The translations under genes and the position numbers were made by a program. The notes under the pieces are model-generated. The model did no database searches. It had not been told where the DNA came from and saw only the letters and a list, made by a program, of their open reading frames with translations. A stretch of 64,000 nt of DNA from Crossiella sp. CA-258035 (lineage in GTDB: Bacteria; Actinomycetota; Actinomycetes; Mycobacteriales; Pseudonocardiaceae). This document shows, in pieces, positions 1-64,000 of this stretch. Location: assembly GCF_030064675.1 (NCBI RefSeq), contig NZ_CP116413.1, forward strand, positions 4,744,001 through 4,808,000, read 5' to 3'. Within the stretch, counting starts at the first letter, position 1. Every line of letters begins with the position of its first letter.

Positions 1-321
1 GAGGTGCCAGAGCAGTTCGTGCAGCTCGCGCACCACGGGGAAGACGGCGAACATCTCCTGGGCGTGTTCGGGGTGCGCGCGCCAGTCCTCGCCCCGGTAG
101 GTGTGCTGGGCGACGTGCTGGCCCGCGCCGAAGCAGTCGTAGACGGTGCAGCCGGCGAAGCCCCGGTCGCGGAGCTGGGTGTGGATGCCGCAGCGGAAGT
201 CGGCCAGCAGGTTCGGGCACGGGGTGCCCGCGGGCTTGGTGATGGCGAAGTCGGCCGAGGCTGAGTAGGCGGGCACTACACAGCAGAGGCCAAAGCAGTT
301 CGCGCAGTCGGCTCGCAACAT
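1..321 (-). CDS. Pentapeptide-repeat family protein, N-terminal 107 residues (3' end outside window)
   Basis: Starts at ATG 321 and stays open through base 1, so only the amino-terminal part is visible. The first residues are cysteine-rich (MLRADCANCFGLCC), followed by CPNLLADFRCGIH and GCTVYDCFGAGQ. This Cys-rich lead-in resembles the N-terminus of actinobacterial pentapeptide-repeat proteins, where it precedes the right-handed beta-helix; the repeats themselves would lie outside the window. The clustered cysteines could bind a metal or an Fe-S centre (inference). It lies 12 nt downstream of the drug exporter on the same strand and could be co-transcribed with it. The family call is from memory of similar N-termini; the function is unknown. 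Confidence 0.7.
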   Translation of the reverse strand, partial: MLRADCANCFGLCCVVPAYSASADFAITKPAGTPCPNLLADFRCGIHTQLRDRGFAGCTVYDCFGAGQHVAQHTYRGEDWRAHPEHAQEMFAVFPVVRELHELLWHL

Positions 322-333
322 CACCCGCCGACT

Positions 334-1482
334 CTACGGCCGTGGCCACAACCACCGCCGCGACACCGCCCCGGCCAGCACCGCCAGCCCGGCCAGGCCC
401 GCGCTCACCCACAGCGGCGACCGGTAGCCCAACCCGGCCGCGATGGCCAGCCCACCGGCCCACGGACCCAGCGCCGCGCCCACGTTGAACGCCGCGGTCG
501 CGCACGCCCCGGCCAGCGTCGGCGCACCGGTGGCGGCATAAAGCGCCTGGGAGATCAACGTCGAGCCGACCGCGAAGGACAGCGTGCCCTGCACCAGCGT
601 CAGCACCAGCGCGCCCACCGGATCGGCCGCGACCAGCCCGAACACCGCCCACCCGCACACCAGCGCCAGGCCACCCGCCACCACGAGCGCCCTCGGCCGC
701 GAGTCCGCCAGCCGGCCGCCGAGGCTGACCCCGAGGAAGGAACCCAGCCCGAACACCGCCAGCACCACCGGCACCCACCCCGCCCCGATCCCGGCGACCT
801 CGGTGGCCAGCGGCGCGAGATAGGTGAACGTGCAGAACGTGGCCCCGTTGACCAGCGCGCCCAACAGCAACAGCAGCCCCAGCCGGGGCCGCCGCAACGC
901 GCTCAGCTCACCCCGCACGCTCGGCACCACCCCGCCGCCACCGGCCGGGACCGAGCGCAGGATGGCCACCAGCGCGGGCGCGGAGACCAGGGCCACCGCC
1001 CAGAACGCCGCGCGCCAGCCCCACGCCTGACCCAGCACCGCCCCCGCGGGCACCCCGGCCACGCAGGCCAGGGTCACCCCGCCCAGCAGCACCGCGGTCG
1101 CCCGGCCCTTGGCGTTGGCCGCCACCAGGCCGGTCGCGGTCGCCAGCGCCACCGCCAGGAACCCGGCGTTGGCCAGCGCGGCGATCACCCTGGTGCCGAG
1201 CAGCACCGGATAACTGCTGGTCAGCGCGCCCACCACATGCGCGAGCAGGAACACGCCCAGGAAGGCCAGCAGCGCGGCCCGGCGCGGCCAGCGCAGGCTC
1301 AGCAACGCCGTCAACGGCGCGCCCACGATCATCCCGGCAGCAAACGCCGAGGTCAGCGCGCCCGCGGCCGGGATCGAGACGTTCAGGTCGGCGGCGATGT
1401 CCGGCAGCAGACCGGACAGCATGAACTCCGAAGTCCCCTGCGCGAACACGGCAAGGGCAAGCAGGTACAACACCAAAGGCAC
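334..1482 (-). CDS. Cmx/CmrA-type drug efflux MFS transporter (chloramphenicol exporter family)
   Basis: A 12-TM major facilitator of the DHA1 drug:H+ antiporter group. The N-terminus VPLVLYLLALAVFAQGTSEF is the signature of the Cmx/CmrA/CmlR chloramphenicol exporters, with the loop 2-3 motif near LLSLRWPRRAALL and a Gly/Pro-rich TM5 segment (GVPAGAVLGQAWGWRAAFW). The start chosen is GTG 1482, where a GGAG-like site lies upstream and the protein matches the family length (382 aa). The frame stays open to 1563, but the extra residues are polar and untypical. It is a plasma-membrane pump; chloramphenicol or a related amphenicol is the family substrate, not shown here. It is divergent from the phosphatase at 1679. 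Confidence 0.85.
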   Translation of the reverse strand: MPLVLYLLALAVFAQGTSEFMLSGLLPDIAADLNVSIPAAGALTSAFAAGMIVGAPLTALLSLRWPRRAALLAFLGVFLLAHVVGALTSSYPVLLGTRVIAALANAGFLAVALATATGLVAANAKGRATAVLLGGVTLACVAGVPAGAVLGQAWGWRAAFWAVALVSAPALVAILRSVPAGGGGVVPSVRGELSALRRPRLGLLLLLGALVNGATFCTFTYLAPLATEVAGIGAGWVPVVLAVFGLGSFLGVSLGGRLADSRPRALVVAGGLALVCGWAVFGLVAADPVGALVLTLVQGTLSFAVGSTLISQALYAATGAPTLAGACATAAFNVGAALGPWAGGLAIAAGLGYRSPLWVSAGLAGLAVLAGAVSRRWLWPRP

Positions 1483-1666
1483 AGCAACGCTCCACAACCA
1501 CAGTGGCTCGAGGAAGGACTCATCGAGAGCGGTCCGGCCGGTGGCCGTGAAGGAGCACGCCACCGGAACGAGGACCGGTGGCTAGCGTCTGGACGCCTCG
1601 GGGTTGCGCACGAGCGGCACGTTATCGCCCAGAGCGAAACCGGGTCGAGGCAATTACCGCCGCGAC

Positions 1667-1672
1667 TAGGGT
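1667..1672 (+). promoter_or_regulatory. -10-like box (TAGGGT) for a probably leaderless phosphatase mRNA
   Basis: TAGGGT ends 6 nt before ATG 1679, so the +1 position would coincide with the start codon. No Shine-Dalgarno sequence lies before the ATG. This is the arrangement of a leaderless actinobacterial transcript. A convincing -35 was not seen. Confidence 0.4.
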
Positions 1673-1678
1673 TCGATC

Positions 1679-2107
1679 ATGTTGACCGCAGCGACCACCC
1701 TGCCCGACGGCGTGATCATCCGCGGCCGCGGCCTGCGCAACCCGGCCCCCGGCGGCCCCGCCCCGCAGTTCGGCCTCTACCTGGGCGGCCCCAAGCTCCG
1801 CGCCCGCCACGAGCACACCCTCACCTGGCCACACCACTGGCTGGACTGGCCGGACTTCCGCCTGCCCCGCGACCAGGCCGAGGCCATCACCCGCATCCGC
1901 GCCCTGCACGCCGCCGCGCACACCGGCCAAGCCGTGGAGGTCGCCTGCAACGGCGGCGTCGGCCGCACCGGCACCGTGATCGCCTGCCTGGCCATCCTCT
2001 CCGGCATCCCGCCCACCGAAGCAGTCGCCTGGGCCCGCGCGCACTACCACAAGCGCGCGGTGGAGACGCCCTGGCAGAAGCGCTGGGTCAGCCGCTTCCC
2101 TGGCTGA
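1679..2107 (+). CDS. Small cysteine-based protein-tyrosine phosphatase family protein
   Basis: A 142-residue protein with the PTP/DSP loop CNGGVGRTG: catalytic Cys90 and phosphate-binding Arg96 in the C-x5-R-T/S arrangement. A WPDF segment at 57-60 corresponds to the WPD loop that carries the general acid Asp59. All catalytic elements are present, so phosphatase activity is plausible. It is cytosolic, with no signal or membrane segment. Short single-domain phosphatases of this kind are common in actinomycetes and their substrates are mostly unknown. Its last 20 nt overlap the end of the convergent SDR gene. Confidence 0.85.
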   Translation: MLTAATTLPDGVIIRGRGLRNPAPGGPAPQFGLYLGGPKLRARHEHTLTWPHHWLDWPDFRLPRDQAEAITRIRALHAAAHTGQAVEVACNGGVGRTGTVIACLAILSGIPPTEAVAWARAHYHKRAVETPWQKRWVSRFPG

Positions 2108-2828
2108 GCCCCGGCCGCAGCACCAGCTCGGTCGCACACGCCTGCCCCGGCATGGCCAGCAGCGCGCGGATGGTCTCGGCCACGGTGACGGGGGAGAGGT
2201 AGCGCTCCGGCTGGTACCGCAGCCCCTCCACCGCGCACACATCCCGCTGCATGTCGGTGGCCACCCGGCCCAGGAACACCGTGGTCACCCGCAACCGCGG
2301 CTCCTCGGCGCGCAACGAGTCGGCGAAGGCCCGCAGCGCGAACTTGCTCGCCGAATAGGCCCCGCGCGCCGGGTTGGCCTGCAACCCCGCGGTGGAGTTG
2401 ACCAGCACCACGTGCCCACCGGCCGCCCGCAGCGCGGGCAGCAGCAACCGGGTCAGCTCGACCACGGCGAAGACGTTGACCTCGAAGGTCCGCCGCCACA
2501 GCCCGCCGTCGCACTCCTCGACCCGCCCGGTGGCCAGCACCCCGGCGTTGTGGATCAGCGCGTCCAGCCGCGTCACCCCCGGCGGGACGTGCAGGGCCGC
2601 CGGATCGGCCAGGTTCACCGGCCACGCCCGCGCATCCGGCAACTCCCGCGCCAGCCGGGTCAGCGCGGGGGAGCCCCGCCCGCCCAGCACCAGCCGGTGA
2701 CTGGTTCCCAGCGCGGCGGCGATCTCCGCGCCGATGCCCCGGGAAGCGCCCGTGACCACCGCCGTCGGCTGGTCCTGGGCGCGGGTCGGCGGCACCGGCG
2801 CCCCTTCTCCCTCGATGAGCACGGGCAA
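2088..2828 (-). CDS. SDR family NAD(P)-dependent oxidoreductase
   Basis: A 246-residue classical short-chain dehydrogenase. The glycine motif TGASRGIG near residue 27 binds the dinucleotide, NAG (in LDALIHNAGVL) is the structural motif, the catalytic Ser is in LVNSTAG, and YSASK carries the catalytic Tyr and Lys. No membrane segment is seen. The substrate is unknown. The start at 2828 gives about 22 residues before the Rossmann strand; a slightly later start cannot be excluded. It is convergent with the phosphatase gene and divergent from the GH92 gene. Confidence 0.87.
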   Translation of the reverse strand: MPVLIEGEGAPVPPTRAQDQPTAVVTGASRGIGAEIAAALGTSHRLVLGGRGSPALTRLARELPDARAWPVNLADPAALHVPPGVTRLDALIHNAGVLATGRVEECDGGLWRRTFEVNVFAVVELTRLLLPALRAAGGHVVLVNSTAGLQANPARGAYSASKFALRAFADSLRAEEPRLRVTTVFLGRVATDMQRDVCAVEGLRYQPERYLSPVTVAETIRALLAMPGQACATELVLRPGLSQGSG

Positions 2829-2944
2829 GTCTGTGATCGCCTCCCGGCCAGGCGGAAGACTCCCGATGGGTGGTGGGCGCTACCACCCGTTCGAAGCTTG
2901 TCCCTCAGGCCCGCCCAGGGCCATCCTCAATCTCGCACCCGATC

Positions 2945-2960
2945 CTGACAACGTTGTCAG
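2945..2960. promoter_or_regulatory. LacI-family type operator, perfect 16-bp palindrome
   Basis: The sequence CTGACAACGTTGTCAG is a perfect inverted repeat with a central CG, the form recognised by LacI-family carbohydrate regulators. It ends 19 nt before the GTG start of the GH92 mannosidase, a position from which a bound repressor would block initiation. No LacI-type gene is in the window, so the regulator would act in trans (inference). Confidence 0.7.
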
Positions 2961-2979
2961 ACATGGTCGAGGAGGACGT

Positions 2980-5274
2980 GTGAGACCACGAACCCGCCGC
3001 GCCGTCATCGGCGCACTCGCCGCGATCACCCTGCTCAGCACCGCCGTCCCCGGCACCGCGGCCGAACCGGACCAGACCCTCGTCGCCGACCCCACCCACT
3101 ACGTCGACCCGATGATCGGCACCGGCAAGGGCGGCCCGGTCGTCGGCGAGATCAACACCTTCCCCGGACCCACCGCCCCCTTCGGCATGATCCAGTGGAG
3201 CCCGGACAACGGCAACTACGCCGGCTACAACTACCACCTGGGCCCCATCCGCGGCTTCAGCCTCACCCACGCCTCCGTCGGCTGCCACGCCTTCGGCGAC
3301 ATCCCCATCCTGCCCGTGGCCGGCGCGCTCGGCGCCACCCCGTGGAACCGCACCGAGAAGTTCTCCCACCGCACCGAGAACGCCGAGGTCGCCCACTACG
3401 GCGTCACCCTGGAGGACTCCGGCATCCGCGCCGAGCTCACCGCCAGCACCCGCGCCGGACTCGGCACCTTCACCTACCCCGACGGCGCCACCCCCCAGGT
3501 CCTGGTCAAAACCGGCGCCAGCCTGGCCGGCAACAGCGCGGCCACCGTCTCGGTCAACGGCCCCGACGAGGTCACCGGCTCCGCCACCAGCGGCCGCTTC
3601 TGCGGCGAGGGCGGCAACAAGTACACCGTCTACTTCGCCCTGAAGTTCGACCGCCCCTTCACCGCCCACGGCACCTGGGACGGCAGCACCGTCACCCCCG
3701 GCAGCGCCACCGCCAACCACCCCAAGTCCGGCGCCTACCTCACCTTCGACCCCAGCGACCGCCCGCTCCGCGCCAAGGTCGCCCTCTCCTACGTCAGCGC
3801 CGACGGCGCCCGCGCCAACCTCAGCGAGATCCCCGGCTGGGACCCCGAACCCGTCCGCGCCGCCACCCGCGCCCAGTGGCGCGAACACCTCAGCCGCATC
3901 CGCATCGGCGGCGGCACCCCGGCCCACCGCACCACCTTCTACACCGCCCTCTACCACTCCCTGATCCACCCCAACACCTTCAACGACGTCGACGGCCGCT
4001 ACATCGGCTTCGACAGCAAGATCCACCAAGTCGAGAAGGGCCGCACCCACTACGCCAACTTCTCCGACTGGGACACCTACCGCAGCCTGGCCCCACTGCA
4101 CGGCTGGCTCTACCCCGACCGCGCCTCCGACATGGCCCAGAGCCTCGTGCTGGCCGCCGTCCAAGGCGGCTGGCTGCCCCGCTGGCCCATGGCCAACGGC
4201 TACACCAGCGTGATGAACGGCGACAACAGCGTCCCGCTCATGGTCAACCTGCACGCCTACGGCGCCAAGGACTTCGACACCCGCACCGCCCTGCAGTACA
4301 TGATCAAGGGCGCCACCAGGGCCGAACCCGTCCAGTGGGGCTACATCGAACGCCAGGGCATCGAGGACTACCAGAAGCTCGGCTACGTCCCCAACGACCG
4401 CGCCCTGGTCGGCCACGTCCGCAAGGGCGCCTCCCAGACCCTCGAGTACGCCGTGGACGACTTCACCATCTCCCGCTTCGCCCGCACCCTCGGCGAGCAC
4501 GCCACCGCGGCCACCTTCGCCAAACGTGGCGAGTACTGGCGCAACCTGTTCGACCCGAACACCGGCTACCTGCGCCCCAAGGACAGCAAAGGCCAGTTCC
4601 CGCCCGGACCCGGCTTCGTGCCACCCCCACCCGGCCAGTTCGGCCAGGACGGCTTCGAGGAGGGCAACGCCGCCCAGTACCGCTGGTTCGTCCCGCACAA
4701 CATCGCCGGCCTGATCACCGCCCTCGGCGGCAAGACCAAGGCCCAGCCGCTCATGGACGAGTTCTTCACCAAGATCAACGTCGGCCCCAACGAGCCCTAC
4801 CAGTGGTCCGGCAACGAGGTCGACTTCTCCACCCCCTGGCTCTACAACTACGTCGGCCAGCCCTGGAAGAGCCAGGCCGTCATCCGCCGCATCCAGAGCG
4901 AGCTCTTCGCCCCCAACCCCGACGGCCTGCCCGGCAACGACGACCTCGGCGCCCAGTCCTCCTGGTACGTCTGGTCCGCCCTCGGCCTCTACCCGGTCAC
5001 CCCCGGCACCGCCGACCTCTCCGTGCACACCCCGCTGTTCCCCGCCATCACCATCAAGCCCGGCAACGCCGGCGAGCTGCGCATCACCGCACCCGGCGCC
5101 GGCGCCGCCCGCCCCTACATCACCGGACTCCACCTCGACGGCCGCCCCTGGGCCCGCACCTGGCTGCCGCAGAGCATCGTGCGCACCGGCGGCGAACTCC
5201 ACTTCCGGCTGCGCGCCACACCCGACCACAACTGGGCGACCACACCAGCGGCCGCCCCACCCTCATATCAGTGA
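2980..5274 (+). CDS. Secreted GH92 family glycosyl hydrolase (alpha-mannosidase)
   Basis: A 764-residue exo-acting, Ca2+-dependent alpha-mannosidase family enzyme. It begins with a Sec signal peptide (basic RPRTRRA, hydrophobic core, cleavage near GTAAEP). The mature chain starts with the GH92 motif YVDPMIGTGKGG and NTFPGPTAPFGMIQWSPD. The C-terminal (alpha/alpha)6 domain carries GGWLPRWPMANGYTSVMNGD, EEGNAAQYRWFVPHN and GNDDLGAQSSWYVWSALG, the conserved substrate and metal-binding segments. GTG 2980 is chosen because GAGGAGG precedes it and the signal peptide follows. It probably trims mannosides outside the cell for uptake. A LacI-type operator lies just upstream. No carbohydrate-binding module is attached, unlike many longer actinobacterial members. 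Confidence 0.93.
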   Translation: MRPRTRRAVIGALAAITLLSTAVPGTAAEPDQTLVADPTHYVDPMIGTGKGGPVVGEINTFPGPTAPFGMIQWSPDNGNYAGYNYHLGPIRGFSLTHASVGCHAFGDIPILPVAGALGATPWNRTEKFSHRTENAEVAHYGVTLEDSGIRAELTASTRAGLGTFTYPDGATPQVLVKTGASLAGNSAATVSVNGPDEVTGSATSGRFCGEGGNKYTVYFALKFDRPFTAHGTWDGSTVTPGSATANHPKSGAYLTFDPSDRPLRAKVALSYVSADGARANLSEIPGWDPEPVRAATRAQWREHLSRIRIGGGTPAHRTTFYTALYHSLIHPNTFNDVDGRYIGFDSKIHQVEKGRTHYANFSDWDTYRSLAPLHGWLYPDRASDMAQSLVLAAVQGGWLPRWPMANGYTSVMNGDNSVPLMVNLHAYGAKDFDTRTALQYMIKGATRAEPVQWGYIERQGIEDYQKLGYVPNDRALVGHVRKGASQTLEYAVDDFTISRFARTLGEHATAATFAKRGEYWRNLFDPNTGYLRPKDSKGQFPPGPGFVPPPPGQFGQDGFEEGNAAQYRWFVPHNIAGLITALGGKTKAQPLMDEFFTKINVGPNEPYQWSGNEVDFSTPWLYNYVGQPWKSQAVIRRIQSELFAPNPDGLPGNDDLGAQSSWYVWSALGLYPVTPGTADLSVHTPLFPAITIKPGNAGELRITAPGAGAARPYITGLHLDGRPWARTWLPQSIVRTGGELHFRLRATPDHNWATTPAAAPPSYQ

Positions 5275-5298
5275 CAACTGTTGCCCCATAACGAAAAA

Positions 5299-5343
5299 CA
5301 GCCGCGGTCGGCCCGGAAAAACTTCCGGCGCCTACCGCGGCTG
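5299..5343. terminator. Two-tier hairpin between convergent genes
   Basis: Outer arms CAGCCGCGGT (5299-5308) and ACCGCGGCTG (5334-5343) are exact complements. Between them CCGGAA and TTCCGG form an inner stem. It lies 24 nt after the GH92 stop and overlaps the last codons of the minus-strand gene ending at 5332, so it could terminate transcription from both sides. There is no U-tract. Confidence 0.55.
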
Positions 5344-5703
5344 CCGCTGTTCCGGCACCGACCGCGAAGCACAACGCGCACACGTCACCGGCTCGTCCAG
5401 CAACCAACCCGACGCGCACAACCACGCCACCACCGGCTCCGGCAAATCCGGCCCTGGCGCACACACCAACGGACCATCGCCACACCCGTGGCATTCCACA
5501 TTCAGCACCCCGCCGCGCGGCGCGCACCCCACACAGAAACGGCGCACCCGCACCACCGAAGCCACATCCACCAGCAGCCACACCACGGTCAGGTCAGCCC
5601 GGAGCTGTTCCGTTTCCATCCGATGCGAAACAGACCGGCCACATTCCGGACACGACACCACCGACGTCGTACCCTGCGTCAAGCCGTGCCCTGGGCTGGT
5701 CAC
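5332..5703 (-). CDS. Small zinc-ribbon-like hypothetical protein
   Basis: A 123-residue protein with three pairs of cysteines: SCPECGRSVSHR near the N-terminus, FCVGC then ECHGCGDG in the middle, and VTCARCASR near the C-terminus. This suggests one or two zinc ribbons. It has no signal or membrane helix. GTG 5703 is chosen because GGAGG lies 7 nt upstream; the frame stays open to 5829 but without a comparable ribosome site. I do not recognise a named family. Its position before the recombinase gene on the same strand may reflect co-expression, but nothing else supports a link. Confidence 0.6.
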   Translation of the reverse strand: MTSPGHGLTQGTTSVVSCPECGRSVSHRMETEQLRADLTVVWLLVDVASVVRVRRFCVGCAPRGGVLNVECHGCGDGPLVCAPGPDLPEPVVAWLCASGWLLDEPVTCARCASRSVPEQRQPR

Positions 5704-5852
5704 GGCGCCACCTCCAGGTGAACGGGGGAGCGTCACAACTGTGGTTACACGTTCACGATAAGTGACGAACCCGCCATTCCCAAGCATCTTTTCCGGAACC
5801 CGGTGAACAACACCCGTAATCGGCCCCAATTCCGGATGAAACCCGCCCAGGA

Positions 5853-6902
5853 TCAGCCCTCCACAACCCCCGCCGACCCCGGATCCGCCACCTTCGCCAA
5901 CGCCCGGTAAGTACGGTTGCCCACCGCCGCCGCCCGCTGTTCCCGGCCCGTCGCCTCGATGTAGTTCTGACTCGTATTCAGGTTCGCATGCCCCAGCAAC
6001 GCCATGATCTCCGCCGCATTCGCCCCATCCTCAGCCAGCCTGGTGGCAAAGGTGTGCCGCAACGCGTGCAGGTTCGCCCCCGTCGGCACCCGGTCATGAA
6101 TTCCGGCCGCCCGATAACAACAACTCACCAGGTACTGCAACGCACCCCGCCCGATCGGCTCACCCCGCAGATCCAGCACCAGCGCCGACTCCCGCCCCAG
6201 CCGCAACCCGGGGAACCGCGCCCGGCACGAAGCCAGATACCGCCCGATCACCGCCTCCATCGGCGCACTGATCGGAATCGACCGCTCCCGGCTGCCCTTG
6301 CCCCGCACGTGCAACCGCTGCTCACCAGGCCGCCCCACCACACTGCTGACCAGCAACGCCCGCATCTCCGCCGACCGCAACCCGGTCACCAGCCCCAGCC
6401 CCACCACCAGCAGGTCCCGCTCCGGCCACGGATCCCGCGACTTCCGCTCACCCGAAGCCACCGCCGACAACAACTGCTCCGGCGTGTCCTCACCCCGCAA
6501 CGGCTTCGGCATCGACGGCGCAGGCCGCGGCCGCGCCACCGCCCCCATCGGATTCCCCGCCACCAACCCATCGGCCACGCAGAAGTTCATGAACTGGTTC
6601 CAGGTCGACCAGGCCCGCGACACCGAGGTCTTGGCATGGGTCTCCGCGAACTCCCCGAACGCCGCCCGCAACGCACCCGCCCCCAGCTGAGCCAACTCCA
6701 GCTCCGCGGGCGCACACCCGGCCGCATCGGCCAGCAACACCACGATCCCCGCCAGATCACGCCGATACGCCGCGGTCGTGTGCGGCGAGTCCTTCCGCGA
6801 CCGACGCGCGAGGAAGAACGACTCCTGGGCCTCTGACAACAACACACCCAGAGGAATACCGCACACCACCGACAAAGATCGACACGGCCGGTGACCAGCC
6901 AC
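5853..6902 (-). CDS. Tyrosine recombinase / site-specific integrase (orphan)
   Basis: A 349-residue XerC/D-like recombinase. An N-terminal SAM-like core-binding domain (about 24-125) is followed by a catalytic domain with the full set of residues: Arg176 (TGLRSAEMR), Lys202 (RGKGSRER), His279-x-x-Arg282 (HALRHTFATRL), His305 (LLGHANLNTSQNY) and nucleophile Tyr314. It breaks and rejoins DNA through a 3'-phosphotyrosine. GTG 6902 lies 7 nt after the DinB stop codon, suggesting translational coupling. No excisionase, tRNA gene or attachment-site repeat was seen nearby, so this is not obviously a prophage integrase. It lies 4.7 kb from the dif-like site, but a role there is speculation. Confidence 0.85.
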   Translation of the reverse strand: MAGHRPCRSLSVVCGIPLGVLLSEAQESFFLARRSRKDSPHTTAAYRRDLAGIVVLLADAAGCAPAELELAQLGAGALRAAFGEFAETHAKTSVSRAWSTWNQFMNFCVADGLVAGNPMGAVARPRPAPSMPKPLRGEDTPEQLLSAVASGERKSRDPWPERDLLVVGLGLVTGLRSAEMRALLVSSVVGRPGEQRLHVRGKGSRERSIPISAPMEAVIGRYLASCRARFPGLRLGRESALVLDLRGEPIGRGALQYLVSCCYRAAGIHDRVPTGANLHALRHTFATRLAEDGANAAEIMALLGHANLNTSQNYIEATGREQRAAAVGNRTYRALAKVADPGSAGVVEG

Positions 6903-6909
6903 TCACCAC

Positions 6910-7479
6910 CTACTGACCCAACCGCCCGTCGATCAACTCCCGCAGCAGGTCAGCATGCCCCATGTGCCGCGCGTACTCCTCGATCACATGGATCACCACC
7001 TCCCGCACCGAGGTCGACTCCCCATCAGCGTCCACCAGCTCCGCACCCAGGTCCCCACACCCGGCCAGGAACCCCTCCGCGTACTCGACCTCAGCCCGCC
7101 AGTCCGCCCAGGCCCGCGCCACCACCGCCGGATCCGCCACCGCCTCCTCGAAGTCCGCATCCCGGCACTCCGCCCGCCGGTACAACCACGGCACCTCCTC
7201 ACCAGCCAGCACCCGCCGGAACCAGAACCGCTCCATGTCCGCCAGATGCCGCACCAACCCCAGCAGCGACAACCCCGACGGCGGCACCGCCCGCCGCGCC
7301 AGCTGCTCAGCGTCCAACCCAGAGCACTTCAGCTCCAGCGTCAACCGCTGATCCCGCAGATACCCCGCCAGCACCACCCGCTCATCAGGGCTGTACCCGT
7401 CAAAGGTCCGCGGATCCTCCTCCGGCCGCACGAACATGTTCGACCACGCGAACCCCGCGACCTGCTCACCCTGCGTCAT
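6910..7479 (-). CDS. DinB/DUF664 family protein
   Basis: A 189-residue four-helix-bundle protein of the DinB-like superfamily. The expected metal-ligand histidines are present: HLADMERFWFRR in the second helix and HVIEEYARHMGHADLLRE in the last. This family includes mycothiol- and bacillithiol-dependent enzymes, and actinobacterial members often act in thiol-dependent detoxification; the substrate is unknown here. ATG 7479 is chosen because the following residues (MTQGEQVAGFAWSN) look like the usual beginning. It is followed after 7 nt by the recombinase gene. Confidence 0.8.
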   Translation of the reverse strand: MTQGEQVAGFAWSNMFVRPEEDPRTFDGYSPDERVVLAGYLRDQRLTLELKCSGLDAEQLARRAVPPSGLSLLGLVRHLADMERFWFRRVLAGEEVPWLYRRAECRDADFEEAVADPAVVARAWADWRAEVEYAEGFLAGCGDLGAELVDADGESTSVREVVIHVIEEYARHMGHADLLRELIDGRLGQ

Positions 7480-7572
7480 GCGCGCGACCCTGACGCGCCG
7501 CGCCCCGATGCGCAACGCAATAACCCCGCATCGGTTACGTTGACCGCGCAACCGTCACGAACGCACGGCGGG

Positions 7573-8574
7573 ATGGGTGAGATGCAGAGCATCGCGGACT
7601 TCTGGCACTGGTGGCAGCAGGACGGCGCCACCCAACTCGCCAACGCCATCCACACCGGCGACTTCAGCGACCTGCCCGAACAGATGGCCCACCTGGTCAA
7701 CGCCATCGACAAAGACCTCCAGTGGGAGCTCGGCCCCGGCACCCAGGCCCAGCACTCACTCTGCGTCACCGCCAACGGCGACCCCGCCCTGCGCCCCCTC
7801 ACCGAACGCTGGCTCCGCGCCGCCCCACCACCCGACACCACCTGGGAATACCGCGCCGCCCGCCAAGCAGACCCCGACGTGCTCAACCAGCAGCTCACCT
7901 TCGGCGACTGGGAAGTCGAGCTCGACCAGACCCGGCTCTCCCTCACCGTCGACGAACAGTCCCTGCTCGTCGACGTCACCGTGCACCACCCCACCTTCGC
8001 CACCATGCCCGAGAGCGCCGCCCTCCAAGTCGCCTTCCTCGCCCTGACCTGGCTACTCGGCGAAGACGACCTGGAACGCTGGATCGGCGAGGTCAACACC
8101 GCCACCGCCGAACCAGCCGACGCCCTACCAGCCGACGCGCTCCCGGAAACCGTGCACGCCATGGCCGCCCGCCACCCCGAACCCACCTGGGTGGTCATGG
8201 AAGGGGAGGGACAGGACGGCGCCCAGCTCACCGCGGTCGCCATGCGCCCCCTGCGCTGGATCGACCACCCACTGCTGGACCTGCACGCCGGCATCACCCT
8301 CACCTACCCGGCCCTGGACCCCCGCGACCTGCCCACCGGGGAAGACCTCGCCGAGCTCCAGCAGCAGGAAGACGACCTGCTCCGGCTGCTCGACAACGCC
8401 GTCCTGCTCGTCGCCCACGAAACCGGCCGCGGCGCCCGCACCCTGCACCTCTACTGCGACTCCACCGACGCCGCCACCCAGGCCACCCTCACCACCTGGA
8501 CCCAGCGCCAGCCCAACGCCAGCCTGGACACCCAGCCCGACCCCGCCTGGGACCAGGTCAGCCACCTCCGCTGA
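7573..8574 (+). CDS. DUF695 domain-containing protein
   Basis: A 333-residue acidic cytosolic protein. The first half (FWHWWQQDGATQLA, then DLQWELGPGTQAQHSLCVTA and GDPALRPLTERWLRAAPP) matches the layout of DUF695 proteins, which begin with an aromatic FW-x-WW segment and an ELGPG motif. The second half repeats an alpha/beta pattern. Two in-frame ATG codons (7573 and 7582) could start it; the first is used here. No catalytic residues are known for the family. It is convergent with the MOSC gene, with only 9 nt between the stops. Confidence 0.75.
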   Translation: MGEMQSIADFWHWWQQDGATQLANAIHTGDFSDLPEQMAHLVNAIDKDLQWELGPGTQAQHSLCVTANGDPALRPLTERWLRAAPPPDTTWEYRAARQADPDVLNQQLTFGDWEVELDQTRLSLTVDEQSLLVDVTVHHPTFATMPESAALQVAFLALTWLLGEDDLERWIGEVNTATAEPADALPADALPETVHAMAARHPEPTWVVMEGEGQDGAQLTAVAMRPLRWIDHPLLDLHAGITLTYPALDPRDLPTGEDLAELQQQEDDLLRLLDNAVLLVAHETGRGARTLHLYCDSTDAATQATLTTWTQRQPNASLDTQPDPAWDQVSHLR

Positions 8575-8583
8575 GGACACGGC

Positions 8584-9411
8584 TTACAGCTCGGACACGC
8601 CCCACTCCAGCACCGACACCTCATCACCCACCGAAACCTTGCCCACCCGCGTCACCGCGAACTTCACCCCGAAAGCCACCCCGCCCTGCGCCGCCCGCCG
8701 GTACTTCGCCAGCGACCGCAACGGCTCCGGCCCCCGCTTCACCCCGGACTCCTGGTCCACCGTGGTCACCGCACACCGGATCGCCAGCTTCGTGTAGCCC
8801 AGCTCCACATCACCGACCCGCAGCCGCCGCAACCCGTCCTCCACGTGCGGCCCGTCCCACCCGTCGACCACGATGTTCGGCCGGAACCGCGCCATCGGCA
8901 GCGCCACCGCCCCCGCCGCCACCATCCGCTCGTTCAACCCGGCCAACGAGGCCGCTGACAACAGGTGCACCGCACTGCTGTCCGCGAAACCCGAGGTCCC
9001 CGGCGTCAACCCATCGGTGACCCGGTCATGGTCCGCGGGCACCCGCACCAACCGGCACGGATCACCCACCACCGCCGACAACCACGCCGCGGCCACCTCA
9101 CCCTGGTCGATCCCGCGGTACGGATCCCCGAACATCTCCACCGGCCGCCCCTGCCCGGTCGCGGCCACCTCGAACTCCACCGGCTCGAACCCCTCGGCCG
9201 CCAGCCGCAGCACCTCACCGCCGCCCAGCACCGACGGTCGCACCAGCGCAAGCCGCGGATCCCGCCGCTGCGACCGGAACACCCCCTCCGGGCTGACCAC
9301 CATGAAACTCCGGTCGAACGCCAGCCCGGCCGGCGTCACCGACACATCCGCCGCCGACACCCCGGCACAGCCCTTGATCGGGAAGTAGTTCAGCTCCAAC
9401 ACCCTCGCCAC
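8584..9411 (-). CDS. MOSC domain protein (MOSC N-terminal beta-barrel plus MOSC)
   Basis: A 275-residue protein. Residues 1-110 fit the MOSC N-terminal beta-barrel (ELNYFPIKGCAGVSAADVSV, FDRSFMVV). The rest is a MOSC domain with FADSSAVHLLS, RFRPNIVVDGWDGPHVED, the conserved cysteine in KLAIRCAVTTVD, and FGVKFAV near the end. MOSC proteins transfer sulfur or act with a molybdenum cofactor, as YcbX and mARC do in reduction of N-hydroxylated compounds. The invariant cysteine is present. No partner reductase is adjacent. GTG start at 9411. Confidence 0.87.
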   Translation of the reverse strand: MARVLELNYFPIKGCAGVSAADVSVTPAGLAFDRSFMVVSPEGVFRSQRRDPRLALVRPSVLGGGEVLRLAAEGFEPVEFEVAATGQGRPVEMFGDPYRGIDQGEVAAAWLSAVVGDPCRLVRVPADHDRVTDGLTPGTSGFADSSAVHLLSAASLAGLNERMVAAGAVALPMARFRPNIVVDGWDGPHVEDGLRRLRVGDVELGYTKLAIRCAVTTVDQESGVKRGPEPLRSLAKYRRAAQGGVAFGVKFAVTRVGKVSVGDEVSVLEWGVSEL

Positions 9412-9477
9412 AGCCCGAAACTACCGCCCAGCCCCACCACCAGGACTCGAATATCGCCACCTTCACCACCGGCAGAG

Positions 9478-10434
9478 TTAGCTCGGCAACCCCACCGGCG
9501 GCCCCGCCCGCCGCACCGAACCGGGGGAGACCCCGGCGACCCGCTTGAACGCCCGGCTGAACGCCGCCTCCGACCGGTACCCCAGCTCCCGCGCCACCTC
9601 AGCCACCGATACCTCGCCCGCCCGCAACCGGCCAGCCGCCACGTGCATCCGCCACCGCGTCACGTACCCCATCACCGGCTCACCCACCAGCTCGGTGAAC
9701 CGCGCCGCGAACGCCGACCGCGACATCGCCACCGCCGAAGCCAGCCCCGCCACCGTCCACGCCCGCGCCGGCTCCCGGTGCACCAGCGCCACCGCCCGCC
9801 CCACCTGCGGATCCCGCAACGCCCCCAGCCACCCGGCCCGCGCCTCGGGCGCACTGGCCAGCCAGCTCCGGATTCCCTGGATGACCAGCACATCCGCCAG
9901 CCGCGTGATCACCGTCTCGCCACCGGGCAGCAGCACCCGCGCCTCCTCCGCGAACAGCCGCAACGTGCTCTCCAGCGCCGGATCGGCGGCCACCATGAGC
10001 CGGGGGAGCAGCGCCATCAGCCCGTACCCGGTCGGATGGTCGAAGCGCACCGCCCCGCACACCAAGCTCGCCGGCGCGCCACCCCCGCCGTGCCGCAGCA
10101 CCGCGTACCGCTCGCTGACGAACTCGTGCGGGATGTCCTGGATCGCCGGGGGAGCGGGCAGCCCCGGCGCACTCCACAGGTCATGCCCCTGCCCGTGCGG
10201 CACCAGCGCCAGCTCACCGGGCTGCAGCAGGCGCGGTTCCTCGCCGGGCACTGCCAGCCAGCACCGCCCGGAGGTGACGACGTGGAACCACAGGCAGTCG
10301 CCCATCGGCGGCAGGCTGAGCCGCCACGGTTCGGTCAGCTCGGACCGGAAGTAACAGGCCCCGTCCATCCGCAGGTGGTGCAGCGCGGCGCCCAGCGGAT
10401 CGCCGACCAGGGCCAGGGGAGAGGTGACAGCCAC
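9478..10434 (-). CDS. AraC family transcriptional regulator with cupin_6 sensor domain
   Basis: The N-terminal about 190 residues form a cupin-like domain (LRMDGACYFRSEL, LWFHVVTSGRCWL, LQPGELALVPHG). The C-terminal two-helix AraC DNA-binding domain follows: WTVAGLASAVAMSRSAFAARF for the first HTH and SVAEVARELGYRSEAAFSRAF for the second. GTG 10434 is chosen because the family usually begins shortly before the DPLG segment; upstream residues in this frame look non-protein. It is divergent from the DUF1772 gene, the usual arrangement for an AraC regulator and its target, so it probably controls that gene (inference). Confidence 0.85.
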   Translation of the reverse strand: MAVTSPLALVGDPLGAALHHLRMDGACYFRSELTEPWRLSLPPMGDCLWFHVVTSGRCWLAVPGEEPRLLQPGELALVPHGQGHDLWSAPGLPAPPAIQDIPHEFVSERYAVLRHGGGGAPASLVCGAVRFDHPTGYGLMALLPRLMVAADPALESTLRLFAEEARVLLPGGETVITRLADVLVIQGIRSWLASAPEARAGWLGALRDPQVGRAVALVHREPARAWTVAGLASAVAMSRSAFAARFTELVGEPVMGYVTRWRMHVAAGRLRAGEVSVAEVARELGYRSEAAFSRAFKRVAGVSPGSVRRAGPPVGLPS

Positions 10435-10571
10435 CTGACCGAGTATCGGCCCGACCTTGCCCAACGTCCACGCCAGCTGGACGCACGAGCACAAAATTCC
10501 GCGCCACGAGCATGGATCATCCGCCCAACGGCATCCAGACTGGACGCACTGCACAACACTGGGAGGACACC

Positions 10572-11012
10572 ATGACCGCGCTGACCGTCGCCGCCGAAAC
10601 CACCACAGCCGTCCTGACCGGCCTGTTCTTCACCTTCTCGGCGGTCGTCATGCCCGCCCTCGCCAAACGCCCACCGGCCGAAGCCGCCGACACCATGCGC
10701 CAACTCAACCGCACCATCGTCAACCCCCTGTTCCTGCTGGCCTTCCTGGGCGCGCCGATCACCGCCGCGGCGGTCGCGGTGGTGGGGGAGTTCGCCGTGC
10801 TGCCGACCATCGCCGCCGTGCTGGTGGTAGGGGGGATGCTCGCGGTGACCGCGATCGTGAACGTCCCGATGAACAACGCCCTGGAGGCCAGCGACCCGGC
10901 CACGGCGGCGGGACAGGAGCTGTGGAGCGGGTACCTGCGGCGGTGGACGGCGTGGAACCACCTGCGCACGGCGGCCTGCCTGGGGGCGACGGTGCTGTAC
11001 GCCCTGGCGTGA
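10572..11012 (+). CDS. DUF1772 (anthrone oxygenase-like) membrane protein
   Basis: A 146-residue protein with four predicted TM helices and the DUF1772 pattern: TGLFFTFSAVVMPAL in helix 1, RTIVNPLFLLAFLGAP in helix 2, NVPMNNAL after helix 3, and WTAWNHLRTAACL before helix 4. Some DUF1772 proteins in fungi and actinomycetes are anthrone oxygenases of polyketide pathways, but most bacterial copies are uncharacterised. ATG 10572 has GGGAGGAC a few bases upstream. It is divergent from the AraC gene, which likely regulates it. Confidence 0.85.
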   Translation: MTALTVAAETTTAVLTGLFFTFSAVVMPALAKRPPAEAADTMRQLNRTIVNPLFLLAFLGAPITAAAVAVVGEFAVLPTIAAVLVVGGMLAVTAIVNVPMNNALEASDPATAAGQELWSGYLRRWTAWNHLRTAACLGATVLYALA

Positions 11013-11591
11013 CGAAATCCGCCTGACTGTTTACTCCCCCGTAATTCTTATGGATTCGTGCATAATGACGGTTATGCACGAAACACCCGTCTGACCAGTA
11101 GCGATAGCGGCCCTGTGCCCTCGGGGGATGCCGCTCTCTGGCGGGTCGCTCAGGTTCGCCAGGACGGCCGTTCCGACGAAACTCCTTGTTGCCGGGGGTG
11201 ACCTTGGCAGCCGAGGGTGGCGTCTCGGGCTGGGGCTCAGCGGAGGTGATGTGCGGATGATCAGGCGCAGATCGAGCGATGGCCTGAATCCGCACACCTC
11301 CAGGGCTAACTAGCGTCACAGTGACGTAAGGACCCGGGATGCCGGGATGCGGCCGGGACGATGATCTGGGGCTCTCAGCGCCGTCTGCCACTCGACGACT
11401 CGCCTGTCAGCTCTGCCAGCCGCCGTCTGGACTCACCCAACCGCTTGGCTGCGCGTCGACCGTCCGTCGACACGAGCATCGAGTGCACCGACCGCTGCGG
11501 GCCGTCCGCGTTGGCTGTCAGCGCGACGGACGACGCGCTGCGAGACAGCCCGAAATCCAGCTGATCAGCCCCTCTCGAGCCAGCTTGGTTT
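11013..11591. other. Gene-poor terminus region, left of dif
   Basis: No convincing coding region. Short frames exist on both strands but lack good ribosome sites and recognisable protein pattern. The stretch contains the palindromic dif-like element (11055-11082), a small inverted repeat CGTCAC-A-GTGACG at 11314-11326, and the first CTCCCCC copy after the heptamer switch (11034-11040). Base composition is more mixed than in the genes on either side. Confidence 0.5.
11055..11082. other. Palindromic 11-6-11 dif-like element
   Basis: Arms TTCGTGCATAA (11055-11065) and TTATGCACGAA (11072-11082) are perfect reverse complements around a 6-nt centre TGACGG. The 11-6-11 spacing and the inner ATAA/TTAT are those of Xer recombination sites. 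However, the outer bases differ from the actinobacterial dif consensus, and full symmetry is also typical of an operator for a dimeric regulator. It begins 43 nt after the DUF1772 stop codon. Second Xer-type site or operator: undecided. Confidence 0.45.
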
Positions 11592-11619
11592 CTGACCGAT
11601 AATCTACATTATGTTAAGT
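11592..11619 (+). other. dif: dif site: XerC/XerD chromosome dimer resolution site (replication terminus)
   Basis: The 28 bases divide into an XerC arm CTGACCGATAA (11592-11602), a 6-bp centre TCTACA (11603-11608) and an XerD arm TTATGTTAAGT (11609-11619). From memory of the actinobacterial dif consensus, 26 of 28 positions agree, including the core CCGATAAT and ACATTATGT. It is intergenic and lies where the polar GGGGGAG heptamers change strand. XerC and XerD bind here, under FtsK control, to resolve chromosome dimers, so its presence argues for a circular chromosome. The consensus was recalled, not searched. Confidence 0.85.
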
Positions 11620-11692
11620 AACGGTGCTCAAGATCGGATGCCGTTACTGTCCGGTGCTGGAGCTCACTCTTCGTGCGCGGGACACTCCAGGC

Positions 11693-12262
11693 ATGCGCAG
11701 GGGTCCCAACGGGTGGGTGCTGTTCGCGGCGTTCGGCGCGCTCGTCCTCGTCGCCCTGCTGATCCAGGGCCTCACCGTGCACAAGATCGGGTTCGGTCCA
11801 TTGTCCGTCCAGTTCGGCCAGCCGGAGAAACCCAAGGAACCGCCCACCGTGTCCACCGGCTCCACCGCGGCCGCGGCGAGTTCCGGTGACGCCAAGTCGG
11901 TGACCGGGAACTGGCAGCAGACCCGGGTCAAGCTCACCGTGGCGGTGACCAAGGTCGTGCAGAGCGACGGCCGGGTCACCTTGCACGCCAAGGTCAGCAA
12001 CGGCGCCGCCGACGCGGTCAACCTCCCCCTGTTCGGCTACTTCACCGCCACCGACGACACCGGGGCCACCTACAAGGCCAACCCGCAGGACAGCGACTGG
12101 CCGCAGAGCGTCGCCTCCGGGGTGCCCGCCACCGGCACCATCGAGCTGGCCAGCCCCGTCACGGACCGGGCCAGGTCACTGACCGTCTCGTTCACCCAGG
12201 TCTTCGGCCTGCGGGCGCCCTCGGGTGGGATCACCATCAGAGGTGTGCCGATCCCCCGCTGA
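11693..12262 (+). CDS. Membrane-anchored hypothetical protein (DUF4352-like extracellular domain)
   Basis: A 189-residue protein. A short basic N-terminus (MRRGPNG) and one TM helix (WVLFAAFGALVLVALLIQGL) are followed by a low-complexity Pro/Ser/Thr/Ala linker and a beta-rich domain (about 75-189). That domain includes TVAVTKVVQSDGRVTLHAKV, FGYFTATDDTGATY and ASGVPATGTIEL. The layout matches small actinobacterial proteins with an Ig-like extracellular domain of the DUF4352 type. ATG 11693 is chosen because it directly precedes the helix; an upstream ATG at 11624 would overlap the edge of the dif region. It is the first gene right of dif. Function unknown. Confidence 0.65.
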   Translation: MRRGPNGWVLFAAFGALVLVALLIQGLTVHKIGFGPLSVQFGQPEKPKEPPTVSTGSTAAAASSGDAKSVTGNWQQTRVKLTVAVTKVVQSDGRVTLHAKVSNGAADAVNLPLFGYFTATDDTGATYKANPQDSDWPQSVASGVPATGTIELASPVTDRARSLTVSFTQVFGLRAPSGGITIRGVPIPR

Positions 12263-12330
12263 GTCCGGTCGATTTCCTTCCTCGCCGTTCGTCGGTATAC
12301 CGACAGCAGGCCGACAGAGGGAGGAATGTC

Positions 12331-12846
12331 ATGGTGGACCAGGTGACCGGGGCGCGGACCGAGGTTGAGCTGACCGTGGGGGTCGCGCCGGAGAAGTTCT
12401 GGGAGATCGTCGCCGACGTGACCCGGATCGGTGAGTTCAGCCCGGAGTGCAAGGCCGCGGCGTGGCTGGACGCGGACTCCCCCGGGCCCCGGGTCGGTGC
12501 GCGGTTCTCCGGGCGCAACGAGTTCGGGAACGGTTTTGTCGGCGAGGTGACCGGTGTGGTGACCGAGTGCGAGTCCGGCCGGGTGTTCAGCTGGGTGGTG
12601 CTGGACGGTGCCGAGGACGTGGCGCGGCCGGGGACGACTTGGCGGTACGAGCTCTCCCCCACTGCCGACGGTGGCACGACGGTGCGGCACACCTTCGAGC
12701 ACGGTCCTGGTGACACCGGGGTGCGGGTGATGGCCGAGGGCAAGACGCCGGAGGAGGTGACCGTGGTGGTCGAGGATCGGCTGGCGCAGGTGCGGGACCA
12801 CATGACGCAGACGATCAAGGCGATGGCGGGCGCTGACTCCCGGTAG
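12331..12846 (+). CDS. SRPBCC family protein (polyketide cyclase/dehydrase-like)
   Basis: A 171-residue START-like fold protein. The typical features are an initial beta-strand (RTEVELTVGVAPEKFWEIVADV), a W/F-rich pocket region (RFSGRNEFGNGF, VFSWVVLDG) and a long C-terminal helix (VEDRLAQVRDHMTQTIKAM). Such proteins bind hydrophobic ligands in a central cavity. Many in actinomycetes have no known reaction. It is cytosolic, with a GGAGG ribosome site upstream. It stands alone between a membrane protein and a lipoprotein gene. Confidence 0.8.
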   Translation: MVDQVTGARTEVELTVGVAPEKFWEIVADVTRIGEFSPECKAAAWLDADSPGPRVGARFSGRNEFGNGFVGEVTGVVTECESGRVFSWVVLDGAEDVARPGTTWRYELSPTADGGTTVRHTFEHGPGDTGVRVMAEGKTPEEVTVVVEDRLAQVRDHMTQTIKAMAGADSR

Positions 12847-12892
12847 CGAACCGGCTGCGGTGCGTGCGGGCCGGACCGATATCCTCTGTCGC

Positions 12893-13228
12893 ATGATGCG
12901 ATTCGGGCGGTCCGGCCTGGCCGTCTGCGGGGTGTTGGTGGCGGCTTTGTCCGGGTGCGCTGGTGCGGCGCGTCCGGGTGCCGCTCCCCCGGTCAGCTCG
13001 TCGGCGGGGCCGGTGTTCGAGGTGGCGCGGGTGGAGGACGGTGTGCGGAAGGTGCTGGTGGACAAGTACCGGGTGGCGGGGCTTGCGTCGGTGCGCTGTC
13101 CGAGCGGGCAGCCGGTGGTGCCGTCGAGCAGTTTCGCTTGTCTGGTGGTGGTTTCCGGGGCGGCGAAGCAGGTGCGGCTGACGGTGCGCGGCGCGGACGG
13201 CTCGTACGAGGTGGGCTTGCCGGAGTAA
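12893..13228 (+). CDS. DUF4333 domain lipoprotein
   Basis: A 111-residue lipoprotein. The signal peptide ends in a lipobox (VAALSGC), with the modified cysteine near residue 20 and an Ala/Pro/Ser-rich spacer after it. The globular part (about 43-111) fits DUF4333: VEDGVRKVLVDKYRV, a conserved disulfide-type pair (SVRCPSGQPV and SFACLVVV) and a closing beta-strand. DUF4333 proteins sit on the outer face of the actinobacterial membrane; their role is unknown. ATG 12893 immediately precedes a typical n-region. Confidence 0.78.
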   Translation: MMRFGRSGLAVCGVLVAALSGCAGAARPGAAPPVSSSAGPVFEVARVEDGVRKVLVDKYRVAGLASVRCPSGQPVVPSSSFACLVVVSGAAKQVRLTVRGADGSYEVGLPE

Positions 13229-13302
13229 TGGGTTCGGCCCTGGCGGCGGGGTTTGTTAGGGTTCGGGCACGCTCTCCGAGGCGAGAAAGGGAGGTGAGGA
13301 CC

Positions 13303-13365
13303 GTGATCGCTTGTTCGTTGTCGATCTGGTGCTCCCCCTTCGCTGTGAGGGCGTCGAAGTTCTGA
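13303..13365 (+). CDS. Possible 20-residue leader peptide upstream of the GNAT gene
   Basis: GTG 13303 opens a 20-codon frame that ends at TGA 13363-13365. An almost ideal ribosome site (AAAGGGAGGTGAGG) lies just upstream, stronger than that of the following GNAT gene at 13403. The peptide reads MIACSLSIWCSPFAVRASKF, with two cysteines, one tryptophan and four serines. A strong Shine-Dalgarno before a tiny frame 37 nt ahead of a gene resembles translational leaders used for attenuation or coupling. No terminator/antiterminator pair was worked out, so the role is speculative. Confidence 0.4.
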   Translation: MIACSLSIWCSPFAVRASKF

Positions 13366-13402
13366 GCGGGGAGCGCTGAGCTTTCCGAAGGGACTTCTTC
13401 TC

Positions 13403-14305
13403 ATGACCGATCTGGTCATTCGTTCGATCGTGCCTGGCGAGGAGCGGTTGTTCGCTTCGCTGCCTGATCCCGCTGTGGTGGGCAGGGCCCGGTTCGGACA
13501 GGACTACCTCACCATCGCCGCTACCGGCGACTACCGGCCGGAGTGGACCTGGGTGGCGTTGCGCGAGGACGTGGTCGTGGCGCGCGCCGCCTGGTGGGGT
13601 GGTCCGCAGGACAGTGAGCCGCGGATGCTGGACTGGTTCGACTTCTCCGATGCCGAGGCGGCGGCGGAGTTGTTGCGGGCCGCTCCCCTGCGCACCGAGT
13701 ACGAGCTGCGGTTGCCGCCGGGCTGGCGGCAGGATCCGGTGGCCCGGGCTGCTGGTGAGGCGCGGATCGCGGCGGCGGAGGCGGCTGGGTATTCGGTGCT
13801 GGTGGAGCGGTTCCGGTACCGGTGGACGCCGGAGTGCGGGGTGCCGGCGCGGCCTGGGCGGTTGGTGTTCCGGCCTGCTCCTGATGAGGAGTCGGTGCTG
13901 GCGGCGTTCCGGTTGATCCACCAGGACAGCTTGGACGCGCACGTGCGGCGCACGGTGGCGGCTGAGGGTCTGGAGGCGGCCGCGCAGGAGGAGTTGGACT
14001 ACCTCAAGTGGCTGCCGAGTGGGCCGGAGACCTGGTTGCTGGCGTACACGCCTGCCGGTGAGCTGGTCGGGATCACGGTGCCGGGGCACACGCCGTCGGA
14101 TCCGGTGGTCGGGTACGTCGGGGTGGTGCCGGAACAACGGGGCCATGGTTATGCGTTTGACCTGTTGGTCGAGGCGACGCAGGTGCACGCCGCGGCTGGG
14201 GTGGACCGCGTTGTGGCCGCCACCGATCAGACGAACACGCCGATGGCGGCGACGTTCGCCCGTGCCGGGTATCCGGTGCAGATGGAGCGCGTCGACCTGG
14301 TGTGA
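13403..14305 (+). CDS. GNAT family N-acetyltransferase (two tandem GNAT folds)
   Basis: A 300-residue protein. The C-terminal half carries a recognisable acetyl-CoA segment: VVGYVGVVPEQRGHGYAFDL is the motif A strand-helix with its pyrophosphate-binding loop, followed by TDQTNTPMAATFARAGY (motif B, asparagine included). The N-terminal 150 residues look like a degenerate partner fold. It is cytosolic. The acceptor substrate is unknown. It is followed by a strong intrinsic terminator and may be preceded by a short leader peptide. Confidence 0.82.
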   Translation: MTDLVIRSIVPGEERLFASLPDPAVVGRARFGQDYLTIAATGDYRPEWTWVALREDVVVARAAWWGGPQDSEPRMLDWFDFSDAEAAAELLRAAPLRTEYELRLPPGWRQDPVARAAGEARIAAAEAAGYSVLVERFRYRWTPECGVPARPGRLVFRPAPDEESVLAAFRLIHQDSLDAHVRRTVAAEGLEAAAQEELDYLKWLPSGPETWLLAYTPAGELVGITVPGHTPSDPVVGYVGVVPEQRGHGYAFDLLVEATQVHAAAGVDRVVAATDQTNTPMAATFARAGYPVQMERVDLV

Positions 14306-14307
14306 CG

Positions 14308-14347
14308 GGTGTGGGGCGGTCTTTTCGACCGCCCCACACCGTTTTTT
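14308..14347 (+). terminator. Strong intrinsic (Rho-independent) terminator
   Basis: A perfect 14-bp stem (GGTGTGGGGCGGTC at 14308-14321 and its complement at 14327-14340) closes a 5-nt loop and is followed by six T residues (14342-14347). It begins 2 nt after the GNAT stop codon and ends 14 nt before the next gene. It is the clearest classical terminator in the window. Confidence 0.92.
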
Positions 14348-14361
14348 GCCAGACTGCGGGT

Positions 14362-15156
14362 ATGCGGTTCGCGATCTACGTGCCCTGTTACGGCCCGTAC
14401 GGGGATCCGGCGTTGCTGGCCGAGTTGGCGGTGGCCGCCGAGGAGTCGGGCTGGGATGGTTTCTTCCTGTGGGACCACCTGGTGGCGGCGCCGCCGGTGG
14501 CTGATCCGTGGGTGACCCTGGGTGCGGTGGCGGCGCGGACCAACCGGATCGTGTTCGGGCCGATGATCGTGCCGCTCCCCCGCCGCCGGCCGTGGAAGCT
14601 GGCCGCGGAGGCGGGCACGTTGCAGCGGTTGTCCGGCGGGCGGTTGCGGCTGGGGCTGGGCATGGGGGTGCCGAGGGACTACGAGCGTTTTGGCGAGGCG
14701 GAGCCGGCCGCGGTGCGGGCTGGGCGGTTCCGGGAGGGGGTGGAGCTGCTGGAGCGGTTCTTCGCCGGGGAGCGGGTGCGGCACGAGGGGGCGCACTTCC
14801 AGGTCTCGGACGTGGGGTTCGCGCCGGTTCGGGTGCCGATGTGGACCAGTGGGCTGTGGCCGCGCAAGGCGCCGTTCCTGTCCGCGGCGCGGGTGGACGG
14901 GTTGTTCCCGATCATCCGGGATGAGGACGGGTTCGTGTTGCCGACGCCGGAGCAGGCGGGGCGGATCAAGGCGGACTTCGTTGCCTCGGGTGGGCGGGCC
15001 GATGCGGACCTGGCGTTGTGGGGCAGCGGGGTGCAGCCGACGGCGGCGCTGGTGCCGGAGTACGCGGAGGCCGGGGTGACCTGGTTGTTGCAGGATGCCT
15101 GGCGGCGGTCGGTTGCGGAGTTGCGGGCGGTGGTGGCCGCCGGTCCCCCTCGGTGA
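14362..15156 (+). CDS. LLM class flavin/F420-dependent oxidoreductase
   Basis: A 264-residue luciferase-like monooxygenase fold enzyme. It begins with MRFAIYVPCYGPYGDPALLA and has AAEESGWDGFFLWDH, the pattern of F420-dependent actinobacterial members; TNRIVFGPMIVPLPRRRPWK and RLRLGLGMG form the core strands. The TIM barrel is shorter than the 300-350 residues of many relatives but appears complete. It is cytosolic; FMN or F420 is the likely cofactor. It lies directly after the GNAT terminator, so it must have its own promoter. Confidence 0.85.
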   Translation: MRFAIYVPCYGPYGDPALLAELAVAAEESGWDGFFLWDHLVAAPPVADPWVTLGAVAARTNRIVFGPMIVPLPRRRPWKLAAEAGTLQRLSGGRLRLGLGMGVPRDYERFGEAEPAAVRAGRFREGVELLERFFAGERVRHEGAHFQVSDVGFAPVRVPMWTSGLWPRKAPFLSAARVDGLFPIIRDEDGFVLPTPEQAGRIKADFVASGGRADADLALWGSGVQPTAALVPEYAEAGVTWLLQDAWRRSVAELRAVVAAGPPR

Positions 15157-15207
15157 GCCTGGTTGTTGTTGTCGTGGGTGCCCTTGTGCGGATGACAGGA
15201 GTCTTAG

Positions 15208-15987
15208 GTGCAGTTGCTTCGCCTTGAGCGGGAATCGTCCGGGTTGGCCGTGCTGACCATCGACGCGCCGCCGTTGAACCTCTACACCGCGGCGTTGCAG
15301 GAGGAGCTGCTGGCCGCGATCGGTGAGCTGGAGTCGGAGCGGCCGAGGGCGTTGCTGGTGCGGGCGGCGGGCAAGGTGGTCAGCGGCGGGGTGGATGTGT
15401 CGCTGTTCGCCGAGCAGGCGGATGCCGCGCAGGCGAAGGTGTTGTTCGACCGGATGCTGGAGGTGCCGGAGCGGATCGCGGCGCTGCCGTTGCCGACCGT
15501 GTTCGCCGCGCATGGCCTGTGCCTGACCTGGACGTTCGAGGTGGCGCTGGCGTGTGATCTGTTGGTGGCCAGTGAGCGGGCCTCCTTCGGCCTGGTGGAG
15601 AACGTGATCGGGTTGACCCCGACGATGGGTGGCACGCAGCGGCTGGCGGCTCGGGCGGGGGTGGCGCGGGCGAAGGAGTTCGTGTTCACCGGGGACCGGT
15701 ATCCGGCGGAGACATTGCGGGAGTGGGGTGTGGTGAACCGGGTGCTGCCGGAGGCGGGTTTCGCCGAGGCGGCGCGGGAACTGGCTGTGCGGTTGGCCGG
15801 TGGTCCGACCAGGGCGCACGCGGCGACGAAGCGGGTGCTGGCGCACTACGAGCGGGGTGGGGTGGCGGAGGCGAACCGGGAGGTCACCGGGATCGCGGCG
15901 GAGTTGTTCGAGACCGAGGACCTGCGGGGCGGGGTGCGGTCGTTCCTGACCGAGGGGCCGGGCAAGGCGACGTTCCACGGCAGGTGA
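15208..15987 (+). CDS. Enoyl-CoA hydratase/isomerase family protein
   Basis: A 259-residue crotonase-fold protein. The oxyanion-hole segments are visible: VSGGVDVSLF (usually SAGxD) and FAAHGLCLTWTFEVALACD (usually G-x-x-x-G-G-G). The second deviates (LCLTWT instead of the Gly-rich turn), and the usual catalytic Glu positions are unclear. It may therefore be a crotonase-like protein with altered chemistry rather than a beta-oxidation hydratase. LVENVIGLTPTMGGTQRLAA is typical. GTG 15208 has AGGAG upstream. No other fatty-acid genes are adjacent. Confidence 0.82.
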   Translation: MQLLRLERESSGLAVLTIDAPPLNLYTAALQEELLAAIGELESERPRALLVRAAGKVVSGGVDVSLFAEQADAAQAKVLFDRMLEVPERIAALPLPTVFAAHGLCLTWTFEVALACDLLVASERASFGLVENVIGLTPTMGGTQRLAARAGVARAKEFVFTGDRYPAETLREWGVVNRVLPEAGFAEAARELAVRLAGGPTRAHAATKRVLAHYERGGVAEANREVTGIAAELFETEDLRGGVRSFLTEGPGKATFHGR

Positions 15988-15991
15988 GCTG

Positions 15992-16016
15992 CACCCCGCA
16001 ACCCGTTGCGGGGGTG
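15992..16016 (+). terminator. GC-rich hairpin after the crotonase gene
   Basis: ACCCCGCAAC (15993-16002) pairs with GTTGCGGGGGT (16005-16015) with one bulged G and a 2-nt loop. It lies 5 nt after the crotonase stop codon. It has no U-tract; GC-rich hairpins without U-tracts are common at actinobacterial gene ends. Confidence 0.5.
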
Positions 16017-16031
16017 GCACGTCCAGTGGTC

Positions 16032-17234
16032 ATGGGGACGCTGGGGCGGGGTTTTGGCCGGTTGTGGACCGTCGGCACGGTGTCGGCGGTCGGCGATGGT
16101 GTGACCATGGTGGCCGGTCCGCTGCTGGCGGCGTCGCTGACCAGGGATCCGGTGCAGGTGGCCGGGCTGGCGGTGGCGCAGCAGCTGGCGTGGATGCTGT
16201 TCGCGCTGCCGAGCGGGGCGCTGGTGGACCGGGTGTCGCGGCGGCGGGTGCTGGTGGCCGCGGCACTGGTGCGGTCGGTGGCGCTGGGCGCGCTGGGGCT
16301 GGCGTTGCTGGCTGGTCAGACGTCGTTGTGGCTGTTGTACGTGGTGTTCTTCGTCGTGGGCTGTGCCGCGGTGGCCTTTGAGAACGCGGCGAGCACGCTG
16401 GTGCCGGTGCTGGTGCCCCCTGCCGGGTTGACTCGGGCGAACGGGCGGTTGCTCGGGGCGGCGGTGGTGGGGCGGGACCTGCTGGCCAAGCCGGTGGGGG
16501 CGTTGTTGTTCGCGGTGGCGGTGTGGGTGCCGTTCGTGCTGGATGCCGTGGCGTTGTTGCTGGTGGCGGTGTTGTCAGCGCGGTTGCCGGCGGGTGTGGC
16601 GGAGCGGCGTGCGGGGCGGGCTTCGGTGGGGGCCGAGGTGGTGGCCGGGGTGCGGTGGTTGTGGCGGCACCGGGTGTTGCGGGTGCTGACGGTGGCGGTG
16701 GCCGCGGAGAACGTGACCGTGGGGGCGATGACGGCGGTGCTGGTGCTCATCGCGCGGGAGCGGCTGGGGGTGGGTGAGCTCGGGTTCGGTGTGCTGCTGG
16801 TGGTGACGGCGGTCGGCGGGGTGCTCGGTGGGTTGCTGGCGGATCGCCTCATCGGGTGGTTCGGGGTGCCGGTGCTGCTGCGGGCGGGGCTCGCGCTGGA
16901 GGCGGTGGCGCACCTGGCGCTGGCGGTGAGCCGGGAGGTGGTGGTGGCTGGGGCGGCGCTGGCGGTGGTGGGGGCGCAGCTGCTGGTGTTCTCCACTGTC
17001 GGGGCCTCGTTGCGGCAGTCGTTGACGCCGCCTGAGCTGCTGGGACGGGTGCACAGCAGTTATCGGTGGGTGACCGGGGCGGCGATGCTGGCGGGGTCGG
17101 CGCTGGGTGGGTTGCTGGCGGGCTGGTTCGGGCTGGCGGCGCCGTTCTGGCTGGGTGCGCTCGGGGTCGCGGTGCTGGCGGTGCTGCTGCCGGCCGGGGT
17201 GTTCCACGAGGCCCCTCTCACCACCACCAGGTGA
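16032..17234 (+). CDS. MFS transporter (MFS_3/enterobactin-exporter-like)
   Basis: A 400-residue, 12-TM major facilitator. GRLWTVGTVSAVGDGVTMVA opens TM1, and the loop 2-3 motif is SGALVDRVSRRRVL. Relatives in actinomycetes export drugs or siderophores; the substrate here is unknown. A central loop (AERRAGRASVGAEVVAGVRWLW) separates the two six-helix halves. ATG 16032 is used; GTG 16014 in the same frame is an alternative that would overlap the preceding hairpin. Confidence 0.85.
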   Translation: MGTLGRGFGRLWTVGTVSAVGDGVTMVAGPLLAASLTRDPVQVAGLAVAQQLAWMLFALPSGALVDRVSRRRVLVAAALVRSVALGALGLALLAGQTSLWLLYVVFFVVGCAAVAFENAASTLVPVLVPPAGLTRANGRLLGAAVVGRDLLAKPVGALLFAVAVWVPFVLDAVALLLVAVLSARLPAGVAERRAGRASVGAEVVAGVRWLWRHRVLRVLTVAVAAENVTVGAMTAVLVLIARERLGVGELGFGVLLVVTAVGGVLGGLLADRLIGWFGVPVLLRAGLALEAVAHLALAVSREVVVAGAALAVVGAQLLVFSTVGASLRQSLTPPELLGRVHSSYRWVTGAAMLAGSALGGLLAGWFGLAAPFWLGALGVAVLAVLLPAGVFHEAPLTTTR

Positions 17235-17235
17235 A

Positions 17236-17275
17236 TCCATTTTGGTGTATATAAACCTCGTGGTATGTTCTTCCT
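17236..17275 (+). promoter_or_regulatory. Promoter/operator of the ArsR-AHSA1 operon, probably leaderless
   Basis: A conspicuous AT-rich patch (TTTTGGTGTATATAAACC) lies in otherwise GC-rich DNA. A -10 box TATGTT (17264-17269) ends 6 nt before GTG 17276, so transcription would start at the initiation codon. ACCTCGTGGT inside the patch is a partial dyad that could serve the downstream ArsR protein as operator (inference). Confidence 0.5.
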
Positions 17276-17650
17276 GTGCCCGCAACCTTCGAAGTACTCG
17301 CCGAACCGACCCGCCGCCGCATCCTCGACCTGCTGCTGGAACGCCCCCGCCTGGTCGGTGAGCTGACCGAGCACCTGGGCCTGACCCAGCCCGGCACGTC
17401 CAAGCACCTGCGCGTGCTGCGCGAGGCCGGACTGGTCCACGTCCGCCCGGAGGCCCAGCGCCGCTGGTACGAGCTGCGCCCGGAACCGCTGGCCGAGATC
17501 GACGCCTGGATCGCCCCCTACCGCCGCCTGTGGACCGACCGCCTCAACGCCCTGGAAAACCACCTCGACACCATGCCCGCCAACGAAACCGAGTCCGCCA
17601 CCCGCTCCCAGCCCATCGCTGAGCCCAAGCCCGGCAAGGAAACCCGATGA
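17276..17650 (+). CDS. ArsR/SmtB family winged-helix regulator
   Basis: A 124-residue regulator. The winged helix spans about residues 5-80: VLAEPTRRRILDLLLERP, then LVGELTEHLGLTQPGTSKHLRVLREAGLV as the recognition region and a wing at VRPEAQRRWYEL. It lacks the Cys/His metal sites of SmtB-type sensors, so it is probably a non-metal ArsR of the kind paired with AHSA1 proteins. It starts at GTG 17276, right after a -10 box, and its stop codon overlaps the ATG of the AHSA1 gene (ATGA). Confidence 0.87.
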   Translation: MPATFEVLAEPTRRRILDLLLERPRLVGELTEHLGLTQPGTSKHLRVLREAGLVHVRPEAQRRWYELRPEPLAEIDAWIAPYRRLWTDRLNALENHLDTMPANETESATRSQPIAEPKPGKETR

Positions 17651-18063
17651 CCACTCCCCCGCCCGGCGACACCACCCGCCTGCCTGACGGCCGCCTCGCC
17701 CTGCGCATCGAACGCCACCTGTCCCACCCACCGGAGAAGGTCTGGCGCGCCCTGACCACGCCGGAGCACCTCAGCGCCTGGTACCCCTTCCCCGCGACCG
17801 AGCTGGACCTGCGCCCCGGCGGCGTCATCCGCTTCGACAACGGCGAGGGCGGCACCCTGGACGGCGAGATCACCGACGTCGACCCGCCCAAGGTCTTCGC
17901 CTTCCGCGAGGTCGACGACCACCTGCGCCTGGAACTGCACGACCAGCCCCCGGGCTGCCTCCTGGTGCTGACCCACACCTTCGCCGAAACCGCCGGCTAC
18001 GAGAACTACACCACCGGCTGGCACAACTGCCTGGACGCCCTGGCTACCCACCTCTCCCCCTGA
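17647..18063 (+). CDS. SRPBCC/AHSA1 family protein
   Basis: A 138-residue START-like protein of the Activator of Hsp90 ATPase homologue 1 family. ERHLSHPPEKVWRALTTPEHLSAWYPF, ELDLRPGGVIRF and HTFAETAGYENYTTGWHNCLDAL are the typical segments. It is translationally coupled to the ArsR gene by a 4-nt overlap. ArsR-AHSA1 pairs are frequent in actinobacteria; the ligand and role of this pair are unknown. Confidence 0.87.
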   Translation: MTTPPPGDTTRLPDGRLALRIERHLSHPPEKVWRALTTPEHLSAWYPFPATELDLRPGGVIRFDNGEGGTLDGEITDVDPPKVFAFREVDDHLRLELHDQPPGCLLVLTHTFAETAGYENYTTGWHNCLDALATHLSP

Positions 18064-18513
18064 CCCCGCCCCGCCGGTCCCTCCCCCACGAAAGGCACAC
18101 AACTCAACCCACACAACCTGCATCGCGTCGCCCAACCGTGTTCCGGCACACGACACGTGGCCGCGCTCAATCTCACCCTTCGCCCTCGACCGGCGACCTC
18201 CTCGCCGGACCGAGAAGCCGTTGTCCAGCAACGATTCTGTGCGACCCACGGCGTGTCTGCCCTGGGCGTCGCTGGTGCTGGATTCACCAGGACCGCTGGC
18301 TGGGAGCGGCTGCTCAATCGGCGACAGGGCACACTGCTCCGGCGAATCGCCGGCGCGAGGTCCGGGATCGACACCCGGCTGCCATGGTGGCCGGGCGGAG
18401 GGATCGGTCTGTGCGACCGCCCCGGTCGTGGCCGGATCGCGGTGGCCGCCGGGCTCGCGCCCTGCGCCGCCAGGTGCCCGGTGGCTGGCCCGGCCAGGTC
18501 CGCTGCGCTCGGA
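18064..18513. other. 450 bp without a recognisable gene
   Basis: Open frames here show no protein pattern I recognise and no good ribosome site. It contains two short hairpins built from the same arms, CCGGCGA and TCGCCGG, at 18190-18208 (5-nt loop) and 18339-18353 (1-nt loop). Two CTCCCCC heptamers lie at 18054 and 18081. The first hairpin could end the ArsR-AHSA1 transcript. Confidence 0.4.
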
Positions 18514-18951
18514 TCAGCCGAGCTGTTCGGCCAGTTCGATGATGATGCCCTCCGGACCGCGGAGGTAGCAGATCCGGAAGCTGTTCTCGTAGCGCACCAC
18601 TTCGCCGACGAGTTCGCCGCCGTGCGGCCGCAAGCGGTCGAGCAGCTCGTCGAGGTCCTGGACCGAGAACAGGATGTGCCGGATGCCGAGGGCGTTCGCC
18701 GGGGCGCTCGCGTCGCCGGCGGGGCTTGCGGGCGTGTGGTATTTGCACAGTTCGAGTCGGCTGTTGCCGTCCGGGGTGCGCAGCATCGCGACGTCTGACC
18801 GGACTCCGGGCAGTCCGACGATGCGGTCCACCATGGGGCCCTCGACCGGCATCTCGCCTTCCAGCTCGAGTCCGAGCTCGACGAAGAAGGCTACGGCGGC
18901 GGCGAGGTCGTTGACGACGATGCCGATGTGTTCCATGCGCTGGATCGTCAT
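18514..18951 (-). CDS. VOC family (glyoxalase-fold) protein
   Basis: A 145-residue protein with two beta-alpha-beta-beta-beta units. RMEHIGIVVNDLAAAVAFF carries the first metal-ligand His and RHILFSVQDLDELLDRL the second; RICYLRGPEGIIIELAEQLG supplies a Glu ligand near the end. This is the layout of methylmalonyl-CoA epimerase and glyoxalase-type enzymes. The metal ligands look intact, so it is probably an enzyme; the substrate is unknown. ATG 18951 is the start of the typical first strand. Confidence 0.85.
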   Translation of the reverse strand: MTIQRMEHIGIVVNDLAAAVAFFVELGLELEGEMPVEGPMVDRIVGLPGVRSDVAMLRTPDGNSRLELCKYHTPASPAGDASAPANALGIRHILFSVQDLDELLDRLRPHGGELVGEVVRYENSFRICYLRGPEGIIIELAEQLG

Positions 18952-19061
18952 GCCGGTCTCCTTGGTGGGGGCGGCTGGGGCGGCCGCGTCTGGTCCTGGG
19001 ACGGAGCCGTTGGGCGGGTCTCGACATCGGTGGCGGGGGTTGGTTGGTTCAGTCTTGGCTG

Positions 19062-19074
19062 TATGGTTCTGGGT
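19062..19074 (+). promoter_or_regulatory. -10 box (TATGGT) of the cmtR-CDF operon, leaderless
   Basis: TATGGT at 19062-19067 ends 7 nt before GTG 19075. This places the transcription start at the codon that also gives the residue numbering matching CmtR of Mycobacterium tuberculosis. A TTGGTT about 17 nt upstream could serve as -35. Confidence 0.5.
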
Positions 19075-19410
19075 GTGCTGAAGTGTGAGACGCGGGAGGA
19101 CGCGCTGGCCCGGCTGGGGCGGGCGCTGGCTGATCCGACTCGGTGTCGCATCCTGGTCGCGTTGCTGGACGGGGTGAGTTATCCGGCGGTGCTGGCCGAG
19201 CGGTTGGGGCTGACCCGCTCGAATGTCTCCAATCATCTGGCCTGCCTGCGGGGTTGTGGTCTGGTGGTGGCCACTTATGAAGGCCGCCAGGTCCGCTACG
19301 CGCTGGCCGATGAGCACCTGGCCCGCGCGTTGCGGGAGCTGGCGCAGGTTGTGCTGGCGGTCGACACGGGGCAGCCCTGCCTCTCCTCGGACGGGGAGGG
19401 CACGGCGTGA
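19075..19410 (+). CDS. cmtR: CmtR-like Cd(II)/Pb(II)-sensing ArsR repressor
   Basis: A 111-residue ArsR/SmtB metalloregulator very similar to mycobacterial CmtR. The DNA-recognition helix carries two sensor cysteines (NHLACLRGCGLV), and a third lies near the C-terminus (TGQPC). With GTG 19075 as start these are Cys57, Cys61 and Cys102, the positions known for the M. tuberculosis sensor, which supports the start choice. CmtR leaves its operator when Cd2+ or Pb2+ binds these thiolates. The gene overlaps the CDF exporter (GTGA), which it presumably represses. Confidence 0.9.
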   Translation: MLKCETREDALARLGRALADPTRCRILVALLDGVSYPAVLAERLGLTRSNVSNHLACLRGCGLVVATYEGRQVRYALADEHLARALRELAQVVLAVDTGQPCLSSDGEGTA

Positions 19411-20072
19411 GCCGCGAGCAAGCCACGACCGGGGACTGCGCGGACGGGTGCTGCGCCGCCACTCCCCCGGCGGCGTCCCCGGGACGGCGAGCGGTGCTCA
19501 TCCGGCGGGTGCGGCTACTGGTGGCCGCGACGATCACCTACAACGTGGTCGAGGCCGTGGTGGCGATCACCGCGGGGACCCTGGCCTCCTCCACCGCGTT
19601 GATCGGGTTCGGGTTGGACTCCGTCATCGAGGTGGCCTCGGCGGTGGCGGTGGCCTGGCAGTTCTCCGGCCGCGATCCCGAGGGGCGGGAGCGGGCGGCG
19701 TTGCGGGTGATCGCGCTGTCGTTCTTCGCGCTGGCCGCTTATGTCACGGTCGAGTCGGTGCGGGCCTTCGTGGATGCCGAGACCGCGGCGCATTCCACGG
19801 TGGGGATCGTGCTGGCGGCGGTGTCGCTGGTGGTGATGCCGTTCCTGTCGGCCGCGCAGCGGCGGGCGGGGCGGGAGCTGGGGTCGGCCAGTGCGGTGGC
19901 CGACTCGAAGCAGACGCTGCTGTGCACCTACCTCTCCGGTGTCCTGCTGGCAGGGTTGCTGCTGAACTCGCTGTTCGGGTGGTGGTGGGCTGATCCGCTG
20001 GTGGCGTTGGTGATCGCGGCGGTGGCGGTCAAGGAAGGCCGGGTGGCGTGGCGGGGTCAGCACTGCTGCTGA
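19407..20072 (+). CDS. Cation diffusion facilitator-type metal exporter
   Basis: A 221-residue membrane protein with five or six TM helices. RVRLLVAATITYNVVEAVVA and SSTALIGFGLDSVIEVAS (with the Asp used for metal transport) are the CDF core; SAVADSKQTLLCTYLS supplies further polar residues. The cytosolic N-terminus has a DGCC cluster and the protein ends in HCC, both plausible soft-metal ligands. It lacks the usual long C-terminal CDF domain. Being coupled to cmtR, its likely cargo is Cd2+ or Pb2+ (inference). Confidence 0.85.
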   Translation: MSREQATTGDCADGCCAATPPAASPGRRAVLIRRVRLLVAATITYNVVEAVVAITAGTLASSTALIGFGLDSVIEVASAVAVAWQFSGRDPEGRERAALRVIALSFFALAAYVTVESVRAFVDAETAAHSTVGIVLAAVSLVVMPFLSAAQRRAGRELGSASAVADSKQTLLCTYLSGVLLAGLLLNSLFGWWWADPLVALVIAAVAVKEGRVAWRGQHCC

Positions 20073-20086
20073 GTGGCGAATGGGGC

Positions 20087-20118
20087 TTGACCTTCGAGTC
20101 GGGTTGAAGGTCTACCGT
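20087..20118 (+). promoter_or_regulatory. MerR-type promoter with long spacer and operator dyad
   Basis: A -35 box TTGACC (20087-20092) and a -10 box near CTACCG/TACCGT (20112-20118) are 19-20 bp apart, the overlong spacing typical of MerR-activated promoters. The spacer holds the dyad GACCTTC (20089-20095) and GAAGGTC (20106-20112). It lies just upstream of the MerR gene, so it probably controls the regulator and the downstream pump together. Confidence 0.8.
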
Positions 20119-20133
20119 CGGGTGGTGAGCGCG

Positions 20134-20904
20134 ATGCGGATCTCCCAGCTGGCTGAACGCAGCGGTGTCCCGGCCAGCACCCTGCGGTTCTACGAGAGCG
20201 CCGGGCTGCTGCCCGCCGAGCGGACACCGGCCGGATACCGCCACTACGGCCAGGACGCGGTGGAGCGACTGGAGTTCATCGGGGCGGCCAAACACCTGGG
20301 ACTGTCGCTGGAGGAGATCGCCGAGTTGCTGGCGGTGTGGGAGTCCGGGTTCTGCGCGGAGGTCAAGGCACAGCTGCGGCCGCGGATCGGCGCGCGGATC
20401 GCCGGTGCCGAGCAGCGGGCGGCGGAGCTGGCGGCGTTCACCGCGCTGCTGCGCCGGGCGCTGGCGCACCTGGACGCGCTGCCCGACCGCGGTGGCCGCT
20501 GTGACCCGCAGTGCGCCTTCCTCGACACCGACACAGACACAGACACCGATGCCGACGCAGCCCGCGACACCGACGCGGATTCCGCTGGCGACGCGGCGGG
20601 CAGCGAGCGGTGGCGCACCGCGCCGTTGGCCTGCTCGCTGACCGAGGCGGGTGTCACCGAGCGGGCGGCACAGTGGCGGCGACTGCTCGACGGTGCGGGC
20701 ACCGAGGCGATCGCGGAAGGGGTGCGGCTGGTGCTGCCCGCTGGGCGGGCCGGGGAGGTCGCCGCGCTGGCCGTCGATGAGCAGGGGTGTTGTCCGTTCT
20801 TCGACTTCCGGCTGCACCTGGACGGTCCGGTGCTGTACCTGGAGGTCCGCGCGCCCGCCGACGGGGCGGAGCTGCTCGCCGAGTTGTTCACGCCCGCCGC
20901 CTGA
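20134..20904 (+). CDS. MerR family regulator with cysteine-bearing C-terminal domain
   Basis: A 256-residue regulator. Residues 1-70 are the MerR winged helix (MRISQLAERSGVPASTLRFY, then AGYRHYGQDAVERLEFI), followed by the dimerisation helix. CDPQC ends the classical MerR part near residue 130. Next comes an Asp/Thr repeat linker of DTDTDTDT type (near DNA 20521-20580), then an extra domain with CSLTEAG and AVDEQGCCPFFDFRLHL. The CC pair and CDPQC could bind As(III) or another thiophilic ion. It shares one base with the ATG of the ACR3-like gene and has its own MerR-type operator. Confidence 0.88.
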   Translation: MRISQLAERSGVPASTLRFYESAGLLPAERTPAGYRHYGQDAVERLEFIGAAKHLGLSLEEIAELLAVWESGFCAEVKAQLRPRIGARIAGAEQRAAELAAFTALLRRALAHLDALPDRGGRCDPQCAFLDTDTDTDTDADAARDTDADSAGDAAGSERWRTAPLACSLTEAGVTERAAQWRRLLDGAGTEAIAEGVRLVLPAGRAGEVAALAVDEQGCCPFFDFRLHLDGPVLYLEVRAPADGAELLAELFTPAA

Positions 20905-21845
20905 TGGAACGCCACCAGGTCGCCATCTACCTGGGCGCACTGGCGGCCGGGGCCGCGGCAGGCTGGGCCGTCCCGGCCGTGGGGCCGGGGCTGGAGTGGG
21001 CCATCAACCCGGTGCTGGGTGCCCTGCTGTTCGTGACCTTCCTGCAGGTGCCCGTGGCGGAGCTGGGGCGTTCGCTGCGGGACGGGCGGTTCCTGGCCGC
21101 GGCGCTGGTGGTCAACTTCGTGGTGGTGCCGCTGGTGGTTGCCGGGATGTTCGCCTTCCTGCCCGGTGAGCGGGCGTTGCGGCTGGGGGTGTTGCTGGTG
21201 CTGCTGACCCCGTGCGTGGACTACGTGATCGTCTTCAGCGGACTGGCCGAGGGCAGCAGCCGACGGCTGCTCGCGGCCACGCCGGTGCTGCTGCTCGCGC
21301 AGCTGGTGCTGCTGCCGGGGTTGTTGTGGCTGTTCCTGGGGTCGGAGCTGGGCCAGGTGGTGCGGGCCGGGCCGTTCCTGGAGGCGTTCCTGGTGTTGAT
21401 CGTCATCCCGCTGGCGCTGGCCTGGCTCACCCAGGGCTGGGCGGCTCGGCGCGCGGCCGGGCGGGCGGTCGTCGCGGCGCTGGGCACGGCCATGGTGCCG
21501 CTGATGGCGGCGACGCTGGCGATCGTGGTGGCCTCGCAGGTGCCCAGGCTCGGCGCGGGGCTCGCCCAGGTGGCGGGGGTGGTGCCGTTCTACGTGGTGT
21601 TCCTGGTGGTGATGGCCTTCGCCGGACTCGGCGTGGCGCGGTTGTTCCGGCTGGATGTCGCGGCTGGGCGGGCGATCGTGTTCACCGGGGCCACCCGCAA
21701 CTCCCTGGTCGTGCTGCCGCTGGCGCTGGCCCTGCCCGACTCGCTGGCGCTGGCGGCGGTGGTCGTGGTCGCGCAGACCCTGGTCGAGGTGGTCGGCATG
21801 GTGGTCTACGTGCGGGTGGTGCCCCGGCTGCTGCCGGCGCGGTGA
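20904..21845 (+). CDS. ACR3/BASS-type arsenite efflux pump-like membrane protein
   Basis: A 313-residue protein with about ten TM helices of the bile acid:Na+ symporter superfamily. EWAINPVLGALLFVTFLQVP, LTPCVDYVIVFSGLAEGSSR (with the conserved Cys of TM4) and ATRNSLVVLPLALALP are the ACR3-like segments. ACR3 pumps expel As(III)-thiolate species. Substrate assignment rests on this similarity and on the thiol-rich MerR regulator fused to it by a 1-nt overlap; no ArsC reductase gene is adjacent. It is followed by a strong hairpin. Confidence 0.8.
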   Translation: MERHQVAIYLGALAAGAAAGWAVPAVGPGLEWAINPVLGALLFVTFLQVPVAELGRSLRDGRFLAAALVVNFVVVPLVVAGMFAFLPGERALRLGVLLVLLTPCVDYVIVFSGLAEGSSRRLLAATPVLLLAQLVLLPGLLWLFLGSELGQVVRAGPFLEAFLVLIVIPLALAWLTQGWAARRAAGRAVVAALGTAMVPLMAATLAIVVASQVPRLGAGLAQVAGVVPFYVVFLVVMAFAGLGVARLFRLDVAAGRAIVFTGATRNSLVVLPLALALPDSLALAAVVVVAQTLVEVVGMVVYVRVVPRLLPAR

Positions 21846-21848
21846 AGC

Positions 21849-21887
21849 GGGCCGTCCCGCGCGGCCTGGGGTGGCGCGGGACGGCCC
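21849..21887. terminator. Bidirectional GC-rich hairpin between convergent genes
   Basis: A 13-bp perfect stem (GGGCCGTCCCGCG at 21849-21861, complement at 21875-21887) lies between the stop codons of the ACR3-like gene and the convergent LGFP gene. It has no T-run and probably ends transcripts from both directions. Confidence 0.75.
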
Positions 21888-21895
21888 GGGCGTGG

Positions 21896-24853
21896 TCAGC
21901 GGCAGGTGCCGCCCTGGGTGGTGATGGTCGGGTTGAGCGGGTCCCGGTAGTCCAGCGTGGTGGTGGACTGGCATTCCGGGTAGCTGATCTCCAGGTGGCC
22001 CTCGTGGCCCCGGCTGCGCAGGATCGGGCCGGAGACCAGGGGCGCGCTGGTCCAGTTGGCCACCGGCTGGCCGTCGATGGACTTGATCAGAGTCTCGTAG
22101 TTGTCGCCGGTGGTGAGCTTGAACTGGTAGCGGCGGCCCTCGGCGGTGGTCATGGTGCCCGCCGACTGGTTGGCGATCTCGGTGGTCAGGTTCGGGTTGC
22201 GCTCCCTGGTGCGGGTGTGGAAGGCGGCGAAGTCCATGGTGGTGGACTCCACCGCGTGCAGGACGCCGACCGTGCCGTGCGCGGGGTTTCCGCTGTCCAC
22301 GCTGTTGAGCGCGACGTACACGCCCAGGTTCCCGCAGGCCGGGGTGTTGAGGTTGAGGAACTCCCAGCGGGCCTCGGTCACCCGCTGCGCGCATTCCCGC
22401 AGGAACTGCGGCACGCTCAGGCGCAGGCCGCAGGCGAAGCCGTCCTGCACGCAGGTGTTGACCCGGTCCCGGTCGGCGGGGCCACCGCTGTTGTGGAAGC
22501 CGTCGAAGCGGATCAGGTCATCGGCGCGGGTCTCCCGGCCCGGGGAGTTGCCGGTGGGCATCAGGGTGGTGGCCTGGGCCCGGCCGTAGAGCTTGGGACC
22601 GCGGAGCTCGTCCAGGCCGTAGCCGCTGTTGCCCCAGATCCCGCCCGCGGTGAGCTGGAAGGACGGTGAGCTGCGGTAGACCTCGATGCCCGGCATGGCG
22701 CTGTCGGCGGAGAAGCTCAGCTTCGGCCGCGCGCCGTGGTGGAAGGAGTGCTGGTAGGCCGCGCCGGACTTGTCCATCGCCCGGTGGATCGCGGTGCGCG
22801 GCGGCACATAGCCCGACACCCCGACGATGAGCGCCTCACCGGTGAAGTGGTGCGGGATGCGCCCGCCGGTGTTGCCCGCCAGACCGGTCCACAGCAGGAA
22901 GAAGCCGGTCTGCGGGTCGGAGTTGCCGGTGTAGTAGCTCTGGTTGTCGGCGTCGGCACGGTCGGTGATCCGGCGGAACGGCCCGGCCCGGCGCAGCTGG
23001 TTGCTGCTGAGGGCGAACTTGGTGGTGGCGTAGTCGAGCACGATCTGGGCCGCGGTGCGGATGGCCGGGTCCTGGGCGTGGTCGAACAGGTTGAGCAGCG
23101 CGTTGAGCGAGTACCGCTGGTAGGGGCGGGCGTTGTACTCCATGAAGTCGTGCTTGGCGAAGAGTTGCAGCAGCCGCAGCAGGTGCTCGCGCATGCCGTT
23201 GGCCACGTTGTCGTAGCGGGCGTCACCGGTGGCCTCGCGCAGCCGTTGGTTGCTCAGGTAGCGGGAGCTCTCGATGAGCAGCCGGTGGTTCTCCGTCTCC
23301 GGCACGTTGACCAGGCCGCAGACGGTGATCTTCTCATCGTCCACCGAGTGCGGGCCGTGCTCGCTGAGCAGGTGGTGCAGCAGGTGCTTGCGGGTCAGCG
23401 GGTAGACCAGGTCCCAGTACTTGCTGGTGATCACCACCAGGCTCTTGAGCACCGCGTCGTAGTCGGCGTCGCGGTGGCAGGTCGGGATGTCGTCGGTGGA
23501 GGATCCGGTCAGGTACGGGCGCATCTGCCGCAGCACCCGGTTGACCAGCTCCTGGCTGGGCGCCTGGTTCTCGCACTGACTGCCCGCGCCCTTGCGGCGC
23601 AGCCGTTCCAGGTGCGCCATCAGCGCGATGCCGGTGTCCTCGCCCGCCTTCTCCCCGGTCGGGCTGAGCACGCTCTGGCAGGCCTGGTAGTCCGCGACCA
23701 GCTCCCGGCGCTTGTCCAGGTGCCGGGGCGCCTCCGCGGGGGTGGTGGCGGTGACGCCGGTGAGGTCGACGCCGCCGGGGAAGCGCACCGTGGTGCTCAC
23801 CCGCTGGGTCCAGCCCTGGCGGCACTGCGCGCCGCCCAGGCTGTTGTCGCAGCCCTCGACCTCCACACCGATCTCCCCGCCGACCTCGGCGTTGAAGCTG
23901 TAGAAGCCTTCCCGCCGCCGGTCCTGCCGGTACCTGACATCCGCCTGCTTGGCCTCCCGGCCCGGCTGGTACCAGCGCACGATGAAGAAGTCGTAGAAGT
24001 AGCCGTCGGTGGGTCCCCACTCGACGTGGACCCGGCCCTTCACCGAGTAGGCAGCCACCACCAGGTTGCCGCCCTGGCCTGGCGACTCGGCGAGCTGGCC
24101 GTGCTGGAAGCTCTGCACCCGGCCCTTGGGCGCGGTCACCGCCGCACCGGTCGGGCAGCCGAGCTTGCCGGTGGCCCCGCCCATCTCCCGCCAGCGCCGG
24201 CCGAGCGTGCCCTCCACCGCCGCGCCCGGGCAGCCGGTCGGGGTGGCGCCGGTGTCCGGCAGGGTGACGCTGACCGGGATGGCCGCGCCCTGGTCGCACT
24301 TGTGCCCGGACTGGCCGGGCAGCTTGTCGCAGCCGGTGACGGTGAAGTCGTAGCGGCCAGGGCCGCGGGTCAGCGGCATGGTGAAGGTGCCCCAGGTGCG
24401 CGGGCCGCCGTAGACGTCCTCCACCCTGGACAGGCCGTTGTGGAACCAGCCGATCAGGAAGCCGTCGTAGTTCCACGGGTCGTTGGTGGGACCCCAGTCC
24501 ACGGTGACGTCGTTGTGCACCCGGTAGGCCGAGACGACCAGGTTCGGGCCCTGGTCAGGGGACCAGACGACCTCGCCGCGCTCGAAGGACTGCTTGCGGC
24601 CGCGGCGGCCGGGCACGTCCTGCTCCTGGCTGGTCGGGCAGCCCAGCGGGCCCGCGCCGGAGTTGAGGTCCTGCCAGCGCTGGCCGATCAGGCCGCCCGC
24701 GGTGATCGTGCAGGTGACCACGGGCGCTACCGGCTCTGCGGCGGGTGGCTCGGGTGGTCTGGGCTGGGCCGTGGCGCTGGCCGTGAGCGTCCCGGCGGCC
24801 AGGGCTGATGCGAGCAGCAGCCCCCACCAGCGCCGTGCGCGCGTTCCTGACAC
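21896..24853 (-). CDS. Large secreted LGFP-repeat protein of unknown function
   Basis: A 985-residue exported protein. It has a Sec signal peptide (GTRARRWWGLLLASALAAGT, cleavage near SATAQP). Two LGFP-type repeat units follow, each with a second beta-domain: IGQRWQDLNSGAGPLGCPTS about residues 55-100, and LGRRWREMGGATGKLGCPTG about 215-260. Both are followed by W-GPT-x2-x-Y motifs. From about residue 370 there is a long, mostly helical region (HLLRLLQLFAKHDFMEYNARP, YSLNALLNLFDHAQDP) that could form an alpha/alpha toroid as in polysaccharide lyases, and then a beta-rich C-terminus. LGFP repeats bind the actinobacterial cell wall. No catalytic motif was recognised. GTG 24853 follows a GGGGAG site. 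Confidence 0.75.
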   Translation of the reverse strand: MSGTRARRWWGLLLASALAAGTLTASATAQPRPPEPPAAEPVAPVVTCTITAGGLIGQRWQDLNSGAGPLGCPTSQEQDVPGRRGRKQSFERGEVVWSPDQGPNLVVSAYRVHNDVTVDWGPTNDPWNYDGFLIGWFHNGLSRVEDVYGGPRTWGTFTMPLTRGPGRYDFTVTGCDKLPGQSGHKCDQGAAIPVSVTLPDTGATPTGCPGAAVEGTLGRRWREMGGATGKLGCPTGAAVTAPKGRVQSFQHGQLAESPGQGGNLVVAAYSVKGRVHVEWGPTDGYFYDFFIVRWYQPGREAKQADVRYRQDRRREGFYSFNAEVGGEIGVEVEGCDNSLGGAQCRQGWTQRVSTTVRFPGGVDLTGVTATTPAEAPRHLDKRRELVADYQACQSVLSPTGEKAGEDTGIALMAHLERLRRKGAGSQCENQAPSQELVNRVLRQMRPYLTGSSTDDIPTCHRDADYDAVLKSLVVITSKYWDLVYPLTRKHLLHHLLSEHGPHSVDDEKITVCGLVNVPETENHRLLIESSRYLSNQRLREATGDARYDNVANGMREHLLRLLQLFAKHDFMEYNARPYQRYSLNALLNLFDHAQDPAIRTAAQIVLDYATTKFALSSNQLRRAGPFRRITDRADADNQSYYTGNSDPQTGFFLLWTGLAGNTGGRIPHHFTGEALIVGVSGYVPPRTAIHRAMDKSGAAYQHSFHHGARPKLSFSADSAMPGIEVYRSSPSFQLTAGGIWGNSGYGLDELRGPKLYGRAQATTLMPTGNSPGRETRADDLIRFDGFHNSGGPADRDRVNTCVQDGFACGLRLSVPQFLRECAQRVTEARWEFLNLNTPACGNLGVYVALNSVDSGNPAHGTVGVLHAVESTTMDFAAFHTRTRERNPNLTTEIANQSAGTMTTAEGRRYQFKLTTGDNYETLIKSIDGQPVANWTSAPLVSGPILRSRGHEGHLEISYPECQSTTTLDYRDPLNPTITTQGGTCR

Positions 24854-24998
24854 CGTGTTCTCCCCTGGATCTCGTCCTGGCCGATCTGGCAGGTGTTGCC
24901 GAGTCTCGGGGCGAGCGGGGTTGTCCGGGCAGGGGTTCGCCGTATCCCAATCGACGGGGAAACCGGGGATACCGGCGGTGAGCTGGGCGGGGAGGGGT

Positions 24999-25041
24999 TC
25001 TACGGGGCCGGTCCCGTGGGTGCCGGGACCGGCCCCGTAGA
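24999..25041. terminator. Long perfect hairpin downstream of the epoxide hydrolase gene
   Basis: Arms of 18 bp (24999-25016 and 25024-25041) are exact complements around a 7-nt loop. It starts 11 nt beyond the stop codon of the minus-strand gene at 25053. With no T-run it is a GC-rich terminator or a stabilising 3' hairpin. Confidence 0.8.
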
Positions 25042-25052
25042 GGCTTACTCGA

Positions 25053-26195
25053 TCACATCGGCAGCTGGTCGCGGAAGAACTTCCGCACATCCGCCACGAA
25101 CAGCTCCGGCTCCTCCATGGCCGCGAAGTGCCCGCCGCGGGGCATCTCGCTCCAGTGCGACAGCGTCGGCTGCTGCTTCTCGGCCAGCCGCCGCACCGGC
25201 TGGGTGAGGTCGTGCGGGAAGACCGCCACACCCAGCGGGCAGCTCAGCGCGGGCTGGCTGCCCCAGGCGCGGGCGGACTCGTAGTACAGCCGCGCGGAGG
25301 AGCCGGCGGTGCCGGTGAGCCAGTACAGCATCACGTTGGTCAGCAGGTGGTCGCGGTCCACCGCGTCCTCGGGCGCGGACTCGGAGTCGGTCCACTCCTT
25401 GAACTTCTCCGCGATCCAGGCCAGCTGCCCCACCGGGGAGTCGGTGAGCCCGTAGGACAGGGTCTGCGGCCGGGTGGACTGGATCTTCATGTAGCCCGAC
25501 AGCTCGTCCTGGTAGCGGCCGAGGGTGGCCAGCCTGGCCCGCTCGTCCTCGGTCAGCTCGACCTCGGGGTCGGGCAGGGTGATCAGCATGTTCAGGTGCA
25601 CCGCGTGCACGTGCCCGGGGTCGGCCGCGCCCAGCGCCAGGCTGATCGCCGAGCCCCAGTCCCCGCCCTGGGCGAAGTAGCGGTCGTAGCCCAGCCGCCG
25701 CATCAGCTCGGCGAAGGCATTGGCCACCCTGGCCACGTTCCAGCCGGTCTCGGTGGTGGGGCCGGAGAAGCCGTAGCCGGGGATGGAGGGCAGCACCAGG
25801 TGGAAGGCGGGGCTGCCCTCGGGGGCGCCGTGGCCGCGCGGGTCGGTCAGCGGGCCGATCACGTCCAGGAACTCCGCGATCGAGCCGGGCCAGCCGTGGG
25901 TCATGATCAGCGGCACCGCATCCGGCTCCAGGGAGCGGATGTGCAGGAAGTGCAGCCGGTGGCCGTCGATCTCGGTGGTGAACTGCGGATAGCTGTTGAG
26001 GCGCTGCTCGTGGGCGCGCCAGTCGTAGCCGTGCCGCCAGTGTTCGGCCAGCTCGCGCAGGTAGCCGAGCGGGACCCCGTAGTCCCAGCCCGCACCGGGC
26101 AGCTCCTCCGGCCAGCGGGTCAGGTCCAGCCGCACGTGCAGGTCGTCCAACTGGGACTGGGGGATGTCGATGCGGAAGGGGGCGATCTCGGTCAT
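25053..26195 (-). CDS. Epoxide hydrolase family protein (EHN domain plus alpha/beta hydrolase)
   Basis: A 380-residue cytosolic enzyme. The N-terminal EHN domain ([34 protein letters not shown]) precedes an alpha/beta-hydrolase fold. The oxyanion motif is HGWPGS, the nucleophile elbow is QGGDWGS with the attacking Asp, and the catalytic His is in RGGHFAAME. The epoxide-activating Tyr residues are likely in the cap ([18 protein letters not shown]). The family is related to microsomal and juvenile-hormone epoxide hydrolases. The substrate is unknown. Confidence 0.9.
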
Positions 26196-26247
26196 GACAC
26201 CACCGTAGGCAGCGAAGAGGACAACTTCGGTCCTCTGTGGTCAGCGG

Positions 26248-26820
26248 TTACGCCTTGGCCGCCGCTTTGGCCGCCTTCTTGAACTCGCGGACCTCGGTCA
26301 GGGTGGCGGTGTCCACCACGTCGGCCACGCTGCGCCGGGCGCCGTCCTCGCCGTAGGCGCCCGCGGCCGCGCGCCAGCCCTTCGGGGTGATGCCGCGCTG
26401 CTTGCCGAGCAGGGCCAGGAAGATCCGGGCCTTCTGGTCGCCGAAGCCGGGCAGCGCCTTGAGCCGCTTGAGGACCTCCTTGCCGTCCGGCTCGCCCTCG
26501 GTCCACAGCCGCTCGACCTGGCCGTCGTAGTGCTCCACCAGGTATCGCGCCAGCTCCTGGAGGCGCTTGCCCATCGAGCCGGGGAAGCGGTGCACCGCGG
26601 GCGGGGTGGCCATCACCGAGGTGAACTCCTCGGGGTCCAGCTCGGCGATGCGCCGCACGTCCAGCTCGCCCAGCCGGTCGGCGAGCACCCTGGGGCCCTT
26701 GAACGCCTTCTCCATCGGGATCTGCTGGTCCAGCAGCATGCCGAACAGCAGCGCCAGGTGGCTCTCGGTCAGCAGGGCGTCCGCGGCCGGGTCCTGGGCC
26801 AGGCACAGCGTGCGAGTCAT
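26248..26820 (-). CDS. HhH-GPD-type base excision DNA repair protein
   Basis: A 190-residue protein. The helix-hairpin-helix is at LKRLKALPGFGDQKARIFLALLG, preceded by the helical bundle beginning LLFGMLLDQQIPMEKAF, where the Q-Q/P pattern matches actinobacterial glycosylase-like proteins. The usual catalytic Asp/Lys of endonuclease III-type enzymes is not obvious, and there is no Fe-S cluster, so the glycosylase activity is uncertain. A Lys/Ala-rich tail (KKAAKAAAKA) closes the protein and could bind DNA. It is divergent from a VOC gene, with 30 nt between starts. Confidence 0.82.
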   Translation of the reverse strand: MTRTLCLAQDPAADALLTESHLALLFGMLLDQQIPMEKAFKGPRVLADRLGELDVRRIAELDPEEFTSVMATPPAVHRFPGSMGKRLQELARYLVEHYDGQVERLWTEGEPDGKEVLKRLKALPGFGDQKARIFLALLGKQRGITPKGWRAAAGAYGEDGARRSVADVVDTATLTEVREFKKAAKAAAKA

Positions 26821-26850
26821 GGCGACAAGGATGGCAGTAGCCTCTCGCGG

Positions 26851-27231
26851 GTGCCTCCCTTGGGTGTGTTCCAGTGCGTCGTCCTGGACTGTCCGGCCCC
26901 GCGCCGACTGGCCGCCTTCTACCAGGAACTGCTCGGCGGCGAGGTCAACCGGCCGGACCGGCGGTGGGCGGTCAACGCCGACTGGTCCACCCTGCACCTG
27001 CCCGACGGCCAGGTGCTCTGCTTCCAGCGCCAGCCCCGGCACCAGCCGCCGGTGTGGGGCGATCCGGCGCGGCCGCAGCAGGCGCACCTGGACATCGACG
27101 TGGCCGACCTGGCCGCCGCGCACGAGCGGGTCCTGGAGCTGGGGGCCACCCTGCTGGACGGCATGCTCGGGCGCGGCTGGCAGGTCTACGCCGATCCGGC
27201 TGGGCATCCGTTCTGCCTGCTGGGCCACTGA
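26851..27231 (+). CDS. VOC family glyoxalase-like protein
   Basis: A 126-residue protein that begins LGVFQCVVLDCPAPRRLAAFYQELLG, the actinobacterial glyoxalase-like pattern in which the first metal His is replaced. HLDIDVADLAAAHERVLELGA forms the second half and YADPAGHPFCLL the last strand. With one metal ligand missing it may bind a ligand rather than catalyse a reaction. GTG 26851 is the only start close to the first strand. Confidence 0.8.
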   Translation: MPPLGVFQCVVLDCPAPRRLAAFYQELLGGEVNRPDRRWAVNADWSTLHLPDGQVLCFQRQPRHQPPVWGDPARPQQAHLDIDVADLAAAHERVLELGATLLDGMLGRGWQVYADPAGHPFCLLGH

Positions 27232-27294
27232 CTGCTGGACCGCTGACCTGGGCTGATGCCTGTTGCCACGGGTGTGGCACCACAACTGGGGTGG

Positions 27295-27921
27295 TCAGCG
27301 GGCCAGGCCGCGCACGATGACTTCCAGGCCTGCCTCGTAGCGGCGGTCGAAGTCGCTGAACAGCTCCTTGCCCGCGGCCACCGCCAGCGGGGTCGCCCCG
27401 GCGTCCATCCGGGCGGCGCGGGTGGCGAAGTCATAGCTCGGATCGCGCTCGCCGGGGCGCGGCTGCACCGCCTGCTCCTCGATCACGAAGCCGACGGTGA
27501 AGTGGTAGACCGTGGTCAGCGCGATGATCGCGGCGGAGAGGCTGAACCCGGCGGCGGTGAAGATCGCCAGCGTGCGCTCCATCGAGGCGTAGGCGCTGGT
27601 GTCGGTCAGGTGGGTGCCGGCCACCATGCGCGCGCCGTCGCGGTGGGTCAGCAGCGCGCGGCGCAGGCCGTGGCCGTTGCGCCGGGCCACTCCGCGCCAG
27701 TCCAGCCCGGCCCACTCGGCCTCCGGGACCTCGGTGGCCGAGCGCAGCACCCGGGTGGCCATCTCGTCGACGAGCTCCTGCTTGTTCTTGAAGTGCCAGT
27801 ACAGCGCCGGGGCCTGCACGTCGAGGCTGGCGGCGATCCGGCGCAGGGTCAGCGCGTCCAGGCCGACCTCGTCGAGCACCGCCAGTGCGGTGCGCACCAC
27901 AGTGTCGCGATCCAGAGCCAT
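27295..27921 (-). CDS. TetR family regulator (TetR_C-type ligand domain)
   Basis: A 208-residue repressor. The N-terminal HTH is ALTLRRIAASLDVQAPALYW-HFKNK, the form seen in TetR proper and its close relatives. The C-terminal domain (MVAGTHLTDTSAY, TVYHFTVGFVIEEQAV) fits the tetracycline-repressor class. ATG 27921 is chosen as it precedes the usual ALDRDTVV start. It is divergent from the flavin monooxygenase at 27989, and the gap between them holds a strong dyad, so it probably represses that gene and itself. Confidence 0.88.
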   Translation of the reverse strand: MALDRDTVVRTALAVLDEVGLDALTLRRIAASLDVQAPALYWHFKNKQELVDEMATRVLRSATEVPEAEWAGLDWRGVARRNGHGLRRALLTHRDGARMVAGTHLTDTSAYASMERTLAIFTAAGFSLSAAIIALTTVYHFTVGFVIEEQAVQPRPGERDPSYDFATRAARMDAGATPLAVAAGKELFSDFDRRYEAGLEVIVRGLAR

Positions 27922-27949
27922 GGTTGACAGCTTAACGCCGTTCAAGCAA

Positions 27950-27981
27950 CCTTAACGACGTTAAATTGAACGTCGTTAAGG
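27950..27981. promoter_or_regulatory. TetR-type operator, 13-bp perfect inverted repeat
   Basis: CCTTAACGACGTT (27950-27962) and AACGTCGTTAAGG (27969-27981) are exact complements 6 nt apart. A related half-site TTAACGCCGTT lies at 27932-27942. The dyad ends 7 nt before the GTG of the monooxygenase gene and 28 nt before the TetR start. It would let the repressor control both genes. Confidence 0.82.
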
Positions 27982-27988
27982 AGAGCTC

Positions 27989-29392
27989 GTGCTGCCCGTC
28001 CTCATCGCAGGCGCCGGACCCACCGGCCTCACCCTGGCCATCGACCTGGCCCGCAGGAACATCCCGTTCCGCCTGGTCGACGCCGCCACCGAACCCTTCG
28101 CCGGATCTCGCGGCAAGGGCATCCAGCCCCGCACCCAGGAGGTCTTCGAGGACCTTGGCGTGCTGGCACGCCTCCTGGCCCACGGCGGCCCGTATCCGCA
28201 GATGCGTGCCTATCGCGGCACCGAGGTGCTCGGGGACCACCGGCTGTTCGAACCTCGCGAAGCCACCGACGCGGTGCCGTACCCGAACGGCCTGATGAGC
28301 CCGCAGTGGCGCACCGAGTCGCTGTTGCGCGAGCGCCTGGCCGAACTGGGCGGCGCGGTGGAGTTCGGCACGCCGCTGACCGGCTTCACCCAGGACGCCG
28401 ACGGGGTGAACGCGACCGTGGGCGGGCACACCGTGCGCGCCTCCTACCTGGTGGGCGCGGACGGCGGCCGCAGCTTCGTGCGCAAGACCCTGGGCGTGGA
28501 CTTCCTCGGCGAGACCATCGAGACCCAGCAGATGCTCGTCGGCGACCTCCGGCTCACCGGCCTGGACCGCGACTTCTGGCACGCCTGGCCCGGTGGGTCC
28601 GGGCCGCTCGCGCTGTGCCCGCTGGCCGGGACCGACACCTTCCAGCTCATCGCCCCGCCCCCGGACGGCGTCGAGCTGCCCACGCTGGCCGGGTTGCAGG
28701 AGCTGGTCACCGCCGCGACCGGGCGGGCGGACCTGCGGCTGACCGAGCTGATCTGGCTCTCCCGGTACCGGGCCAACGTGCGGATGGTGGACCGCTACCG
28801 GGTCGGCCGGGTGTTCCTGGCCGGGGACGCCGCACACGTGCACTCCCCCGCCGGTGGTCAGGGACTCAACACCGGCGTGCAGGACGCCTACAACCTCGGC
28901 TGGAAACTGGCCGCGGTGCTCTCCGGAGAGCCGGATGAGCTGCTGGAGACCTACCAGGCCGAGCGGCTGCCGGTGGCCGCGGACGTGCTGGGGCTGAGCT
29001 CACGGCTGGTCGAACGGGACGCCGCCGAGGGCATCCGGCGCGGCAAGGAGACCGACCAGCTCGACATCAGCTACCGCGGCGGGCCACTGGCACCGGCGGG
29101 CTGGCAGAGCGCGACCGGGCTGGCCGCCGGGGACCGCGCGCCCGATGCCCGGCTGGCGGACGGGCGGCGGTTGTTCGAGCTGTTCCGCGGGCCGCACTGG
29201 ACCCGGCTGGAGTTCGGAACCACCTCGGCCACTCCTGAGCTGACCAGCCAGAACGTGCGCACCGTGGTGATCACCGAGGAGTCGGTGCGGGCGAGCTACG
29301 GCGTGCCGGAGGGCGCGGTGGCGCTGGTGCGGCCGGACGGCTACCTCGGTGCGATCGAGGTGTCCGCGCGCGCCGCTCACACTGTGGGCTGA
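27989..29392 (+). CDS. FAD-dependent aromatic monooxygenase (PheA/TfdB-type, rifampicin-monooxygenase-like)
   Basis: A 467-residue class A flavoprotein hydroxylase. The dinucleotide fold is VLIAGAGPTGLTLAIDLARR; the second FAD motif is VGADGGRSFVRK and the third is GRVFLAGDAAHVHSPAGGQG. The C-terminal thioredoxin-like tail of the family is short. These enzymes use NAD(P)H and O2 to hydroxylate aromatic substrates, including antibiotics. TetR control suggests induction by the substrate (inference). GTG 27989 follows AAGGAGAG, which overlaps the operator edge. Its last 16 nt overlap the convergent VOC gene. Confidence 0.88.
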   Translation: MLPVLIAGAGPTGLTLAIDLARRNIPFRLVDAATEPFAGSRGKGIQPRTQEVFEDLGVLARLLAHGGPYPQMRAYRGTEVLGDHRLFEPREATDAVPYPNGLMSPQWRTESLLRERLAELGGAVEFGTPLTGFTQDADGVNATVGGHTVRASYLVGADGGRSFVRKTLGVDFLGETIETQQMLVGDLRLTGLDRDFWHAWPGGSGPLALCPLAGTDTFQLIAPPPDGVELPTLAGLQELVTAATGRADLRLTELIWLSRYRANVRMVDRYRVGRVFLAGDAAHVHSPAGGQGLNTGVQDAYNLGWKLAAVLSGEPDELLETYQAERLPVAADVLGLSSRLVERDAAEGIRRGKETDQLDISYRGGPLAPAGWQSATGLAAGDRAPDARLADGRRLFELFRGPHWTRLEFGTTSATPELTSQNVRTVVITEESVRASYGVPEGAVALVRPDGYLGAIEVSARAAHTVG

Positions 29393-29757
29393 TAGGTGCC
29401 GAAGCACCACACGTTGCCCTCGAGGTCGGTGGCCGCGTACTCCCTGGACCCGTACGGCTGGTCGGTCAGCGGCATGATCACCTGCGCCCCGGCGGCCACT
29501 GCCCGGTCGTGGTGGGCGTCCGGGTCGGCCACCACGAGGTAGAGCACGCTGCGGCCGGTGTCGAACGGGCTGGGCTCAGCACTGCGCTGGCTGAGCATGA
29601 TCAGCCCGTTGCCCCAGGTCAGCTCGGCGTGCTCGATCATGCCCGCCGGGGACCGGGAGACCGACTTCTCGGTGAAGCCGAACACCGTGGTCAGCTGGGT
29701 GACCGCGGCGTCGGCGTCGGTGTAGCGCAGGGTCGGGTAGATGCTGGGTGGGGTCAT
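29377..29757 (-). CDS. VOC family protein (bleomycin-resistance/glyoxalase-like)
   Basis: A 126-residue protein. IYPTLRYTDADAAVTQLTTV is the first unit, HAELTWGNGLIMLSQ its closing strands, and SVLYLVVADPDAHHDRAVAAGA the second unit. YAATDLEGNVWCFGTY closes the fold. This is the PhnB/YycE-like pattern of proteins that often bind a ligand rather than a catalytic metal. It is convergent with the monooxygenase gene and lies 13 nt downstream of the helicase stop. Confidence 0.82.
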   Translation of the reverse strand: MTPPSIYPTLRYTDADAAVTQLTTVFGFTEKSVSRSPAGMIEHAELTWGNGLIMLSQRSAEPSPFDTGRSVLYLVVADPDAHHDRAVAAGAQVIMPLTDQPYGSREYAATDLEGNVWCFGTYQPTV

Positions 29758-29770
29758 GGCCTGACGGTAG

Positions 29771-32950
<3,180 letters not shown>

Positions 32951-32987
32951 GCGGCGATCTTGCCAGCCCGCACCGACAGCCTCGTCT

Positions 32988-33338
32988 TCAGACTTCCCTG
33001 CGGCGCAAGGTGATCACCGGAATCGTCCGCGCCCCGGCCCTGACCTGGTACTCCGCCAAAGCCGGGGTGCGGCGCACCGCGGTGGACCAGATCCGGTACC
33101 GCTCCCGGCCGGTGGTGACCGCGGCGACGGCGGGGAAGGTCTCGCCGTCGAGCTCCACGGTGACCTCGGGGTGGGTGAGCACCTCGTGGAACCAGCTCGG
33201 GTGCTGCGGCGCCCCGCCCACCGCGGCGAAGACCACCAGGCGGTCACCATCGGTGTGGTAGGTCAGCTTGGGCCGTTCCCGGCCCGCGGCCAGCGTCAGC
33301 GTGTGCTCAACGGTGTCCGCGCTGCTCAGGTAGGTCAT
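32988..33338 (-). CDS. DDN-type nitroreductase/quinone reductase family protein (F420H2-dependent family)
   Basis: A 116-residue split beta-barrel protein of the DUF385/Ddn group. RPKLTYHTDGDRLVVFAAVG, HPSWFHEVLTHPEVTVELDG and RYRIWSTAVRRTPALAEY are the characteristic segments. Ddn-like proteins use reduced deazaflavin F420 to reduce quinones or nitro-compounds; not all relatives bind F420. ATG 33338 is chosen since upstream residues are atypical. It lies 37 nt upstream of the helicase gene on the same strand. Confidence 0.83.
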   Translation of the reverse strand: MTYLSSADTVEHTLTLAAGRERPKLTYHTDGDRLVVFAAVGGAPQHPSWFHEVLTHPEVTVELDGETFPAVAAVTTGRERYRIWSTAVRRTPALAEYQVRAGARTIPVITLRRREV

Positions 33339-33413
33339 GGCCGGGAGCGTAGGGGGCCGCTCTGACGTTGCGCTTAGCGCGAACACAACGCTGCGGGTGG
33401 CCCCGCTAAACGC

Positions 33414-34160
33414 CTACAAACCGCCGGCCACCCGCACCACCGCACCTGTGGTGAACGAGGACTCCGGGGCGAGCAGCCAGGCCACCGCGGCCGCGATCTC
33501 CTCGGGTTCGCCGGGCCGCCCGGCCGGGATCCGGTCGGCCAGCCGCCACGGCCGGTCCGCATCGCCCATGGCGGCGTGGATCTCGGTCTGGATGATGCCG
33601 GGGGCCACCGCGTTGACCCGGATGCCGTCGGCGGCCAGCTCCTTGGCCAGCCCCACCGTCATCGAGTCCACCGCGCCCTTGGTCGCCGCGTAGTGCACGT
33701 ACTCGTTCGGGCTGCCCAGGGTCGCCGCGGCCGAGGAGATGTTCACGATCGCCCCGCCCGCGCCACCGGCGGAGGTGGCCATCTGGCGGGCGGCGCGCTG
33801 GGCGCACAGCAGGTAGCCGACCACGTTGACCTCCACCACCCGCCGCAGCGTCTGCTCCGACAGCTCGGCGAGGCGGCCCAGCGGCCCGGTGATCCCGGCG
33901 TTGTTGACCAGCCCGGTGACCACGCCCAGCTCCTGCCCGGCCAGGTCGAAGAGCCGGTCCACGTCCGCGCGCACCGTGGTGTCAGCGCGCACGCACACGC
34001 ACTGCCCGCCCGCCGCGACGATCTCCCTGGCCAGCTCCTCGGCCGGTCCGCTGGCCTGGACGTAGCTGATCGCCACCCGGTGGCCGTCGGCGGCCAGCTT
34101 GCGTGCGGTGGCCGCGCCGATGCCACGACCGCCGCCGGTGATCACCGTGACCGGTGCCAT
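33414..34160 (-). CDS. SDR family oxidoreductase (FabG-like)
   Basis: A 248-residue classical short-chain dehydrogenase. TGGGRGIGAATARKLA binds the cofactor, NNAGITGP is the NAG motif, NISSAA carries the catalytic Ser, and YVHYAATKGAVDS has the catalytic Tyr and Lys. NAVAPGIIQTEI closes the cofactor site. The sequence RVAISYVQASG after strand 2 suggests NADP(H). ATG 34160 has GGAGGAAC upstream. It is divergent from the TetR fragment at 34242, which may once have regulated it. Confidence 0.9.
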   Translation of the reverse strand: MAPVTVITGGGRGIGAATARKLAADGHRVAISYVQASGPAEELAREIVAAGGQCVCVRADTTVRADVDRLFDLAGQELGVVTGLVNNAGITGPLGRLAELSEQTLRRVVEVNVVGYLLCAQRAARQMATSAGGAGGAIVNISSAAATLGSPNEYVHYAATKGAVDSMTVGLAKELAADGIRVNAVAPGIIQTEIHAAMGDADRPWRLADRIPAGRPGEPEEIAAAVAWLLAPESSFTTGAVVRVAGGL

Positions 34161-34241
34161 GGGTTCCTCCAACTCCGTTGTGTTCGGTTCTGGCGCCCGG
34201 TGGCGCGTTTGGCACTTGCGTGTCTCAGGCACACTCATGTG

Positions 34242-34481
34242 ATGACGCCTGGGGGCCAGCAACCACGACGGCCGGGACGCCCGGCCCGACTGACACGGGA
34301 CGCGGTGGTCGCCGCCGCGGTGGCCATCGCCACGGAAGAGGGCTTGGCGGGGGTGAGCATGCGCCGGGTCGCCGAACGCATGCGCTGCTCCCCCATGGCC
34401 CTCTACCGCCACATCAAGGACAAGGACGAGCTGGTGGAACTGGTCCGCGACCAGTTACCCGATGATCATTCCAACCGGTAG
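34242..34481 (+). CDS. Truncated TetR family regulator (DNA-binding domain only)
   Basis: A 79-residue protein that consists of just the TetR N-terminal domain: a basic RPGRPARLTRDAVVAAAVAI start, then GLAGVSMRRVAERMRCSPMALYRHI, the HTH. The reading frame ends in a stop at 34479-34481, where a full TetR would continue for another 120-150 residues with its ligand and dimerisation domain. It overlaps the 3' end of the convergent PPOX gene by 16 nt. It may be a remnant, or a minimal DNA-binding protein. It is divergent from the SDR gene. Confidence 0.65.
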   Translation: MTPGGQQPRRPGRPARLTRDAVVAAAVAIATEEGLAGVSMRRVAERMRCSPMALYRHIKDKDELVELVRDQLPDDHSNR

Positions 34482-35101
34482 AGCAGCGACTCCCGCTGGC
34501 TCTGCTCGACCATGGCGATGGTCATCTCGGGCATCCGCAGGTGCGCGTGGGTCACCTCGGCAGGGCTGGGCTGGAGACCGGGGTCCAGCCAGTGCTCCGG
34601 CTGCCAGGCCTTGGACCGCACGAACGCCTTGGGACAGTGCGCGTAGACCTCCTCCACCCGCACCACCAGCGCCGACCGGGGCGGCTTGCCCACCGCGGTC
34701 AGCGAATCCAGCAGCTCAGGGCGCGCGCTGACACAGGCCGAGCCGTTGACCCGCAGAGTCTGGCCGCGGCCGGGAATGACGAACAACAACCCGGCCCGGC
34801 CCGTCTCGATCACGTTCTGCCAGGTGTCCAGCCGCTTGTTGCCAGTGGCGTCCGGAACCACCAGGTGCTGCTCGTCCAGCACCGAGACGAACCCGGCCGG
34901 CCCGCCGCGCGGGGTGACGTCGCAACTGCCGTTCGCACTGGCGCTGGAGATGAACACCAGCGGCGAGCAGGCGATGAACCGGCGCGCCATCTCGTCGATC
35001 TCGGTGATCTGCTTGCGCGCGGCCAGCGGGGAGGGCGCTTCGTAGAGGTCGCGCAGGTGCTCGGGCGAGCGGATGGCGTCGGTGAACAGGTCCCCAGTCA
35101 T
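34466..35101 (-). CDS. FMN-dependent PPOX-type flavoprotein (MSMEG_1061 family)
   Basis: A 211-residue protein of the pyridoxamine-5'-phosphate-oxidase-like split-barrel group. FIACSPLVFISSASANGSCD, VTPRGGPAGFVSVLDEQHLV, GNKRLDTWQNVIETGRAGLL and GRGQTLRVNGSACVS match the MSMEG_1061 family pattern. KAFVRSKAWQPEHW is the characteristic C-terminal part. Such proteins bind FMN; the reaction is undefined. It is cytosolic. Confidence 0.83.
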   Translation of the reverse strand: MTGDLFTDAIRSPEHLRDLYEAPSPLAARKQITEIDEMARRFIACSPLVFISSASANGSCDVTPRGGPAGFVSVLDEQHLVVPDATGNKRLDTWQNVIETGRAGLLFVIPGRGQTLRVNGSACVSARPELLDSLTAVGKPPRSALVVRVEEVYAHCPKAFVRSKAWQPEHWLDPGLQPSPAEVTHAHLRMPEMTIAMVEQSQRESLLYRLE

Positions 35102-35465
35102 GGGGTCAGGCTAGCCGCGGGTGATCGGGTGAAGGGTGGGGTTGCGGCGGTGGTCACGGTGGGCGAGGCGGGGTTGATCGGAGTGGTGGCGGCGGGCTCG
35201 GCCAGTCCGGTGCGTCCGCGGTGGTTGGTGGTTGTTGGCGTTCTCGGTTCGCGTTGGCGAGTCGGGAGTTGTTGACGGCGGCCGGACTGGGGCTGGTCGG
35301 GTATCCGCTGGTCGCGGGGGTACGCTGGTGGTGCGGAGCCGGTTGGCCCGGTGCGGCACAAGCGTCCGGATCACCCGATCGAGTGGCAAGGTCAAGACGC
35401 GAGGCAACCAAAATTGCGGTTTGCGCGTTCCGCAGAGGAACGGTGGCGGCGGCGGACCCCGTCAG

Positions 35466-35487
35466 GGGCTCGGACCGGGCTCGGACC
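35466..35487 (+). repeat. Tandem duplication, 11-bp unit x2
   Basis: The unit GGGCTCGGACC occurs twice in direct succession, without mismatch. It lies in the gene-free block and is close to the 17-bp duplication. Confidence 0.8.
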
Positions 35488-35500
35488 GGCGAGTCATACC

Positions 35501-35534
35501 AGCCGGTTCGGCACAGAAGCCGGTTCGGCACAGA
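35501..35534 (+). repeat. Tandem duplication, 17-bp unit x2
   Basis: The unit AGCCGGTTCGGCACAGA occurs twice in perfect succession (35501-35517 and 35518-35534). Neither copy lies in a recognisable gene. Confidence 0.85.
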
Positions 35535-36284
35535 CGGCCCGGTTGACACAGTCGGCTCGGGTTTTCGCCGACAGCCCGGTTTGTCGCTGACAGTTCGGCT
35601 GGGTACGTCGACCGCCCGGCCGGTACGTCGCCGACAGGCCGATAGCGAATGGATGGCAGCCCAGTCCGGTTGGTGACAGGCCGCCTGGTGCCAGCAAGCG
35701 CCAGCGTTCCTTGGCGGGCCGCCTGGCTGGTGGCATCACTTGGGCTTGGTGGCATCGCTGGTCGTTGCCAGTCGTTGCCGGTCGTCCGGGCAGTGTGAGC
35801 TCGGTTTGCCGCTACCGCGGGGCCTGACGCCTGCGGGCCGGGGTCCCCGAGTCCCGTGTCAAGTGCCGTCGCCGTCAGCGGTGAGAAGCGGGTCAGCAGG
35901 GTTGCGTGGGTTCGCGAACAGCTTCGCGGCCAGGTTGGTCGAGCAGGGTGGTGTTGCGTCGCTGCTGCCGCTCGCGCGGGGCGCTGGGCGGCGCAGGTCG
36001 CTGGGTGGCGGAAGTCCGTTGCGCGGGTTGCCGATCATCTCGGGCTGGTGGGTGGCGAGGGGCGCTGGGCGCATGGCTGGTGCGTTCGTCGCGGGGAGGT
36101 TCGCGATGTCGCCGGCGGGTTGCCGGGTTCCTCGGTGCTCGGCTGGCAGCGGGCCTGCGCGCCAGCGGGCCGGGCTGGCGGGGCTGGGGCGGCGGGCTGG
36201 GTCGGCGTCAGTTGCGTTTGGCGCAAATCGTCATTGCCGAACTTGCGTTGGCAGGCAATCCAATCCGCTTCTAGCGTCAGGGCC

Positions 36285-36950
36285 ATGACGATCACTGATC
36301 AGCGGGTCACCGCGGTGCTGGACCGGCTGCACGCCGAAGCCGACCGGGTGGACGACCTGTACGTCGCGGCCGCCAGGCCCGCGCTGGAAGCCATGCCCGA
36401 TCCGCTTGCCCTGGCCGAGTTGCTCGGCGAGGCATATCTGCCGGTGCCCAGGGAGGTGGGCGAGTTGCTCTACACCCTTGTCCGCGGCAGCCGGGCGCGC
36501 ACGGTGGTGGAGTTCGGCAGTTCGTTCGGGATCTCGACGCTCTACCTGGCCGCGGCGGTCCGGGACGGCGGCAGCGGGGGGCGGGTCATTTCCACCGAGC
36601 TGCATCCGGGCAAGGCGGCGGCCGCGCGGGGGCACCTGGCCGAGGCGGGGCTGGAGGCGTACGTCGAGGTCAGGACCGGGGATGCGCTGGAGACGCTTGG
36701 TGATGTGGCGGGGCCGATTGATCTTCTGCTGCTGGACGGGTGGGAGCAGTTGTACCTGCCGGTGCTGGTCTCGCTGCGGGACCGGTTGCGGGCAGGGGCT
36801 TTGATCGTCGCCGATGACACCGAGGTCAACGGCGGGCGGCTCAGTGACTACCTCGCGCACGTGCGCGCGCCGGGCAACGGCTACCACTCGCTGCCACTCG
36901 CCATTGGCGACGGGCTGGAGCTGACCGTGGTGGCCGACGGTGCACACTGA
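36285..36950 (+). CDS. SAM-dependent O-methyltransferase (class I, CCoAOMT-like)
   Basis: A 221-residue Rossmann methyltransferase. TVVEFGSSFGISTLYLAAAV is motif I, VISTELHPGKAAAARGHL holds the acidic residue that binds the SAM ribose, and GPIDLLLLDGWEQLYLPVL is the post-II strand with the metal-site Asp. GALIVADDTEVNGGRL is also typical of the CCoAOMT-like O-methyltransferases. The substrate is unknown. ATG 36285 is chosen because the residues before it read as non-protein. The gene-free block lies upstream. Confidence 0.87.
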   Translation: MTITDQRVTAVLDRLHAEADRVDDLYVAAARPALEAMPDPLALAELLGEAYLPVPREVGELLYTLVRGSRARTVVEFGSSFGISTLYLAAAVRDGGSGGRVISTELHPGKAAAARGHLAEAGLEAYVEVRTGDALETLGDVAGPIDLLLLDGWEQLYLPVLVSLRDRLRAGALIVADDTEVNGGRLSDYLAHVRAPGNGYHSLPLAIGDGLELTVVADGAH

Positions 36951-36986
36951 TGGCGTGACCAGCATGAACACCGTCACGGAACGCGT

Positions 36987-37835
36987 ATGAACGGGTGCGC
37001 GGCGTGGCTGGGGGAACCCGTGGCGGCCACCGGGCCGACCGCCGTCAACTGGTTGTGCCTGGAGCAAAGCGGGCCGTGGGGGCGCAAGGCGTTGCTGGAG
37101 AGCCGGTTGGATCCGGGGGTGGGGGCGGAGCTGGTCCGGCGCAGTGACGGGAGCGGGACCCGGGTTCTGCTGGTTCGACGGCCTGGGCGCAGTGCGCCGG
37201 GGCGGGGGCGGCGGGTGTTCCTGGCGCGGACCACGCCGGGGGCCACCAGCCTGCACACCGCGACGATCGACGATCCGCGGGAGCTGCTGGACCTGGACTT
37301 CGATGCTCCGCAGCTCGGCGAGGCGAGTGCCGAGCCGTTGATGCTGATCTGCACCAACGGGCGGCGGGACCGGTGTTGCGCGGTGCTGGGGCGGCCGATC
37401 GCCGAGGAGCTCGACCACGGGTTCCGGCCTTCGGTGTGGGAGTGCAGCCACCTCGGCGGGCACCGGTTCGCGCCCACCGCGCTGCTGCTGCCCACCGGCT
37501 ACACCTACGGACGCCTCGACCTGGCCACCGCGCAGGCCGCGTTGCTGGCCGCGCGCAAGGGGCAGGTCGAGCTCGCCGGGGTGCGGGGGCGCAGCACCTG
37601 GAGCCGGCGGGGACAGGCCGCGGAGCTGGCGGTGCGGGAGCGGCTGGGCGAGTTCGACCCGGACGTGCTGACCGTGTCCGAGGAACAGGACGAGCCGGTC
37701 CGGGTCACGCACCTGGACGGGCGGAGCTGGGTGGTGGAGGTTGTGGAGCGGCCGGTGCCGCCCGCGCCTGCCGGGTGCGGGGAGGAGCCCGCGCCCCGCT
37801 CGGCCTTCGTGGTGGCCGGGCTCCACCTGCTCTGA
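36987..37835 (+). CDS. Sucrase/ferredoxin-like family protein (thioredoxin-like [2Fe-2S])
   Basis: A 282-residue protein of the family labelled sucrase/ferredoxin-like. The cysteine motifs expected for a thioredoxin-like [2Fe-2S] ferredoxin are present: CTNGRRDRCCAVLGRPIAEE and, after 30 residues, WECSHLGGHRFAPTALLL. No hydrolase motif is present, so an electron-transfer role is more likely than sucrase activity. It is cytosolic. It follows the O-methyltransferase by 36 nt on the same strand. Confidence 0.85.
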   Translation: MNGCAAWLGEPVAATGPTAVNWLCLEQSGPWGRKALLESRLDPGVGAELVRRSDGSGTRVLLVRRPGRSAPGRGRRVFLARTTPGATSLHTATIDDPRELLDLDFDAPQLGEASAEPLMLICTNGRRDRCCAVLGRPIAEELDHGFRPSVWECSHLGGHRFAPTALLLPTGYTYGRLDLATAQAALLAARKGQVELAGVRGRSTWSRRGQAAELAVRERLGEFDPDVLTVSEEQDEPVRVTHLDGRSWVVEVVERPVPPAPAGCGEEPAPRSAFVVAGLHLL

Positions 37836-37922
37836 GCTGGGCGGAGATGAGTTTCCGCGGCAGTGTGGGTCATAGGTGGTGACGCGCCGGCAGGCGGTGC
37901 GCCGGGAGTCCAGGGAGACGTC

Positions 37923-38915
37923 ATGAACGCCGCGACCACCATGACCGAGCAGGAGTTCGCCGAGCTGTCCGAACGGCACCGGCACGAGCTGCGGGTGCAC
38001 TGCTACCGGATGCTGGGTTCATTCGAGGAGTCCGAGGACCTGGTGCAGGAGACCTTCCTGCGGGCCTGGCGGCGGCGGGAGACCTACCAGGGCCGGGCCA
38101 GCGTCCGGGCCTGGCTGTACAAGATCGCCACCAACGCGACCCTGGACGCCATCGGCAAACGCCCCGCTGACAAGCAGGTCGCGGTGGCCACCCCGGAGAC
38201 CGCCACCACCGCCGAGGTCAGCTGGTTGCAGCCCTACCCCGACCACCTGCTCGACCTGGCCGCGCCCGCCGAGCAGGAACCCGACGCGGTGGCGGTGGCC
38301 CGCGAGACCATCGAGCTGGCCTACCTGGTCGCGCTGCAGCACCTTTCGCCCCGCCAGCGCGCGGCGCTGATCCTGCGCGACGTGCTCGGCTGGTCGGCCG
38401 CCGAGACCGCCAAGGCACTGGACACCACGGTCGCCTCGGCCAACAGCGCGCTGCAGCGGGCCCGCGTCACCCTCAAGGAGCACCTGCCCGCCCGCCGCGC
38501 CGACTGGAGCATGCCGGCCGAGCCCACCGCGGAGGAGAAGGACGTGCTGGCCCGCTTCGTCGCGGCCACCGAGGCATCCGACACCGACGCGCTGGCCGCG
38601 CTGCTGCGCGCGGACATCGTGCACACCATGCCGCCGGAGCCCTTCGCCACCAGCGGCCGGGACACCGTCATCGAGGGCTGGGCCACGGTGCTGGAGGGCG
38701 GCAGCGACTCCTGGGGCCAGTGGGCCGCGCTGCCCACCTGGGTCAACCGGCAGCCCGCCCTGGGCAACTACGTCCGCAAGCCCGGCGCGGAGCTGTTCAC
38801 CGCGACCAACCTGGACGTGCTGCGGGTGGAGGGCGGCCTGGTCGCCGAGGTGACCACCTTCGGCCCGGCGTTCGTCACCGCCTGCGGCCTGCCCGCGACC
38901 CTGCCCGCCCGCTAG
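37923..38915 (+). CDS. ECF sigma factor with C-terminal SnoaL-like domain (SigG/SigJ-type)
   Basis: A 330-residue RNA polymerase sigma factor. Region 2 is YRMLGSFEESEDLVQETFLR-AWRR and region 4 is LSPRQRAALILRDVLGWSAA, ending near ALQRARVTL. After residue 200 a SnoaL-like/NTF2 fold (FVAATEASDTDALAALLRAD, TVIEGWATVLEGG) forms the carboxy tail. In such sigma factors the tail replaces a separate anti-sigma factor and modulates activity. No anti-sigma gene is adjacent, which agrees. ATG 37923 has GGGAGACG upstream. Its regulon is unknown. Confidence 0.9.
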   Translation: MNAATTMTEQEFAELSERHRHELRVHCYRMLGSFEESEDLVQETFLRAWRRRETYQGRASVRAWLYKIATNATLDAIGKRPADKQVAVATPETATTAEVSWLQPYPDHLLDLAAPAEQEPDAVAVARETIELAYLVALQHLSPRQRAALILRDVLGWSAAETAKALDTTVASANSALQRARVTLKEHLPARRADWSMPAEPTAEEKDVLARFVAATEASDTDALAALLRADIVHTMPPEPFATSGRDTVIEGWATVLEGGSDSWGQWAALPTWVNRQPALGNYVRKPGAELFTATNLDVLRVEGGLVAEVTTFGPAFVTACGLPATLPAR

Positions 38916-38989
38916 GCCAGACGTTCGTCAGCGCCCGGCTCGACTTTGGGCAACTGACGCGGTGACCTGCGCCTTCCTACGGTTGTGCC

Positions 38990-39703
38990 ATGTTCGAGGC
39001 AGAGAACGTGAGCAAGCGGTTCGGGCGCCGCACGGTGTTGGACGGGGTGTCCTTCGCCGCGGCGCCTGGACAGGTCACCGCGCTGGTGGGCCACAACGGC
39101 GCGGGCAAGACCACCCTGATGCGCTGCGCGCTGCGGCTGGCCCGCCCCGGCGCCGGACGGCTGCTGGTGCTCGGCAAGGACGTCCGCGACTACGCCGCCG
39201 TCGGCCGGGTGGTGGGCAGCTCGCTGGACGCCTCCGCGCTGCCGCCCAACTGGACCGGGCGGCTGGCCGCGACCATCGTCGCCGACCTGCTCGGCCTGCC
39301 GGCGGGCGCGGCCGAGCACATGCTGGAGCGGGTCGAGCTGACCAAGGCCGCCGGGGACCGGATCCGCACCTACTCCCTGGGCATGCGCCAGCGGCTGGCG
39401 CTTGGCCTGGCGCTGCTGGGTGAACGGCCGGTGCTGCTGCTGGACGAGCCCACCAACGGCCTGGACCCGGTGGCCCAGCGATTCGTCCGCGACACCCTCG
39501 CCGAACGCGCGCTGGCCGGGGCGACCGTGCTCGTCTCCAGCCACGACCTGCACGCGCTGGAGACCTACGTCGACCGGGTGGTGCTCATCCGGGAAGGCCG
39601 GATCGTGCTGGACGAGTCGCTGTCCGTGCTGCGCGCGGACGGCGCCAGCCTGGAAGAGCTGTACCTGCGGGCCCACGACACCGAACTGAGGAAAGCCGGA
39701 TGA
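38990..39703 (+). CDS. ABC transporter ATP-binding protein
   Basis: A 237-residue ATPase of an ABC-2 type exporter. Walker A is GHNGAGKTT, the signature is [16 protein letters not shown], Walker B is [13 protein letters not shown], and the H-loop is in [12 protein letters not shown]. The signature begins SLGM rather than the usual SGGQ, as in many drug and lantibiotic exporters. It couples to the permease gene by a 4-nt ATGA overlap, and the two-component system follows. The set resembles peptide-sensing Bce-like or YtrA-like modules, but with a different kinase. Confidence 0.9.
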
Positions 39704-40455
39704 GCACCCTCGCCACCACCCCCATCGGCCTGCCCCGCCTCATCCGCGGCCACCTGGGCGCGCTGCGGGCGCACCGGGCCGGGCAGCTCGCGCTGCTGCT
39801 GCCCGCCCTGCTCGGCACCGCGGCGCTGGTCGCCGCGCTGGCCAACATCAGCGTCATCGACGCCGAGGTCCAGCGCGCCGCCGTCTCGGTCTACCTCGGC
39901 CTGCTGGCCCTGCTCGCCCCGATCGCCGGGGCGGTGCTCGCGGTCGACCCGTGGGCCCGGCGCGGGGTGGCCGTGGTGCTCGGCGTCAGCTCCGACCGCG
40001 GCCGCTGGCTCGGCGCCCAGGCCCTGGCCGGACTGCTCGCCGGGGTGCTCGGCCTCGGCCTGGCCACCGCGCTGGGCGGCATCACCACCGCCGTGTTCGC
40101 CGCCGCCGACGGGCAGGGCGTGGCCCGGCTCGACGTGCCACTGCTCGAGGGCTTCGCCGGGATGCTGCTGAGCTTCGCCTTCGGCTTCGTGCTCGGCGCG
40201 GCCACCCGCGGCCTGCTGTCCACCCTGCTCATCGCGCTCGCGCTGCCGTTGCTGCTGGGCGCCGTGCGGGGGGTGTTCACCGCCTCGCCGCTGCTGGCCG
40301 ACATCGTGTCCTGGCTCAACGTCAACGCCGCCTTCGACCGGCTGTTCACCGCGGGCCCGCTGCCGCTGTGGCAGGCGATCGTGATCTCGGTGCTGGCCAT
40401 CGGCGGGCCGCTGGCCATCGCGGTGGGCCGCACCGCCACCGCTGACCTGCGCTGA
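39700..40455 (+). CDS. ABC-2 type transporter permease
   Basis: A 251-residue membrane protein with six TM helices, for example AGQLALLLPALLGTAALVAA, VYLGLLALLAPIAGAVLAVD and TLLIALALPLLLGAVRGVF. It is the partner of the ATPase encoded just before it (ATGA overlap). DPWARRGVAVVLGVSSDRGR is the cytosolic loop likely to contact the ATPase. The cargo is unknown; association with a two-component system suggests an inducible exporter (inference). Confidence 0.85.
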   Translation: MSTLATTPIGLPRLIRGHLGALRAHRAGQLALLLPALLGTAALVAALANISVIDAEVQRAAVSVYLGLLALLAPIAGAVLAVDPWARRGVAVVLGVSSDRGRWLGAQALAGLLAGVLGLGLATALGGITTAVFAAADGQGVARLDVPLLEGFAGMLLSFAFGFVLGAATRGLLSTLLIALALPLLLGAVRGVFTASPLLADIVSWLNVNAAFDRLFTAGPLPLWQAIVISVLAIGGPLAIAVGRTATADLR

Positions 40456-40479
40456 CCCCGCCCGCACTAGGCTGAGCCG

Positions 40480-42069
40480 ATGGACACCACCGCCCGGCGG
40501 CCGTGGCTGGGCATCCGCGGCTGGCGGCAGTGGAGCCTGGAGATCGGGCTCTACGCACTGGTCGGGCTGTCCCTGCTGATGCTGCAACTCCCAGCGCACC
40601 CCGCGCTGCGCGTCTTCGCGCTGGCGGTGACCCCGCTGTGCCTGTTCGCCCGCCGCCGCTACCCGGCCACCGCGCTGGTGCTCAGCGCGCTGGGCGCGGG
40701 CGTGGTGGCGGTCCCGCTGGCCTACGGGGCGGGCCGGCGGATCGGGTCGCTGTACCAGCTGCTCGGCGCGGCGCTGGGGCACTTCCTGCTGGCCGGGGCG
40801 GTGTCCCCGCTGTACTCCGAGAGCGTGCTGACCAGCATGCTGGTGCTGGGCATCAACGTGATCATGACGCTGCTGTTCGTCGGGGTGCCCGCGGTGCTCG
40901 GCCGCTCCAGCGCCCGGCGCACCCTGCTGGTGGAGGCGCTGCGCGAACGCGCGGTCTACCTGGAACGGGAGCGCCGGTCGCTGGTCGCCGAGGCCCGGAT
41001 CCGGGAACGCACCCGGATCGCGGTGGACATGCACGACAGCCTCGGCCACCACCTCACCCTGATCTCCCTGCAGGCAGGCGGGCTCAAACTGGCCGCACAC
41101 GGCGACGCCGCCCAGGCCGAGGCCGCCGGGGTGCTGCACGACACCGCGCGGCGGGCCATGGAGGAGCTGCGCGAGATCATCGGCGTGCTCAGCCAGGACA
41201 GCGAGGACGCGCCGCTGCACGCCCGCCGCCTGGACCAGCTGCCCGAGCTGGTGGCCACCGCGCGCAGCAGCGGCACCCCGGTCACCCAGACCGAGACCGG
41301 CGAGCCGGTGCCGCTGCCCCGGCCGGTGGAGAACGCGATCTACCGGGTCGCCCAGGAAGGCCTGACCAACGCGCTGCGGCACGCACCCGGCGGAGCGGTC
41401 GCCGTCCGGCTCAACTACGAGTCCGACGCGGTGATCATCGAGGTGGTCAACTCCCCCGCCGCCGCCCCGCCCCGCGGCGGCGGCAGCGGGCAGGGCCTGA
41501 CCGGGCTGCGCGAGCGGGTGCGGCTGGCCGGGGGCGTGCTGCACGCCGCGCCCACCGCCGACGGCGGGTTCCGGCTGGCCGCGGTGCTGCCCTTCGACGG
41601 CGAGCCGGCCGAGGCGGTGGCCGAGCTCGACGGCCCGCCCGCGCCCGGCCCGGCCACCCATCCGCTGGCCCGCACCGAGGTCAGCAAGCTGCTCTCCACC
41701 ATCCGGCACCGGCCGGTGCTCACCGGACTGGCCATCACCGGGCTGGTGCTGGTCAGCGCGCTGTCCTTCGCCGGGATAGTCGCCTGGGTGGTCATCCGCA
41801 ACGGCGTGCTGCTGGAGGCGGAGAAGTTCGACCAGGTGCGGCTCGGGGAGACCGAGCAGGTCATGGTGGAGCGCTTCGGCGAGGCCAGCCCGGGGGCTGA
41901 GCTGCGCATCGCCGACCAGAGCGGCCCGCCGCCGGAGGGCACGCACTGCCGCTACTACTACGTCGACGGCTCCGAGCTGCCGCAGAACCGCGCCGAGGCG
42001 TTCCGGTTCTGCTTCCAGGACGGCAAGTTGGTTCAGAAAGATCGGTTGGTGGTCAAGCGGCCGTTCTAG
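40480..42069 (+). CDS. NarL-type sensor histidine kinase with an extra C-terminal TM and extracytoplasmic domain
   Basis: A 529-residue kinase. Four or five TM helices (residues about 25-140) lead to a HisKA_3 box DMHDSLGHHLTLISLQAGG with phosphorylated His185, and a HATPase_c domain (ENAIYRVAQEGLTNALRHA; GQGLTGLRERVRLAGG). After the catalytic domain come a second TM helix near residue 430 (LTGLAITGLVLVSALSFAGI) and an extra domain with GETEQVMVERFGE, HCRYYYVDG and AFRFCFQDGKLVQKDR. This tail resembles the stand-alone protein encoded at 42909. The response regulator gene follows. Confidence 0.88.
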   Translation: MDTTARRPWLGIRGWRQWSLEIGLYALVGLSLLMLQLPAHPALRVFALAVTPLCLFARRRYPATALVLSALGAGVVAVPLAYGAGRRIGSLYQLLGAALGHFLLAGAVSPLYSESVLTSMLVLGINVIMTLLFVGVPAVLGRSSARRTLLVEALRERAVYLERERRSLVAEARIRERTRIAVDMHDSLGHHLTLISLQAGGLKLAAHGDAAQAEAAGVLHDTARRAMEELREIIGVLSQDSEDAPLHARRLDQLPELVATARSSGTPVTQTETGEPVPLPRPVENAIYRVAQEGLTNALRHAPGGAVAVRLNYESDAVIIEVVNSPAAAPPRGGGSGQGLTGLRERVRLAGGVLHAAPTADGGFRLAAVLPFDGEPAEAVAELDGPPAPGPATHPLARTEVSKLLSTIRHRPVLTGLAITGLVLVSALSFAGIVAWVVIRNGVLLEAEKFDQVRLGETEQVMVERFGEASPGAELRIADQSGPPPEGTHCRYYYVDGSELPQNRAEAFRFCFQDGKLVQKDRLVVKRPF

Positions 42070-42131
42070 TGTGCGAGCATCACCGGGCACGAAGGTCAGG
42101 GCCGGACGCGGCCGGGATGGTGGAGGCAGAC

Positions 42132-42788
42132 GTGGTCCGGGTGATCATCGCCGATGACGAGCCGCTGGTGCGGGCGGGCATCAAGCTCGTGCTCTCCGCG
42201 GCCGAGGACATCGAGGTGATCGCCGAGGCCGGGGACGGCCGCGCGGCCATCGCCGAGGTCACCGCCCGCTCCGCCGACGTGCTGCTGCTGGACATCCGCA
42301 TGCCCGGCATGGACGGGTTGTCCGCGCTGGCCGAGCTGACCGGCCTGGCCCCCGGCACCAGGGTCGTCATCCTGACCACCTTCGGCGAGTCGGAGTACAT
42401 CGGCCGCGCCCTGGACGCCGGGGCGGCCGGGTTCCTGCTCAAGGACTCCGCGCCGGAGGAGCTGATCCGCGCAGTACGGGTGGTCGCCGCGGGCGAGGCA
42501 TACCTCTCGCCCTCGGTGACCAAGTGGGTGATCAACCGGGTCTCGGCCACCGGCGGCAACGCCAAGGCGGTGGACGCCCAGCGCCGCATGGACGTGCTCA
42601 CCGACCGCGAGCGCGAGGTGCTGGAACTGCTCGCCCAGGGCCTGTCCAACGCCGACATCGGCGGCAGGCTCTACATGAGCGAGGCCACCGTGAAGATGTA
42701 CGTCAGCCGGGTGCTGGGCAAGCTCGACTGCTCGAACCGGGTGCAGGCCGCGATCCTGGCGCACGAGGCCGGACTCGGTGGCACCTGA
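42132..42788 (+). CDS. NarL/LuxR-type response regulator
   Basis: A 218-residue regulator. The receiver domain has the acidic pair ADDEPLVRAG, the phosphorylated Asp in DVLLLDIRMPGMDG, the conserved Thr in VVILTTFGES and Lys in GFLLKDSAPEE. The LuxR-type HTH is LTDREREVLELLAQGLSNAD and TVKMYVSRVLGKLDC. GTG 42132 with GGAGG upstream is preferred; ATG 42117 is a close alternative. It is the partner of the kinase encoded before it and probably controls the ABC genes upstream (inference). Confidence 0.92.
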   Translation: MVRVIIADDEPLVRAGIKLVLSAAEDIEVIAEAGDGRAAIAEVTARSADVLLLDIRMPGMDGLSALAELTGLAPGTRVVILTTFGESEYIGRALDAGAAGFLLKDSAPEELIRAVRVVAAGEAYLSPSVTKWVINRVSATGGNAKAVDAQRRMDVLTDREREVLELLAQGLSNADIGGRLYMSEATVKMYVSRVLGKLDCSNRVQAAILAHEAGLGGT

Positions 42789-42908
42789 GATGGACTCCGG
42801 GATAGACCTTGGAGAGCAGCACCCCAGACTTCAGAGTGATGTGGCCCCGGCCGCGACCACGGGAGGCTGGCGGGGACAGCGACGGCACTGGGGGAAGGAA
42901 CGCTCGGG

Positions 42909-43307
42909 GTGATGAACCGGAAGGTCCGCAACGCACTCGGCATCGGAGTGGGTGTGGTGCTGACGGTGACCCTGGTCGCCTTCATCGCGGGCTGCTGGAT
43001 CCTCAAGGCCTGGGAGGGCATGACCCTCACCCGCGGCGCCTACGACTCGGTCGCGGTCGGCCAGACCAAGACCGAGGCCGACCGGGTCCTCCCGCACGGC
43101 GGCTCCAAGATGTTCGCCAGCTACCGCCAGCAGGGCCCGCCGCTGCCGCGCGGGGCCAAGTGCCGCCACTTCCTGTCCAAGGACGAGCAGGCCACGCTGC
43201 GCGGCGGGGTGGTGGTCTACCGGTTCTGCTTCGCCGCCGGCGCGGTGGTGGAGAAGAACCGGTTCGAGGCCGCCCGGGACAAGCGGACTGGCCAGCCCCG
43301 GTCCTGA
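42909..43307 (+). CDS. Small membrane-anchored protein, paralogue of the kinase C-terminal domain
   Basis: A 132-residue protein: one TM helix (GIGVGVVLTVTLVAFIAGCW), then an extracytoplasmic domain. YDSVAVGQTKTEADRVLP, KCRHFLSKDEQ, VVYRFCFAAGAVVEKNRF are matched by QVRLGETEQVMVERFGE, HCRYYYVDG and AFRFCFQDGKLVQKDR at the end of the histidine kinase encoded upstream. The GQT/GET turn with a following helix recalls SmpA/BamE-like folds, an analogy only. It probably acts with, or competes with, the kinase tail. GTG 42909 has AAGGAA 8 nt upstream. Confidence 0.7.
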   Translation: MMNRKVRNALGIGVGVVLTVTLVAFIAGCWILKAWEGMTLTRGAYDSVAVGQTKTEADRVLPHGGSKMFASYRQQGPPLPRGAKCRHFLSKDEQATLRGGVVVYRFCFAAGAVVEKNRFEAARDKRTGQPRS

Positions 43308-43355
43308 GCTGTCGGCAACCGCTGACTGTCGGTGCCTGCTGCCATAGTCCGCGGC

Positions 43356-43679
43356 GTGGGGATGACCATCGTGGTGACCGACTCGACGCCGACCGGGAAG
43401 CAGACCGCCCGGCTGCTGCTGGCCGAGGTGCCCAGCCCGATCACGCTGCGGGAGCTGATCCGCTTCCGGGTGCGCGAGGAGGTGGCCCGGCGCAACGCCC
43501 GGAGCGCCGCCCGCCTGGGCTGGGAGAGCGCCGCTGACACGGCGGTGCGGGCCTTCACGCGCAACGGGTTCTTCGTCTTCGTCGGCGACCGGCAGGTCGA
43601 GGACCTGGACGAGCCGTTGAGCCTGGCCGAGGCGGACGAGGTGAGCTTTGTCCGGCTGGTTCCGCTGGTGGGGGGCTGA
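43356..43679 (+). CDS. Small beta-grasp-like protein ending in Gly-Gly, partner of DUF4132
   Basis: A 107-residue protein. It starts VVTDSTPTGKQTARLLLAEV, has a helical insert (LRELIRFRVREEVARRNARS) and ends GFFVFVGDRQVEDLDEPLSL followed by EADEVSFVRLVPLVGG. The last part, acidic DEV, hydrophobic strand and terminal Gly-Gly, has the look of ThiS/MoaD/ubiquitin-like proteins whose C-terminus is activated. The stop codon is 1 nt before the DUF4132 start, so the two are co-translated. GTG 43356 sits 7 nt after CATAGT (leaderless); ATG 43362 and GTG 43332 are alternatives. A ubiquitin-like role is inference. Confidence 0.65.
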   Translation: MGMTIVVTDSTPTGKQTARLLLAEVPSPITLRELIRFRVREEVARRNARSAARLGWESAADTAVRAFTRNGFFVFVGDRQVEDLDEPLSLAEADEVSFVRLVPLVGG

Positions 43680-43680
43680 C

Positions 43681-46044
43681 GTGGGGTGGAAGGAACACGA
43701 CGCGCGGGCCAAGGAGCTGCTGGCGCCGTTGCGCGAGGGCGGGCACGAGCAGTGGCGGGACAGTCTGGCCGGTGAGCCGCCGGAGCGGATCGGATCGGCG
43801 CTGATGACGCTGGTGCGCCTGACGGCCACCGGGCGCTTCGACCGCCACTACTGGCACGACCTGCGGGAGTCGGCGGCGGCCGCGCTGCGCAGGCCGTTCA
43901 CGGTCACCGCGGCCGAGGCCGAGCTCGTCGCCGGGGTCGCGGCCAAGGCCACCTGCGCCGACCCGGTGGTGCCGTTCAAGATCGCCACCGCGCTGGCCGA
44001 GCACGCCGGGTCCGCGGCGGCCCTGCGGATCCTGCTGGCGGCGCTGGACGAACGGGCGGACCTGTTCCCCAGGGACCGCAGCGCGCTGCGGGCGCGGATG
44101 GTCGCGGCCCTGCCAGGGGACTCCGGCGAGCTGGACCTGTCCGTGCTGCTGCCGGTGGACGGCTGGTCCGCGGCGGTGCGCGACGCCCTGCCCGCCTACG
44201 AGCCCGCCGCCGCCTCCGCGGTGCTGCGGCAGCTGGCCGCGGCCACCGGCAGCAAACCCGGCAAGGCCTGGTCCGCCGCGACCGCCGCCCTGCTCGAAGA
44301 CCCCGCCGCGGCTGACGTGCTGCGGATGCTGGTGGAGCGGGTGGCCGACGCCCCGGCGTTGCCCAGCAAGGATCCCTGGGGCGAGTTCGCACCCATCGTG
44401 GTCGACGACCGCAACGCCGACGTGGTGCGCGCCTCGGCCTGGGCCGCGGCCGGGGTGCCGAGGGAGTGGGTGGTGCCCGCGCTGCTCGGCCTGGTGCGGC
44501 GGGCGATGAGCGGCGAGGACGGCTGGATCCTCAGCAAGAAGGTGGTCAACGCGGGCATCCTGGCCCTCGGCCTGCGCGGCGACGCCGAGGCCCTGCGCAC
44601 GCTGGCCAAACTGGACACCACCACCAGGGACAACGGCGACCGCAAGCGGATCGCTGCCGCGCTGGAGATCGCGGGCGGCAAGCTCGGGCTCACCCCCGGC
44701 CAGCTCGCCGAGCAGCTGGTCGACCCGGCCGGGTTCGCCGCCGACGGGACCGCCGAGTACGCCGAGGAGTCGGTGCGCGCCCGGCTCACCCTGGCCGAGG
44801 ACCTGAAGCTGACCGTGCGCTGGCAGTCCGGCCCGGACTGGCTGGCCAAGCCGCCCGCGGATGCGCCGGAAGCGGCGGTGCGCGCGGTCAAGCGGCGGAT
44901 CGCCGAGGCCAAGGCCACCATCGCGGCGGAGAAGCGGCGGCTGGAGGGCCTGTTCGCCGAGGACCGCGAGTGGGCACTGGCCGACTGGCGGCGCCACTAC
45001 CTGGAGCACCCGGTCACCGGCCGGATCGCCACCCGCCTGCTGTGGCGCATCGGCGAGACGACCGGACTGCCCACCGGCTCCCGCCTGGTCACCCTGGACG
45101 GCGAGGTCGAGCTCCCGGCCGAGGCCACGGTGCGGCTGTGGCACCCGCTGCGCGCGACCACCGAGGAGGTCGCCGCCTGGCGGACCTGGTTGCTGGACAA
45201 GGAGTTCCGCCAGCCGGCCAAACAGGCCTTCCGCGAGGTGTACCCGCTCACCGAGGCCGAACGCGCCACCGGCACCTACTCCAACCGCTTCGCCGCGCAC
45301 ATCCTGCGCTACGGCCAGACCTACGCCCTGTTCAAGGAACGCGGCTGGCCGGCCAACTACCTCGGCCCCTACGACGGCGGCTACGAAGGCCGGGCTCGGC
45401 GGGAGTTCCGGGACGCCGGCGTGGTCGCGGTCTTCGAGCACTTCCCGGTGGACCCCGACCACTCCGGCCCGCCCCAGCTGTGCTCCACCGACCGGGTCTG
45501 GTTCCACCGCGCGAGCGACCGCGGCCAGACCCCGCTGGCCCTGACCGAGGTGCCGGAGCTGGTGTTCACCGAGGCCATGCGCGATGTCGACCTCTTCACC
45601 GGGGTCTGCTCCATCGCACTGGACCCGGACTGGGCCGACCGCGGCCAGGACGCCCACCACGACTACTGGCACCGGGTCTCCTTCGGCGCGCTCAGCGCAC
45701 TGGCCGAGGTGCGCAGGGACGTGCTCGCCCGCCTGCTGCCCAAGCTCGCCGTGGCCGACCGGGTGGAGCTGACCGACCGGTTCGTCCGGGTGCGCGGCAA
45801 GCTCGCCACCTACCGGGTGCACCTGGGCTCGGCCAACATCCTCATCGAACCCGACGACCGGTACCTGTGCGTGGTGCCGGGCGGGCGGGCCAAGGGCGGC
45901 AAGGTGCACCTGCCCTTCGAGGGCGATGAGCTGCTCAGCGTGATCCTGTCCAAGGTGCTGCTGCTGGCCGCCGACGACAAGATCACCGACCCGGCCCATC
46001 ACCAGCCAGCTGGCCCAGCGGACGCCGCGAAATTCGAGGATTGA
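43681..46044 (+). CDS. DUF4132 domain-containing protein
   Basis: A 787-residue cytosolic protein. The N-terminal about 400 residues are helical and repeat-like (for example ALRILLAALDERADLFPRD, AEALRTLAKLDTTTR), suggesting a solenoid. The C-terminal half has the DUF4132 pattern: RLTLAEDLKLTVRWQSGPDW, LTEAERATGTYSNRFAAHIL, YGQTYALFKERGWPANYLGP, VRRDVLARLLPKLAVADRVE and RVHLGSANILIEPDDRYLCV. DUF4132 occurs in MolR-like proteins, whose biochemistry is unknown. Start GTG 43681 is 1 nt after the stop of the Gly-Gly protein gene. The pair looks like one functional unit. Confidence 0.88.
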   Translation: MGWKEHDARAKELLAPLREGGHEQWRDSLAGEPPERIGSALMTLVRLTATGRFDRHYWHDLRESAAAALRRPFTVTAAEAELVAGVAAKATCADPVVPFKIATALAEHAGSAAALRILLAALDERADLFPRDRSALRARMVAALPGDSGELDLSVLLPVDGWSAAVRDALPAYEPAAASAVLRQLAAATGSKPGKAWSAATAALLEDPAAADVLRMLVERVADAPALPSKDPWGEFAPIVVDDRNADVVRASAWAAAGVPREWVVPALLGLVRRAMSGEDGWILSKKVVNAGILALGLRGDAEALRTLAKLDTTTRDNGDRKRIAAALEIAGGKLGLTPGQLAEQLVDPAGFAADGTAEYAEESVRARLTLAEDLKLTVRWQSGPDWLAKPPADAPEAAVRAVKRRIAEAKATIAAEKRRLEGLFAEDREWALADWRRHYLEHPVTGRIATRLLWRIGETTGLPTGSRLVTLDGEVELPAEATVRLWHPLRATTEEVAAWRTWLLDKEFRQPAKQAFREVYPLTEAERATGTYSNRFAAHILRYGQTYALFKERGWPANYLGPYDGGYEGRARREFRDAGVVAVFEHFPVDPDHSGPPQLCSTDRVWFHRASDRGQTPLALTEVPELVFTEAMRDVDLFTGVCSIALDPDWADRGQDAHHDYWHRVSFGALSALAEVRRDVLARLLPKLAVADRVELTDRFVRVRGKLATYRVHLGSANILIEPDDRYLCVVPGGRAKGGKVHLPFEGDELLSVILSKVLLLAADDKITDPAHHQPAGPADAAKFED

Positions 46045-46265
46045 AGCCTGAGGAATCGGGTATCTAAGCCGGTTGCCATTGGCCACATTGCTTTCACATT
46101 CAATCAACGTCAATCAGCTCATGCTTGACGCCCTCCACTCATCCCTGGCACACTCGAATTGCGTTCCATAGGGGGAACATCTGGGGGCAGCACAATCGCG
46201 TGCGCGGTTTTCGATTCTCGGAGAATGTCGAAAGCGTTTCACGCTGACACAAAAGGGGGGCTCTT
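46045..46265 (+). promoter_or_regulatory. AT-richer upstream region with a sigma-70-like promoter for the six-gene operon
   Basis: This 220 bp gap is noticeably richer in A and T than its surroundings. TTGACG (46125-46130) and CACACT (46149-46154), 18 nt apart, form a plausible promoter. A purine block AAAAGGGGGG just before the TTG start at 46266 could serve as ribosome site. The -10 match is moderate. Confidence 0.4.
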
Positions 46266-47321
46266 TTGTCTGCTCGTCGAATACTCGTTACCGGCGGCCA
46301 GGGCTATCTGGGGACAGCGCTGACCGAGGAACTGGTCAACCACGGGCACCAGGTGGTCGTGGTCGACAACGGACTCACCTCCTCGGTGCGGCTGCCGCTG
46401 CCCGGGGTGCGCTACCTCGAAGGCGACGTCCGCGAACCCGGCACGTGGGCCTCGGCGCTGGCCGAGGTGGACGCGGTGGTCCACCTCGCCGCGGTGGTCG
46501 GCGACCCGGCCTGCGCGGTCGACCCTGACCTGTCCTGGGAGGTCAACTACCTGGGCACGGCCCGGGTGGCCGATGCCTGCCGGGCGCACCGGGTGCGGGA
46601 CCTCGTCCTGGCCTCCACCTGCTCCAACTACGGAGTCTCCGCGGCCGCGGCCGCCGATGTGGACTCGCCGGTGTATCCGCAGTCGGTCTACGCCGAGTCC
46701 AAGGTGCACGCCGAGCACTACCTGCTGGCCGCCGCGGCCGACGGCGGGTTGCGGCCGGTGATCCTGCGCTTCGCCACCCTGTTCGGGCTGGCCCCTCGGA
46801 TGCGCTTCGACCTGGCGGTGAACGTGATGACCGCGCGGGCGGTGCACGAGGGGGTCGTGCCGGTGCACGGCGGCACCCAGTGGCGACCGTTCCTGCACGT
46901 CCGGGACGCCGCGGCAGCCGTGCGGCTGGCACTGTCCGGGCCCGCGGCGGCCTCGGGCGGCGCCCGGATCTACAACTGCGGCTCTGGCAGGCTCAACCAC
47001 CGCATCGCCGACCTCGGCCGCATGATCGCCGAGGAGGTGCCGGGGGCCACCGTGTCCATCGGCGGGGGTGACGGGGACTCCCGCGACTACCAGGTCTCCT
47101 TCGACCGGATACGCGCGGAACTGGGCTTCGAACCGCGCACCTCGGTGCCCGCGGGTGTCCGTGAGATCAGGGACGCACTACTTGCCGGCACACCCGCCGA
47201 TTTCACTGAAGAATTCCACAGCGACGTCAGAATGGTCGAACGCGCGGTTCGGGAAAGACGGCCGAACGCCCGCACACGGAATGGCGGAGCGTGGCCGACG
47301 TTGATCTTCCGGGCCGGTTGA
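46266..47321 (+). CDS. NAD-dependent epimerase/dehydratase (extended SDR, nucleotide-sugar type)
   Basis: A 351-residue extended SDR. ILVTGGQGYLGTALTEELVN binds NAD, LAAVVGDPACAVDP follows strand 4, LASTCSNYG has the catalytic Ser/Thr and SVYAESKVHAEHYL the Tyr and Lys. PFLHVRDAAAAVRLAL and the last third are typical of UDP-glucose epimerase-like enzymes. It probably acts on a nucleotide-linked sugar. The start is TTG 46266, rare but placed right before the first strand. It is the first gene of a six-gene operon. Confidence 0.87.
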   Translation: MSARRILVTGGQGYLGTALTEELVNHGHQVVVVDNGLTSSVRLPLPGVRYLEGDVREPGTWASALAEVDAVVHLAAVVGDPACAVDPDLSWEVNYLGTARVADACRAHRVRDLVLASTCSNYGVSAAAAADVDSPVYPQSVYAESKVHAEHYLLAAAADGGLRPVILRFATLFGLAPRMRFDLAVNVMTARAVHEGVVPVHGGTQWRPFLHVRDAAAAVRLALSGPAAASGGARIYNCGSGRLNHRIADLGRMIAEEVPGATVSIGGGDGDSRDYQVSFDRIRAELGFEPRTSVPAGVREIRDALLAGTPADFTEEFHSDVRMVERAVRERRPNARTRNGGAWPTLIFRAG

Positions 47322-47332
47322 GGGGGGCTTGA

Positions 47333-47785
47333 ATGGACTACGTGAAGGAATTGAGGCAGGTCCTCGGCTCGCGTCCGCTGGTGCTGCCGGGGACGCTGGT
47401 GATCGTGCGCGACGAGGCCGGGCGGATCCTGCTGATCGACCGTGCCGACACCGCGCAGTGGGGGCTGCCGGGCGGCTACATGGAACCTGGCGAGTCGCTG
47501 GTGGAGACCGGCATCCGCGAGGTGCGGGAGGAGACCGGCCTCGACGTCACCGGACTGCGCCTGCACGGGGTGTGGTCCGGCACCGACTACTTCGTCCGCT
47601 ACCCCAACGGCGACGAGGTGTACAAGGCCACCGTCGTCTACACCGCGCGGGTGGCCGCTGGCGAGCTGACACCCGATCCCGAGGAGGCGCGGCAGGCCCG
47701 GTTCTTCCCGGTGGAGTCGTTGCCCGGCAACGTCTTCGACCAGGAACTGGCCATCATCGAGCACTACGCGCAGGGGTTGCGGTGA
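47333..47785 (+). CDS. Nudix hydrolase
   Basis: A 150-residue protein with a complete Nudix box: GGYMEPGESLVETGIREVRE followed by ETGLD, matching G-x5-E-x7-R-E-U-x-E-E-x-G-U. WGLPGG precedes it. Nudix enzymes hydrolyse nucleoside diphosphates linked to another group; in this operon a nucleotide sugar is a reasonable guess, not shown. It begins 11 nt after the epimerase stop, and its TGA shares one base with the next ATG. Confidence 0.9.
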   Translation: MDYVKELRQVLGSRPLVLPGTLVIVRDEAGRILLIDRADTAQWGLPGGYMEPGESLVETGIREVREETGLDVTGLRLHGVWSGTDYFVRYPNGDEVYKATVVYTARVAAGELTPDPEEARQARFFPVESLPGNVFDQELAIIEHYAQGLR

Positions 47786-48597
47786 TGCGGGTCTGCCTGG
47801 AATCCCGGGCCGGGTCGGCCCTGCGTCCCGGCCCGGCCCGGCGGCACAACGAGGACTGGGCGATGGCGCTGCCGGAGGCGGTGGTCGTGCTGGACGGGGC
47901 GGGCACGCCCCCGGAGGTCCGCACCGGCTGCACGCACGGTGCCGCCTGGTACGTCCGCAGTCTCGGCGCGCTGCTGGCCGCCGGCCTCAGCAAGGGGGAG
48001 GCGCCGCTGGCGGAGGTGCTCGCCGAGTCGATCAGCGATCTGGCCGCCGCCCACGGTCGGGACTGCGACACCACCCACCCCGGCTCTCCCTCGGCCACGG
48101 TGGCGATGCTGCGGCGACGCGGTGGCACGGTGGACTACCTGGTGCTCTGCGACGCCATCGTGCTGCTGGATCTGGACGGGGCGGTCGAGGCGGTCAGCGA
48201 CGACCGCTGCCACCGCATCCCCGTCGCACCCGGCCACACCCCCGAGACCGCGCCAGAGTCGATCCGGCAGGCACAGCGGCTGCGCAACACACCCAGCGGG
48301 TTCTGGGTGGCCAGCACCGACCCGGAGGCGGCCCACCAGGCACTCGCCGGCAGCGTGACCGCCCATCGGCTGCGGCGGGCGGCCTTGCTCAGCGACGGCG
48401 CGGGGCGACTGGTCACGCTGTTCCACGCCGCGGACTGGGCGCACACCATGGACCTGCTCGAGGCCGGCGGACCGCGGGCCCTGCTGGACGTGGTGCGCAG
48501 GCACGAGTCGGCCGATCCGGACTGCGTGCGCTGGCCGCGGCTCAAGCGGCACGACGACGCCACCGCCGTGTGGTGCCTGCCCGGCGGGGAGGACTGA
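47785..48597 (+). CDS. PP2C-like Ser/Thr phosphatase-fold protein
   Basis: A 270-residue protein with the metal-site pattern of the PPM/PP2C fold: RRHNEDWAM (motif R-x-N-E-D), VVVLDGAG (motif D-G), SATVAMLRR, VLCDAIVLL in place of the usual GD, and KRHDDATAVWCL with the final Asp pair. A phosphatase is therefore plausible, although the spacing is a little compact. Its substrate could be a phosphorylated metabolite or protein of the pathway. It overlaps both neighbours by one base each. Confidence 0.8.
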   Translation: MRVCLESRAGSALRPGPARRHNEDWAMALPEAVVVLDGAGTPPEVRTGCTHGAAWYVRSLGALLAAGLSKGEAPLAEVLAESISDLAAAHGRDCDTTHPGSPSATVAMLRRRGGTVDYLVLCDAIVLLDLDGAVEAVSDDRCHRIPVAPGHTPETAPESIRQAQRLRNTPSGFWVASTDPEAAHQALAGSVTAHRLRRAALLSDGAGRLVTLFHAADWAHTMDLLEAGGPRALLDVVRRHESADPDCVRWPRLKRHDDATAVWCLPGGED

Positions 48598-49625
48598 TGG
48601 CATCGACGATCGGCATGGTCATCCCGGCGCACAACGCCGAATGGTTCCTGGACCAGGCGCTGGCCTCGGTGGCGTGGCAGTCCCGGCCGGTCCAGCAGGT
48701 CGTCCTCGTCGACGACGGCTCCACCGACGGGACCGCCGAGCGCGCGAGCCGGTGGACGGACGTGCTGCCGCTGCGGGTGGTGCGGTCCCCGCGCCGCGGC
48801 GGGATCGGCCACGCACGCCGACTGGGCATCGAGCACCTGGACACCGACCTGGTGCTCCAGCTCGACGCCGATGACCTCCTGCTGCCGCACCACGTGCGGG
48901 CGATGGCGCAGGCGCACGAACGCCACCCCGGGCTGATCAGTCCCCGGCCGCTGCTGTGGGACGGGGCCGGGGACTGGCGGGCCGCGACCTACTACAAGAA
49001 CCGACTGCCCGCGCCGGGTGACCAGCTGGCCCAGCTGCTGCTGCTCAACTACGTCGTGGTCGGCGCGATGTTCGACCGGCGTCGCTATCAGGAGGTCGGC
49101 GGTTACCGCGGCTGCGCCTTCTCCGAGGACTGGGACCTGTGGCTGCGGCTGGTCGCGGCCGGGGAGCGGGTGACCAAGCTGGAGACCGCCACCTACGTCT
49201 ACCGCAGGCATCCCGGCAGCTTCTCGGTCGGGGTGAACCGGCAGCACGTGCAGACGGTGGTGCTGGAGAACTTCCTCGCCGACTGCGCCGAGGGCCGATA
49301 CCGGCGGATCGCGAAGCTGTCGATGCTGCAGCGCCTGGGCGCCCGCTACCTGGACCGGCTCCCACCCGTCCGCGCTCCTGAGCAGGTACTGGCGGTGCTG
49401 GGCGTCGCGGCTGACCGGCTCGCCGCCGTCGGGCACGACCCCGAACTCGGGCTGGTGCTGCACGAGGCCGCGGCGGACCGGGTGTCGGTGGTGGATCTCG
49501 GCCCGGCGGAGGAACTGAGACTGGTGCTGCACGGCCGCGAGCTGCCTGACGGCTTCCAGGTCGACTACGTCCACGACGAGTCGCTGCGGCTGCGGTGGAG
49601 CTCGCTGCTGGAGGCGGCGTCATGA
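48597..49625 (+). CDS. Family 2 glycosyltransferase
   Basis: A 342-residue GT-A fold glycosyltransferase. IGMVIPAHNAEWFLDQALAS and VVLVDDGSTDGTAE bind the nucleotide sugar, VLQLDADDLLLPHH has the metal-binding DxD, and CAFSEDWDLWLRLVAAGE the acidic catalytic region. It has no TM helix, so it acts at the cytosolic face or on soluble acceptors. Residues after about 230 form a separate C-terminal domain. Donor and acceptor are unknown; the operon supplies an epimerase that may prepare the donor. Confidence 0.9.
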   Translation: MASTIGMVIPAHNAEWFLDQALASVAWQSRPVQQVVLVDDGSTDGTAERASRWTDVLPLRVVRSPRRGGIGHARRLGIEHLDTDLVLQLDADDLLLPHHVRAMAQAHERHPGLISPRPLLWDGAGDWRAATYYKNRLPAPGDQLAQLLLLNYVVVGAMFDRRRYQEVGGYRGCAFSEDWDLWLRLVAAGERVTKLETATYVYRRHPGSFSVGVNRQHVQTVVLENFLADCAEGRYRRIAKLSMLQRLGARYLDRLPPVRAPEQVLAVLGVAADRLAAVGHDPELGLVLHEAAADRVSVVDLGPAEELRLVLHGRELPDGFQVDYVHDESLRLRWSSLLEAAS

Positions 49626-50785
49626 GCGAGCGCAGCGATCGGGCCGCCATCGCGGTCATGTTCACCCTGGCCGGTATGGCCAACGGCAACTGGTCCGGCC
49701 GCATCCCGTGGGTGCAGGAGGCGCTCGCGCTCGGCCCTGGCGCCATGGGGCTCGCGCTCACCGCGCCCGGGATCGGCTCGATCCTGGGCGCCCCGGTGGC
49801 GGCCCGACTGGTGTCGCGGTGGGGCAGCCAGGCGGTGACCACCGGGGCGATGTGCGCCCTGGCGGTGGCGACCGCGCTGGTCACGCTCTCCCCCGGCTTG
49901 CCGGCCCTGGTCGGGTTGCTGGTGCTGCTGGGGCTGTCCTCCGGGGTCGGGGACATCGCCGCCAACGCCAACGGCGCGGAGATCGAACGTGGCCACGGCC
50001 GCCCGGTGCTCTCCGGGCTGCACGCCATGTGGAGCGTGGGTGCGTTGCTGGGCACGGCCACGGCGGGCGCGGTGGCCGCGGCCGGCGTTCCCGCGCCGCC
50101 GCACCTGGCCGCGGTGGGCGTGCTGACCATCGTCGTGGCCGCGCTGACCGGGCGGTTCCTCCGAGCGGAGCCACCGGCGCCGAGGGGTGCGCCGGTGTTC
50201 GCCTGGCCGGGCAGGCCGGTGCTGTTGATCGGGCTCATCGGTCTCAGCTCGGTCTTCGTGGAGGCGGCCGTGGCCAACTGGGGGGCGATCCTGCTGATCC
50301 AGGAGATGGCGGCCACCCCGGGCGTGGCGGCGCTGGGGTTCGGCGTGTTCTCCGTGGCCCTGGCGCTGGCCCGGCTCAGCGGCGACTGGCTGGTGGCGCG
50401 GTTCGACCGGGTGGTGCTGGTGCGGGTGAGCACCGGCGTGGGGGCAATCGGGTTGGCGGTGCTGCTGCTGGGTGGTTCGGTGGTCACCGGGTTCGCCGGG
50501 CTGGTGCTGCTCGCCGCCGGGGTGGCGCTGGCCTCGCCGCTGGCCTTCAGCGCCGCGGGCAGCCGGGAGCAGGCGCACGACCGGGGGCGCAACGTGGCCG
50601 CGGTGGCGGTGTTGCGGTTCGCCGGTCTGCTCGCCGGGCCGGCCCTGGTGGGGGCGGTCGCCCAGGGCGCGGGCCTGCAGGCCGGGTTCGGCCTCGCCGG
50701 CCTCGCCCTCGCGGTGATCGCACTCCTGGCGCACGTGTTGCGAGTGGGGACCGGCGAGCACGCCGGAACGAGGAGGGGACGATGA
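49622..50785 (+). CDS. MFS transporter, probable product exporter
   Basis: A 387-residue, 12-TM facilitator. FTLAGMANGNWSGRIPWVQE opens TM1, and ALTAPGIGSILGAPVAARLV TM2. GLSSGVGDIAANANGAEIER and HAMWSVGALLGTATAGAV are characteristic of a fucose-permease/YbjJ-like MFS group. The gene overlaps its neighbours by 4 nt (ATGA) on both sides, so it belongs to the operon. Export of the pathway product is the simplest role (inference). Confidence 0.87.
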   Translation: MSERSDRAAIAVMFTLAGMANGNWSGRIPWVQEALALGPGAMGLALTAPGIGSILGAPVAARLVSRWGSQAVTTGAMCALAVATALVTLSPGLPALVGLLVLLGLSSGVGDIAANANGAEIERGHGRPVLSGLHAMWSVGALLGTATAGAVAAAGVPAPPHLAAVGVLTIVVAALTGRFLRAEPPAPRGAPVFAWPGRPVLLIGLIGLSSVFVEAAVANWGAILLIQEMAATPGVAALGFGVFSVALALARLSGDWLVARFDRVVLVRVSTGVGAIGLAVLLLGGSVVTGFAGLVLLAAGVALASPLAFSAAGSREQAHDRGRNVAAVAVLRFAGLLAGPALVGAVAQGAGLQAGFGLAGLALAVIALLAHVLRVGTGEHAGTRRGR

Positions 50786-51405
50786 ACACCGAGTTCGCGC
50801 GCTATCTGACCGAGGTGGCCGAGCCGAGGCTGCACCTGGGCTGCGGTGCCAACATCCTGCCTGGCTGGTTCAACACCGACGCCCGGCCGCGCACCCCGCG
50901 GGTGTGCCCGCTGGATGTCACCGAGCCGTTCCCGCTGCCCGATGAGAGCGTGCACCGGGTCTTCAGCGAGCACCTGGTCGAGCACATCCGCTACCCGGAG
51001 GCGGTGCACATGATGCGGGAGAGCTTCCGCGTGCTGCGCCCCGGCGGCCGCCTCCGGGTCGCCACCCCGGACCTGATGTTCCTGGTCAAGCTGCTCACCG
51101 AGCCCACCCCGCAGCGGGCGGCCTACCTCACCTGGGCCACCGAGACCTTCATCCCCGACGCGCCCGAACCCAGCCCGGCGTTCGTGGTGAACAACTTCGT
51201 CCGCGCCTGGCACCACCAGTTCATCTACGACGTCCCGACCCTGGCCGACTTGTTGCGCACCGCGGGCTTCCAGGACATCAGCCAGGAGGCGGTGGGCAAG
51301 AGCGGTGACGTGGCCCTGCAGGGCCTGGAGAACGTCACGCGCATGCCCGCAGGGTTCCTGGAGCTGGAGACGGTGGTGCTGGAGGCGGTCCGCCCGCCCC
51401 GATGA
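50782..51405 (+). CDS. SAM-dependent methyltransferase (class I)
   Basis: A 207-residue methyltransferase. LHLGCGANILPGWFNTDARP is the SAM-binding motif I, VFSEHLVEHIRYPEAVHMM and SFRVLRPGGRLRVATPDLMF are post-I and motif III regions. This type (with HLVEH and PGG) often modifies sugars, lipids or natural products. It ends the six-gene operon and is convergent with the histidine kinase gene, 18 nt away. Confidence 0.87.
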   Translation: MNTEFARYLTEVAEPRLHLGCGANILPGWFNTDARPRTPRVCPLDVTEPFPLPDESVHRVFSEHLVEHIRYPEAVHMMRESFRVLRPGGRLRVATPDLMFLVKLLTEPTPQRAAYLTWATETFIPDAPEPSPAFVVNNFVRAWHHQFIYDVPTLADLLRTAGFQDISQEAVGKSGDVALQGLENVTRMPAGFLELETVVLEAVRPPR

Positions 51406-51423
51406 GCGGCCCGGCGGCGGTGG

Positions 51424-52698
51424 CTAGGCGTCGCCGCTGACGGTGGAGGGCACCGGTTCGCACGGCAGGTCCATCACCACCACGGTGGGGCCGCCGGGCG
51501 GGCTGGTCACCATCACCCGGCCGTCGAAGGCCGACAGCCGGCGTTCGATGCCGCGCAGCCCGGTGCCGCCGCTGGCGTCGGCTCCGCCGTGGCCGTCGTC
51601 GCCGACCAGCACGTGCAGCTGGCCGTCGGAGTGGGTCAGGCGGACCCAGGCCTTGGCCGCGCCGCTGTGCTTGACCACGTTGGTCAGCGCCTCGGCCACC
51701 GCGAAGTAGGCCGCGGACTCCACCGGGGCGGGGAGTCTGCCGGGGAGTTCGATCTCCACGTCGGTGGGCAGGGGGTTGGCCATCACCAGTGCCTGCACCG
51801 CGCCGGCCAGGCCGCGGTCGGCCAGTACCGGTGGGTGGATGCCGCGGACCAGGTCCCGTAGCTCGGCCAGGGCCTGGGTGTTGGCCTGGCGGGCCTCGGC
51901 CAGGAGTTCCTGGGCTGCTTGGGGGTCCTTGGCCATGAGTTGTTCGGCCATACCCAGGCTCATGCCCATGGCCACCATCCTGGCCTGCGCGCCGTCGTGC
52001 AGGTCGCGTTCGATCCGGCGCAGCTCGGCGGCCTGGGTGTCCACCGCGTCCGCCCGTGACTCCGACAGCTCGCGCACCCTGGTGACCAGCATGGTCTTCT
52101 CGGTGGGGGCCAGCAGCATCCTGGCCAGGCTGGCGTAGCCGCGGAAGATCCACTGGCTGCCGATGTACCACAGCGCCAGGTAGACGATGCCGTGTCCGGT
52201 GCCGACGAAGAACGCGCTGGACCAGGAGTCGATGGTCCAGAAGGTCAGGCTGAAGCTCGCCCCGTCGGGCAGGAACGGCCAGATGAACCAGGGCAGCGCG
52301 ACGATCCCGCCCAGCCCGGCGAAGAACAGGGCCAGGGTGACCGAGCAGGCCGCGATCGAGGCGACCAGGTTCAGCGGCAGCCAGGCGAAGTCCCGCCAGC
52401 TGGCCGGGTCGGTCATCACGTGCCGCAGCAGCCGGAAGAAGCCCTTGTTCGTGCGCAGCCGGTACGGGCGGCCGATCCGCACCCCCAGCACCGCGCCTGC
52501 CCAGCGGCGGTGCAGGTCGTTGTAGCCGCGCAGGACCGCGAAGCACAGCACCGACATCGGCAGGCCCAGCCACACCGTGTACAGCGCGAAGGAGGCGATC
52601 ACCAACCCGAACAGCACCATGCCCAGCGCGGCGTACACCAGCAGCGGGATCGTCCAGGACAACAGGGCGAACCTGCCAACGCGGTGTGCCACGGCCAT
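51424..52698 (-). CDS. Orphan NarL-type sensor histidine kinase
   Basis: A 424-residue membrane kinase. Two blocks of TM helices (residues about 12-58 and 106-180) form a putative sensor domain. The HisKA_3 box is RRIERDLHDGAQARMVAMGM, with His234 as phosphorylation site. The ATPase domain has AYFAVAEALTNVVKHSGA (N box) and GDDGHGGAD and GGTGLRGIERR (G boxes). No response regulator gene lies next to it, so its partner is elsewhere. ATG 52698. Confidence 0.9.
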   Translation of the reverse strand: MAVAHRVGRFALLSWTIPLLVYAALGMVLFGLVIASFALYTVWLGLPMSVLCFAVLRGYNDLHRRWAGAVLGVRIGRPYRLRTNKGFFRLLRHVMTDPASWRDFAWLPLNLVASIAACSVTLALFFAGLGGIVALPWFIWPFLPDGASFSLTFWTIDSWSSAFFVGTGHGIVYLALWYIGSQWIFRGYASLARMLLAPTEKTMLVTRVRELSESRADAVDTQAAELRRIERDLHDGAQARMVAMGMSLGMAEQLMAKDPQAAQELLAEARQANTQALAELRDLVRGIHPPVLADRGLAGAVQALVMANPLPTDVEIELPGRLPAPVESAAYFAVAEALTNVVKHSGAAKAWVRLTHSDGQLHVLVGDDGHGGADASGGTGLRGIERRLSAFDGRVMVTSPPGGPTVVVMDLPCEPVPSTVSGDA

Positions 52699-52825
52699 GC
52701 CTCAGATCCTCCCAGCGCGAGTGTTGCCCGCTCATTCTCGCTGGCCGTTCCGGCAGGCACAGTGGTGGTGGACCTACTCCTGCGGGTAGTGCCCGGCTGT
52801 CGGTGTCAGCCGCTAGTTTCGCCGG

Positions 52826-54373
52826 GTGGCTCTCCTGGGGATGTTCATCGACGACGAGTACCTGCCCGAGTACGGCACCCTGGTGCTGATCGACGCCTAC
52901 CGCGGTGGCGACCCGGAACCCCCGGAGGGCGGCGAGCAGCTCAACCCCGGCGCGCTGGAGCTGCTCGGTGGCGGCACCGTGGCCATCGGCGGGTTCGGCT
53001 GGCTGCACGGGGACGCCTGCGACGGCTACCACCGGGTCGCCCTGGAGCTGCACGACGGGCCGCCGCCGCCGGAGCGGGCGCCGTGGACCGACGTGGCCGA
53101 GACCTCCTACCTGAGCCACTCCGGGTTCGTCGGGCTGACCTTCCTCACCGGCGGCGTGATCAGCGAGGGCCTGGAGCTGGGCGGGCCGGGCGCCTACCGG
53201 GTGCGGGTGTGCAGCCGGGCGGCGCAGGACGAGGGCAAGCTGTGGCGGTTGCAGTTCTGGGCCGCCGAACCGGAGGTGCCGCGCTGGTTCGCCCGCCAGG
53301 GGCGCACCTACGACCTGATGACCTGGTTCACCTCCGACCTGGTGATGATCGCGGCCTGGAGCGAGCTGACCGGGCGGCGCTGGCGGCTGGCCGAGCTCGC
53401 CGAGTGGCTGCTGGTGGAGCCCTCGGTGGTCCGGGAGGCGTTCGAGCTGACCGCGGCCAAGGGATCGGTGGCCGTGGTCGGCGACCTGTCCGGGGAGTTC
53501 GCGCTGACCACCAACCCGCCGAAGGAGCCTGCCTACACCAGCGGGGTCACCCAGTCGCCGGCACCGGGCACGCCATGGGATTCCCCCGGCTACCGGCCGC
53601 CTGCCGGGCCGCCGCCGCTGGCCGGGATCGTCGGCGAGGACGGCACGCTGACCCGGTGGCGCGAGGGCGAACCGGTCTGCTGGCCCACGGTGGCCGCGCC
53701 GCGGCGGGCGATGGAGACCCCGCACGGCGTGCTGGTCTTCGCCGCGGAGACGACGGTGCTCCTCCGGCCGGACGGCGAGCTGCTCGGCCTGGGCAAGGAG
53801 CTGCTGCCCGGCACGGCACGGCTGGACCGGGAAGGGCGGTGGCTGACCGTGGAGGAGCACCACATCGGCCGCCAGTCCTACCGGCGGCGGCACCAGGTCG
53901 ACCTCACCGACGGGTCCCGCCGGATGGAATGGCTGCCTGAGTACGAGTGGCCGACCGGGCCGGTCAGCATGCCGGACAGCCGGTCCGGGCTGATCCTGAC
54001 CATCGAGGCCCAGGACCGGCTGGTGCTCACCGGGCCCGGCGGGCTGCGCCGCGAGCTGTGGCTGCCGGGCACCGCGCGGCTGGCCCCCGGCGCGGCCGGG
54101 CTGTACACGACCAGCTCCGCTCCGCCCGCGCTGACCTGGTTCGACCTCTCCGAGGCCGATCCGTCCGGGGTGGTCCGCTGGCTGCCGGAGCGGACCTGGC
54201 CGGAGCAGGGCCTGGTGTGGGAGGCCCCGGACCGGGTGCTGCTGCCGCTGGAGCCGCACGCCGCGATGCGGATCGAGGCGCGCTTCCTCCGGGTCGGCCT
54301 GCGCACCGGGCAGTACGAGGCCGTGCCCGGCGGCAGCGGCTTGGTGGTGGAGCCATGGTTCACCGTGGACTAA
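52826..54373 (+). CDS. Hypothetical protein, two-domain, cytosolic
   Basis: A 515-residue acidic protein with no signal peptide. Residues 1-150 form an alpha/beta domain (FIDDEYLPEYGTLVLIDAYR, TSYLSHSGFVGLTFLTGG, VRVCSRAAQDEGKLWRLQFW). Residues 170-220 look like a winged-helix-type segment (ELTGRRWRLAELAEWLLVEP). From about 260 on there are repeated W/F-rich beta hairpins (DGTLTRWREGEPVCW, MEWLPEYEWPTGP, WFDLSEADPSGVVRWLP) that could form a beta-propeller. I do not recognise a named family. Start GTG 52826. Confidence 0.65.
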   Translation: MALLGMFIDDEYLPEYGTLVLIDAYRGGDPEPPEGGEQLNPGALELLGGGTVAIGGFGWLHGDACDGYHRVALELHDGPPPPERAPWTDVAETSYLSHSGFVGLTFLTGGVISEGLELGGPGAYRVRVCSRAAQDEGKLWRLQFWAAEPEVPRWFARQGRTYDLMTWFTSDLVMIAAWSELTGRRWRLAELAEWLLVEPSVVREAFELTAAKGSVAVVGDLSGEFALTTNPPKEPAYTSGVTQSPAPGTPWDSPGYRPPAGPPPLAGIVGEDGTLTRWREGEPVCWPTVAAPRRAMETPHGVLVFAAETTVLLRPDGELLGLGKELLPGTARLDREGRWLTVEEHHIGRQSYRRRHQVDLTDGSRRMEWLPEYEWPTGPVSMPDSRSGLILTIEAQDRLVLTGPGGLRRELWLPGTARLAPGAAGLYTTSSAPPALTWFDLSEADPSGVVRWLPERTWPEQGLVWEAPDRVLLPLEPHAAMRIEARFLRVGLRTGQYEAVPGGSGLVVEPWFTVD

Positions 54374-54413
54374 AAGAATTGGCCGGTGACGCGGCCGGGG
54401 CGATGCTGCACCC

Positions 54414-55256
54414 ATGATCGCCCCGACCGCGCCGTTCGAGCGCCTCACCCCCGCTGACCTGCCCGCCTGCTCCGCGCTCTCGGTGGACCGGGAGTGGCCG
54501 CGCGAGCAGGCCAAGTGGCGGTTCCTGATGGAGGTCGGCGAGGTGCACGCGCTGCGCGACCCCGACGGCGGACTGGCCGCGACCGCGGTGCTCACCCGCT
54601 ACGGCGCCGAGCTGGTCGCGGTCAGCATGGTCCTGGTCGCCGCCCGGCACGCCCGCCAGGGCCTGGGCGCCCGCCTGATGCGGCACGCCATCGCCCAGGC
54701 CGACGGGGCGACCCTGGCGCTGACCGCCACCGCCCAGGGCCTCGGGCTCTACCAGCAGCTCGGCTTCCACAGCCACGGCCGGATCGCCTACCACCGGGGC
54801 CGCTTCCAGGCCGAACCCGGCGCGGCCGGGCACAGCAGGGCGGCCACCGAGGCGGACCTGCCCGCGATCCTGGGGCTGGACCGCGCGGTGTTCGGCGCCG
54901 ACCGGACACACGTGCTGAACCGCCTGCCCGAGTTCGCCGAACAGCTGCGGGTGGTCGAGGACGGCGGCAGGCTGACCGGGTTCGCCGGGGCCTGGCGCAA
55001 CGATGACCACCTGGTCCTCGGGCCGGTGGTGGCGCAGACGCCCGAGCTGGCCAAGGCGCTGGTCACCGACCTGGCCGCGGGGGCGGGCGAGGCGGAGGTG
55101 CGCCTGGACGTCGACGACGTGCACACCGGCCTGATGGAGTGGGCGCGGGCGCGCGGGCTGGCGCCGGGGTTCCAGTCCACGATCATGACCTACGGCGGCC
55201 CGCTGGCTTCGGACCGGGACCGGCTCTACAGCCCCCTGATGCAGGCGCTGGGCTGA
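54414..55256 (+). CDS. GNAT family N-acetyltransferase (Eis-like tandem GNAT)
   Basis: A 280-residue protein with two GNAT folds. The first is complete: VSMVLVAARHARQGLGARLM (acetyl-CoA binding R/Q-x-x-G-x-G/A) and LTATAQGLGLYQQLGF (motif B). The second (SRAATEADLPAILGLDRAVF; RLTGFAGAWRN) ends with a domain rich in Leu/Gly. The acceptor is unknown. ATG 54414 lies 40 nt after the preceding stop codon. Confidence 0.82.
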   Translation: MIAPTAPFERLTPADLPACSALSVDREWPREQAKWRFLMEVGEVHALRDPDGGLAATAVLTRYGAELVAVSMVLVAARHARQGLGARLMRHAIAQADGATLALTATAQGLGLYQQLGFHSHGRIAYHRGRFQAEPGAAGHSRAATEADLPAILGLDRAVFGADRTHVLNRLPEFAEQLRVVEDGGRLTGFAGAWRNDDHLVLGPVVAQTPELAKALVTDLAAGAGEAEVRLDVDDVHTGLMEWARARGLAPGFQSTIMTYGGPLASDRDRLYSPLMQALG

Positions 55257-55394
55257 GCCATCCGGCCGCATGATTTCGCGGTGACCTGCGGATATCGAAA
55301 ATCCAACTAATTTCGTTGGCGGGATTCCGGCGACTTGGGCATTATTGGTCTTGCACCACATTGTTTGGTGACAACTGAACTGGGGAGCATTTCC

Positions 55395-55511
55395 ATGGGG
55401 GAAAGATGGGGATCGCTCGGCATTGCCAGGGGTAGGCAACGCCGGGCCGGCAGCATCAAGCGGGGCTGGGACCAGTCAGCCCGGGTCAGCACGCAGAGGG
55501 GTGGAAGGTGA
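55395..55511 (+). CDS. Possible 38-residue basic peptide
   Basis: ATG 55395 opens a 38-codon frame ending at TGA 55509-55511, with GGGGAG about 8 nt upstream and AT-rich, promoter-like DNA before it. The peptide is rich in Arg and Gly (MGERWGSLGIARGRQRRAGS at its start). No family is recognised. It could be spurious. Confidence 0.25.
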   Translation: MGERWGSLGIARGRQRRAGSIKRGWDQSARVSTQRGGR

Positions 55512-55532
55512 TCACCACCTGATCGATTCGGT

Positions 55533-55567
55533 GGCCGGAACAAACGCATCCCGCATTTGTTCCGGCC
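55533..55567. terminator. 12-bp perfect hairpin upstream of the HAD gene stop
   Basis: GGCCGGAACAAA (55533-55544) and TTTGTTCCGGCC (55556-55567) pair across an 11-nt loop. It lies 46 nt beyond the stop of the minus-strand HAD gene and may end that transcript. Confidence 0.55.
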
Positions 55568-55613
55568 GCCGGAAACGGTGATCTGTTCGTTACTGAAGTT
55601 TGGCAACCTTTTA

Positions 55614-56300
55614 TCAGTGCGCGGTGTCCGCAATCAGTTCTCCGCGCAATCCGGCCAGGGTGGCCAGGTCGAGACCGACCAGGGTGTCGCGGAAGACGCG
55701 CCGGGGGCCCGGCTCGACCGGCACCTCGCAGGGCACCACCAGCACCGTGCACCCGGCCGCGGCCGCCGCCGCCACACCGGTGGGCGAGTCCTCCACGACC
55801 ACGCAGTCCGCGGGCTCGACCCCGAGGCGCGCGGCCGCGGTCAGGTACGGCTCCGGGTGCGGCTTGGTCCGGCCGACCTCGTCCCCGCAGAGGGTGAGGT
55901 CGAAGAACTCACGGCCGATGCTGTCCAGGGCCAGCTCGGTCAGGTCCCGCTGGGTGGAGGTGACCAGCGCGGTCGGCAGCCCGCTGGCGCGCACCAGGCG
56001 CAACGCCGCCAGCGCGCCCGGCCGCCACGGCAGGCCGGCGGAGAACAGCTCGCCGGTGCGCTTGGTCAGCCAGGCCGAGGCCGCGGCCATGTCCGCCGGG
56101 TCGTGCGGGCGGCCCAGCTCGGTGAACAGCATCGTGATCGTGCGGTCCTGGCTGGAGCCGGTCATCGCCTTGCGGGTGGCCAGCGACAGCGTGCCGCCCA
56201 GCTCGGCGGCCAGGTCGTCCAGGGAGATGTCCCAGACCTTCTCCGAGTCGACCAGGGTGCCGTCCATGTCCCACAGCACCGCGGCGGGCAACCCGGTCAC
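55614..56300 (-). CDS. HAD family hydrolase (beta-phosphoglucomutase/phosphatase-like)
   Basis: A 228-residue HAD enzyme. VLWDMDGTLVDSE has the nucleophile Asp and acid/base Asp, LVTSTQRDL the Ser/Thr of motif II, the Lys of motif III is in VGRTKPHPEPYL, and VVVEDSPTGVAAAAAAG has the motif IV acids. A helical C1-type cap lies at about 18-85. Substrates of such enzymes are small phosphoesters. It is divergent from the PAC2 gene. Confidence 0.92.
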   Translation of the reverse strand: MTGLPAAVLWDMDGTLVDSEKVWDISLDDLAAELGGTLSLATRKAMTGSSQDRTITMLFTELGRPHDPADMAAASAWLTKRTGELFSAGLPWRPGALAALRLVRASGLPTALVTSTQRDLTELALDSIGREFFDLTLCGDEVGRTKPHPEPYLTAAARLGVEPADCVVVEDSPTGVAAAAAAGCTVLVVPCEVPVEPGPRRVFRDTLVGLDLATLAGLRGELIADTAH

Positions 56301-56389
56301 CGCGCCTCCACCAGCGTGAACACGTCATGATCAGACATGCCGACAGCCTACGGGCACCGGCTGGGGGTGCTGGGCCTTAGTCTTGCCCG

Positions 56390-57328
56390 GTGACAGAACC
56401 CGAAGAGCGCCCCGCTGCATCCGAGGACACCCGGGCTGACCCGCCGACCCTCGTCAACCCGGTGCTCATCGCGGCTTTCGAAGGATGGAACGACGCAGGT
56501 GACGCGGCCAGCACCGCGATAGAGCACCTCCAGCTCACCTGGGACGCCACCCCGCTGGCGGAGATCGACCCCGACGACTACTACGACTTCCAGGTGACCA
56601 GGCCCACCGTGCACATGGTGGACGGGGTGACCCGCCGGGTGGAGTGGCCGACGACCAGGCTGTCGGTCTGCCGTCCACCTGGCGCGGACTTCGACGTGGT
56701 GCTCATGCACGGCATCGAGCCCAACATGCGCTGGCGGGCCTTCTGCGCCGAGCTGCTGCACCACGTGGAGAGCCTCGGTGTGACCACCGTGGTGACCCTG
56801 GGCGCGCTGCTGATGGACATCGCGCACACCCGCCCGGTGCAGGTCACCGGCACCGCCTACGACGCGGAGTCGGCGGCCACCTTCGGGCTGGAACGCTCCC
56901 GCTACGAGGGGGCCACCGGCATCGTCGGGGTCTTCCAGGACGCGTGCGTGCAGATGGGCGTGCCGGCCATCTCCTTCTGGGCCGCGGTGCCGCACTACGT
57001 CTCCCAGCCGCCCTCCCCCAAGGCCACCCTGGCCCTGCTGCACCGGGTGGAGGAGGTCCTCGACCTGGAGGTGCCCCTTGGCGCGCTGCCGGAGCAGGCC
57101 GAGGAGTGGGAGCGCACGGTCACCGAGATGGCCGAGGAGGACGAGGACGTGGCCAGCTACGTCCGCTCCCTGGAAGAGCGCGGCGACCCCGACGGCGACA
57201 TCAACGACCGGCTCACCGAGCTGAGCGGGGACGCCATCGCCGCGGACTTCGAGCGCTACCTGCGCCGCCGCGGCGGCCGGGGCAAACCGGGCGGCGACCA
57301 GGGTCCGCACGGGCCGGGCGCGCGCTGA
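56390..57328 (+). CDS. PAC2 family protein
   Basis: A 312-residue protein of the PAC2 (proteasome assembly chaperone-like) family: NPVLIAAFEGWNDAGDAAST, LMHGIEPNMRWRAFCAELL, VVTLGALLMDIAHTRPVQVT and GVPAISFWAAVPHYVSQPPS are the conserved segments. Actinobacteria with a 20S proteasome carry PAC2 proteins, though a chaperone role is not demonstrated for all. The C-terminus is charged and Gly/Arg-rich. GTG 56390. The last codons (CTGA) overlap the start of the MFS gene. Confidence 0.9.
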   Translation: MTEPEERPAASEDTRADPPTLVNPVLIAAFEGWNDAGDAASTAIEHLQLTWDATPLAEIDPDDYYDFQVTRPTVHMVDGVTRRVEWPTTRLSVCRPPGADFDVVLMHGIEPNMRWRAFCAELLHHVESLGVTTVVTLGALLMDIAHTRPVQVTGTAYDAESAATFGLERSRYEGATGIVGVFQDACVQMGVPAISFWAAVPHYVSQPPSPKATLALLHRVEEVLDLEVPLGALPEQAEEWERTVTEMAEEDEDVASYVRSLEERGDPDGDINDRLTELSGDAIAADFERYLRRRGGRGKPGGDQGPHGPGAR

Positions 57329-58461
57329 GCCGCAGCTGCGGGCGACTGGCGGTCGCCGGGCTGTACGCGGGCGGGTTCCTCGGGCCCTTCGGCGGCGGAG
57401 TGGTGGCCTCGATGCTGCCCGAGCTGGGCCAGGCCTTCGGGCTGACCGCGGCCGCCGCCTCGGCCTCGCTCACCGCCTACATGGTCCCTTTTGCCGGGTT
57501 CATGCTGTTCTCCGGCACCTGGGGTCAGCGCTGGGGCGCCCGGCGCACGGTGATCACCGCCTACCTGGTGTACGTGGCCGCCTCGCTGGGCTGCGCGCTG
57601 GCCCAGGACGAGTACCTGTTCCTGGCCGGGCGCGCGGTGCAGGGGGCGGCCAACGCCTTCGTCACTCCCCTGCTGCTGGGCGCGGTGGCCGCGGTGACCC
57701 CGCCGGGGCGGCTCGGGCGCGCGCTGGGCTGGTTCGCCTCCATGCAGGCCGCGGGGCAGACCTCCGCGCCGCTGCTGGGCGGGCTGGCGGCCGAGGTGAG
57801 CTGGCGCTACGCCTTCGCCGGGGTCGCCGTGGTGGCCGCCGGGCTGGCCGTGCTGGGCCTGCCGGGGGCCGAGGCCGGGCCGCGGCGGACGGCCAGCCTG
57901 CGCACGGCCTGGCGACCGGCGGTGCTGCGCGCCGGGCTGGTCGCCGGGATCGGCTGGGGCTGCCTGGGCGGGCTGTCCTACCTGGTGGCGCTGCGCCTGG
58001 ACGAGGACTTCCACCTCTCCGCCGCGGCCCGCGGGCTGGTGCTGACCGGGTTCGGGCTGACCGGGATCCTCACCGCGCGGGCGGTCGGCCGGGCGATCGA
58101 CCGCTTCGGCGCGCGGCGCTGCGTGCTGACCGGGACCGTGGCGGGCGGGGTGCTGCTGGCCGGGGTGGGCCTGGCGCCCTCGCTGGTGGCGGTGGGGCTG
58201 CTGTGGGCGGCCGCGGGCCCGGCCATGCAGCTGATCATGGTCGGGTTGAACGCGCTGGTGCTGGCCGGGAACGGGGACAACCGGGGTGGCGCGGTCTCGG
58301 TGGTGCAGTCGCTGCGCTTCGGCGGCGGCGCGCTGTCCCCGGTGGCCTTCGTGCCGGTCTACCACCTGGATCCGCTGGCCGCGTTCCTGCTACCTGCGGC
58401 TTTACTGCTGACTACCGCACCTGTGGTGCTTCCGCGGATGCCGCCCGCTCCGCCGCGATGA
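57325..58461 (+). CDS. MFS transporter with an apparent CTG start
   Basis: A 378-residue, 12-TM facilitator. TM1 is LAVAGLYAGGFLGPFGGGVV, and the loop 2-3 motif is GTWGQRWGARRTVI. The frame has no ATG, GTG or TTG close before TM1. The only sensible start is CTG 57325 (LSRSCGRL), which overlaps the PAC2 stop as CTGA and implies translational coupling. The nearest GTG would fall inside TM1 and destroy it; the next upstream would overlap PAC2 by more than 200 nt. Drug:H+ antiporter-like, cargo unknown. Confidence 0.8.
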   Translation: MSRSCGRLAVAGLYAGGFLGPFGGGVVASMLPELGQAFGLTAAAASASLTAYMVPFAGFMLFSGTWGQRWGARRTVITAYLVYVAASLGCALAQDEYLFLAGRAVQGAANAFVTPLLLGAVAAVTPPGRLGRALGWFASMQAAGQTSAPLLGGLAAEVSWRYAFAGVAVVAAGLAVLGLPGAEAGPRRTASLRTAWRPAVLRAGLVAGIGWGCLGGLSYLVALRLDEDFHLSAAARGLVLTGFGLTGILTARAVGRAIDRFGARRCVLTGTVAGGVLLAGVGLAPSLVAVGLLWAAAGPAMQLIMVGLNALVLAGNGDNRGGAVSVVQSLRFGGGALSPVAFVPVYHLDPLAAFLLPAALLLTTAPVVLPRMPPAPPR

Positions 58462-58521
58462 CTTTTGGCGGGCCGGTGAGTCTGTACTGGTGACCTGTCG
58501 CCTGAGATCACGGAGGACACC

Positions 58522-59280
58522 ATGACGAGCACGCCCGCCCACCCGCCGGTGGTCGACCAGGCCACCTGGCAGGCCGCCAGGGACGAGCTGCTGGTCCGGG
58601 AGAAGGCGCACACCCGGGCCGGTGACGCGCTGGCCGCGGCCCGCCGCAGGCTGCCGATGGTCGAGCTCGACGGCACGGTCGAGGTCATCGGAGCCGACGG
58701 CCCGGTGCCGTTCCTGGCGCTGTTCCAGGGCCGCGAGGAGCTCGTGGTCTACCAGCACATGTGGTTCGACGGCGCGCCGCACCAGGGGCAGTGCGAGGGC
58801 TGCACCACCACTGCCTGGCACCTCGACGACTCGGCCTACCTCAACGCCCGCGGTGTCTCCTTCGCCGTGCTGACCACCGGCCGCTGGGCGGAGGTGGCCG
58901 CCTACGTGGAGTTCATGGGCTACCGCCAGCCCTGGTACTCGGTGCGCGACGCGCCCGCCCCGATCGGCGGCGAGATGGGCTACCTGGCCTGCTTCCTGCG
59001 CCGGGGCGAGCGCGTGTTCCTCACCTACTCCACCACCAGCCGGGGCAACGAGGTGGTCAACTCCGCCCTCGCGCTGCTCGACCTGACCCCCTACGGCCGC
59101 GGCGAGGCCTGGGAGGACAAGCCCGAGGGCTGGCCGGAGGGGCGCGAGTCGTGCTGGTCCTGGCGCTGCGACGCCGAGGGCAACCCCACCTGGGGCCCGA
59201 CCAGTCGCCCCGTGCCGCAGTGGACCCGCCCCGGCGCGACCCCGGTGGACACCCTCGGCAGGCAGGGCGACTGCCACTGA
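58522..59280 (+). CDS. DUF899 family thioredoxin-like protein
   Basis: A 252-residue protein. ARDELLVREKAHTRAGDALA and ARRRLPMVELDGTVEVIGAD start the family domain, and CEGCTTTAWHLDDSAYLNAR carries the CxxC-type pair. VLTTGRWAEVAAYVEFMGY and VFLTYSTTSRGNEVVNSAL follow. DUF899 proteins are thioredoxin-fold proteins of unknown reaction; the CxxC suggests redox activity. ATG 58522 has GGAGG upstream. Confidence 0.88.
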   Translation: MTSTPAHPPVVDQATWQAARDELLVREKAHTRAGDALAAARRRLPMVELDGTVEVIGADGPVPFLALFQGREELVVYQHMWFDGAPHQGQCEGCTTTAWHLDDSAYLNARGVSFAVLTTGRWAEVAAYVEFMGYRQPWYSVRDAPAPIGGEMGYLACFLRRGERVFLTYSTTSRGNEVVNSALALLDLTPYGRGEAWEDKPEGWPEGRESCWSWRCDAEGNPTWGPTSRPVPQWTRPGATPVDTLGRQGDCH

Positions 59281-59337
59281 CCACACCCGCCGGAAACCCG
59301 GTCGCCACCCCCGTGGCGGCCCGCTACGGTGGCCCGC

Positions 59338-60132
59338 GTGGCTGATCTTGGACGTGATCCGTTCCCGCTGCGTGGCCGTGTCGCGCTGGTGACCGGGGCC
59401 AGCCGGGTCGCCGGCATCGGCTACGCCACCGCCCGCCGCCTGCACGCCTACGGCGCGGACCTGCTGCTGCACCACCACAGCCCGCACGACGCGGACCAGC
59501 CCTGGGGCGCGCAGCCGCTGGCGGAGGTGCTGGCCGGGGTCCGCGAGGCCGGGTCGGGTCGGGTCGAGGAGATCGGCGGCGACCTGACCGCCCCGGATGC
59601 GCCGGCGGCGGTCGTGGACGCGGCCATCGAGCGGTTCGGGCGGCTGGACGTCCTGGTGTGCAACCACGCGCGCAGCGGCGGCGACGGCACGCTGGCCGAG
59701 ATGACCGCGGCCAAACTGGACGGGCACTACGCGGTGAACACCCGTTCGGCGCTGCTGCTCGCCCAGCGCTTCGCCCACCACTTCCGGGCCGGTCGCGGCG
59801 GGCGGATCGTGTTTATGACCTCGGGCCAGCAGCTCGGGCCGATGCCCGGCGAGGTCGCCTACGCCGCGTCCAAGGGCGCGCTGGCCGCGATCACCCAGAC
59901 CCTCTCGCACGAGCTGGCCGGGGCCGGGATCACGGTGAACGCGGTCAACCCCGGCCCGGTGGACACCGGCTGGGCCGGTCCTGAGCTCGACGAGTTGGTC
60001 CGCACGAGCATGCCCGCGGGCCGCTGGGGCCAGCCGGACGACCCGGCCCGGCTGATCTCCTGGCTGGCCACCGACGAGGCGGAGTGGATCACCGGCCAGG
60101 TGCTCAACTCCGAGGGCGGGTTCCGCCGCTAG
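59338..60132 (+). CDS. SDR family oxidoreductase
   Basis: A 264-residue short-chain dehydrogenase. VALVTGASRVAGIGYATARR binds the cofactor, with an unusual VA insertion in the Gly motif. DVLVCNHARSGGDG takes the place of NNAG, FMTSGQ has the catalytic Ser, and YAASKGALAAI the catalytic Tyr and Lys. The pattern occurs in fabG/sugar-dehydrogenase-like actinobacterial proteins. GTG 59338 follows a -10 box TACGGT by 7 nt (leaderless); GTG 59329 is an alternative. It is convergent with the methyltransferase gene, overlapping by 4 nt. Confidence 0.88.
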   Translation: MADLGRDPFPLRGRVALVTGASRVAGIGYATARRLHAYGADLLLHHHSPHDADQPWGAQPLAEVLAGVREAGSGRVEEIGGDLTAPDAPAAVVDAAIERFGRLDVLVCNHARSGGDGTLAEMTAAKLDGHYAVNTRSALLLAQRFAHHFRAGRGGRIVFMTSGQQLGPMPGEVAYAASKGALAAITQTLSHELAGAGITVNAVNPGPVDTGWAGPELDELVRTSMPAGRWGQPDDPARLISWLATDEAEWITGQVLNSEGGFRR

Positions 60133-60983
60133 AACCGGTAGCGCAGCAGCCGGTACAGGCGGCGCAGCGGCCCGACCCGGTCCGCGGCGTGCGCGGCCAC
60201 CCGGTAGAGCCGGGGCAGCCGGTGCAGGCCGGGCAGCTGGATCGGCGAGCGTTCCTCTGCCAGGCGCGCGCCGGGCACCTGGCGTTCGAGGTCCCTGGCC
60301 TGGTCGAGGCCCCACTGGAAGCGGGCCCCGGTCTTGCGCAGCAGCGGGGTGTGGTTGCCCGCGCGGGCGCCGAGCCGGTTGAACGCGTCGAACTGCAGCT
60401 CTCCCGCCGGGAAGTGGCCGGTGACCCGGCGCAGCAGTGGTAGCACCTCGGCCTCGGTGAGGTACATGGTCAGGCCCTCGGTGATCATCAGCCCCGGGCG
60501 GTCAGCCGGGATCTGCTCCAGCCAGTCCGGGTCGGTGACCGAGGCCCCGAGCAGGTGGTAGCCGGACGGTTCCGGCGGGAACAGGCGGCGGCGCAGCGCC
60601 ACCACGTCCGGGAAGTCCACGTCGAACCAGTCCACCGTGGCGGGCGGCCGCAGCCGCAGGTAGCGGCTGTCCAGGCCGCAGGCCAGGTGCAGCACCATCG
60701 CGTCGGGGTGGCGGCGCAGGAAGGTCGCCGCCCACTCGTCGAACTGGCGGGCCCGCAGTGCCACCGCCGCGGCCGAGGCCCGGTCGATGCGCATCCGCCG
60801 GAAGTCGTAGTCGATCCGGGCCACCAGCTCTTCGGCGACCTCGTCCCGCAGGATCGGCTCGGGTTCCGCGCTGTGCACCGCCCGCCCGTACAGCGTGGCC
60901 AGGTTGGTCTCCCGCACCTCGCGATAATCGATCTTCTCCCTGCTCACCCCGCCGATGATCGCCCTGTCCCCCGCGCCGCGCAT
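60129..60983 (-). CDS. LCMT/PPM-type SAM-dependent methyltransferase
   Basis: A 284-residue protein of the leucine carboxyl methyltransferase-like (PPM) family. MVLHLACGLDSRYLRLRPPA is motif I, WFDVDFPDVVALRRRLF binds SAM and LMITEGLTMYLTEAEVLPLL is the family signature. Mycobacterial relatives modify small metabolites. The start is uncertain: ATG 60983 is used; GTG 60947 is closer to the conserved part (SREKIDYREV). It is divergent from the sigma factor gene at 61037. Confidence 0.85.
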   Translation of the reverse strand: MRGAGDRAIIGGVSREKIDYREVRETNLATLYGRAVHSAEPEPILRDEVAEELVARIDYDFRRMRIDRASAAAVALRARQFDEWAATFLRRHPDAMVLHLACGLDSRYLRLRPPATVDWFDVDFPDVVALRRRLFPPEPSGYHLLGASVTDPDWLEQIPADRPGLMITEGLTMYLTEAEVLPLLRRVTGHFPAGELQFDAFNRLGARAGNHTPLLRKTGARFQWGLDQARDLERQVPGARLAEERSPIQLPGLHRLPRLYRVAAHAADRVGPLRRLYRLLRYRF

Positions 60984-61036
60984 CCGGCAATAGGCTCGAA
61001 ACGGGAACTCGGGCTGGGCTGTGGACAGGCAGAGGT

Positions 61037-61636
61037 GTGGGGACATCCATTCGCGCCAGGTTGCGCGCGGGCGATCCGGTCGCCTTCGGAGAGTTGTTCG
61101 ACGAGCACGCCGCGGCGGTGCACCGGCATGCCGCCCGGGTCACCGGTAACCCGTCGACGGCCGAGGACGTGGTCTCGCTGACCTTCCTGGAGGCCTGGCG
61201 GGTCCGGGAACGGCTGGACCCGGAAGGGGACTCGGTACGGCCCTGGCTGTTCGGCATCGCGGTCAACGTGCTGCGCAACACCGCCAGGGCCGCCCGGCGG
61301 CACCAGCTCGCGCTGACCAAGCTGCCGCCGCCGGAGTCGGTGCCGGACTTCACCGACGAGCTGGTCGGCCGGTGGCACGACGGGGAGCTGGTGGACCGGG
61401 CCAAGGCCGCGCTGGCCAAGCTGCGGCGGGCCGAGCGGGAGGTGGTGACGCTGTGCGTGTGGGCCGGGCTGGACTACGCCGAGACCGCGCAGGCGCTGGG
61501 CATCCCGGTCGGCACGGTCCGCTCCCGGCTGTCCAGGGCCAGGGCCAGGTTGCGGTCGCTGGCCGCGGAACCACCGCCGCGAGCCGGACAGGTAGCAGGT
61601 GACCAGGCACTGCCGACCCAGGAGAGCTTCCGATGA
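61037..61636 (+). CDS. ECF RNA polymerase sigma factor
   Basis: A 199-residue SigE-type sigma factor. Region 2: AFGELFDEHAAAVHRHAARV and AEDVVSLTFLEAW; region 4: LRRAEREVVTLCVWAGLDYA and GIPVGTVRSRLSRARARL. No anti-sigma with a zinc-binding (HxxxCxxC) motif is nearby; instead the next gene is a CU044_5270-family membrane protein, a frequent neighbour of such sigma factors, possibly their regulator. The stop overlaps the next ATG (ATGA). GTG 61037. Confidence 0.9.
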   Translation: MGTSIRARLRAGDPVAFGELFDEHAAAVHRHAARVTGNPSTAEDVVSLTFLEAWRVRERLDPEGDSVRPWLFGIAVNVLRNTARAARRHQLALTKLPPPESVPDFTDELVGRWHDGELVDRAKAALAKLRRAEREVVTLCVWAGLDYAETAQALGIPVGTVRSRLSRARARLRSLAAEPPPRAGQVAGDQALPTQESFR

Positions 61637-62595
61637 ACGACCATGATGACCGGGCCGAGCTGGCCCGCCTGCTGCCGCCACCGCAAGCCCCGACGCTCCT
61701 GGAGCAGCGGCAGGCCGAGCTGCGGACCGACCTGCTCCAGCGGATCGACGCGGCCGCGCCCCGAGCCGGGCGGGCGCGGGTGCGGGTGCGGTGGCCGATG
61801 GTCGCGGTGCCGCTCGCGCTGGCGGCCGCGGTGACCGCGGTGCTGGTGGTGGTGCCCGCGCTGGTGCGGCCCGAAGCGGGGCCCTCCGCCGAGGACCGGA
61901 CGGTCGCCTCGGTGCTGGCCAGGGCGGCCCAGTCCGCCATCGCGCTGCCGGTCGGCATCCGGCCGGACCAGTTCGTCTACGTCAAGAGCCGCAACCAGTG
62001 GCGGAGCCGCTCGATCAACCCCGACGGCTCGTTCATCGAGCTGACCGGCCCGGAGCACAACATCGTGGAGTCCTGGCTGGCCATGGACCCGGCCAAGCAG
62101 AGCTTCAGCCGGATGAACGGCGGGCCGCTGCGCACGACCTCGAGCTACGACGAGGGCCTTGACCCGACCCACCACTTCGCGCAGACCAAGCTGCCCACCG
62201 ATCCGGACCAGCTGCTCGCCTGGCTGTACCGGGACATCCCGCCGGACAAGCCACGGCACCTGATCGCGTTCCGTCAGCTCAGCGACCTGCTCAAGTTCCC
62301 GGTGGCCTCCCCCGCGGTGATCTCCGCGATCCACCAGGCCGCGGCCAAGATCCCGGGGGTGCGGCTGGCCGGCGAGGTCGTCGACGGGCTCGGCAGGCCG
62401 GCGCTGGCGGTCGGCTTCGTCGGCGACAACGGCGCCGAGCGGTTCGACCTGCTCTTCCACCGCGACAGCTCCGACTACCTCGGCTCGCGCCTGGTGACCC
62501 TGCGGGACAGCGGCTACGGCAAGGCCGGGCAGGTCCGCGCCCCGGACGAGATCATCCGGCGGGCCGTGGTGGACCAGCCCGGTCAGCTGCCGTGA
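61633..62595 (+). CDS. CU044_5270 family membrane protein (putative sigma partner)
   Basis: A 320-residue protein. A cytosolic N-terminus of 50 residues (LARLLPPPQAPTLLEQRQAE) leads to one TM helix (MVAVPLALAAAVTAVLVVVP) and an extracytoplasmic domain. PVGIRPDQFVYVKSRNQWRS and QTKLPTDPDQLLAWLYRDIP fit the CU044_5270 family. The gene overlaps the sigma factor gene by 4 nt, so the two are co-expressed. An anti-sigma role is likely from the arrangement but unproven. Confidence 0.85.
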   Translation: MNDHDDRAELARLLPPPQAPTLLEQRQAELRTDLLQRIDAAAPRAGRARVRVRWPMVAVPLALAAAVTAVLVVVPALVRPEAGPSAEDRTVASVLARAAQSAIALPVGIRPDQFVYVKSRNQWRSRSINPDGSFIELTGPEHNIVESWLAMDPAKQSFSRMNGGPLRTTSSYDEGLDPTHHFAQTKLPTDPDQLLAWLYRDIPPDKPRHLIAFRQLSDLLKFPVASPAVISAIHQAAAKIPGVRLAGEVVDGLGRPALAVGFVGDNGAERFDLLFHRDSSDYLGSRLVTLRDSGYGKAGQVRAPDEIIRRAVVDQPGQLP

Positions 62596-62649
62596 TCACC
62601 TCATCGGGTCAGCCGCGGGCCTGACTCTGCTCGCAAATTTGCGTACAGG

Positions 62650-62655
62650 TATACG
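62650..62655 (+). promoter_or_regulatory. -10 box (TATACG) of a leaderless XRE gene
   Basis: TATACG ends 7 nt before ATG 62663; there is no Shine-Dalgarno. AT-rich bases just upstream (AAATTTGCGTACAGG) may form part of the promoter. Confidence 0.5.
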
Positions 62656-62662
62656 TGGGGTC

Positions 62663-63511
62663 ATGTCCAGCCCGAAGCACGCCATCCTGCCTGGGCGCAG
62701 TGTGGGCGGTGAGCTCCGCGCCCTGCGCAAACAGCGTGGGCTGACCTGCGTGCAGGTGGCCGCGGAGCTGGGCTGGCAGGCGTCCAAGGTGTCCAGGATG
62801 GAGACCGGGAAACAGGGCGTGACCCCGGCTGACGTCGCCTCCATGCTGGCCATCTACCGGGTGGTCGGCGTGGAGCGGCAGCGGCTGCTCACCCTGGCCG
62901 AGCGAGCGGGCGAGGACGGCTGGTGGGAGCTGAGCGGGCCGCTGTCGGAGGAGGTCAGGACGCTGATCCGGCTGGAGAACGAGGCCATCCGGATCGACAG
63001 CTGCCAGCCGCTGCTCATCCCCGGCCTGCTGCAGACCGCCGACTACACCAGGGCGCTGATGAAGGCCGCGGGCGTGCCGGAGGCCGATGTGGAGCCCAGG
63101 GTGGCGATCCGGATGGGCAGGCAGGCGGTGCTCAGCCGGGACATCCCGCCGGAGTACCACGCGATCATGGACGAGATGGCGCTGCGGCGGGTGCTGGGCA
63201 GCCCTCGGGTGATGGCCCGGCAGCTGCGGCAGCTGGTGGACACCGCGGAGCGGCCCTCGGTGACCTTGCAGGTGCTGCCCTTCGACCTGGGCGGGCACGC
63301 GGGGCTGGACGGGCCGTTCACCCTGCTGGACTTCGCCGCGCAGGGACCGGTGGCCTTCCTGGACCACAAGATCTCCGGGCTGTTCCTGGACAAGCCGGAG
63401 GAGCTGGCCTTCTTCCAGCACGAGGTGGACAAGCTCATCGAGGTCGCGCTCAGCCCGGCGCGGTCGGTGGAGTTCATCGCCGGGCTGGCCAAGCAGTACG
63501 AACAGGCGTGA
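62663..63511 (+). CDS. XRE-type HTH regulator with DUF5753 (Scr1-like)
   Basis: A 282-residue protein. The N-terminal XRE HTH is LRALRKQRGLTCVQVAAELG with SKVSRMETGK as recognition helix. The C-terminal DUF5753 contains IPGLLQTADYTRALMKAAG, IMDEMALRRVLG and DHKISGLFLDKPEELAFF. In actinomycetes these proteins occur in many copies next to a DUF397 gene, as here, and some pairs behave as antitoxin and toxin-like modules or regulate development. ATG 62663 follows a -10 box. Confidence 0.92.
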   Translation: MSSPKHAILPGRSVGGELRALRKQRGLTCVQVAAELGWQASKVSRMETGKQGVTPADVASMLAIYRVVGVERQRLLTLAERAGEDGWWELSGPLSEEVRTLIRLENEAIRIDSCQPLLIPGLLQTADYTRALMKAAGVPEADVEPRVAIRMGRQAVLSRDIPPEYHAIMDEMALRRVLGSPRVMARQLRQLVDTAERPSVTLQVLPFDLGGHAGLDGPFTLLDFAAQGPVAFLDHKISGLFLDKPEELAFFQHEVDKLIEVALSPARSVEFIAGLAKQYEQA

Positions 63512-63525
63512 AGGAGCAGGAGCGG

Positions 63526-63771
63526 ATGGAGCGATCGGCGAGGCAGCGCTGGGCGCGGGCCCGGTGGCGGCGCAGCAGCCGCAGTGGCACCGGCGCGGAC
63601 TGCGTGGAGGTGGCCTGGGCGGACGGGCTGACCGGGGTGCGCGACTCCAAGCGGCCGGACGGGCCGGTGCTGGAGTTCTCCCGGGCCGCCTGGCTGGCCT
63701 TCCTCAGCTCGGCTCCCGCCACATCCCGAACAGGGTCGGGGCCTGCGGCGGCAGGTCCAGCTTCTCGGTGA
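63526..63771 (+). CDS. DUF397 domain-containing protein
   Basis: An 81-residue protein. WRRSSRSGTGADCVEVAWAD and VRDSKRPDGPVLEFSRAAWL are the DUF397 core; the normal end would be near AFLSS, so about 18 residues (PATSRTGSGPAAAGPASR) are an additional tail, encoded over the convergent GNAT gene. ATG 63526 with AAGGAG upstream is preferred; GTG 63508 overlaps the XRE stop. It forms the usual pair with the XRE/DUF5753 gene. DUF397 function is unknown, with a toxin-like or regulatory partner role proposed for some pairs. Confidence 0.85.
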   Translation: MERSARQRWARARWRRSSRSGTGADCVEVAWADGLTGVRDSKRPDGPVLEFSRAAWLAFLSSAPATSRTGSGPAAAGPASR

Positions 63772-64000
63772 CGGTGAAGCCGAAGCGCTCGTAGTAGCCG
63801 ACGTTGTCCGGCACGCATTCCAGGTAGGCGGGCAGCCGGGTGCGGGTCAGCCGGGAGCGCAGCAGCGCGCCGCCGACGCCAGTGCGCTGCCGGTCCGGGT
63901 CGGCGGCCAGCAGCGAGAGGTACCAGTGCGGCGTGCGCGGCCGGGCCGCGGTCAGCGCCCGGTCCACCGCACGGCCCCGGTCGGCGAACTCGCGGAAGTT
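63704..64000 (-). CDS. GNAT family N-acetyltransferase, C-terminal part (5' end outside window)
   Basis: At least 98 C-terminal residues of a GNAT protein. HWYLSLLAADPDRQRTGVGG has motif A with the acetyl-CoA loop (Q-R-T-G-V-G-G), and AYLECVPDNVGYYERFGFTV is motif B. The frame stays open to the window end, so the start is not visible. It overlaps the DUF397 gene by 68 nt in convergent orientation. Confidence 0.88.
   Translation of the reverse strand, partial: NFREFADRGRAVDRALTAARPRTPHWYLSLLAADPDRQRTGVGGALLRSRLTRTRLPAYLECVPDNVGYYERFGFTVTEKLDLPPQAPTLFGMWREPS

Follow-up and report, generated by a model that had tools for sequence, protein, structure and literature searches.

Among actinobacteria, the architecture imparting sequences (AIMS) G(A/T/C)GGGGGA and (T/C)GGGGGAG are presented in passages of Corynebacterium genome papers as octamers with a leading-strand bias that is stronger near the terminus and as a means of locating dif (PMC2830990, PMC3164646, PMC3219685). 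The word studied here, GGGGGAG, shares with the AIMS of those passages both its letters and its strand bias, and fits the form (T/C)GGGGGAG; the differences lie in the host lineage and in the tests of skew and gene strand added here. The preliminary description of this locus knew of no such motif for the lineage, a claim that fails for the phylum, where (T/C)GGGGGAG had already been published. The motif is already known, and the novelty lies in a recombinase module beside dif.

The KOPS of E. coli and its relatives (GGGNAGGG) are likewise G-rich and converge on dif, and GGGGAG fits GGGNAG. However, GGGNAGGG was without polarity in this genome (44 v 51 copies within 200 kb), and the helix of the FtsK gamma domain departs here at several positions. 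Across 93 named loci of dif that were taken as actinobacterial, GGGNAGGG stood at 105 v 62, a bias that stems from GGGGAGGG (59 v 6). GGGGGAG is KOPS-like in behaviour but differs from the word used by E. coli. The SRS of Bacillus, GAGAAGGG, is also short, G-rich and strand-polar; its counts were 7 v 4 in this genome and 24 v 5 in the 93 loci.

As far as the recombinases are concerned, the single-recombinase Xer systems (XerS/difSL, XerH and XerA), as treated in parts of two articles (PMC5357621, PMC3025954), likewise pair one Xer-like recombinase with a dif-like terminus site of its own. There XerCD is replaced, whereas the unit described below is additional to XerC, XerD and dif, and its site differs in being nearly symmetric. 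The XerS gene adjoins its site, an arrangement also seen in the dif-side unit.

We analysed a stretch of 64 kb, hereafter the window, whose features are collected in Table 1. Allowing up to 1 mismatch, the dif core GATAATCTACATTATG matched nowhere else in the genome, and 116 of the 120 genomes of the order had a match to dif with no more than 2 mismatches. The skew minimum of the window suggested a replication origin, which we rejected because the dnaA match lies at 1.3 kb of the genome and dif lies inside the window. An Rfam scan of the window gave no match.

Table 1. Coordinates of features in the window
Feature	Position	Strand	Remark
Inverted strand skew zone: left side rich in C and A, right side in G and T (+ strand)	1..24000		left end may exceed window
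Forward GGGGGAG copies, n=7 (2190, 2667, 5724, 9523, 10002, 10148, 10784)	2190..10790	+	all aimed at dif
Xer-like tyrosine recombinase, clade apart from XerC and XerD	5856..6845	-	
Reversed GGGGGAG copies, n=17 (first 11034, last 62307)	11034..62313	-	all except 11034 aimed at dif
Dif-side palindrome TTCGTGCATAA-TGACGG-TTATGCACGAA, 28 bp	11055..11082		11-6-11 layout as dif
dif, CTGACCGATAA-TCTACA-TTATGTTAAGT	11592..11619	+	
Lone forward GGGGGAG exception right of dif	47994-48000	+	

Palindrome and third Xer-like recombinase beside dif

The palindrome lies 0.5 kb from dif and is a single genome copy at up to 3 mismatches. Its two 11-bp arms and 6-bp centre, with the pattern ATAA-N6-TTAT, are those of an Xer/dif site. 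We found it 261-1002 bp from dif in 32 of the 120 genomes of the order. Of the 33 genomes of the order that carry the palindrome, 30 have it once and 32 have it within ~1 kb of dif; family f1 always has it on the same side of dif (14/14) and f12 on the opposite side (16/16). One exact form of it was searched against viral contigs and had 0 matches.

The third recombinase scores far under the Xer equivalog cut-offs, and this genome also has XerD (over the cut-off, genome position 7076032) and an XerC-clade gene (7528347). Residues R157, K183, H260, R263, H286 and Y295 are invariant in 8 of 8 recombinase sequences and are presumed to be catalytic by analogy with the Xer motif R-K-H-R-[H/W]-Y, as given in a passage of an Xer review (PMC5357621). 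A strong match was found in 30 of the 120 genomes, all of them among the 32 with the palindrome, where each genome counts on its own however closely related it is to others; among the 30 copies, that of G077 has an in-frame stop within the match. Homologues occur on 55 actinobacterial plasmid records, phage records gave no match at 1e-25, and in the tree of all 36 rows the plasmid and dif-side proteins group together with a support of 0.59. The AlphaFold model built from 8 sequences had a mean pLDDT of 58.

In 26 of 30 genomes the palindrome lies at, or within ~0.45 kb upstream of, the start of the recombinase gene, and an imperfect palindrome is similarly placed in 4 of 5 plasmid homologues. 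Both placements favour a palindrome that is a mere operator of the gene and no recombination site, which we nevertheless consider unlikely. The palindrome has the layout of an Xer site and stays by dif in the genomes whose gene has moved off (~4 kb, 143 kb, 1.08 Mb or on another contig: G000, G092, G087, G054); moreover, another order has five genomes with the palindrome by dif, whereas their gene, 2.7-7.6 kb from dif, is without such a palindrome beside it. Somewhat less likely still, the recombinase and its palindrome would be a mobile element in decay whose place near dif is accidental: the plasmid homologues speak for such an element, but the single copy close to dif, its fixed side in each family, the six invariant residues and the lack of a phage match at the above threshold all speak against it.

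Judging by sequence and co-occurrence, we think it likely that the third Xer-like recombinase recombines the dif-side palindrome. The terminus would then carry, beside dif, a second unit made of a palindromic dif-like site and this recombinase, possibly of plasmid origin. Such a second cut-and-join system beside dif, with what is likely its own recognition sequence, is apparently undescribed: a literature search on actinomycete tyrosine recombinases and their relation to dif gave nothing on a third recombinase at dif, and neither did the literature on skew and dif cited below or passages of the Xer review (PMC5357621).

Inverted strand skew around dif

With the threshold for inversion set at GC over 0.08 and T-A over 0.06, we found inverted skew near dif in most genomes that have the dif-side module. 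At four-fold sites 2-6 kb from dif the outward strand has G at 0.68-0.73 and C at 0.20-0.22 in both gene directions, on which ground transcription was rejected as the cause of the skew. By our own reasoning, break resection at dif or ordinary converging forks would expose the other strand, whereas outward forks would fit.

The skew and the module do not always coincide. Profiles of the two genomes taken from f25, a family of another order, put the skew switch at some distance from dif (~4 kb in one, 2-5 kb in the other) and not near the palindrome, while GGGGGAG changes orientation at dif, apart from a single stray copy per genome; of three further f25 loci, G290 and G342 have one wrong-sign arm each and G243 is symmetric. 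Skew without the module was seen at five named loci (two Nocardia, Spirillospora, Nonomuraea and Actinoallomurus) and in G018, and a palindrome near dif without skew by the threshold was seen in L108, L137, L151, L198 and G106. In G111 the skew is limited to one arm, and G053, a genome lacking the module, falls just under the threshold. All these cases count against a tight link between skew and module. The passages on skew and dif found in the literature (including PMC3364876, PMC3469384, PMC11537254, PMC3025954 and PMC3317982) report no inverted skew at dif.

Polarity of GGGGGAG and its candidate role in orienting FtsK

All 25 copies of GGGGGAG that had been claimed for the window were found at the positions and on the strands given. 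Their number is ordinary (25 vs 28.5 expected from dinucleotide shuffles, and reached in 77 of 100 shuffles); what is unusual in the window is their polarity only. The preliminary count of 24 of 25 copies pointing toward the terminus stands if the switch is placed between 10.79 and 11.03 kb, but with respect to dif itself it drops to 23 of 25, the copy at 11034 being on the wrong side, ~0.55 kb left of dif (two-sided binomial, 1.5e-6 for 24/25 and 1.9e-5 for 23/25). In other genomes the copies between palindrome and dif are aimed at dif in 4 of 4 cases (3 loci). A switch away from dif, or no strand bias across the genome, had been named as grounds for abandoning the idea; the orientation switches here within ~0.8 kb of dif, and the bias was found in the parts sampled, namely 400 kb around dif and a far sample of 20 stretches, each 20 kb long. 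By z score GGGGGAG ranks first in strand polarity among 3578 heptamers in the 200 kb on either side of dif, converging on dif with 107 v 9 copies (92%), and it again ranks first among 3674 in the independent far sample (71 v 12). Near oriC, in two stretches 4.2 Mb from dif, polarity is gone (2 v 3).

Other heptamers were compared with it, as had been proposed: by z score the next non-overlapping one near dif is GACATGA, whose polar fraction there is higher (21 v 0) but which is not polar in the far sample (7 v 7) or in 30 relatives (39 v 43). Among the top octamers of this genome are CGGGGGAG (69 v 6) and TGGGGGAG (26 v 0). Some variants that are also polar in the pooled relatives (AGGGGAG 277 v 12, GGGAGAG 225 v 60, GGGGGAC 219 v 48) are far less so here (29 v 11, 52 v 38 and 51 v 25, in the same order), and the true consensus may be looser. 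The genome holds 1556 copies of GGGGGAG in 9.17 Mb, about one per 5.9 kb. The predicted rise toward dif was observed within 10 kb, with 10 permissive copies per 10 kb at 0-5 kb and 7 at 5-10 kb; from 10 kb out to 200 kb it stayed at 1.3 to 2.7 without declining any more. Over 0-20 kb from dif, density goes from 5.2 to 1.5 per 10 kb in ten inverted-skew genomes and from 3.7 to 2.8 in 21 others.

Polarity is kept in related genomes, as the preliminary description had asked to be checked: GGGGGAG stood at 379 v 13 in the 30 relatives (97% within 20 kb of dif) and the reversed word at 84 v 65, and in the 93 loci counted as actinobacterial the two stood at 351 v 5 and 51 v 40. As a control, the E. 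coli-type GGGNAGGG was polar at 13 sphingomonad dif loci (43 v 1), where GGGGGAG (13 v 2) and its reversed control (12 v 2) were both mildly polar. Copies of GGGGGAG are polar in sense (174 v 1) and antisense (149 v 3) orientation to genes, and intergenic copies less so (76 v 10) than those inside genes. The bias does run against local base skew, as had been claimed: in the ten inverted-skew genomes 92 v 2 copies were observed vs 13.7 v 81.8 expected under a Markov-1 model.

The FtsK gamma domain is present, and all 31 of the 31 genomes share one recognition helix, RVGFAKAGRLMD, which differs from the two solved FtsK gamma helices. Taken together, the convergence on dif, the density next to it, the loss of polarity near oriC, the independence of gene direction, the opposition to local skew, the conservation (30 relatives; 93 loci) and the invariant helix support the KOPS-like reading, and we consider it likely from the sequences that GGGGGAG is to actinobacteria what KOPS is to E. 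coli. On both arms the copies, aimed at dif, would load an FtsK hexamer through its gamma domain and set it to translocate toward dif, where, by analogy with E. coli, XerCD would resolve chromosome dimers. Literature in which FtsK binding of GGGGGAG is tested in actinobacteria was not found.

A word that is G-rich, on the leading strand and present about once per 5.9 kb could also act like Chi, oriented by replication and read by a nuclease of recombinational repair (RecBCD or AdnAB) rather than by FtsK, and the density of Chi in E. coli is similar. We hold this to be improbable: the orientation reverses close to dif, and does so at dif even in genomes whose skew centre is offset from it; the word is commoner within 10 kb of dif; and its strong polarity is lost near oriC. 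Words with strand skew are frequent in bacteria, but base skew and gene direction were rejected as causes, and a by-product of either is close to excluded, with the local skew predicting the opposite sign, sense and antisense copies alike in polarity and the backward-read word barely polar.

Taking its parts jointly, we give about an even chance (roughly 0.5) to the following overall reading. In several lineages, which we take from their genera to be filamentous actinomycetes, dif would be accompanied by a second unit for chromosome resolution (the third Xer-like recombinase and its palindromic site, perhaps from plasmids). Most of these genomes would also have had their skew reversed, for up to ~11 kb to either side of dif, by a strand-asymmetric process that works outward from the terminus, such as outward replication or repair tracts, while selection preserved the FtsK signposts despite it. 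For a large group of bacteria GGGGGAG offers a well-defined candidate for the word that orients FtsK, and the invariant gamma helix gives it a partner to be tested against. The inverted-skew genomes offer an unusually clean example of a word retained against composition. The inverted skew makes events at these termini directly testable, and a second recombination unit alongside XerC, XerD and dif, if true, would change the view of chromosome resolution there.

Strand polarity of GGGGGAG around dif

The window holds the terminus, because the only dif core of the genome (a single 9.17 Mb contig) lies at 4,755,598, which is window 11598, and the dnaA match lies at 1.3 kb. Our recount of GGGGGAG in the window recovered 25 copies, each where the preliminary description had placed it; their number is ordinary and only their polarity is unusual. 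It had also been claimed that 24 of the 25 point toward the terminus, and we found that 23 point at dif, since the copy at 11034 is wrongly oriented for its place to the left of dif. Within 200 kb of dif we counted 52 forward and 7 reversed copies on the left side and 2 forward and 55 reversed copies on the right, that is, 107 v 9 (here and below, copies pointing at dif v copies pointing away), which ranked first by z score among 3578 heptamers when only those with at least 20 copies were considered. A far sample of 20 stretches of 20 kb, located 0.3 to 4.2 Mb from dif, gave 71 v 12 and again the first rank by z score (of 3674 heptamers), so the strand bias is present across the parts of the genome sampled, with 2 v 3 in the two stretches nearest oriC. 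Only GACATGA was more polar by fraction near dif (21 v 0), but this bias disappeared both in the far sample (7 v 7) and among relatives (39 v 43). Over the whole genome the two strands carry 824 and 732 copies of GGGGGAG, and 390 and 409 of the word read backward. Density is higher next to dif: permissive copies reach 10 per 10 kb at 0-5 kb and 7 at 5-10 kb from dif, compared with 1.3 to 2.7 between 10 and 200 kb.

Base skew near dif is reversed in 10 of 31 genomes, including the host. In these ten, within 10 kb of dif, we observed 92 v 2 against 13.7 v 81.8 expected under a Markov-1 model, which argues strongly against base composition as the source of the polarity and agrees with the earlier claim that the bias opposes the local skew. 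Gene direction is rejected as well, since the word was equally polar whether the gene lay on its own strand (174 v 1) or on the opposite one (149 v 3), with genes called by a custom codon-model script that used no annotation; between genes it was less polar (76 v 10).

Conservation of the word and its relation to FtsK

A dif match was present in 116 of 120 genomes of the host order, and we examined 20 kb on each side of dif in 30 relatives with such a match, picked by family and contig size. The polarity recurred in them, with 379 v 13 for GGGGGAG and 84 v 65 for the reversed word, and GGGGGAG ranked first among heptamers both in the 8 genomes of the host's family (99 v 4) and in the 22 pooled from other families (280 v 9). 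In the pooled relatives, substitutions at position 2, 3, 5 or 6 abolished all or nearly all polarity, and it persisted when position 1 was A (277 v 12), position 4 was A (225 v 60) or position 7 was C (219 v 48). In a further 20 loci of the order the count was 136 v 3. A dif pattern scan also yielded at least 119 named loci, assigned to groups by title. Among the matches listed, 93 loci counted as actinobacterial showed 351 v 5, debatably including L188 (Bacillus by title, 75% G+C, 8 v 0), and 13 remaining loci showed 7 v 3, where the placement of L105 (Phoenicibacter, 0 v 0), which we take to be an actinobacterium, is likewise debatable. As a positive control of the method, GGGNAGGG gave 43 v 1 in the 13 sphingomonad loci among the matches listed.

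In E. coli FtsK, residues N1296, R1300 and E1303 contact KOPS. The host genome encodes one FtsK gamma domain, and its recognition helix, RVGFAKAGRLMD, was found in the best match of 31 of 31 genomes; the corresponding helix is RIGYNRAARIIE in 2j5p and KIGYNRAARMIE in 2j5o, solved chains that presumably come from E. coli and Pseudomonas. An invariant helix together with an invariant word is the pattern that a binding pair would show, although it is not proof of one. The preliminary observation stands, and the interpretation of GGGGGAG as a KOPS-like, FtsK-orienting word is well supported by the sequence evidence (polarity, density, relatives, skew and helix).

The word had been thought undescribed in this lineage. 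The same word stands in passages of Corynebacterium genome papers (PMC2830990, PMC3164646, PMC3219685): in the first, the leading strands of C. aurimucosum carry 856 copies and the lagging strands 61, the second names these words actinobacterial and the third also uses them. A literature search on the leading-strand word in Actinobacteria likewise brought up Corynebacterium genome papers. The passages available from recent FtsK papers on Corynebacterium and mycobacteria (PMC11898615, PMC13277299) give no such word for actinobacteria, and a search combining GGGGGAG with FtsK found nothing relevant. GGGGGAG is already described, and a test of its link to FtsK was not found in the literature searched. 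The published words reportedly go back to Hendrickson and Lawrence in 2006.

A recombinase and a palindrome beside dif

The unexpected part of the terminus is a second unit adjoining dif.

Features around dif in the window
Feature	Window position	Remarks
dif	11592-11619	core at 11598
Dif-side palindrome	11055-11082	11-6-11 layout, ATAA-N6-TTAT core
Third Xer-like recombinase gene	5856-6845 (-)	
Short inverted repeat CGTCACAGTGACG	11314-11326	between palindrome and dif
Inverted GC and AT skew zone	1-24000	regardless of gene direction

The perfect palindrome TTCGTGCATAA-TGACGG-TTATGCACGAA, located between genes to the left of dif, shares layout and core with dif itself, and we found no second copy in the host genome with up to three mismatches. 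We searched 120 genomes of the order for its core, TGSATAA-N6-TTATSCA, and found it in 33 (single copy in 30 of the 33), with a copy at a distance of 261 to 1002 bp from dif in 32 of them; the reversed core pattern occurs in 0 of 120. The arms covary, TGCATAA with TTATGCA and TGGATAA with TTATCCA, except for one mixed copy in genome G106. In the host's family all 14 genomes concerned have the palindrome on the XerC-arm side of dif (arms named by analogy with E. coli), in family f12 all 16 have it on the opposite side, and those of families f7 and f8 lie one on each side.

A predicted-protein comparison found one protein family near dif in 8 of 10 inverted-skew genomes versus 0 of 21 others. 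This family belongs to the tyrosine recombinases (Pfam PF00589, 8.6e-22), R, K, H, R, H and Y are invariant in 8 of 8, and its nearest NCBIfam models, XerC and XerD, score far below their cut-offs (147 and 121 bits versus 335 and 330). The host also has XerD and XerC. In a tree of 36 proteins, a dif-side clade (support 0.92) and a plasmid clade (1.0) separated from XerC (1.0) and XerD (0.97); the grouping of plasmid with dif-side proteins was weak (0.59). Profile matches at or below 1.5e-129 were found in 30 of 120 genomes, all within the 32 with a palindrome near dif; the other two are G106 and G073, whose palindrome sits on contig number 177 of its assembly. The palindrome is at the gene, or up to ~0.45 kb upstream, in 26 of the 30, and in the host, G092, G087 and G054 the gene is apart from it with the palindrome still near dif. 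Among the named loci listed, 13 of 119 have the gene by dif: Amycolatopsis (3), Micromonospora (3), Kutzneria, Actinokineospora, Plantactinospora, Couchioplanes, Spirilliplanes, Actinoplanes and Nocardiopsis.

Weaker matches (1e-79 to 2.5e-49) occur in genomes G006, G106 and G035. Far from dif, such homologues have a palindrome 60-85 bp away (G006 C1:155 kb, G006 C2:125 kb, G106 C1:27 kb); they sit on the 5.97 Mb contig of G006 and on two smaller contigs (191-199 kb), and these genomes also hold extra palindrome copies without the gene. Another Xer-like recombinase lies 19-31 kb from dif (G041:C1:2123422, G078:C1:3584796, G114:C3:137821, G118:C1:4102877, G040:C1:1681183), also in G114 and G040, which have no dif-side unit; the G041 and G114 proteins form a separate clade with one G066 protein. 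A different perfect 11-6-11 palindrome, ACCRGACAGAA-N6-TTCTGTCYGGT, lies ~0.41 kb from dif in locus L168 (Nonomuraea) and ~0.57 kb in L127 (Actinoallomurus), and a distant recombinase (32-36% identity) lies 5.0 kb from dif in L168 and 2.1 kb in L199 (Spirillospora). This palindrome and recombinase are possibly a parallel unit.

Inverted skew and occurrence of the unit elsewhere

In the ten inverted-skew genomes, G and T are enriched on the strand that leads outward from dif, whichever way the genes run; GC skew on this strand rises from 0.02 over the first kb to 0.25 at 3-5 kb and is back at zero at 11-13 kb. Besides the host, the ten comprise G118, G092, G066, G107, G087, G012, G041, G078 and G055, where the strong GC and AT inversion was seen within 20 kb on each side of dif; the remaining 21 genomes of the first set, all of the order, stayed below our threshold. 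Inverted skew went with the palindrome in 10 of 10 versus 0 of 21 genomes of the first set, in 13 of 14 with it versus 1 of 6 without it in the second, and, with palindrome or recombinase, in 12 of 16 versus 5 of 103 named loci listed (counted by hand; 26 of the 119 not counted as actinobacterial), counts that come from related genomes and hence are not independent. Loci L161 and L191 (both Nocardia by title) and L300 have inverted skew near dif and no palindrome or recombinase match. The sign of the inverted skew would fit replication or repair tracts that run outward from the terminus.

At 1e-60 the profile matched 27 of 295 genomes of the class, 21 of them from f25, a family of another order. 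A dif match (up to 2 mismatches) was found in 16 of the 21, and in 15 of these 16 it shares a contig with the gene, 0.7 to 7.6 kb apart by hand measurement. The f25 palindromes pair 8 to 10 of 11 arm positions; they lie 298 to 953 bp from dif in 5 of 5 loci examined, ~0.4 kb in three short loci, and within 1.5 kb of the gene in 7 of 21 genomes. The inverted zone is off-centre in both f25 genomes profiled. Homologues also occur on 55 plasmid records (38-41% identity among the 20 matches listed), and an imperfect palindrome of the dif-side kind precedes the gene in 4 of 5 plasmids inspected. The dif-side unit may have originated as a resolution unit of a plasmid and later passed to the chromosome.
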